A stretch of 64,000 nucleotides of DNA, taken from contig NC_092564.1 of NCBI RefSeq assembly GCF_037975245.1, positions 17,471,484 through 17,535,483 of the forward strand, read 5' to 3'. The position numbers were made by a program, and so were the translations under genes. This DNA is from Apostichopus japonicus (Eukaryota; Echinodermata; Holothuroidea; Aspidochirotida; Stichopodidae). Position 1 is the stretch's first letter. Each line of letters starts with the position of its first letter. The notes beneath the pieces are model-generated. The model did not search any database, had not been told where the DNA came from, and was given only the letters and a program-made list of their open reading frames with translations. This document shows positions 1 through 64,000 of this stretch, piece after piece.

Positions 1-1588
1 ACTCTTAAACCTTGCTGTAGCAAAAGCTGAGATGATTTAGCGGATCCCTCCGTTCACGGTTTGAACCATGCATGTATACAATGTCGCTCGCTCTGAGATA
101 AGACCACCTATTCTTAGAAAGGTGATTTCAATCTTCAAGTGAACAAAAAAAATCCAATGGAACTGTGGAATGTAGGCTCTGTCTACATTGATAGGGTATA
201 CAGTAATTCATCAATGGACGGTTTGGGTCTGTTTAGACTGATGACTGCATAGATCAGTAGGACAATATGGAGTAATGCATAAAGACCATCAGTAGGACAA
301 TATGGAGCTAGACAAGGAGGTGAACAGAGAGTCCAAAATATGAAAATTTTGTAAGTAAATATGACCGGCAGAGTATCAATGGATTTGCTACCTCATTGTT
401 CACATAAATTTGCATAAAGTTGCTTGTTGTAGCTTTCTGTATATTGTTGTATTTTTCCTTGTAATTGGTTGGGCTGATTGTAGACTTTCATAACATTAAT
501 TAAACCAAATAATGTTGGTTCTGTTTTCTTCCTAAAGTTACAATTTTTTTTTTTCAATATTTTTTTGGTCTCTTTTACTTTCTATTCCTTCAAGGACATA
601 AAACTGAAGGAAATGAAAATTGGTTCTGATGGGATCACAGTATGGAAAACTTACAGTGTCTGGAGCAGAAATCTACTCTAGAACAAACTGTATGGATACA
701 AATGAAAATTATTAACGTCAGTGCTTTAAGATACAGTATATTTCTACTGTCATGAATAGGAAACTGATACACAATCAAGGTTTCAAAACTTTGAATTCTT
801 ACAAATAGACAATAGGCAATAATAGTTCAAGCTTAGTTGATGTTGCTTTTAGACCTTTTACAGTACCTCTGTGTTACAAGCTCTCAGTCAATAGTAAACA
901 ACAGTCACCTGTCAAATTACAATAGTTATTACATTTTCAGATTTTTTGTTGGTTTCAAATCGATTTGATCATGTTCTAAGTTTTGTTTGGTCGCTCGAGA
1001 GACAGCAACAACATGATTTTTCCCATCTATGTAGAGAGGGGTGTTGTGTACTACTACTACTGTATGTTGTAGCTCACAACTCTCTTCAGTGTTCTGAGTT
1101 ACAACATACAGTACTGGACAAAGTACAGTAAGTATAGACTGTACTCAAACAGTGTCTCCCGCCATCAAAGTGCAAAAGAAAAACGATTTTTACAAAGTAA
1201 ATTCCTGTCAGTGTCAGTAAGCATCATCTTTGAATCACAGTGGAAGACTTGGAAGTCTCTCATTGAAAGGTACGGTTAATTCACCGCCGCCTCGGGGAGG
1301 CAGATAGAAGCTGCATAGAGAGAGAGAGAGAGACATGTGTGTTCTATTAGATCTTCCCTGCCAGTTGCGCTACTGTTGCACTGCTGTGATTGTGCTAGTA
1401 TTAACCATAGACATTTAGGTCAGTCAGCCAGTCAGGCCTGAAAGTCCCCTATCATTCGAAATGGAATGTTTGATAAACTGAAAGTTAGTGTTGCATTCCT
1501 GGGGCTTGATGAGGTCACTGTGACACTATTATACATATATAAGTAGTGATTATATTACTACAAGGGATGAAAGAAACCATGTCAGCAG
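1..1588. other. Left edge, no gene recognised
   Basis: I see no supportable exon here. Since the first recognised GLI exon at 3340 begins inside a codon, this stretch is probably 5' intron or 5' untranslated region of GLI. The only simple structure is a short GA microsatellite near 1318-1333. Confidence 0.4.
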
Positions 1589-2146
1589 GGCCGGCTGTCA
1601 AGCCAAGCAGACAGAGCAGCAGTGCTCGGCACACATGGGTGGGAATGGGGTGTACAATGGGATGTACAATGGGATGATGATGGGGACATATATACAGTAT
1701 GATGAACTGGGCAGCTACTTGGCCTTGTGAAGTAAGTTATTTGCTCAGCACACACGGGTGGGAATGGGGTGTACAGTGGGATGATGATGGGGACATGATA
1801 TGATGAACTGGGCAGCTACTTGTCCTTGTGAAGTATGTAATTTGCTCAGCACACACGGGTGGGAATGGGGGGTACAATGGGATGATAATGGGAACATATA
1901 TGATGAACTGGGCAGCTAATTGTCCTTGTAAAGTATGTAATTTGCTCAGCACACACGGGTGGGAATGGGGGGTACAATGGGATGATGATGGGAACATATA
2001 TGATGAACTGGGCAGCTACTTGTCCTTGTGAAGTATGTAATTTGCTCAGCACACACGGGTGGGAATGGGGTGTACAATGGGATGATGATGGGGACATATA
2101 TATGAATATGATGAATGGGGGGAGCTGCTACTTGTCCTTGTGAAGA
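1589..2146 (+). repeat. Five-copy tandem array, ~100-bp unit, with splice-like signals
   Basis: Five copies of a unit of about 100 bp (starting near 1625, 1743, 1846, 1945 and 2045). The left copy is the most different and ends in AAGTAAGTT, a good 5' splice site; later copies have AAGTATGTAA at the same place. Each later copy also has TTTGCTCAG, an acceptor-like end, just before CACACACGGG. One frame of the left copy reads HMGGNGVYNGMYNG and would leave the phase required by the GLI exon at 3340, but it meets an in-frame TGA one base before the donor. I therefore do not call it a coding exon. It could be a 5' untranslated exon or a decayed exon. Confidence 0.75.
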
Positions 2147-2639
2147 ATGTTTTAAATTTGTGCATTTGTGTTGAGTCGTTTTATATATTTGTATCCCAAC
2201 TACAGGGGTGTGTATATCGGTATCGTTACCAGGATATTAAAAGTAGCGTCCGCGGGACGCAACGTTTTAAACATATTTGCCTCCGCTCAGAAAAACTTGC
2301 GTCCATACAGTCCTCCATGAAAACATGCATGCACTTTAAAACACTTCTACAGGAACGCATAGTACTTGATAATGACCCCTGACAAAACATTGGCTTGTGC
2401 GCAATGGAAGCCTACAGTAGGTCCATAATGTGCACGAAAATCAAATCAACTGATCATGATTAAAGCTGTAAATAGTATACCACAAAAAAATTACTGCCAA
2501 ATTCAGAAGCAGGAAATTTTGCCGTCGGTTCACAAAAATCATGAAAATATTTTATACAAAATAAAGATTGGAGCCTTCCAAACTGCTATGCAAACTTTGA
2601 ACACTAATTTATTGCCTGTATTATACCATAATTATACCT
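2147..2639. other. Intronic or intergenic, nothing recognised
   Basis: No exon, RNA gene or repeat could be supported in this stretch. Confidence 0.4.
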
Positions 2640-3330
2640 GGGTTAGAGTCGTTGACAGAAAAAACAAAAATGTGAATCTTACTATTCAGTTGAGCTTTGA
2701 GGGCTTGGCTTTGTCTAAAGTGTGTGGACTTGCTTTGATGGTACATAAAAATCATCCTAATTAAATTCATGGTTGCCTGGAATATTCATGTATTTTTTCA
2801 CCATATATTTATTCATGCATTCAAGTCCTTGACAGAAAAAAATGTAATATGAATCTTACTATTTGGCTGAGCTTCAAGGGCTTGGCTTTGTCTACAGTGT
2901 GGACTTGCTTTGGTTGTACATAAAAATCATGCTAATTAAATTCATTATTGCATGGAATTTTCATGTCTTTTTTTCACCATATATTATTTATTCCTGTGTT
3001 GAAGTCATTGACAGAAAAAAATGAATGTGAATCTTACTATTCAGTTGAGCTTCAAGGACTTGGCTTTGTCTACAGTGTGAACTTGCTAATATGGTACATA
3101 AAAATCATGCTAATTTATTCATTGCTGCTTGGAATATTCATGTATATATTTATTCCTGTGTTAAAGTCATTGACAGCCAAAAAATGAATGTAAATCTCAC
3201 TATTCAGTTGAGCTTCAAGGACTTGGCTTCGTCTATAGTGTGGACTTGCTTTTGTGGTACATCAAAAAAATTTGCTAATTTATTCATGGTTTCATGGAAT
3301 ATTCATGTCTGTTTTCACCATATTATATTC
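2640..3330 (+). repeat. Four-copy tandem repeat abutting a GLI 3' splice site
   Basis: Four diverged copies of a 160-180 bp unit begin near 2651, 2829, 3007 and 3170, recognisable by TTGACAGAAAAAA followed by GAATCTTACTATTCAGTTGAG and GGACTTGGC. The last unit runs directly into the polypyrimidine tract and CAG acceptor of the GLI exon at 3340. Inner units carry ATTATTTATTCCTGTGTTGAAG at the equivalent place, similar to the true acceptor region. Confidence 0.75.
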
Positions 3331-3339
3331 TTCCTGCAG

Positions 3340-22564
<19,225 letters not shown>

Positions 22565-25500
22565 GGGGCTTGTAGGGGGGGGGTGACCGTAACTGCACAG
22601 TGACGACGAGCTATTTACCCACGGAGGAGACTTTGTTTTGTTTGGACAAAGTACTTTGCAAACAGCGTGAGGGTGGTGTGTATATATGAAGGCTTGCAGA
22701 ACAGCTTTTGAACAGCGAGCAGTTAACAGAAAAAGAGGAATGAAGCAAGCATCATGTTTTCAAAGGATATTTATTTATTTTTTAATATTTTACTTATAAA
22801 ATCCAAATTTAATTTGGAGCTCTAATGTTATATCTGGGCAAAGATTCATGTTTGTCCATTTTTGCTTTTTGGTTAGCTTTGTTTTATCCAAAGCCTATAA
22901 ACCTTTCTTATGTAACTCTTGAGTCTTACAAACCTTGCCATCTGTCTTTTTTCCTACTAGGACCAACAGGGCTTCCTCTTAACGTATTTCGCTGCATTTT
23001 ATGATAATCTGTCAAATCCAGTCCTGTCATTTATGAAAGATTTTACAACTGTTTGATTTTTTTTTACATGGAAAAAAATCGCTGTATCAGTTAGATTAAA
23101 TTTGGTGCTTTGTGCTGTTGGATGTGTGCACTGGTCAAGGTCATAATTGTAGTGCACTAAGATACTAACTAAACGAGATTTTGTATAGACAAAAGGCATA
23201 TACAGGCGAAAAAATCAAGGGAATTCCCCAAACTTGGCCGACAGTTTGATAGTGTGAAAAACACCTGAAGCAATGTAAACAACACTGGATACCTGCATAT
23301 ATTCTTTGTGTGTAAGAATAACAGTTTTCATTTGAAAATGAAAGGTTTCTAAACAAATGTGAAACCTTTGAATGAGTTTCACATTATGTAGAACGACACA
23401 ATATAAATGTAAACCATTACACAGTTTTCAAAATGTGTAAAAAGTGTGAAACATTTTCAGAGGATGGAAAAGAAATACCTAATGCTTATTACATACTTTA
23501 ATGTGTCCTATGATAGCTTTTCAAGTCAATGTGAGAATTGCACTTCTTAAGGAATTCCCATAGTTAAGAAACATTTGCACAACTTAAAAATGTTCTTTTC
23601 CAAATACCACCACACACTGTTTTTGCCATAGTTGAAAACATTGCACAGTTGCCTGATAATGTTACATGTAATGTAAGGCGAATTGCACAATATCACATCA
23701 TGTAAAACCATCACAAATTTTTCATATAAAGTACAATTCTTTGATTGTTGTCGTAATATTTATATTTTTAAAGCGAAAGTCTTTAAGTCATGTGATATGG
23801 TCACAGTATTTTCTGTTTAATCTGTTCTGTTGTTGTTGTAATATTCTGATTTTTTTTTATCGTTTCCCAAAATTCTGGCAAAACATGAAAAATGTTTGGT
23901 GATGCCAAAGTCTGCCCCTATGTTGGCTTCCAAGTATTCAGATAATGAAAATAGGGATGTCTATTTGCAGATGGGAGTCTATGGAAATTGTGGCTGGAAA
24001 TTGTGACATTGGTGTGATATTTGCATTGTATTTGGTTTACACAAATTTGATGAAACCTGTCACAACAAAGTCCTGTCAAAACATTTGCCTTTTTTGACTT
24101 TAATTAATAACAATAATGAATGACTTGATTCATTTGATCTGATTTTTATCCAGTTTTCGTATAAACTGCCGAGCAGTTCAAATTTGTCACGCCTTTGATT
24201 TATTAACTGTACACTGATGCATTCAGTGAGTATCACCTTCAGTGTACCTAAATCCGTCCAGAGGTATCAAGATTTATTCATATTTATTCAGACGAACTTT
24301 AATCTTCTTCTTCAAACAAACGACTATATTTTTTCAAACAAAACTAAATTATTTTACTTTTGGCGACTTATGACTGGAAGAGGTTTTTGTGGTTCAAGAA
24401 GTTAATCCTGCAAATACCTTGTAATCTTACTTTTGGCCTTGGGGGGGGGGGGTGAAGATCAGCCCTGCTATGGGTAGTCAAGTTTGGCCTTCTTTCTTTC
24501 CGGTTAAATTGTTGTTCAAAAGTCCATGTGCTCCTATAAAAGCGGAAGTAGGCACTTGAAGATTTATCATGCCAATATTTGTAAATGGTAAAACATCCGT
24601 CAGAAGTATTCGTTACAATCTTTAATATCCGTCCAAAGGTGAACTTTGTGTTATCAGTTTTTACAGAGTGTTTACTTTTGACAGAAATATATGTAAAGAA
24701 AACTAGCAGTCACGGTATGGTACAGTCAAGTGAAAACATGTAAATAGATAGTGGTGAATATTCACGAGGATGAGGCTATTACGGAGCAAGATTTTGCAAT
24801 TAATATGAAAACAAAAGCCATAAATGCTTTTAAAAGACTGGTGGTGCATATTATTCGTGACTGAGAGATCCTTACTGATATTTACAGAGCCAGAAAAATT
24901 GTACATTTTGAGGCAGATGAAAGTTCAATGCCCTTGGGTTGATTTCTTTCTCTATCTCTTTTTCATTTTCATCTTCTTTTTTCAAATATTTTTTAATAGT
25001 TTTTATTCTTAAAATGAGGATTTGATTTTTACTGGACAGTATGTTTATTTGAATTTTAACTAAATGTTCTTGTTTCTATTTGCTAATTTGCGAGACGGCT
25101 GTTTGTGTTCAAACCTCTTCACTTTTTCCTTGGTATATATGGTGCCTTCCCTTTTTTCACATATTTTTTTTAGAGAGTCTAAATACTATCAGTAGCTTAG
25201 AATAGGAATTTTTTAGGTGATTTTCTTTTTTTACTCTTTCGTAACAAAATATATTCGCTAATTAACCTTTCATTAGCATAGTTGGAGAATTATTTGTAAC
25301 AGAAACAAACATAGCATATTAGATTGCTGGCCTTCCAGCTGTGTTGCTTTTATTACTATGAGTAACATCAGCGACAAAATTTTTTGTTGTTGAAACATAG
25401 CTGGTGAATAATATTTTGAAATATTTCTTGATATCTTTGGCATGCCGGTTCTAACGTTTAACTCAATGACATATTTTACAGTCGTGTTATATACTCGACC

Positions 25501-28419
25501 CACGTTCAGCATAGGATCACAGTTCTACTGTCTACTATATCTACTAGGGCCAGCGGAAAAGATGTTTGGTTGGAGGAAAGGGCAGGTCAGAACTATAAAA
25601 TTCATTAAACCTAGAAGAAGCAATGTGCAGAGATAGGCTGATAGAATGCTATAAAGGCCTACAGGGTCTGCATACCCAAGCAGTGCAAGACCGTAGACAG
25701 CTTGTTCTTCGTGAGCCAAATCTCCCCTGGGTCATATCTGGAGAGGTACACTGATGATATGTATTAACCATATGATCGAAACCTATATTCTGTACGGTAA
25801 CTAAGGTTACCTTAAAATGAAAGTTGAACGAAAATCTACAATGAAAAAACGTTTTTTTATAATTTTATTTATAATGATGAATTGATACAACGTCCAAGTC
25901 ATTGTGCTAAAGCGGACTGTTTTGGCGGATCTAGGACTTCAAAAAGGAGGGAGTGTGGCCCTGAGATTGTAAGAGCCGACTCTAGTGTAAGAGGGTCTGT
26001 GGATCCTCACCACCGACCCCCCTTCCACCGCCAAAAGAAAATTAAATGTAAAAATGATGCATTCTGTGTTATATTTAGGCTATTAATTAGTTCTATAATG
26101 AGGTTAACATGCAAGTTTGTGTTAACAACCACGTATCGTTTTTCTCTGTACTGGGTTGTAAAGGGGGGGGGGTGCAAACCCCCCCTAAATCTGCAACTGT
26201 TTTGTGTAAAGTAATAACTGTGTCTGTGATTGCTAAGGGTACATCATTTATTCACCAAATACTGTCTATGTACTGTCTAAGTCTGACAGAACTGTGCAAC
26301 TCACATGATTTGTTTTTGGTTTCCTGAAAGGGAAAACTATGGAGTCGCTTCACCAAACTTCACAAAATTGTGAGTGGGACTGCGGATTGCAAAATTTGTT
26401 ATGACTACAACACGGATTGCAATGTCGGAAATTGCTATTACGGTTAGATTCGTCAAACACGGCAACATACAGAAACGCTGTACTCACAGCCGAATACACA
26501 GCCTTTGCCCAGCGAAGGCTGGTCCGTCATTTCTCAGAATGGTTGCTATTACCAAAATCGGTTGCTATTACCAAAATTGGAGGGTCTGCACTGCCTGTAA
26601 AAAGCTTTCATCAGGTAGAATAAATTTATTAAAGGAACATTTAAATTGTACTTGGTACTATTAAATTAGTAAATTGTTGATTATATTATGTAGTTAATAT
26701 GTCTTTAAATGTTAAAATATGTTGTGTATGATACAGAAATTATTAACCCCCTATACAATGATCCATGTATAGATTAGTCCATTATGTTGATAGGGGTAAC
26801 GTATTAAAGTTGGCCTTAAAATTAAAAAGCAAAAATGGAAATATATCTATAGTGGAAATGAACTTACTGCACGACAGAAGACGTCCAAGGAACACATTTA
26901 TTTTTTTTTGTATTTCTGAAATAAAGTGTTTATTTGACTACTCAAACATGTATATTACATGTGTATTACATGACAACCTTACGCATAACGAATAGAACCC
27001 CTCTTACAAATCTTACTCCGTACAGGTAGGACTCTTGCAATGTGATCTGCGAATTAATCAGGTAACTTGATCCGGAGTGGCTGCATGTTAAATTCTTCAA
27101 GGCTGCCTTAATTACCTTCATAGGTAAACATTGATACTGTAGTTTTGATTTATCATGTTACAGAGACAGAGAGGAAAGGGTTTTTCCCCTTGATATAGCA
27201 CAGAGGAGCCCACATTTTCTGGCCCACTAGATGTTCAATATGTTTTATCAATGGGATACCATTATGAAAACCATATAGCATACATGAATACAGAATACTT
27301 CTTTAGGTTAATTTCTATGGATAGAAAATGTCATATATGAATGTAATTTCAGCAAGACTTTTGACCCTTCATGGTCCAAAGCATTTTTCCTTTTTTTTTC
27401 CTCACCCATGGACTTAAATACAAAATTCTGAGCGTTGTTTGGGGGGAATAAATTTCAACAAATGACAAACATACTTCTCGAATAACATTTGAGAAGCAAT
27501 TTTAACTCAGTCAAACAGTTTGAATGCTCATTCTGAATATGACTTAGTACTAGTATATAGTACTAGTAGTAATAGTAGTAGTATCACTGGACGTCCACAA
27601 AATGAGTAATTTCGTACACCGATCATAGCACTCAATTTTACTCTATAAATACTAATGAGACGACATATTCCTAAACGACGTCAAAATTTGATTTTTTGAT
27701 CAAAGAAATATTTTCGTATAATATTCTCTTTTTATCTTTGTATCTTGTCAGTATTAATCTTCTGGGTCAACCTTTTAAGTGCCTTTCCGTCCATTTCATC
27801 ATATATGTTTTACTAATATATCTGAGATTAATGATTTATTTTTTAAAGATATATGGTGGTGCTAAACTTGCCTCATTTTTACAACCGATACGACCTTGAC
27901 ATCTGTTTGCTACGAAACCAAAAACAAAAACAAGAAAACAGTTATTTTTTAAAACTTCTGTCACCTAAAATGCATCGGGTCAATATTTCACATTTTCTCA
28001 TTTCATGTTTGGATTTTTAATTTTTTTTTTTCCTTTGACAGGCATAATGGTGTTGTTGTTGTTATTGTCATGAGTTGCACCTGAAAGACTTTATCCTTTT
28101 CTCTGATGCAATTGTATCTTTCCGTCCCAGAGGATTGTGACTACAGAGGCTAATAAATGTAGAAATTAATTATCTATGCACGGTTAACTTTGCATAAACA
28201 ACATTTATTTTATTTTTTTGTTGTAAAATATAGAAATTGTTTTTAGGATATGTTAACATATATTAATTTAGATGTAGTCATTGATAAGCATTGTATGCAT
28301 CATAGATAGTAGTTGAATTTTACAGAATAAAATGACAACTTGATGAAAGCAAAATTATGTGAGTTTTATTTTTAAAAAAAGTTTTTTTATACCTTGTCCA
28401 AGGCAAAAGGAAGCTTTGC
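22565..28419 (+). other. GLI 3' UTR and downstream, no other gene
   Basis: No coding region is supported. AATAAA hexamers at 26920-26925 and 28326-28331 are candidate polyadenylation signals; the second has GT/T-rich sequence just downstream. If used, the 3' untranslated region would be 4-6 kb. This is a guess from sequence alone. Confidence 0.35.
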
Positions 28420-28920
28420 GGTCGGTCTGGGTGTATCTGTGTGTTACACCTCATATGAACATCTTGAAAGTACCCCTGGTTGAACTTTGGTGGGTCTGGG
28501 TGTATCTGTGTATGTTACACCTCATGTGAACATCTTGAAAGTACCCCTGGTTGAACTTTGGTGGGTCTGGGTGTATCTATGCATGTTACACCTCATGTGA
28601 ACATCTTGAAAGTAGCCCTGGTTGAACTTTGGTGGGTCTGGGTGTATCTGTGTATGTTACACCTCATGTGAACATCTTGAAAGTACCCCTGGTTGAACTT
28701 TGGTGGGTCTGGGTATATCTGTGTGTTTCACCTCATGTGAACATCTTGAAAGTACTCCTGGTTGAACTTTGGTGGGTCTGCGTGTATCTGTGTGTGTTAC
28801 ACCTCATGTGAACATCATGAAAGTACCCCTGGTTGAACTTTGGTGGGTCTGAGTGTATCTGTGTGTGTTACACCTCATGTGAACATCTTGAAAGTACCCA
28901 TGGTTGAACTTTGGTGTGTA
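28420..28920 (+). repeat. 71-bp tandem array, 7-8 copies
   Basis: Head-to-tail units marked by GGTGGGTCTGGGTGTATCTG and CACCTCATGTGAACATC, with a spacing of 69-71 bp. It merges on the right with the dispersed repeat family that contains GGTCAAAGGTCA phrases. Confidence 0.85.
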
Positions 28921-29545
28921 AATTCTCCTGGGTGTGTATAAGAAATTGATTGAAATGGTGTAGGTCAAAGGTCACTAGATGTTACAGTCTGAAAACATTT
29001 TAAACATAAAAACAGAGAATGCAGCTGTTGATTTCTTGATGAAGGCAAAAAGAATCGATGTGATGTTAATGGCATGTGTGTGAGATGACGTAACTCATTA
29101 TGACTGTAAATCAAAAAGTACATGGTGTTTCAACTTCATAATTGGTAGAACAACCTGTATATTATATGCACCAGAGGTCAAAGTCTGAAAACCTGGTTAA
29201 CTCAGTAACTTCAAAGGCTTTAGCTTGGATGAATCCCAAACTTGATATTTGAATCCAAATTAATAAATGAAATGAAATGAAAGTTAAGTTACAGGAACCT
29301 GATTTGGTTGTTATTGGTGAAAAGTCATTTGAGGTCACCAGAGGATTGAATACCTGGTAACTTCAAAAGATAAGTTTGAATGAACTGCATACTTGGAATT
29401 TGGATTCAAGTCAAAGAACCATTATTGTCTGTAATAGTGGTGAAAGTTAATTTAGGGTCACTCAAATTTCAAGTCTGAAAAGCATCTTAATACAATAACT
29501 TCAAAAGTAAAGCTTGACCAAGTTTTGGGTGGAGGTCATATGGTG
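28921..29545 (+). repeat. Dispersed repeat of the 'GGTCAAAGGTCACTAGA' family
   Basis: Several diverged units with AAGTCTGAAAACCTGG, TAACTTCAAAAG and 'GAATGAACTGCATACTTGGA' phrases, related to the GLI intron repeats at 20.1-20.7 kb. Unclassified. Confidence 0.5.
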
Positions 29546-30606
29546 AGTTGAGTTGAAAGGGCATGTAGGGTGTACACCAAAGGCACTTGGATCACGCGCC
29601 TATAATGGCAAATTAGTTCAGCGTTCTTCATCTATCTTGATTTTCATAACGTTAGGATTAAGATGTTTAAAGTCTCTGGGATGCTTCTTTAAAGGCATTG
29701 AATACTTGACCCAAATCGCGTTCCGCACTCTGAAAAAGTTAACTTTCCGTTGCTTGCAAGTGAAGTTTTTCTTGTCGCTACAAAATGCAGACAGTAATGA
29801 AACTTGATACCTTGTTCTCTTTTATCTAGACCTGAGATGTCCACGCTGATATGTACACTGTGTTGTGGGTATTGACCCTAGCTGTATGTATTGACTGTAC
29901 ACTAGTGTCTAATTACCGACGGTAACAAGCTGTGTGTGTATTTCCTGGGATCGATGGTGGTGTCTAACACTTCTGTTACACCTCATTCGAAACTAGGTCA
30001 GATTACCGGCATCAGACGTTTCTTTGTGCGCGAGTCTTCACACCCTTTAACTTGACCGTTGATGATGACGTCTGGTCGTTAGTCCGGCTTTTATGTATAT
30101 TGTTAGTTTACTGCTTTATAATTCCAACACGTAGGCCTATCAATTTCCCTTGATAATTATTGTAGTGCGCATGCGCGCTACAATATTGGGATTACTAGCC
30201 CGATCCATCATATCTACATATCACACTCTTCATAACAATCACATTTTCACAGGTTGGCTACGAAGGAAAATATCCAGACTCAGATTTGTAAAGATTTATG
30301 GCTGCGAACAGTTAATTCTGCACACGAAAATAAAATAAATCTCCTTACGTAGCATACTTCTTCAAAACAATACGTTTGCTATTGCAACATAGGCACTTGT
30401 AACGTTGTAGTGCGTGGTCAGAATGAAATTCCTGTTCGAGCCATGAAAGGGAATGCTCCTGAAGGTTAATTGGAACTTCTTTTTTTTAAGGAAAAACAGA
30501 CAATCGATAGCAATTTAAAGTAGCGAATGAAATGGAAGACAAGCAGCACAGGCTTTAGAAGAGTGAAGGGAGATAGAGGAAAAGTAATGGGAGGTTGCCC
30601 CAGACA
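29546..30606. other. Intergenic, nothing recognised
   Basis: No exon, RNA gene or repeat family supported. Confidence 0.4.
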
Positions 30607-30608
30607 TA

Positions 30609-30846
30609 GGCGTACGAGGCGGGGGGCAGGGGGGCAGACTGCCCCCCCATATTTCCAGAGGACAAGAAATTCGGGCAAAAGTCCTGAAAAATTCGGGCAG
30701 CCTAAGAGGAGAAAAAAAAATATATATATATATATTTTTTTCTCCTCTTAGGCTGCCCGAAAAAAAAATATATATATATATATTTTTTTCTCCTCTTAGG
30801 CTGCCCGAATTTTTCAGGACTTTTGCCCGAATTTCTTGTCCTCTGG

Positions 30847-30930
<84 letters not shown>

Positions 30931-30931
30931 C

Positions 30932-30977
<46 letters not shown>

Positions 30978-31174
30978 TTCCAGAGGACAAGAAATTCGGG
31001 CAAAAGTCCTGAAAAATTCGGGCAGCCTAAGAGGAGAAAAAAAAAATATATATATATATATATATTTTTCTCCTCTTACGCTGCCCGAATTTTTCAGGAC
31101 TTTTGCCCGAATTTCTTGTCCTCTGGAAATTTGGGGGGGGGGCAGTCTGCCCCCCGCCTCGTACGCCTATGGAC
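30609..31174. mobile_element. Nested foldback element with AT-dinucleotide core
   Basis: The outer arms are inverted repeats of about 125 bp: CATAGGCGTACGAGGCGGGG on the left and its complement on the right, ending CGTACGCCTATG. Continuing inward both arms contain TTCCAGAGGACAAG, CGGGCAAAAGTCCTG and GCCTAAGAGGAG. Two more inverted copies of the inner part lie near 30783-30850 and 30975-31040, separated by long AT dinucleotide runs. The result is a palindrome within a palindrome. Solitary ends with CGTACGCCTATGG or TACGCCTATG occur near 33684 and 51194. Unclassified non-autonomous element; AT lengths may be imprecise in the assembly. Confidence 0.75.
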
Positions 31175-32532
31175 AGCAACGTTACAATTAGTTGCATTGA
31201 GACCGTCGGTATAATGCGCTATATAAATAAGTTAAACAAAATACGTTGTGTAAATTGAGCACGATAAATGCAAAAATGTTTGCAGACAATGGTAAGGACT
31301 ATTAGCAAAACAAATCACAGGAAATTCGGAAACGCATCATTGACTGCTTTCAGCATGAAACTTCTTTGTAACGCCGGGGAGTGTTTTTAACCTTCTACTT
31401 TGCGGTTGATTGTTATCATTTATTTGTTTTGAAACAAATTCAATATACAAAGGATTGGAAGAAATGTTGGTTCTTTTGAGAAGTTGCGTTTTTTTTTTTT
31501 AAGAAAGAAAGAAAGATATTATTCCAAAAAGTACGAAAACATGTTATTGGAAACCTGCTCAAATACCGAATCCTGTGTCGTTGTACTCTTGTTTACACAA
31601 TTTACACGTTGACACTGAGGGTTGTATGTACGATTTGTGCAAACAGATGATTTTTTTTTTTCAACTCCCTGGTTTAAAGTTGCAGGTAAAACGGCATGTC
31701 TATTAAGTGTTTATATGAATGAGGAATTGTTATAATGGAACGCCATTACTCTTTTAGAGATGTGTAACCATTTTCTTAAAAACTTTCCTAGCTTCCAAAA
31801 TTGTTATTATTTTGAATTCTTATACATGAACTCATACTTTCATTTGCGGCTTCATCATCTGTTACTAACAATGTGTTCAAATTTGTTGTATCACAGTGTT
31901 CTTGTGTTTAATTGTTTCTACCTGGTAAGTTGCAACACATAATTTAAAAAACAAAAAAGCACCTACGGTTACAGTTTACCGTTAATCAATGAATCACAGG
32001 TAGGGATGTGTCTGTTGTATAAAGCTTTACAAGATTGATTGCCCTACACAACAAACAATAACAACACCACTGAACTGAACAATGTGGCAACAAACACGTA
32101 TTTAATGTAGATCCCACCCGTACAGTATACCCACAAAGAAATGTGTAATACCCACACGTTTATAGTATTCGAGTCCAGTTTTCTGCACTCGGACTTTAGA
32201 CCAATTCCAATTTGGTATATCATCTTGCTTGGCAGATCTCTTATTTCTGAAGTCTACTCTTTGAGTGTCCAGAATGAGCACTTATGTAAGGAGTCAATGC
32301 AGTCTTACACATTTAGCCACACATACATTGAATATATATATGAAATATGAATATATATATATGCAGTAGCTTGCCCGAATCAAATTTTTGCCCGACAATT
32401 CTATGATTTTCTTTATTTAGCATCATGATGCCCGAATATTTCCGTGTAACACCACCGTAAGCGCAGTTCATCTGGGCTCCCACGCTTTTGCTCGATCAAT
32501 TTTTTTCTAACTAGTCAATTGTTTACCTGGAC
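31175..32532. other. Intergenic, nothing recognised
   Basis: Only T tracts and a short AT run near 32331-32362. No gene supported. Confidence 0.4.
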
Positions 32533-33137
32533 AAAGGGTGGCGGAACCGGGGGGCACAGGGGGGGCACGTGCCTGAGGTGCCTCAAGTAAGCAAGAGGCC
32601 AGGGAACCAGAATGAACACTCGGGAAGGGCCGTTTCCGGCCATCTGAGGGGTTGTTAAACCAAAAAATTTCTAGTACGCTCCGCGCCAACCGATCGTGGC
32701 GCTCCGCTCAGATAGTCGTGCATACAACGTTGCAAATCCTGGCTAAGCCCGTGACTTTTAATGAATTTCTGTGGGGCAAACTCAAAGCTATTTTGAATGG
32801 AAAAAATTTGTTAAGATATTAACAAGAAAAAAAAAATTCGGAAGATTCCTACATTAGCAACTAGCATGATTTCACCTCATTTTGTCTCAAAAGAAATATT
32901 GTTCTTGGTTTCCCAATTTGCGAATTGGATATTGCGGTGCTAGTATGCATATTTTCCTTTGGGGGGGGGGGACGTTGATGGAGTGATGTGTATACACAAA
33001 TATGATAATGCAATAAGAGTTATAAAGGGTACTAAATATAAGGCTGCATCAGTCCAATCGAATTTCTGCAAAGTGCCCTTTGAATTGATGTCGGTGCCCC
33101 CCCCCCCCCCAGATTAAAAGTGCTTCCGCCGCCCTTG
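32533..33137. mobile_element. hAT-like MITE, copy 1
   Basis: 605 bp with imperfect terminal inverted repeats (AAAGGGTGGCGGAA left, TTCCGCCGCCCTTG right) and a perfect 8-bp target duplication ACCTGGAC at 32525-32532 and 33138-33145. No coding capacity. It shares long similarity with the copy at 49928-50573, including the core TGTACGCTCCGCGCCAACCG-like block. An 8-bp duplication is the hallmark of the hAT superfamily. Confidence 0.85.
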
Positions 33138-33420
33138 ACCTGGACATCCCCAACATGAGTGTTAATATGAAACATTTTCTTTTTCATGGATGGGGGGGGG
33201 TGCAGGTTTATCATATTCTTTGTTATATTTTATACTTTTTTTCTGAGACAAATTGCAGTCTCACCCGACACAGCGACATTATCCCGCCAACGTGTCGTTG
33301 AACAATGTAGGTTTTCCTGGAGGTAGCTGAGTACTATGTTAAAATAATAAATAAGGTAACTAAATAGGAGCTTAAAAAATATACTGTCCCATTTTTCCCT
33401 TCAAAGTGATGTTACCTGTT
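33138..33420. other. Intergenic, nothing recognised
   Basis: G runs only. Confidence 0.35.
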
Positions 33421-33697
33421 TTCTTCTTCTAATTTACCAAATTTTTGGGGAAGTGTAAATTTCTAAAACGTGAGATTATAAAATAAAGAATGTTTGAAGA
33501 TGAAGATGAGAAGATGCAACTTGCAAGGCCTCAGAAGTGCCGTTTCCGGCAATCTGAGAGGCATTGTTTGCCAAAAATTTTCTTGTACGCTACGCGCCAA
33601 ATGATGGTGGCGCTCCGCTTAGATAGTGTCACGGGAACTTTCGGGCACAAAAAGTTCTGCCCCCCCCCAAACTGAAATGGTCCCGTACGCCTATGGC
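33421..33697. mobile_element. Decayed element fragment sharing the MITE core
   Basis: Contains GAAGTGCCGTTTCCGGCAAT, TTGTACGCTACGCGCC and GGTGGCGCTCCGC, as in the hAT-like MITEs. The left part (TTTTGGGGAAGTGTAAATTT) matches 46123-46145 instead, and the right end CGTACGCCTATGG resembles the foldback element ends. A composite or truncated copy. Confidence 0.5.
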
Positions 33698-36443
33698 CCC
33701 AGACCTGGCAAACCCACCCTGCCGGGATGTACCCTTACGCTAAGAAACAAAAAATAGTTCCCGGTGACTGGACTGTTCCCCAGAGGAGGACAATTCCGAT
33801 GGGGGGGGGGGGGGTTACTCACAACTTCACAAGCCCTCTAGCCACCGGGTTTCCTAAACAATGGGCCCCTCCCTCTGCCAGGGCTGAAGCCTCCTCCCAT
33901 TTTAAAAAAGCTAATGTATCTAGGGAACTTTTAAATGATATTTTGGCGTAGGTTTTGTGAACTAAGTATTCGATGAAGAGGTCGTGGATTAGGGGATCAA
34001 AAAGGAGAGTTTTTTTAAGGATTTTTGGTTGTTGAAATAATTAGTTGTAACGTTATTATTGTGGCATGGCATTATATACTATGACCGTGTATGGCATATA
34101 TTACGTGTTCTGGATGATGAATAAGCAGGGCCAGGAAATCGACCAAGCAGTTTTTAATAGACCCGAGGGAGTGACATTTGCAATGATAGACTATAGGCCT
34201 ACATGTATTCGTTAGATTATTCGTCCATTAGGCCTTCGATGTTCCGTATGTTCGTAAAATTTCGCTAAGTAGGCGAGGATACAGTAACGTTTAACATGTT
34301 GTTCAATTGGACCAATCAGTGTCCATGACTGTGTATTCTCTGTCTCGTCCGAAACAGGCAAGATTCGAGATTGATAGCTTGGTTCTGATGGATTTAGTCC
34401 TCATTTATTCGTTAATATTGCAGACACACGCTAGCTAGAGTACTGTTTATAAACATTACCCATTTATAGCCTGGCTTTGGTCTACGTTAAGTGACAAGGT
34501 TAAATTTAGGCGAAAACTACACATAATAGCTGTTAGTGTGTTTGTCTGTACATGTCTAGGCCTCACAACTGGTGACGTGGGACAAAAGAAATGCCTGTCA
34601 CCAGTTGTCAAACAATAGAGGAAAATAGTCACCAGTTTTACAGACAACGGGTTAGACTAAAGGGGAATATCTTCGGTTGTAGCTAAATCATTAAAAAAAA
34701 AACTGTGTACGTGTAAGTATGCGTGTGTATGCATACGTACGTGTTTGTGAGACCCTGGCTTTTAAACACGGTAGCTCCAGAAGGAAATAAGTGATTGATG
34801 TCATACTTGGTGTATCGATGGGAAATATACAATAGGCAAATACATTAGGGATCATCTAATGACCATGTCGTTCAATGGGCATGGTCAGTAGATGATCCCT
34901 ATTGTATTTGGTGAGGCTATCATGCATACTTATGAGTGGGCAGGGCTTAATGTTAAATTCATAAAACGTCCACAACTAAATGTTCGATTTTCTTCAAAAC
35001 TTGGCGTGAAGTTATCAATATACATTCCAAACATGCTTCGGTCATTTAATTATTTTGTTATGATGCCGAAGGCTCAGTAACCTTTGCGATCGTGTTGGCT
35101 TGTGTGGGTGTATGTGTGTGTGTGGGTGTATATGTGACGGCTAGCCTGTAAACACGATATCTCAAACACAATTTGAATCAATGTTATACTTTGTATATAG
35201 ATGTCCCATGATGTGCAGATGTGCCTTATTGTTTTGTGGTATCCATCTCTTGAATATTAATGAGTGAGCGGGGCCTAATATAAAATTCTTAAAATGTCAA
35301 CATCTCTTCAGCCGTATATCCGAATTAGTTTAAAGTTGATATGGTGAATTAACTACATAATAATGTACATGTTCTTTGCGACAACAATTATAATATTTAT
35401 TGATGGGTGGGGCTTAATTGGAAATTGCCACAAAGTTGGTATGGTGATAAAACTACATAATATGTGCATGTTCTTTACGGCAACAATTGAAAAGATTAAT
35501 ATGTATTGATGGGTGGGGCTTAATGGGAAATTGCCCAAAACAGCTAATAAACACGATATTTCAGCGACCAAAATACTAGGTAGATATATGCCCTAATAGA
35601 TGTGCCCTATTTTTCTTGGTTCTCATCTCTTGAATTTTAATGAGTGGGATGGGCTTAACGTATAAATTGGTTCATACTGGTATGGTGATGTTGGTACATA
35701 ATGAGGACATATTCTTGACGTCTCCAACTTTATGACATAAGAAAGGCTTTTAAGCGCAAGACAAGAACTAACTGTCCCATGGTTTACATCATTGGCATAG
35801 TGGGTTGTCACAAATACGTACAATAAACCGTGTTGTTTTTTTTCTGTACATATCATTAATATTTATCTGTGAACATAAAGTGTGTTATCAGATATCTCTG
35901 AAATAGTATGTCTAATTAGCTTTATACATGTACTAAGATATTACCATGTAAGTATATAGATACATGCTGATGAGTTCATAAACTTTGACCTCATTAATAT
36001 TTATGAATGTATCAGTTTTTATACAACAACATGATAATTTATACATTGCACCGTCCTTTATATGTTGCCGCATTAGTCAAAAGATAATCCTCTTCATGTT
36101 GGTGTGCACGACTAAACGATTGCGTTCTTTTTTTTTAACAAAATGAATCACGATACCTTGTTGCTTTGATTGACGCACCATGTTTGTTTGTACATAAATT
36201 GTCATTACCATATCACGTCGAGTCTGGGTTTTGAACTTTAATCCTGATAAGCATATACTTATCATAATATTATCTTCTTTGCCTGGTACGAAGTTCAAAG
36301 TCAGACCAGCATAAGTTATGTGATACTCTTTTTTCCCTGTGTAGAGTCTGGTCTGCGCGTGCTTATTAATTCACATAAACAGTTACGGTTGGAAACCCCC
36401 GATTATATACCTGCATTTCGCTCGGAACCGTCGTACAAGAAAC
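33698..36443. other. Intergenic upstream of the FAS1 gene; dispersed repeats
   Basis: 34730-35700 holds several diverged copies of the dispersed repeat (AAACACGATATCTCAA, TTGAATCAATGTTATACTT, GATGGGTGGGGCTTAAT). 34381-34500 is about 120 bp that recurs inverted at 41430-41560. An 11-bp hairpin (CAACTGGTGAC and complement) lies near 34566-34606. I cannot mark a promoter. Confidence 0.5.
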
Positions 36444-37079
36444 ATGGAGTATCTCGGAATTCTACTTCTAGCGGTTACTTTGGGGATTGGAGAATCACTG
36501 GAACAACCTCAGTTGGAGGAGGAGTTCTCTGGACACGTCCACTCAACGTCCAAAACGGTTCTAGATGTCTTAAAGGAGAGGAATTTGACCGAAATGTCCT
36601 ACCTGGTGACAAAGGCGGATCTGAACAAAACCTTGGCAGGCAAAGGTATAGACATGTAACCTATAAATAGCTACATAGATTATCATGTGGTAATTCATTG
36701 TGTTGCCTCCCGTAACATATACTGGGTATAACTGTATGGTTATATAGAACTCGTGTCGTCAGTTTATTGTCTGTTATACTCTGTTTGATTGTAGCTATAT
36801 CTGTATGTATACTATGAATAATTATTCACTTAACATGAAAGGCCTACACATGCTAGCATGAAAAACTATATATATGGTGTAATATGTGTTACTGTAGACA
36901 TTTTCTGATCAGTCTCTGAATACTGCTATACTCTGTCTGTTTCTTTGTCCGTCTGTCTGTGTGTCCGTATGTCTGTATGTTTGTTTGTCTGTCAGTTTAT
37001 GTGTCCGACTGTATATATATAATGATGATCAAAGTAATAAGTCAATTTATATGTAGGACCTACGTATGCAAGCATGGCA

Positions 37080-37147
<68 letters not shown>

Positions 37148-40100
37148 ATATATATATATATATCTATATATATATATATATATATATATTTATGTATGTG
37201 TGTGTGTATATATATAAGGTCGATCTATAGGAGGAACTATAAAGTAGCTTAATTTAGCTAATAAGCCTGCATAAGCCCCCCACCCCCACCCACACCCATA
37301 TTGGAATCTTACTCAGCAATCGAAAGTGTAACATATATAGTTTGCAGGAAATTGAGGAAACATGAATGGTTAAGACGAACGTGAATATTTATCATCTAGG
37401 GATCATTTTGCACAACGTCTACAGTGAAACAACCGTACATTGCAAAACTCAAGTATGCACATCCGTGACTTTGTTGTGCTGACATGACTTTAATCACATG
37501 ACTCGTGCTAATAAAATGCCTGCATATAGACAAAAAATAAGGTTTACTTAAATCACTTTGAATGTGAAACTGAAATAAAGTAGGGAAGCTTTCATATTAA
37601 TTCCTCTTTGATGATCTTAGGTAAATCGTTGTCTAAGTGATATAGCTCATAAAATATGGAACTTTCAATCAACTCCTCACAGGACTCGATGCTCAGTAAG
37701 TAAGGGACATAGCGGCGAAATGAAAGTCATGGCAATATCGCATTGTCTCAAATTGCAATAAAAACCATTACCGTACCACACATCCCGAGTGAGTTTAAAT
37801 ATTATATTTTAGTAGCCTCATTTTCAAGCACACTTGTTTTTACATACAATACTGCCTTTGATGACGACTATAAAACAACTGTTAAATGTTAATTTTTAAT
37901 TATGAAAATAAAATAACTGTTAACGAGCCACTTCAGGTTTTGGGATATTAGGTCAAGTTATCGCCTTTAATGCAAAAAAAAAACAGATCCTGGATTTAGG
38001 AGTCCTGAACGATTAACCGCATAACATCCTTAAAACAATCTGTGGGAACTTCTAGCTACCCTCGTGCCTATCATGAACCCCTCCCTGCCTTCATATACCA
38101 CCCCTTCTATATTTTTTGCCCTCCCTCCCACTTCCCCCCCATACAAAGGATATAAATATAAAAAAACAATAAAAGCAACCAAAAGCACTCGAGTCAAATC
38201 ACGAAATACATCAACGTCGATGGACTGAAAAAGTATTACTAAAAGGGTCAGATGAGGGGGAGGGGGTGGGGTGGAAGGGGTGGTCGGTTCGGCAACGGTA
38301 TAGAAGGGTTGAAGTAGTTGTAGAGAAACGATTGTTAAATAAAATGATACACCCTATACACAGTCAATGCAGGGGTGATGCCGTTATTCAACAATAGCAT
38401 TTACAGACGTATCAGTAGGGCACCTCTCATGGAGTATTGGTTTTCATGATGGTCGGGCCTTTATCTCTCTCTCTCTCTCTCCACCCCCCTCCTCGAAAGA
38501 AAAAGGAGGAAGAGAGAATGGAAATGTGAACATTTGATGTATTTCATGCATTAAATACTTCGCTCTTTTATTTGCTATTTTTTTTTTCTTGTAGAGAGGG
38601 CAAAACTGGGGTAGTGGTAGTGCAGTGAAGTATGTAAGGGTATGTAAGGGTATAAAGGTCAAATTAGTAAAGCTACAAGTACAAGTCACCATGGGCGGCG
38701 GTCCGTACTTCCGAGTGGGGGGGGGGGGGGGATATGACCTTGTTGACTATCTAAGCGTAGCGCCACCATGAGTTGGCGCGAAGCGTACAAGAAAATTTTG
38801 GGATTTACAAACCCTCTAGATGGCCGGAAACGGCACTTCCCGAGGTTTCCAAGCGGCATATACCCAACTTTAAAATAGGGATATCATGTCCGAAATATCT
38901 CATAATCAGGATCCAAAATACCTTTTTTTTTTAATTTCGGGTGTTATTTTGGGAAAATTGCCCCTGTCAATCTTGTTTCAGACGCTACGTTAGAATGTTC
39001 GAGAGCTCTTTTATATTAATCGATGAAGAAAATGACCTCAAGCAGGCTATTATAGGCCTATACACATGCAATACGCAATTACACATAGTTGCATTCCTAG
39101 GTACCGATTGCTAGGGCATCCCGGTGAAACGTGTATTAAGCAATACCCTGGTAACATGAGATTCTCAGCTGTTCGAGGGAACAGGTACGTATGTAGGCCT
39201 ACAGTACTATAGTTATAGGGCCTATATGAATATTATGAGGGTGCATATATGTACTATATCAATACCGTGGGCGCAATAATACATTTTGGTGTTATAGGGC
39301 CAATGAACCCTACAGTCAACTATTCTTGCTTTATAAAGACGGTTTATTTGAAAAGATCGCACTGCGTTTATGGTAGGCGAGAAATGAAGCTAAAAAAGAG
39401 CCGTACCTTCACGATGATGCATAAATGTAGGCATGAAAATATTCTTATCCCTGGCATTTGGTGGGGGGATATGGTGTATTACATCCCCTCCATCCATTTT
39501 CATGGGGGGATATATCCCCCTCCCCCCCCCCCCCCCAGGATCGCCGCCCATGCAAGTCACACCTCTTCGAAATTTCAGATTTACTTACTCCATTCGATAA
39601 ATCTTTCCATATGGCCTTAACCCCCCCAAAAATGTGTTTCGTCTTCCATTTAGGTCCTTTCACCGTGTTTGGCGTTACTGACGACGGGCTATCAAATTTA
39701 CCAATCGTGATCCGTGAACGTCTTGTCCGAGAGAAAGCGTTTGCCGTCGATTTTCTCAAATATCACATACTACCTGCTAATGTAACGTCATCTCAGATGA
39801 CGAATGGCAAAGTGGTTAAAACTCTGAACGGAAAATCCACTTGTTTTAATAATTACACGGTTGGCGGTAAAAAGGTAAGTCAGCGGCGGGTTGTTAGTGT
39901 TAATGCCTGTGGTGATGTATATATATTTAAATTCTATGGAGACGTTTAAACTCATTACTACCTTATTAGTACGTTATGGTACGCACGTCGAGAGAAGACC
40001 ATGGTGTGTTGTCATAATGTCACATAATCCCTGATGCTTTTGTTGCAAAATCTCATGTGAGAGAGTTAACGGTTAAACGATTGGTTGTATTGATGACGTG

Positions 40101-43054
40101 TATTAGATAACCTCTATGTCCCGATTAACCGGTGACAGCTGTAAATCACCGGTTTTGTCGATCAACGTGGTAAATTATAATCATAACATTATGAGTATAA
40201 CCTTTGTAAATTCCTTGAAATAAAGTGCCATGTCGTATGTTCTTCGTCTTAACACACAGGTGATTCTTGCAAATGGTGCGAAGCTTGTCACTGTCGACTT
40301 AATGGCTCCAAATGGTATAGTTCAAGAGTTGCAAAAGCCATTGTGGCCTCAGGTCGTGAACAACATAACAGAATTAATATACAAGCACAAAGCATTGACG
40401 AATTTTACCAGCTTGCTCAAGAAATCTGGTGTTGACTTAACAGGTAAGACGAAGTATACCTCGGATTATGCAAATTTATGCACAGGGATGACTCATGTAG
40501 TGGAAGGGATGTGTACGGAAGCGTAGAAGGGACATGGTGATGAAAGAGAAACAAACTCGTCAAAATGACAAAATTCAGAAAATTGACGTTTTGCCGAGTT
40601 TAACAACTTTTTGAAAATTGACGTTTGCCGAGATACAACAAGTCGTCAAAATGACAAAATTTTGAAAATTGCGTTTTGACTAGATACAACAACTCAAAAC
40701 GTCAATTTTCAGATTTTTGTCATTTTGACGACTTGTCTTATCTCGACAAAACGTCAATTTTGAAAAAAAAATTATTTTGACGACTTGTCTTATCTCGACA
40801 AAACCTAAATTTTCAAAATTTTGTCATTTTGACGACTTGTTGTATCTCGACAAAACGTCAAGTTTCAGATTTTTGTCATTTTGACGACTTGTTGTATCTC
40901 GGCAAAACGTAAAAATTCAGATTTTGTCATTTTGACGACTTGTTGTATCTCGGCAAAACGTCAATTTTCAGAATTTTGTCATTTTGACGACTTGTTTGTA
41001 TCTCGGCAAAACGTCAATTTTCAGAATTTTGTCATTTTGATGAGTAATTGCATCTCGGCAAATTTAATAATTTAGTCGTTGTGACGAGTTGTTAAACTCG
41101 GCAAACGTCAATTTTCTGAATTTTGTCAATTTTACGAGTTTGTTTCTCTTTCATCACCATGTCCCTTCTACGTTTCCGTAGATGGGGGATAGGTCGGGTG
41201 ATTTGAAGTAATGAAAACAAATTTAACTGAAAAGTGTGAATACAATTGATTAACTAGAATAACTGTATTTGTATACAAACACGTGTCTTTGTATAGTGCA
41301 TGGTGAAAGTCAACGTTAGTTAGTCGTTCATATTCAATGGGGGGGGGGGGGGGTGCAATGTGTCTTTGTTACTGCAACCCTTTTGAAGTTTTTAATTCCG
41401 GTCACGAAGGAGGAAGTTCGGCGTTTGGTCACTTAACGTAGACCAGAGCTAGGCTATAGTACGTAATGTTTATAAACAGGACTCCAGCTAGCATGAGTCT
41501 GCAATATTATAATTAAATAAATGAGGACTAACACCATCAAAACCAAGCCCCAAAAATGATTTTCTTCTCCCTGAAGTATACGGTAATTACTTGATTATCA
41601 TATCTTCATATTTTAAAGGCACAGGACCGTTTACCGTTTTTGTTCCCTCCAACGAGGCCTTTAAAGTTTATTCAGGGGACACAGGGGAGAAGATGGTTAA
41701 CTATCACGTGGTCGATGGGACTTACTATTCAGCCGGTTTGAGCAATAAACAGGAACTTCCAACACATCTGAGAACATTCCTCGGAGATAAAAAAGTGACA
41801 ATTCTCATTGACAATGGTAAGTGAAACAATTAAAAGAAGACACACAGAGAAAGCGGGAATGGTGAAAAGTGGGTAGGTGGGAAGGGATGTGGGAGAACAA
41901 CTTACATCTTGTCTCCCTGATATTGGTGTGTTGGAATATTTTGAAGACAACGTTTCAAACCTGATCCACTACGTAGTTCCGGTTAGGATACTGGAGTTGT
42001 TTATACTTTAAAGACAAGAGGGAGTTGAATGTGTATATGTGGAGAGGGGCGGAGGAGGGGGGGGGGTGGGAGGGGGTTGGTGTAGGGTGGAGATAGTGGT
42101 AAGTTGGGCCTTCTGGAAGTTTGTTCTATAATGTTGTAATAGCGAAGTTTGCGTGGTGTAGTGTCATCTATAAGGACAGCTCTAAGAACAGTAGAAAGGC
42201 AAGTTCTAATTCTTTGTGACAATCACATTGGCATCGCAAAGGAGAAATAGTTTGAACGCCAATAATGCATAGTGTATACGATTCAATTAACAATATAACG
42301 TTGAACCAGGGAGTTTGATTGAGAAACGTGTCGAATCTGGCTATATCTAGGAGTTGCATAAGAAGTTGTGTAGTTTTAGTAATGGTCACGTGCAACAAAT
42401 TGTGTGTACCCTACAAGGATATTGAACCTGCTTGGACTATTTTGCTATCAATGTTAGAGGTGGAGGCCATTAGAATCAATCGCGTGGAGCGCAGTGAATT
42501 TTTGTACCCCATTCCGCGGGATCGCAGCACGTATAAGGATATTGATAGGATACTACGTACCGTGTCAAAAAGAGGTGGGAATTCTTTAGCCTTCATTATA
42601 TATACAATGAAACCAGTAGAAAGCTATATCTGTCCATATGTTCAACTGTTATATTGTAGTATCATATCGCATGTAGGCCCTGTCTAAAAAACGCTAAACA
42701 CAATGAAACTTATCACATCTTTTTCCTTGCTAAAAACGTGCCGTATAAATTGGGTTTTGATAATCTCGCTAACCGCAGAGAAGTTCCCCACCTCTTCCCC
42801 CACCTTTCTCCTGTATTAGTTTGTTCGCTGTAGATGCATGGAGCTGCAGTTCTTTAATTTTTTTATAGTTAGATTATGTTTGCATCGGATAATATATATA
42901 GAGCCGAATTAAAATGTGTATACATTGTTTCTTTGCAGGTCACATGTCCGTGGAGGGAAGAAAAGACACCGCTAAGGTCACTACGATGGACTTAGCAGCT
43001 TTGAACGGTGTGATACACATCTTGGATAAGGTTCTTACTCCCCCATTAATTTAG
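36444..43054 (+). CDS. Secreted two-FAS1-domain protein
   Basis: CDS = join(36444-36645, 39654-39874, 40260-40443, 41619-41816, 42939-43054); all GT-AG, phases 1,0,1,1, giving 306 residues. The start ATG opens a signal peptide ([20 protein letters not shown]). Domain 1 (about 35-185): [48 protein letters not shown], then [20 protein letters not shown]. Domain 2 (about 185-305): [37 protein letters not shown] and [14 protein letters not shown]. These are the H1 and H2 boxes and YH motif of fasciclin-1 domains as in TGFBI/periostin, which mediate cell-matrix adhesion. At two domains and no transmembrane segment or GPI tail, it is shorter than the four-domain vertebrate proteins. Function beyond matrix or adhesion is unknown; several N-glycosylation sequons are present. 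Confidence 0.92.
36646..38689 (+). other. FAS1 gene intron 1, left part
   Basis: Holds a long AT microsatellite at about 37083-37192; nothing else recognised. Confidence 0.4.
38690..39552. mobile_element. hAT-like MITE, 863 bp, second subfamily
   Basis: Terminal inverted repeats CATGGGCGGCG and CGCCGCCCATG are flanked by a perfect 8-bp duplication CAAGTCAC (38682-38689 and 39553-39560). Inside, in reverse orientation, is the same core as in the 32.5-kb and 49.9-kb elements (AGCGCCACCATGAGTTGGCG, AAGCGTACAAG, GGCCGGAAACGGC). It inserted in FAS1 intron 1, ending 101 bp before exon 2. Confidence 0.85.
40514..41180. mobile_element. Foldback/TIR element with internal ~55-bp repeats
   Basis: The ends form inverted repeats of roughly 100 bp (left TACGGAAGCGTAGAAGGGAC, right GTCCCTTCTACGTTTCCGTA). 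The interior is a series of 50-60 bp units in both orientations, each with AACGTCAATTTTCAGA, TTTTGTCATTTTGACGACTT and GTATCTCGGCAA. The flanks GATGTG and GATGGG are only an imperfect target duplication. Located in FAS1 intron 3. No coding capacity. Confidence 0.8.
41181..41618 (+). other. FAS1 intron 3, right part
   Basis: 41430-41560 is an inverted copy of 34381-34500 (dispersed repeat containing GTTTATAAACATTAC and CTACGTTAAGTGAC in the opposite sense). A G run near 41340-41354. Confidence 0.5.
41817..42938 (+). other. FAS1 intron 4
   Basis: G-rich stretch near 42040-42090. An open stretch at 42319-42687 has no recognisable domain and is not called. Confidence 0.4.
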
Positions 43055-46000
43055 AGTCCCCCTCTCCACCCCCCAAGTTTTCCAGTCGCAACCGTAATAG
43101 TTGCTGGATTTACTCTTTTTATTCTTCGTTCATGTAATAAGGCACTTGCATATAATATATGGGTTAAACGGGGAAAAAAGAATATAAAACAAAAGAGAAA
43201 AGCAAAAGCATAAAACAAAATTAAACAAATTATGGTATGACCAATTAAATGCATCCTATTACAGCTCGGTTACACAAGGAAATGGATCTGTGATTTCATC
43301 ATGGTATAGATAACTTCCAAAAGATGTGCTCTCCTATTATAATCTTCCTCTTGATTGATTCTCAATTTCATATATTTGGTAATTATGTGTATGCACAAGC
43401 TGTCAATGTTCTCGCTATTTAGAATCTCATTCAAATTAAAAACTCATAATTAGAAATAATAATCTGCTTTTTCTTTTTCCATTTTAAAAATATTATAGAA
43501 AAATCATTTGAAGCACCTAAATTGCCTTCATGACATTCATAAGTCTGCTATTATCGGATGAATTCACCAATTTATCACCAAATAAAAAAAAATTAAAAAA
43601 AATTGGAAAAAAAGGATGCCTATCAATGTCACACAAACTTGACTGGCATAGCATTGCATAGCATATCATTTACACGGGTTGGCTTCAATACTTAGATTAT
43701 CATATAGCAAGTTCTTTCTGTACAGTATGGCGACTAGCAAGCCAAGAGACGAGGTCACTGGTGAGGTCATAGAAAATAATGTATTAATTTTTTAAATTAA
43801 CAGGAGGCACAAGAGATGTGTATAATCAGGTCTGACGGGCGGGTGGGGAAGATGAGGAGGGAGGGGGGGGGGGGGTGAAGTACAGCTTCGGGCTCAAGGT
43901 CAATTAGGGGGGCTAGGGAAATATTGAGACAAAGTAGAGCCGACGTATGGAACTGCTGACATAACTTCCCCCTATGGAAATCAGGCTGTCGGTGCCATTG
44001 TGTATGTTCGCTTCATATACTTTAGTTACTCCCTTAGTGTCACCCCCCCACCCGCCACCGCCCCAAATGCTCGAGCCACGTGACATGTAATGTATATATG
44101 ACTGATTTTAGGCCGCTGCAGAACATTTGCTATATGCCTTTTGAAGTAGTTACTTACTTACTAGTGTATTTAGTCTCGGCAACTTGACCAAATGCTAGTC
44201 CAAAATTATATTGACAATTGGTCAAAATAAGACCCTCTCGTAGATTTCGTCGGGAATTGAAAGTTTAGTGAATAAATAATTAATGACGACTTCGTGTAGC
44301 TCTTTAACATTTGGTCGCCAAGACAATATTTTACAGCAGTAGTAATCACACGCCAGAAATTTGGAAGAAAAGGGAAAAAAAGAGAAGAAAAATGAAAAAA
44401 AAAACCAAGAACAGAAAAGAAAAGCAAAGATGTTGACTTAATTACTTGAAACGAATCTTTGGATCAAAGTCAAATCAACAAACTTGGTCAATTAATTCGT
44501 CTGTACCAGAGGTTCCCTGGAACAATTATGTCACCTACCGCCCCCCCCCCCATTTTGCACTCTGCTCATATCCCATATTTTCCCGAACCCTCCATGTTAC
44601 TCGGCCCTCCAAAATGGCCCTTGCCCCCGGCGAGTGTAGCCTACTTACCCGCTCTCGTCAGGCCTGGCACGTCACAGCTACTTTATCTGTTCAGTCGTTT
44701 TAGTCTACCTCTGAAAATCCTATATAGAATTTAAGTCTAAAACACTGTTTTTATACAAAAAGAGTAAACATGGTTCCATATTCATGAAGGGTAAACATGG
44801 TTCCATATTCATGAAGAGTAAACACCGTTTCATGCATATTCATGAGGAGTCGAATAGACATCACAGGATCATGCAGACCGGGATCTCTGTTATCTAAACA
44901 ATTGTTGTACAAACTCGTGTTGCTTTAATAATTTGTCTTAATGGCTAGTCCAACAATTTTTTTCTTACCCCCCCCCCATTCTTCAGTAAAATTGTATTAA
45001 TATCTTCTTTCGCTATCAAAAATATTCACCTAGGGTTTTATTGTTTTTCATATAACAATAAGAATTTATAAAGACAAAGGAATAGTGGATACGTTTTGTA
45101 TACGTATTTGCAGTTGGATTTAATTTTCAACTGAATTGCATTCAACATTGTCTCAAATTGGCTAGTCCAACAATTTTGTATCACCTCCCCCAACCGCTTC
45201 CCAATCGTTTTTTTGTCCTTCATGTTATTAACATCTTCTTTCGCAATAAAAAATAATTACCCAGGGTTTTTATTTTTCATATAAAAATAAGAATTTGTAA
45301 AGACAAAGAATTAATGGAAAGGTTTGTATATTTGCAGTTTTATTCAGTCGCTGGATTGTACACCGCTTTTTTATGTCAACATTTTGAACCTTTTGCTTTA
45401 TATGTTCTTTAAGTCACACATACTGTAGTACTTTTGATAAATAAAATGATTTTTACTGCTTAATTCAATTCTTCACGGTCTCATTTATACATATATATTT
45501 TCAAGATCTTAAAGAACGATATCGATTTTCTAATTTTGGTCTACATTATCTTGAAATGTTGAAACGTTTTAAAACTTGAAATACGGATAACTTGGGCTAA
45601 TATACAGGGATGCCAGAATTCTGGCAATAGCCGGAATTCCGGCTTTTTCCGATTTTGAAATATGATTCCGGCTCCACACGATCTCACAGTTGAAACAGGC
45701 ATGAGCTTTTTCAGTCAATTTCTAACTGTTATCCTAACACACTGTAGCATACGCAAATTGGAGCCTTTATCGCAATTTTGATCTCTGTATTTAGTATCAT
45801 TAGTAGTTTATATTTGTAGTAATTTAGTATCATTAGAGTAGGGACAAATATTAAAATTTGTGGCTGCCTTTGGAAGTGACTCGAAAACGGAGATAATTCC
45901 AGAAATTTCCTCTCGGACTAGGCCCTAGAGATGTGCCCGGAAAAGTTCATAAAGTTCATTTCCTGGCCTGGCAATTCAGAATGAGACTTCTGCGGTACTT

Positions 46001-46561
46001 AGGCATATTTCACCTTTACCGAAAGTACCATTTAAGGTTAAAGAATCGAACACATGACCATTATCCAGTTATATGTGTTTTAATCTTATGGTGTTGTTTC
46101 TCATTATATTTTTTATAGTATTTTGGGGAAGTGTGAATTTCTAAAATATGACATCTCAAAATATAGTTCAGATAAGAATAAATTCAGATGCAACATACAA
46201 AGCCTGGGAAGTTCCATTTCCGGTGATCTGGGAGGGATATTTTGACAAAGTATTCTTGCAACGCTACGCGCCAACCCAGAGTGGCGCTCCGCTTAGTGTT
46301 TGGGACGTCCAAGTCTTCACATCTTTCAGGCCCTAGGGGCAAACCCTGCCTCCCTGAATATATAATAGTTTTCACCCTTTCTCTGGAACAATTACGGCCT
46401 TAAAGGGATCAAATTGACATGTTAGGTTAACGAGGTAACATCAAAGTAATTTTTACAACCGAAAGTTTGGATTCCATGGTCGATGACCAAATAAAAAAAG
46501 AAAGAAAAAATAGAAGAATTTCAGAACGAAAACTTGATAAATTTCTATTCTTGTATGGTCG
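43055..46561. other. Intergenic between FAS1 and sulfotransferase genes
   Basis: 44764-44855 has three tandem units of about 31 bp (GGTTCCATATTCATGA). 44943-45350 is a two-copy tandem duplication of about 215 bp starting GGCTAGTCCAACAATTTT. 45605-45645 has two adjacent palindromes (GCCAGAATTCTGGC, AGCCGGAATTCCGGCT) following CAGGGATG, reminiscent of a transposon end. 46120-46300 is a decayed element fragment sharing CTACGCGCCAAC and GTGGCGCTCCGCTTAG with the MITE core. No gene seen. Confidence 0.5.
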
Positions 46562-48954
46562 TTACCTTTGCTTCGATTTAGAATTCAAAATTTCATTTAG
46601 TTTCTTCTTTTCAATCTCAAATATTTGTTTTGCTCGTTGATATATCAAAATTTCTGGTAGTAACATCTTTTTTATTTCTGGATTGTTAATCAAATCTGTT
46701 TTCGCTTTTTTTCTTGTCTGTATTTTACTGAGTTGTGAATCCGAATTATCATACTGACCAACGTTGTAATCGAATTTATTGCAATATTTAAAGAAAGGTA
46801 ACTTATATGCGACCTGGAGCATTCTCAATGTAGTAGAAAAATCTTCCATCAAGCCAACCACAGAGAAATGTTTGTCGAGATTAGAAACAACAGACTTAAC
46901 AAAGCTACGATTTTGGCTTAAAACGTAGGCTTCTGATGCTAACGGTGAATAGTCAATTGCACAATTCCAACTTTCTGACCTGGTACAATCGATATCTGTG
47001 AAGAACTCGTTCCAGAGGATACTTTTAGTACTTAAAGCCCACTCCGTGATGGTATGTGTTCTACAGTCTGGTATACCTGGAATGGTCTGGTTGAGTTCGA
47101 TGCAATAATAATAGTTAGATACCATCCTGTCGTACGGTTCTCGTAAAATAACAAACGTTGAACATTTCCTATCGCCGATTATACCGTGTATCAGATCGCA
47201 GAATCCAAAGCTGTAGTCACCCATAAACAGAGATGTACTATTCAAGATGCGAAAGTCACCGTTGAGGATATCCTGGGTGACTTGAATCCTTCCTTCAGTA
47301 TGAAGCAAGAAAGGTTCGTCTCGAACAAGATTAGACGCCACCATATTCATACATTCCTTCATGGTTGTTCCGCCGCTTTTGGGAACGTGCATAAAATTGA
47401 TGAATGCATCCTTATATTGTGGCCGTTTCGACGAATACATGAAATAATTCGGTAGGTTATTACAACTGTTGGTGTGGTGAAAAACATGGCAATTTATGAG
47501 ACGGTTATCTGACGGTTTTGAAGTTTGATTTCTGTCCTGCGAGGCACTCGACATACGATGGTGCGGCACATGAGCTCTGTGTAGGATAAATCAAAATATT
47601 GCTTAAAAATAAAATTTACCCGGAATAGTAATAACCTTTGACCTCCACCGAAGATTGTAGGACTTTTTACACGTCATAAGGCCAATCTATGACAATCATG
47701 GTTTGGAATAAATATTCTTGATGTATGGGATTTTTAAGATCTCCAAAGTAAATCTCATATGACCCTTGACCCTCACCAATCACAATAAAGATCTTGCTTC
47801 CTTATATACCAAGTATAATATTTGACAACATTCCCTTTCGCGACAGTGCTATTACGTATTTCAATCTTATTGTGGTGTTGACGTCTGGTGATATCAAAAT
47901 AAGGACCAGCAATGTATACTATATCATTTGCTATGATAGTGTGTGGATCGGGGTAGTTAGAGGAGTGTGAGGGGAGGGAGGTTAGTAGGAGTAAGGGCGA
48001 GAAAGAAAGAAAAAAGAAGCGAGAAGTTCTCTTGCATTAGTTATTATTAAAAAGTAGACAAACTGGTTCGTTATTCATTGATCTCACTCATGCACTGAAC
48101 TGAATCATAAATCGCTATATATGAGGAGAATCGGAAGTGCAGGAAATGGTCGGAAGTGAAGGGAAGAAATGGAACGGAACGAGTAGCATGTGGTTCCAAT
48201 ATATGGTATCGATCAACCATTCGTTGGCAAAATATAACTGTCTTTCAGAAAAAAAGAAAGGGAAATAAATAATGACAATTTTCAATCCCAAATTAAAATC
48301 GAGAGATCCGAGGCAAAATATTGGGAGAAATTTGGCAAAATCCAACTTAAACAAGATATATGGTTATAAAATGTAATTTAATATAAACACATATTTTTTA
48401 TATGTAAACGTCAGCTCTGCAATGGTATAGGTTATATATGTAAACGTGATATAGTTGCACGAAACGTTAGCGTTGTGGCATGCGTATTTTATATAATTAT
48501 TGACCGAAACGAAGCGAATTTCTCCACGTGAAAATATACGCGCGACCCATTTTTGATCGCAATTTACAAAGAAAAAAAAATCAAACTTTGCCGGGAGATA
48601 TCTCCCGGCAAAGTTTGGTAGTCTATATAGACTACCAATTTGGGATTTTGTCCCTCTTGTTGGTACATTTACCCACCCATTGGGGTGGGTGGGGTGGGGG
48701 ACTGGGGAGGGGAGGTATGCCGTATCCATTTAAAACGGTTGATGGAGAATGAGGCTCCTCATTCATTCATTCACTGTACAAATTGGTATACCTTACTCTA
48801 TCGTTAAGTTATACATGTACCACTAAGATATATACCACCGCTGGGGATTTATTTAGTTTACAACATCACAAGAAACTTCCACATGTAGGAACCTCTAATC
48901 AAAACAGATAATGTTTAATATGGTTATGATGAAACTGGGGCCTGATACCCCCTC

Positions 48955-49035
<81 letters not shown>

Positions 49036-49185
49036 TAGGGCCTATACTTACAGCTGTGGGTAATTGGTACCCAACGTCGTGGTGGAGCGACCGTCAGTTA
49101 AAGTCCGAAACAACAGGATTAAAGCAGCAGATACCACGACGACTAGTGCAAACGACATGCCAGAGTTCTTCGTAACTGGATTCAT
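46562..49185 (-). CDS. Type II Golgi-type sulfotransferase, paralog 1
   Basis: Two exons: 49052-49185 (start, donor GTAAGT) and 46562-47576 (acceptor CCTACACAG); intron phase 2; 382 residues. Exon 1 encodes a short cytoplasmic tail and a signal anchor (SFALVVVVSAALILLF, about 11-26). The catalytic exon has FMHVPKSGGTT (110-116, the 5'-phosphosulfate loop that binds PAPS) and ILREPYDRMVSNYYYC (around 190-198, the 3'-phosphate site), as in Sulfotransfer_2-type carbohydrate sulfotransferases (heparan 2-O/6-O and uronyl-type). It should transfer sulfate from PAPS to a glycan in the Golgi; the acceptor cannot be told from sequence. A basic C-terminal helix follows. The centre is nearly identical to paralog 2 while both ends are diverged. 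Confidence 0.9.
47577..49051 (-). other. Sulfotransferase 1 intron with double palindrome
   Basis: Contains two overlapping perfect palindromes at 48582-48617 (36 bp, centre GAGATATCTC) and 48615-48638 (24 bp, centre TCTATATAGA), and an AT microsatellite at about 48957-49032. Nothing else recognised. Confidence 0.7.
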
Positions 49186-49927
49186 CGTTCTTCTTTTCCG
49201 TCCCTCAACTCAAGTGTAGGCTACAATCGATGCCTAACAGCCTGCATGTACTTGCGGTAACGTTACATATCCTTATGTATCATTTATACTGTTGAAGTAC
49301 ACCATGCTGTTACCATGCAAATCATACACTCATGAGCCTACACACATACACACAGGTTGTATCCTACAGTCGTGGGTAAAGAGATTATCCAAGTCTTGAA
49401 AGAAGCTTGTACCACTCACTCGAAATCACTGCTGTTAATACTGTATAATGCATGTGCGGATGTATAGACTAATATTTGTAAACCGTTATATGCCTATTAT
49501 AATGTGGCAGGCAATACAGGACTACAACAACAGGTTATCACAAGAAAGGATTTAGATTGTCGTGACGATCCTGCAGAGCAGAAGCACGAGATTCTGGAAC
49601 GGGTTTCCTGTCTTGTGGTGACTGTTGGTTCTATCTTCACTGAAGCGTGAAGCTATACGGTGTGAGGCCTGTATATACAGCAATTCGGACGTCTTGGCAA
49701 ATGAGTCTTATTTTGCGTTTTGTTCATTAGCTATAGGGATACTGTTTACATTAAGATCCGAACAATCACCAGTATACGTTAGAAACAAGAACAGGTTGGT
49801 GGCACAACCTGAGTTCCGTTTTGCACAATGGTAGAGATGTTTGCCAAAGGCACAACGCCCTTTTACACTTTAGTGACGTCTAAAGAAACAATGTCTTTCA
49901 GTAGCAATCGTTGATCTTTCCTTCACT
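49186..49927. other. Upstream of sulfotransferase 1, nothing recognised
   Basis: Presumably contains the promoter of the minus-strand gene, but I cannot mark elements. Confidence 0.35.
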
Positions 49928-50573
49928 CAAGGGCGGCGGAACCGGGGGGCACAGGGGGCACGTGCCCCCCACTTTTCCTCAGGGTTAAAAATGTGCCCTT
50001 TTTCTACATAAAAATTGAGGTGTCTCAAGTTAGCAAGAGGCCAGGGAACCAGAATGAACACTCGGGAAGGGCCGTTTCCGGCCATCTGAGGGGTTTGTAA
50101 AACCAAAATTTTTATTGTACGCTCCGCGCCAACCGATGGTGGCGCTCCGCTCAGATAGTCGTGCATACAACTTTGCAAATCCTGGCTACGCCCCTGACTT
50201 TTAATGAATTTATGTGGGTCAAAACTCAAAGCTATTTCGAATGGAAACAATTTGTTAAGATATTAACAAGAAATAAACTCTAATTCGGAAGATTCCTACA
50301 TTAGCAACTAGCATGATTTCGCCTCATTTGTCTCAATAGAAAACTTGTTCCTTGTTTCCCAATTTGCACATTGGATATTGCAGTGCTAGTATGCATATTT
50401 TCCTTGGGGGGGGGGGGGGGCGTTGATGGTGTGACGTGTATACGCAAATAAGATAATACAATAAGAGTTATAAAGGGTACTAAATATCAGGCTACATCAG
50501 TCCAATCGAATTTCTGCAAAGTGCCCTTTGATGTCGGTGCCCCCCCAGATTAAAAGTGCTTCCGCCGCCCTTG
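49928..50573. mobile_element. hAT-like MITE, copy 2
   Basis: 646 bp; CAAGGGCGGCGGAA at the left, TTCCGCCGCCCTTG at the right, and a perfect 8-bp duplication CCTTCACT (49920-49927 and 50574-50581). High similarity to 32533-33137 over most of its length (GGCCAGGGAACCAGAATGAA, CGCTCCGCGCCAACCGATG, GGAAGATTCCTACATTAGCA). It carries about 60 bp near the left end (around 49964-50026) that copy 1 lacks. No coding capacity. Confidence 0.9.
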
Positions 50574-52968
50574 CCTTCACTGCCTTGCTATCGTGAGATC
50601 TACCGAGGGAGGGTGGGGGGGGGGCGGTTCAATTGGACGGATACAGGAAAGGTCAACGTGGACTATTCGAGAGTTTGTAGGAAAGAAGTTGGTAGTAAAT
50701 GGTGTTTTGTCCGTCTGAAACACATATCTCACATGTCGGGGGTGGGTGGGTTGTATAGGTAAGAAGTTTGTAGGAAATGGTTTTGTCCGTCTTAAAACAC
50801 ATAAATCACACGTTGGGTTGGGGGAGGGGGGGCTGGGATGGGTTGGTGGGAGGTGGACTATATTTCTGTTTCTTCTTTTCTAACTAGGTATTCACTCCAG
50901 GGTATAGTTTATGCTTGGCCATTAAGTTGAATTCTTAGCATGATTGCATAAACCAAAAGTCAAATGACCAGTTTTCCTTTTCATATTCCTCATTGTCCGT
51001 CGCTGGAAATTTCAACTTTTTTCTTCAAAATTGCTGGAAGAACATATTCGAAAGTTTGAGTTAAAATGTCATAATTTGGATATAAAATGCCGAAATTTCG
51101 ATACGAACAACACACGTTTATAGATTAGGATATTAGTTGTATATAAGTCAGGAAGGAGCATACACATGCCCCCCCCCCCTGTTCCCCTCTTCCTATACGC
51201 CTATGCGAACGTACGTAACAGTTAACATGATTGCATTATTATACTGTATTTATGATAAGGTTCTGGTATGTTGAACTAATTTAAAAGTTTTCAAAGGGTT
51301 CGCTATGGCCTATATATATATATATTTGTTAGAACGACAGTTACCAGATGTTCAAATTGAATATGATAATATAATTCTGTTTTTGTGTGTATGACAAGTA
51401 ACCTTTTGTGCTACTGTGACAACTACTCCGCCTTGGGACAAACTGTCTTATTTTCCTTGTTTTACTGCAATTAAAAAAAAAACTAAATGTTATGTTTAAA
51501 TATACGCTATATGCCTGATGTTAACCAATCGTTTCCTATACACAGGACATTATTATTTAATGTGGTACTAAAAGGAACTTATCAAAGAACTTTGAAAGTA
51601 TGAATAATTTGCTACATATTGCAAAATGTGACAACAAGCCCCGGTCCCCACGTCCCGCCTTAGCTACTACTTGGTACTCGGAACCTTCAGCATTTAGATG
51701 TAGGCCTACTTGACACTCTGATAAATGTATTCAAATATATAATGCTGGTAAATTGTAATCACTATTTAGGCAACTTTATTGAAAATACAGCACTTAACAA
51801 CACAGTCGAAATCAGTGAGCTCGGAACACTACTCCGTCTGGTGCACACAAGTAGATGTAGTCAACTTACACTTCGGAGTAGAAGTATTGCTATAGAGCTG
51901 CCAGGAAGGACCGATTTTATATCCATCACAAGACAACAACCAACTTACTCGTCTTAGTAGGCCAAGCTCACGGTTATACGATATGAAAACTTATACGTGA
52001 AATATTCAACAATTTATATCATGTATCCATATATTAGTAATTCAAAAGGCTTTAGGCTATATAGGCCTTTATAGGCTCTACTTATAATACTGTTCATCAA
52101 ATATTTAGTTAATGTGAAAAGTTATTAGCGCAGTCTCCGGTCAGGGATTTCGAATCCTTTGCATCCGAAACCCAGATCCGATACCGAGCCAATTTCGAAA
52201 CCGAGGGCCCAGTCTGGTTTCGAGACCGACAATTATGTATCGTCATGTAAAGTAGAACACTGTCTTCACTAATTACGGCTGCAGATAAGCTGCTGTATGC
52301 CTGGGCAACACATATACGGCTTATAAGAAGTCTACCGAATTATAGAACAAGAAAGCTGGCTAACAACCAAATGATATATACCGTATATGAGTCATCCAAG
52401 ATTGACCCTGGGCACGAAACACCAACCTAAGTTACAGGTACACAGATACACACAGGCAACTAATCATATCTGTACTCACCAAACTAGGCCTGAGAGTCCA
52501 ACTGATATATTGGTTTGCTTTTCGTCAGTCTTATCTAGGTTCACTTCGGTAATGTCACTTCACACGATACCCAACAAAACGCACGCTCATGCATAACTTG
52601 ACATTTTTTAAGGGAGGGGAGGAGGGGAGGGGAGGGGAGGGGAGGGGATTGAGGCCATGAGTGATTGAGGGGGGGGGGATGGAATGAGATATGTAAAATA
52701 TATGTACGTTAGTAACACGTTACCAACATATCGATCATATAACATTGCGAAAACAAAGTAATGTGTTCTTTAAGCGACATAACTCTCATAACTGGAAAAT
52801 CATTTTCAAGAAAAAAGAAATGTCCATCTTGTAAGTTTCTAAAATAAAGCATACATTTATTTACTTTCTTACAAATGTTTGGTATGAATGGCATCCACGA
52901 GTGGAATGGCTAGCTTAGAACCTGCAAACTCGATAAGATGTTGATTCATGCCTTTAAATATACTAACT
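50574..52968. other. Intergenic between the two sulfotransferase genes
   Basis: G-rich runs near 50820-50850 and 52610-52680; CCTATACGCCTATG near 51191 looks like a solitary foldback-element end. TTTATT at 52856-52861 (AATAAA on the minus strand), about 110 bp past the paralog 2 stop, is a plausible polyadenylation signal. Confidence 0.45.
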
Positions 52969-54393
52969 CTATAAACTTTCAAGTTCTTTCTTTTGAATTT
53001 CAAATATTTCTTTAGCTCGATTGTACATCAATATTTCCGGATATAATAATTCTCGAACGGCAGGGTGTGCCATTAGCTGATTCTTTGCAATAGATTTGAG
53101 AAGTTTCTTATTCATCGTCTTTTTGTATGTTCCAGCATTATAATCTAACGTTTGACAGGTGTCGAAAAATGGCAGGCCGTAGGCTTGCTGCAACATTTTT
53201 AGTGACGTTTCCATATCTTCCGTTAGACCAACCACAGAGAAATGTTTATCGAGACCAGCAACAAGAGCCTCAACGTAAGTGGTGTTTTGACTGAGAAGAT
53301 AAGACTCTTCCAATGTTCTGTAGTTCATTTTACATTCCCAATTCACATTTTTGGTACAATCGATATCTGTGAAGATTTCGTTCCAGAGGATACTTTTAGT
53401 CCTTAACGCCCACTCCGTGATGGTATGTGTTCTACAGTCTGGTATACCTGGAATTGTCTGGTTGAGTTCGATGCAATAATAATAGTTAGATACCATCCTG
53501 TCGTACGGTTCTCGTAAAATAACAAACGTTGAACATTTCTTATCGCCGATGATACCGTGTATCAGATCGCAGAATCCAAAGCTGTAGTCACCCATAAACA
53601 GAGATGTACTATTCAAGATACGAAAGTCACCGTTGAGGATATCCTGGGTGACTTGAATCCTGCCTTCAGTGTGAAGCAAGAAAGGTTCGTCTCGAACAAG
53701 ATTAGACGCCACCATATTCATACATTCCTTCATGGTTGTACCGCCGCTTTTGGGAACGTGCATAAAATTGATAACAGTACTCTTGAATTGTGGCCGTTTC
53801 GAGGAATACATAAAATAATTTGGTAGGTTGTTACAACTGTTCGAACGGTGCAGGACATGGCAATCCAATGCTATGTCATCTTGATAAGATGTCAAGTGAG
53901 GATGACCATCCCTGCCCTGTAGCATTCTATGAACTGACGAACTGGCTCTGTGAAAATAAAGATAGAAATAACATGTGTTTTGAGATGTTTGCACGACTGG
54001 TGCACATTTAGACCCATATATAAGAGCGCACGGCATTAAGGCCCATAGCTAGACTGGAGCAAGGGCCCGGGACCGTGACCACCACATCCATGCCGACTAA
54101 TGTGACATCCTCCCCCTAACCCCTCTCCACCCATTTGCCAAAAGTGTTCAACACGTGATCCGCAATTAAGATGTATAACCTACATTATATTTTGATAAAG
54201 CAATGAGTGAGTGTACTCTACAGAGCTATTAATAAAAGACAATAAATGTTTTTGTTTCTTACCTCTGTTGCAAGTTTATTTTAGTTGTTGTATACTGGTT
54301 GACCAGTAACATCACTAATAAAAATGAAATAATAGAAACTTGTCCAGTGATCCACAACAACCCATGCGTAGTCAAACTATTAAAAACCGCCAT
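52969..54393 (-). CDS. Type II Golgi-type sulfotransferase, paralog 2
   Basis: Exons 54263-54393 (donor GTAAGA) and 52969-53947 (acceptor TTATTTTCACAG); intron phase 2 as in paralog 1; 369 residues with this first exon. Signal anchor: QVSIISFLLVMLLVN (about 18-32). I chose ATG 54393 because AAAATGG is a good context and gives a short cytoplasmic tail; the frame stays open to an ATG at 54483. PAPS-binding motifs are FMHVPKSGGTT (PKSGGTT at 109-115) and ILREPYDRMVSN. The region from there to TDIDCT is almost identical to paralog 1, while the N-terminal stem and the C-terminal third differ at about half of positions. An alternative anchor exon exists at 55561-55685. Confidence 0.9.
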
Positions 54394-54954
54394 TTTTTGT
54401 CTCGATTTTCCCAATGTAAAATGGAATCCAACCCAATATTTAATCGTTTCTTCAATAACCATGATGATAAATGGAGTTTGCAAGACAAACGGGTCTGGTT
54501 TCCTTAGTATAGAACCGGGTCAGTGAATTTCTTTATAATCAATGTAGAATTATTCACAGACGTTGTGGTCACCCTTTTACTCGTGACGTCTGTTTTACCA
54601 TGATGACTGTTTGTTGTACCTTTCACTGGCGTGACTAAATACACATTCATAATCTATCACTGGAAATATAGTTAACCACCATATAGTCTTTCTCTGTTAG
54701 ATGTAACTCTATCTCGCTCTCTCTCTCTATTAGCATTCATATATATGTTGTCTTTGGTATTGAATACTCTACACAGCTGCTCGAGTTCTTTACTTAGATT
54801 CATACACCTTCTCTAAGATGATTTGCGTGGGTCTGTTGACACCGACGTATCCACAACCCACTTCGCAAATTATCCATGAGTAATGATCTTATTTGTGAAG
54901 TAGATATATCGACGATATTTTTTCATATTGAATGTCTAATATGTTGAATGTATG
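54394..54954 (-). other. Between the two candidate first exons of sulfotransferase 2
   Basis: A short CT run near 54712-54729; otherwise nothing recognised. Confidence 0.35.
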
Positions 54955-55269
54955 CAGGGACGTGCTCAGGAATATTTGAGTGCCGGGCAGATTGTGCGGT
55001 AGTGTGAGCCACACCCTGGGAGAGGGATCTCATGGGTGGGGTACCCCCTCCCCACTGGACACATTTTGCACATGAAGTATGCTTAGGTGGTGCTATGTTT
55101 CCTATTCTGTGCCATGTATTCACCCATATTTTGATAACATTGGTAACATTTGTTAACATATCATCAAAAAAGTGCCGGGCGGAAATGGTTAAAATACTGT
55201 TTGTGCTGTGCGGCATTCAGAACTGCTCGGCGCAGCCGCCCGGTGCCGCCCAGTGTGAGCACATCCATG
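54955..55269. mobile_element. Probable short hAT-like MITE
   Basis: Ends CAGGGACGTGCTCA and TGAGCACATCCATG are imperfect inverted repeats, with GTGCCGGGC blocks further in on both arms. A 6-bp direct repeat TGTATG abuts both ends. 315 bp, no coding capacity. It lies between the two candidate first exons of sulfotransferase 2. Confidence 0.5.
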
Positions 55270-55560
55270 TGTATGTATAGGTCAATTATGCTGGAGTAGA
55301 CAGGGAAGGTCTACTTCCCAATTTCTTTGAATGAAATATGAGAGAGAATGTATAGCAGGTGATTTGTTGGGCAGGGACGGGGTCGGGAGGGGTGGCTGGC
55401 TGATAGTCGCCAAAGAAGAAGGATAAACAAGAGTAACATATTGGAAGTACCTTACCACAACCTTATTATGTTATATACAGACCATCGCGTCGTATATAAG
55501 ATAAATACAAGACATGTGATCACATACTAATATAAAATAAACGTAAAAAAGATTACTTAC

Positions 55561-55685
55561 ATTTGTTGTACAAATACCTCGTTAATTGGACGTTGGTTGG
55601 TAAATAAAACGCCTATTGCAAACAGAATAATCACAAATATTTCGCCGACGACCCACCTGGTTGCACCTGTGCGGTTCTCGGCCAT
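55561..55685 (-). CDS. Alternative signal-anchor exon for sulfotransferase 2 (or orphan)
   Basis: ATG at 55685 opens 41 codons plus two bases, ending at a consensus donor GTAAGTAATC. The product MAENRTGATRWVVGEIFVII... has a charged N-terminus and one hydrophobic segment (EIFVIILFAIGVLF), the same type II anchor design as the first exons at 54263-54393 and 49052-49185. It leaves the same phase 2, so splicing to 53947 gives an intact frame (367 residues). Either an alternative promoter/first exon of paralog 2 or the remnant of a third tandem copy whose catalytic exon is gone. Confidence 0.6.
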
Positions 55686-57721
55686 TTCCAATTAAGCGAG
55701 TCAACATTTACGTAAATAGTTGCCCGATGTTCACTGTTCAAATGGCACGTTCGAAGAGAAAGCGAGAGAGAGTGAGGGATACTGAGAGAAGCTAATGGAA
55801 GGTTATGAAATAGGTGTATACACATACAACCCCGTGTTATCTTATAAACGTTAGAAAGGGTTTCGTTTATATCCGCTTAATTATCTTCCACACAGACAGA
55901 TGGACCATCGCCTCTCTGCGATAAGGTATACTTCCTGTGTGCCATTCATCCTGATAGTCTGAGCCGAATAAGAGAATTAGAATAGTTTTTACATCCGCCT
56001 GAAAGGTTTGAAGATTGTCGAGAAATAGACGTAGTGTCTTTCATTGGACTGTAAATGTTGGCTGGGAAGGGGGGGGGGGGAAGACTGATTTAGGTCGCAT
56101 GGACCTCTTTTGAAGGGTAAGAGGCAGATGATAAATTTATAAAGTGGGAGCTAAGGAAGGGAGGTCCTGGGGTCGTTGATCCCGACTCGCATGAAGGGAC
56201 ATGTGGTCCCCCCAACTTCCGAAAAAGCTAATTTTAGACGTCGATGATGCATTTTATGCAAGTATATTTATGACACAAAGTAGATATATCAGTGTAGGTA
56301 TAAATTAAGACTGTGATAATAAATGCTGATAAAATAGAGAGGAAATCCCCCGACTGAACCCTTTCTTCCCCAGACTGACGAAGGAGGTGGGCCATGCCAC
56401 CCACATCCCACCCCAAACCCCCACCACCCCACCCCACTACACCACACGTTGGCATAATTTCAGTCATCATCATTCCTTTTGATGGTTGAATGTTGTAGAG
56501 GATGAAATAAACTATGGTTTAACAATCAGGAGGTTTAAAGGTGATTTAAGGCCTTTTTAGAAATTCCTGGTTGGAACAGGAAGATTTGACAAGGAGAGCT
56601 GGCTGATAGGTTGGGTAGTACTATGCTAAATGTCACCTCTTCTAGCTTGAAATCTAAATCAGTGGTCATTGTGGTTAACTTTGCATGTGCCGAGATAGTC
56701 CATAAGCGATAACATATCAGTTACAGAAGCATACGTAGGCCTAGGTGAATCCATTAAGGCTTTGCAATACCAAGGGTCAATGTTGTTACGACATATGCTC
56801 ATGACCAAGGATCTCCCTTTGGTTGCAAATTCCATGTCACCGAACTTTTGATGACCCACAATACCCATTAAACTTCTTTTTTGTTCAATTAGAGTGATAT
56901 TCGGCTAAGATAAGAAAATTACACAACAATCAGGACATGGGCACATGTCCGTTTTTGGCTTTAATTGTTGGTAAAGATACAATCTTGGTGTTACGTAATA
57001 GAATAGGCAATTATTTCTGCAGTATTTGATATGACAGCTATAATATGTGCAAAGAATAGAGGCTTCGTTCACAATTAACCAGTATAATGTGTGGTTCTAT
57101 AGATATATAAGCATAACTTAACTGAACCCGTTGTTGCAAGTGCATTACACCAAACATTAATGTTGCGTCAAGGAAGGGCAAGCTCTTTTATCTTTCTGTT
57201 CTGAGTCCCTCAATTAAAGAGGGAAGGAGTGGGGGGGGGGGTTCACCCCTCACACCCCTAGACCTGCGTCTGACCACGGAGGAGTGGTCAAATTCTTCCA
57301 CGGGTGAACTTAAACATTCCTAGACCGAGAGTAAGTTCCCCGACAGACGAATGGCGATACAAGGTTGGGTCCTTACCCCACTCCCCATCCTTTGTGCGCG
57401 GCACTGTTCTGGGACCGCCATTAAAAATTCCCATGCAATGGACGATAGTTTTCCTCAGCATCTGACCACTTTCTCAAATAATATAACAGGTTCAGACATC
57501 TTTGTCGTCACTGCAGTGCAGCTATTAATGGTAAACGAAGTTGTTTCGAAACCAAACCCGGTCCCCAATTCGCAAACCAGAAATACCAAGTCCACAGAAG
57601 ACTCCGCTCAACAACAGTGTTCAGCAGCAATTTAGGTCAAAAGAAACTGGTACCTGTCGAGGTTTTAAACGTTGCGGACTTGCGGATCGAACACTCTAAA
57701 AGCAGGTGGCTGCTGCGGAAC
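55686..57721. other. Intergenic, nothing recognised
   Basis: G and C runs near 56060-56080, 56395-56445 and 57230-57245. An open minus-strand stretch at 56659-56868 has no known domain and is not called. Confidence 0.4.
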
Positions 57722-58381
57722 TATGGAACGCCATGTTAACATTTATTCAATTATTAGAGATATCTTCAATTAATTTCAGATATCTCAAATTAAATTAAAT
57801 ATATCTCTAGTTATTGAAGATATCTTCAATTCAATTTGAGATATCAGAAATTGAATTTTCGATATCTTGAAGTTTATTTAAGATATCTCTAACTGTTTTT
57901 CAGATATCAAGAAATAAATTAAAGATATCATAAAAGGAAACATTATTTAAGATATCTCGAATTGAATTAGAGATATCCAAAATTGAATGCGAGATATCAA
58001 GAATTCGATTTAGAGATATCCAAAATTGAATTCGAGATTATCAAGAAAAGAATTCGAGATATCCAAACTTGAATTCAAGATATCAAGAATTCGAATTAGA
58101 GATATCCAAAATTGAATTAGAGATATCAATAATTCGAATTAGAGATATCTGGAATACAATTAGAGATATCTGGAATACAATTAGAGATATCCAAAATTCA
58201 ATTAGAGATATCAATAATTCAAATTAGAGATATCCAAAATCGAATTCTTGATATCTCGAATTCAATTTCTGATATCTCAAATATGTTTCAATTAGAGATA
58301 TCTGAAAATGAATTAGAGATATCTGGGAATGAATTAGAGACATCTGTAATTATTGAATAAATGTTAAAATGGCGTTCCATA
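57722..58381. mobile_element. TIR element packed with GATATC palindrome repeats
   Basis: Terminal inverted repeats of about 35 bp (left TATGGAACGCCATGTTAAC followed by ATTTATTCAAT; right is the complement, ending GGCGTTCCATA). CGGAAC directly flanks both ends (57716-57721 and 58382-58387), a likely 6-bp target duplication. The interior of about 580 bp is a tandem series of roughly thirty units of 17-21 bp alternating AGATATC with AATTGAATT-like spacers, so every unit is nearly self-complementary. It ends 84 bp before the KTI12 start codon. Confidence 0.85.
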
Positions 58382-58465
58382 CGGAACCGCTTCTAGCTCT
58401 GAATGAGACATTTGTCATTGCCGAATGCTAGTTGAAATATATCGTTGCTACAATATTTCCATACA

Positions 58466-61400
58466 ATGCCGCTAGTAGTGTTATGCGGATTCCCGTCTTC
58501 AGGGAAAACTAAAAGAACAAATGAAATAAAGAAACAACTTGAAAAGAATGACAAGAAGGTCATCGTAGTTAGTGAGCACAATTTTGGAATCGATAAGAAT
58601 TTGGTATACGCTGGTGAGTGAAAAACTATTTCAACAGTCATGTGCCTAGTAAGTTATCCTTAGGACTAGTTTTGCGACACAGTCAATGCGCAGAAGATAG
58701 TGCACGATACAGTATAGTGCACAATAGACTCGTGCTAGTTTGGATATGTACTTGTTATTGTTGCACTGTACACATTTGGCCGCGTCCTAATTTTACGATG
58801 ACTGTCCAAATGGAAAATAAGGAATATGTCTCGGGCTGGTCTAAGAATCAGTTTTCATCTATGCAAGCAGGGATGAAATATCTTAACATGTTAAAAATAT
58901 TGTAGGAAACATTTCATCACATGGTTTAATGCAAAATGGGACTATTGCTATCTTGCTGTTTAGAAAGTTTAGACCAACTGATGTTTTTCACCTTCAAAAG
59001 TTTGATGTCTGAGCGTAAGAAGTTTGTTAATTTTCATGTTTCTTTTTTCTTCAGACTCAAAGAAAGAAGTGAGCTTGCGTGGTGATTTAAGATCTGGTGT
59101 CTTAAGGTAGGAACAGAAATTCTGCCAGAAAATCCAAGCTTGCCCAATATAATACTGTAAACAACTTCTAAACATGACGTAAATTCCCTTATTATTATCT
59201 TATTGGAAAGTAGATTTGAAATGATAATTATTTCAGTGGTCACATGAAACAAAAGAAGTGGGAGAGGTTGATATTGAGGTGATGTGGAGGGGAGTTGAAT
59301 TCCAATGTTGAAATGAAGGGAATTTGTTTTTATGCTCAGGTAGACATCAACAACATCATGATCAATTATTTGAAGGAAATTTATATGAAAAACACTGACA
59401 AGTAGACACTTATATTTAAAAGGACGAAAATGATATATTATCATTGCATCATTCTCTGTAGCAAACGCAAGAAATATTCTCATGTTAAATGTGGCCAGAA
59501 ATTACTAATATATTTGCCAGATGTTCTCTGTTTTTTCTTTAGTGTTCTGTGGTGAGTATTGTTATGACAAAAATAAACTACAATTCGAAAGACAAGAAGA
59601 CAATAAGATCAGTTTTAAACATTTTCACCATTTACAGGGAAATATCTAAAGAGACTGTGGTCATCCTTGATTCCCTTAATTATATAAAAGGTGAGTTCTT
59701 TGCCTTTTCTTGGAATCTGATACATTATTTCCTGTAGCCCATAATAACTTCATGGTTATTCATGATGTTGTGCAAAAATGTACATGGAGGTTTGATTTCA
59801 AAAGAGGTTATTGACTATGTACAGTCTCTGCAACACATGTTTGATACGAGCTGTTCTTCATCATTGCGTCACTGAAACAGTTACACACAGTGAATTACAG
59901 TTATAAAAGCTTCATTAAGAAAAAAATACTTCTCAGAAAAAAATAATGTGTGTACCAAAGAAACAGCAACACAGTACAGTATTAAGTAAATGAACAGAAA
60001 TAATGTGATATGGTCACCTGGTGCAATCCTATTCTTCATTTTTCTTGCAAATCAACTATGTTTTAAATAATTTTTTGTGTGTTTGACAGTATTTAGGGAA
60101 TTGAGTGGGTTGATTTATATATGTACTGAGGGGCAGATGAGGTTGGGAAGGGTGGAGGGTGTGTGTGCCTGTTTGGGGGGGGGGGGGTGTCAATGTATTA
60201 GTTACTGTTGCTGGAATGACAAGTTCAAGTTTTTAACCTTTCAGTAATTTTTAATATGTTTGACAGGTTTCAGATATGAGCTTTTCTGTGGTATCAAGTC
60301 AGCGCAAACGCCCCATTGTGTTGTAAGTATTACCAGTGTCTCCTCACCGTCAAAATTTGCTATTTTTGTACTTGAAAAAAAAAATGTATTAATGTTTTCC
60401 ACATTAAATATCACTCATCTATGAGCATTGAAGTTGTGTTGCAAGTTTGGTCGGTAAAATGTTTACCACACTTACGTACCGAGTGTTTCTCAAGATCAGA
60501 ATTCAGTCGTTTTTATGAGCTAATGACACTGTTCAAGATTATATTCAATAAGTTCATTTTCATTAGTCAGTTAAAAAATGATTCTGCGGGATTTTTACAG
60601 AAAAGAAAAAGTGGCTACACTGTATGTATTAGCAGCTCAGTCAATGGAAAAGTTTACCCATTAGTCAGCATTTCTTGTAAAGAATGACTTTAACCACAAA
60701 TTTCCTGTTTCTTATGTTGTAGACCAGTGGTTCTCAAAGTGGTCCCTGCCACCCCTGGGGGGCGTTTGAAAGAGTCAGGGGGGTGTTACAGGGTACACGG
60801 GTAGTAGGGGGCGTTGGCACTGATTTGGGGGTACCTGGCAATTACGACACATCACTGCAGCAATTTAGGGCACAATAACGCATCCAGGGGGTCTTGGAAC
60901 AAACAAAAAGAATTTTGTGACCCAGAATTATCCAAAAATGGTATTAGAAATTCAATAACTCCACCCCAAGGTCCAATTTCTTTCGCGTTTGGATTATATT
61001 GTAGCACAAACATCCCTTGTAACTTATAAGCGCATAGCGCCACCATTTTAACCTGTCATTTGTGGTATTCCCTGAGTTGGTCAATGATTGCAAAGTCAAG
61101 GGGAGGGGGTAGGGGGAGGGGGGCATTGGGACAGTTCAAGATGGTCGAAGGGGCGGTCGTCTAAAAATGTTTGAGAACCACTGTTGTAGACCAATACGAA
61201 CCACTTGTATCAGGTCAAGTTGTTTTTCTATACCACTTTTAATTTCTGAGAGATATGACCTTTTGAACAGGTCAGGTCCATAAGTTAACGTGGTAAGGTT
61301 TTCAGATGCAACTCAAACTCAAGGATTAATGATCTTGAATGTCATCCAAGAATTTAATATGAATATATTATAATTAATAATTAAGTGATCATTATTAATA

Positions 61401-63565
61401 ATTAAGTGATCATGCCAGAGAGTTAACATATTTTAATGTGAATATCTTGAAAAACTGAATAGCTAGACACATTATTACATCAGCACTCAAATGTTTCTCG
61501 TTTCTGGAGCTGTGACATATCAAGACTAAAATTCTGCTTTTAATAATGTCATCTTGTTTCAAATTTCTATAAATTATGAAACCCTGCCTGGGCTAGCTAA
61601 TGTACTACATTGATGTAGTACAGTCAATGCGTAAAAGCTAAGACTTAGTGTTTAGAACCCTAGAGACTTCTGCCATCCCAAATTGCATTCCTACTTGTTC
61701 CTTGAACACTTTTATGTTAATATCTCAAGAAATTGCCCCTACCAAGAGTTTTAGGACAGTGAATTCAAACAAGACATAGATTGATCTTACTGTACCTCAA
61801 ATGATACACCTTTGATCTGTTAATGATCTAATCCAAATTTTGAGGGAGATAGAGACAAGAAAGAAAGACAAAATTAACCCCTCCCCCTCCCACCTCCCAT
61901 TCCCCCTCTCACTCCCCTCCCCAATTTTTAACCAGTCTGATGAATTTGTAATGATAAAGACCTTTGTGTAAACTTTGCTTCAGGCCCCCCTAATACTGGT
62001 TTATAATTCTCCACCTCATTCTTGTTCTTATTTACAGGTCCACTGTGATGTGAGCCATGATGATGCACGAGAATGGAATGAAGGAAGACCAGAGGGTGAA
62101 CGATACAACCAAGATGTGTAAGATCATTACCATTCAGGGAATCATTAAGTGTCAAATTTTGTGCAGCACTTTTTTGAAGGTTTTGAAGTTTGCCTTTTAC
62201 ATAAAAACTTTATCGTGTCCCCTGTCTACAAACTGTATCTGCATCTTTGCACTTGTACAGCAACTTCCTAGTATTTTGTGATGCGATGCGACTTGAATCA
62301 AATTATTCCCTGGGATTTGTAATCTCTAGTTGTCATGGCACTAGCTTTTTTTGACATAGAAAGAATCATTTCACTGGAAAGAAAGTCACTGTATCATTTT
62401 CCTTCTAAAGGTTATGTTCATATCTAGTATCCAAATTCCATTTAAGTGAAGAAATTTTGCTTAACAGATCTCCTTTGCAATACCTGCAGTGCATTTTCTT
62501 AGGGAATTTTCTCTTTGCTGGAAATATTTGTTAAGAAAGAAAATGAAACATGATTCAGATGCAAGAGTATACTGTTTCCCTTTTTCTTTTTCTCTGTCAC
62601 TTGTATCTCTTTATGATTGCATTATTTTATTCCAAATACGGTGACAGGTTTGATGCGTTAGTAATGAGGTTCGAACCTCCTGTGGGCAAGAATCGTTGGG
62701 ACAAGCCTTTATTCTCGCTGAAGAAAGACGAAAATGTCGACTTTGAGGCTATCAGTTCAGCGCTGTTCAATACCAAACCTCCTGCTAGAAATATGTCCAC
62801 TGTATCGGTAAGTACACGCATGCTGTGTATAAAAGACGGGTGGGTGGCTTTATGTCCACTGTAAAAAGAAAGATGAAAATGTCGACTTTGATGCTCTCAG
62901 TTCAGCGCTGTTCAATACCAAACCTCCTGCTAGAAATATGTCCACTGTATCGGTAAGTACAGTACACACATGGTGTGTATTAAAGTCAGGGGTGGGTGGC
63001 CATATGTCCATTGTAAAAAGAAAGATGAAAATGTCAACTTTGATGCTATCAGTTCAGCGCTGTTCAATACCAAACCTCCTGCTAGAAATATGTCCACTGT
63101 ATCGGTAAGTACAGTACACACATGGTGTGTATTAAAGTCAGGGGTGGGTGGCCATATGTCCATTGTAAAAAGAAAGATGAAAATGTCAACTTTGATGCTA
63201 TCAGTTCAGCGCTGTTCAATACCAAACCTCCTGCTAGAAATATGTCCACTGTATCGGTGAGTACAGTACACGCATGGTGTGTATTAAAGACAGGGGTCAG
63301 GGGTGGGTGGCCATATGTCCACTGTAAAAAGAAAGATGAAAATGTCATCTTTGATGCTCTCAGTTCAGCGCTGTTCAATACCAAACCTGCTGCTAGAAAT
63401 ATGTCCACTGTTTCAGTTAGTACACGTATGGTGTGTATGTAAGACAAAAGAATAGCACATTACCATCAAAATGATTATCAAAAATTTCCTCTTTGTTTTC
63501 AGCAACCTCTCTCTTCAACTAACTTTCTACATGAGCTTGATAAGAAGACCCAACAGATAGTTACG
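58466..63565 (+). CDS. KTI12: KTI12, Elongator-associated tRNA-modification factor (3' end missing)
   Basis: CDS = join(58466-58613, 59055-59106, 59638-59690, 60267-60322, 62038-62117, 62648-62807, 63503-63565, continuing beyond the window); GT-AG throughout with continuous phase. The protein opens MPLVVLCGFPSSGKTKRTNE with the P-loop GFPSSGKT, then VIVVSEHNFG, DSKKEVSLRGDLRSGV, VVILDSLNYIKGFRYELFC (Walker B region), EWNEGRPEGERYNQDVF, MRFEPPVGKNRWDKPLFSL and SALFNTKPPARNMSTVS. These match KTI12 family blocks in order. KTI12 is a tRNA-binding ATPase that works with Elongator in wobble uridine modification. The last donor seen, GTAGCT, is weak. Exon six has seeded a tandem array in the next intron, and a palindrome-rich transposon sits at the promoter. 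Confidence 0.93.
58614..60724 (+). other. KTI12 introns 1-3 and start of intron 4
   Basis: Between the short KTI12 exons I see no further gene or repeat family; a G run near 60174-60187. Confidence 0.4.
60725..61183. mobile_element. hAT MITE with 8-bp target duplication
   Basis: Terminal inverted repeats CAGTGGTTCTCAAA and TTTGAGAACCACTG are the classic hAT-type end. TTGTAGAC is duplicated exactly at 60717-60724 and 61184-61191. 459 bp, G-rich, no coding capacity. Inserted in KTI12 intron 4. Confidence 0.95.
61184..62037 (+). other. KTI12 intron 4 remainder
   Basis: A short direct repeat near 61366-61412 (ATTAATAATTAAGTGATCAT twice) and a C-rich tract near 61878-61922. Nothing else recognised. 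Confidence 0.4.
62808..63420 (+). repeat. Four-copy ~152-bp array copying KTI12 exon 6 end plus 5' splice site
   Basis: The intron after exon 6 starts with four extra copies of the exon end (AAAGAYGAAAATGTC to AATATGTCCACTGTATCG, still readable as KKDENVNFDAISSALFNTKP PARNMSTVS) each followed by a donor: GTAAGT at 62953, GTAAGT at 63105, GTGAGT at 63257, and a weakened GTTAGT at 63416; the founder donor is at 62808. Periods are 145, 152, 152 and 159 bp. Reading through the founder donor meets TAA within 19 codons. Between copies lies a conserved CATGGTGTGTATTAAAG / GGGTGGGTGGCCATATGTCC spacer without a clear acceptor. Confidence 0.93.
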
Positions 63566-64000
63566 GTAGCTTAATCTTTCTCTCAGGGATGGGAAGAGGA
63601 TGGGGGAAGGGATGGCGGAGGGATGGGATGATGAGGATGGGCATGGAGAGTGAAATAGTTTTGTAGGATGTTGGAATACTTAGTATAAAATGAAGAAATA
63701 AACAATCTTTAAGGCGTAGAACAGCAGGATTATTGACGTTTCGAAAACTGGAACTTTGAGTTGAAAGAATATTGTCATATTTAAGGGGTGTAAGAGTTAA
63801 GGGGCCATTGCAGGTCTACCATCATTTTATTGGTTATGATGCCGAAGGCTATAAGCATTGTAATCTTGATGGCGGGTGCGTTTGTGACGGCCAGCTTGTA
63901 AACACGGTATCTCAAGAAGCACAAGTTGAATCAATGTCATACTTGGTGGAAAGATGCCCCATGATTGAAATTGGTAGAGGCCAAAAGAGGTCAGCGAGTG
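63566..64000 (+). repeat. KTI12 intron with dispersed repeat at right edge
   Basis: From about 63835 to the end: ATGCCGAAGGCTATAAGC, GTAAACACGGTATCTCAA and GAATCAATGTCATACTTGG phrases. This is a copy of the dispersed family also seen near 20.1, 29.0 and 35.1 kb. No KTI12 exon was found after 63565. Confidence 0.6.

Follow-up and report, generated by a model that had tools for sequence, protein, structure and literature searches.

Tandem arrays that start within an exon and continue past its 5′ splice site into the following intron occur in several unrelated genes of the sea cucumber Apostichopus japonicus. The arrays are real, general in this genome and of a known kind, the mirages of amphioxus, here apparently newly seen in an echinoderm. 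We observed directly the arrays, the exon ends that they repeat, the extra splice donors that they carry, their recurrence in unrelated genes and the many minisatellites in genic DNA. The best reading, to which we give a probability of about 75%, is that these mirages are minisatellites founded by tandem duplication across a donor, with frequent formation followed by a filter imposed by splicing.

Arrays across 5′ splice sites in Gli and KTI12

We analysed one stretch of 64,000 nucleotides (the window) of an A. japonicus genome that comprises 671,581,487 bases in 35 contigs. The features concerned are listed below in window coordinates, apart from the first.

17471484-17535483 of NC_092564.1, plus strand: the window, from Apostichopus japonicus, an echinoderm (sea cucumber)
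3340 to about 22564, plus strand: Gli gene (tblastn, Pfam)
15236-15385, plus strand: Gli zinc-finger exon, HINNEH... (tblastn with echinoderm Gli proteins, 88-90% identity; translation)
15321-16875, plus strand: array A (TRF, 15321-16845, 71 bp × 21.6; unit cut and alignment, donor list)
18372-18662, plus strand: Gli exon, KPYVC...QQERIPNIK (homology over the first two thirds, to about 18575; 3′ end by frame and phase)
18639-19008, plus strand: array B (TRF, 84 bp × 4.3; unit list, sequence)
58466 to beyond 63565, plus strand: KTI12 gene (tblastn, Pfam)
62648-62807, plus strand: KTI12 exon, FDALVMRF...ARNMSTVS (Pfam KTI12; tblastn with holothurian KTI12 proteins)
62721-63424, plus strand: array C (TRF, 152 bp × 4.6; alignment, donors and junction match)
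1656-2106, strand not assigned: array D (TRF, 100 bp × 4.4; alignment)
2806-3308, strand not assigned: array E, intronic (TRF; sequence, alignment)

An earlier note on this DNA had described three clear arrays at exon junctions. TRF, together with homology or reading frame, bears this out: arrays A, B and C are real; each begins within exon sequence and runs over the 5′ splice site of that exon. The Gli exon at 15236-15385 is authentic, and its final 65 bp form copy 1 of array A, whose 22 units (67-71 bp each) consist of the 65-bp exon end followed by GTAAGT. The first such donor stands at 15386. Judged by pattern, GT is present at the aligned position in 19 of the 22 units and a perfect GTAAGT in 15; GT is gone from copies 20 and 21, the last two full units. 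We dropped a reading of array A as coding zinc-finger repeats, because the 71-bp period shifts the frame, which closes at a stop 22 nt beyond the first donor.

The KTI12 exon ends in the same manner, its final 87 bp being copy 1 of array C, with a GTAAGT donor at 62808. Array C has five units, the complete ones made of the 87-bp exon end and 58-72 bp of intron, and GT is found at the donor of all five. At the unit junction (62851) lie 13 bp, TATGTCCACTGTA, identical to the exon end. Random 28-mers matched the KTI12 exon so well in 0 of 5,000 draws from outside array C and in 36 of 5,000 with the array included. The 13-bp match suggests template switching in the founding event.

The second Gli exon was given its 3′ end from a 97-codon open frame, a match in phase 0 with the acceptor that precedes 19607, and an AAG/GTATGT donor; this first donor of array B, GTATGT at 18663, is in phase 0. 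Array B has five units, with GTATGT in copies 1-4 and lost from copy 5. Each unit joins 20-21 nt of exon end to 63-69 nt closing with a C-rich tract and CAG, so that acceptor-like ends precede copies 2-5. Copies 2-4 resemble mini-exons, with candidate lengths of 20, 21 and 21 nt and 63-69 nt between them. The reading frame remains open for 391 nt beyond the first donor because the period is 84 bp.

Two further arrays, at 1.6-2.1 and 2.65-3.33 kb, had been put forward as possible cases. Tandem arrays do exist there (D and E), but in neither is a repeated exon boundary demonstrated, so we dropped both. Units of array D contain donor-like GTAAGT/GTATGT and acceptor-like TTTGCTCAG; no exon is demonstrated, because none of four echinoderm Gli proteins aligns at 1656-2106 (tblastn). 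Array E, with three copies of about 162-199 bp each by manual cut, ends about 30 bp upstream of the Gli acceptor at 3339/3340, and the Gli exon that follows is not repeated (sequence, alignment).

New cases in exons sampled blind to repeats

Kinase exons were picked by Pfam match, blind to repeats, and comprise 65 of the 134 matches listed (131 of 1,182 candidates scored). Intronless, long and left-over matches were left out, eight full-length ones serving for a profile only. Through this profile, built here, we added 51 neighbouring kinase exons chosen by colinearity, leaving out tandem-copy rows of loci L014 and L015 and weak, non-colinear rows. The kinase sample thus holds 116 exons in 60 loci and 274 kb. 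A kinesin sample contributed 40 donors of the 126 matches listed, viewed in 281-bp windows that can miss long periods; 70 myosin matches were left out. Donors total 156 (kinase and kinesin) and acceptors 116 (kinase only, kinesin acceptors being left out), and among the predicted splice sites some score poorly (for example L012 4017, L011 7509, L085 and L101). Myosin-head exon matches were also seen in very long open frames, of 1109 aa (G000:C17:29991693-29994788, minus strand) and 747 aa (G000:C15:19153353-19155557, plus strand). Frames of this length must cross introns, and they may conceal in-frame tandem arrays.

New donor-spanning arrays were found at 4 of the 156 donors (2.6%, 95% interval 0.7-6.4%), representing 3 independent genes, and acceptor-spanning arrays at 0 of the 116 kinase acceptors. 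Two lie in CDK11 loci (L014 and L015; 70 bp × 12 and × 11 by TRF) and one in a PKG-1-like gene (L051; 42 bp, at least 17 copies, extending off the locus). The fourth, in a kinesin gene (L087), is a duplication of just two copies (53 bp × 2, 98% matches). Kinase names come from PDB sequence matches, the first being CDK11B for L014 and L015 and cGMP-dependent protein kinase 1 for L051. Homology placed the exons of arrays A and C and of the CDK11, PKG-1-like and kinesin cases; frame and phase placed that of array B. Unit sizes are 71, 84 and 152 bp in the window and 70, 42 and 53 bp elsewhere.

Because the pattern recurs in exons chosen blind to repeats, it is general in A. japonicus, as the earlier note had proposed. 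The species is reported to have 30,350 genes, with 6.1 exons per gene given by a genome account (PMC5638244). Extrapolated from our four cases, a rate of a few percent would correspond to thousands of donors, and so to thousands of introns.

Minisatellites are abundant in the same genic DNA, where 31 arrays with a period of at least 25 bp, after merging, occupy 6.3% of the 274-kb kinase sample. They also turn over fast in CDK11 introns: an array with a 59-bp unit has 33 copies at one of the two loci but 1.6 at the other, between flanks that are about 88-95% identical over their longest aligned stretches. The donor arrays of these loci have 12 and 11 units (TRF, one assembly), and several other intronic arrays differ strongly in size. 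Both loci lie on C11, about 3.3 Mb apart, and are related by duplication or haplotype retention.

Two arrays near donors were kept out of the counts. In L016, GTGTAGGTGTAC-like units (3276-4738) set in about 23 bp downstream of a protein kinase donor that reads GTGTAAGTGTAC; the array, which may be a mirage that consists of nothing but the donor, was treated as borderline. A second L014 array sets in 11 bp downstream of another donor, which itself lies outside the array.

The working donor and the survival of arrays

Past the first donor, the reading frame meets a stop after 2-55 nt in arrays A and C, the two CDK11 loci, the PKG-1-like gene and the kinesin gene, that is, in six of seven loci, array B being the exception. 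In the three KTI12 proteins considered (an annotated one of A. japonicus, 206 aa; one of Holothuria leucospilota; one more), the exon is joined once to the next. Together, these early stops and single joins indicate that splicing very probably works from the first donor. The extra donors of arrays A and C, and those of the arrays in the kinase and kinesin genes, are probably unused decoys.

Under the reading that we prefer, a founding tandem duplication would run from the interior of an exon over the 5′ splice site into the intron, and the array would then expand through unequal exchange or slippage. Such duplications would occur more or less anywhere in a repeat-rich genome. One that crosses a donor would leave the first exon copy and its donor intact, with every extra copy falling in the intron, and would survive because the first donor still yields the normal exon. 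One that crosses an acceptor would place intact acceptors ahead of the real one, and one inside an exon would alter the protein; both would be lost because the message is spoiled. We infer that this filter, acting on random duplications, would yield the observed pattern, with no special mechanism needed. The arrays look like a side effect of the genome's richness in repeats, one that splicing usually tolerates. When donors are duplicated in bench work, the intron-proximal one is sometimes preferred, and where that preference holds the arrays would be harmful.

Array B may differ from the other arrays in that its units could act as micro-exons. Given its donor and acceptor signals and its open frame, it is the one candidate for new mini-exons. 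A tentative alternative, which we think doubtful, is that array B consists of nascent tandem micro-exons, a case of exon/intron birth by proto-splice-site duplication, which would yield Gli proteins in which short segments such as ER.P..K recur. The C-rich tract, CAG and GTATGT that flank copies 2-4 are consistent with this, as is the long open frame. However, copy 2, at 20 nt, would shift the frame, and the 63-69-nt spacers are short compared with an average intron of about 1.3 kb, the figure given for A. japonicus (PMC5638244, PMC10344927). Moreover, the region shows no conservation against echinoderm Gli proteins (tblastn), and the micro-exons are predicted from DNA sequence alone.

Placement of arrays relative to splice junctions

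Alternatively, tandem duplication might be directed to 5′ splice sites by a mutational mechanism such as R-loop formation or replication pausing at the ends of exons. For the window we placed its 13 arrays at random over 18 donors, with the fasciclin exons left out. Arrays that span a donor and have an exonic edge numbered 3 against 0.45 expected (P = 0.0095), plain donor coverage was 3 against 1.59 (P = 0.21) and acceptor coverage 0 against 1.60, P values that are post hoc because the window had been singled out for its arrays. The arrays just past donors in L016, with its donor-like units, and in L014 point in the same direction. Against this, the blind kinase sample contained no excess: donor-only arrays with an exonic edge numbered 3, compared with 1.86 expected by random placement (P = 0.28), and 3 donors lay inside arrays, compared with 7.25 (P of so few, 0.043). 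These figures give no sign that donors are hot spots, and the claim that arrays are favoured at splice junctions is not supported among these 116 exons. Array coverage around the 65 kinase donors was likewise 3/65 at the donor versus 5-6/65 at 100-400 bp downstream. The sample is small and a mild excess at donors could be missed; we consider aimed duplication unlikely.

Acceptors are avoided by arrays. None of the 116 in the kinase sample lay inside an array, where random placement predicts 7.24 (P = 0.0001). Arrays that have an exonic edge and span only the acceptor numbered 0 against 1.86 expected, which is not significant (P = 0.15), and wholly exonic arrays 0 against 0.38, too few expected to judge exon bodies. 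The difference between donors and acceptors is itself modest and only suggestive: 4/156 versus 0/116 without the window (P = 0.11), 7/174 versus 0/134 with it (P = 0.017) and 6/173 versus 0/134 when the CDK11 pair is also counted once (P = 0.031).

It had also been suggested that selection retains the extra donors, and a function in slower splicing, isoforms or U1 binding is conceivable, given that the donor is kept in most units (GTAAGT in 15/22 in A, GT in 5/5 in C and GTATGT in 4/5 in B). Yet it is the entire unit that is conserved and not the donor alone, as expected under homogenisation. In addition, array A has lost GT from two late copies, and outside array B the later donors lead to the early stops described above, which makes retention by selection very unlikely. 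An assembly artefact, in which copies were multiplied during assembly, is highly improbable: such arrays are hard to assemble, and an amphioxus mirage is described as aberrantly assembled in a draft genome (PMC3087553), but the units here carry distinct substitutions in a non-trivial order and several unrelated loci are affected, one with just two copies. A transposon origin was considered and dropped, the units being exon pieces of their own gene.

Relation to known systems

The earlier note knew of no named system of this kind, but one has been named in amphioxus (PMC3087553). Mirages are described there as tandem duplications of exon-intron boundaries (PMC3087553, PMC3902484), in Adh3 and the globins BflGb6 and BflGb9 with units of 10-160 bp (PMC3087553) and in PGBD5, Adh and troponin C (PMC3902484). 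In both systems, as far as these accounts go, minisatellite-sized tandem duplications cross an exon-intron boundary, splice signals recur in many units and an authentic exon stands at one end of the array (PMC3087553, PMC3902484). We found the same here: a tandem repeat of minisatellite size, a unit across a real exon-intron boundary and a splice signal in many units. Whereas the amphioxus mirages are reported at both 5′ and 3′ boundaries, all seven sea cucumber loci are at donors. The duplicated 3′ boundary of BflGb6 (PMC3087553) implies that acceptor copies can be tolerated, which counts against the polarity of the proposed filter. Normal splicing is backed by RT-PCR in the amphioxus account and, in the sea cucumber, only by protein annotation. 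The host here is an echinoderm rather than a cephalochordate.

A minisatellite in human IFI6 (6-16) reportedly supplies several splice donors (Turri et al. 1995). It would resemble our arrays in offering a row of donors; with a 12-bp unit, in a single gene, it would differ from their 42-152-bp units with coding exon sequence.

Array B has the anatomy required for intron gain by tandem duplication, as outlined for Rogers-type gain and for variable internal tandem repeats in human genes (PMC3087553, PMC2812944); here, by contrast, an existing intron is extended, and the units of array B are only putative exons. Amphioxus Gli is described as having two splice forms that differ at the C terminus. 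An earthworm metallothionein paper presents intronic minisatellites, apparently without splice-boundary copies. Among the papers listed in literature searches on echinoderms and sea cucumbers, none could be recognised from its title or abstract as a report of such arrays, which does not prove absence.

Mirages were known from amphioxus, and how widely else they occur had been left open. Their presence in a sea cucumber, at a rate that can be measured, would make them a general trait of genomes rich in minisatellites. A gene with a row of 2 to 22 near-identical donors, each preceded by real exon sequence, is a natural experiment on spliceosome choice among equal donors, and array B is a candidate for exon birth within Gli, a hedgehog-pathway regulator. 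More speculatively, and with little confidence, donor-spanning arrays at a few percent of donors could be a standing generator of splice choices that survives on the donor side only, some arrays, such as B, becoming micro-exons. If so, survival on that side would expose a rule of commitment to the first donor in splicing. Donor-spanning arrays can also lead gene annotation to false extra exons.

Other features of the window

A 21/43/64-bp tandem array at 57753-58345 stops about 120 bp upstream of the KTI12 start codon (58466) and, at that distance, may sit in the promoter region. At the end of an open reading frame in the fasciclin region (stop at 40524-40526), 40511-41185 is a tandem array between inverted copies of about 45 bp that take in the final bases of the coding sequence, an arrangement like that of a foldback element (by eye). 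Two adjoining sulfotransferase genes on the minus strand (46562-47590 and 52969-54048) share about 69% identity, and in each the first coding exon is short and stands apart. Along 91% of its length, the second open reading frame matches A. japonicus BSL78_06259 at 99% identity.
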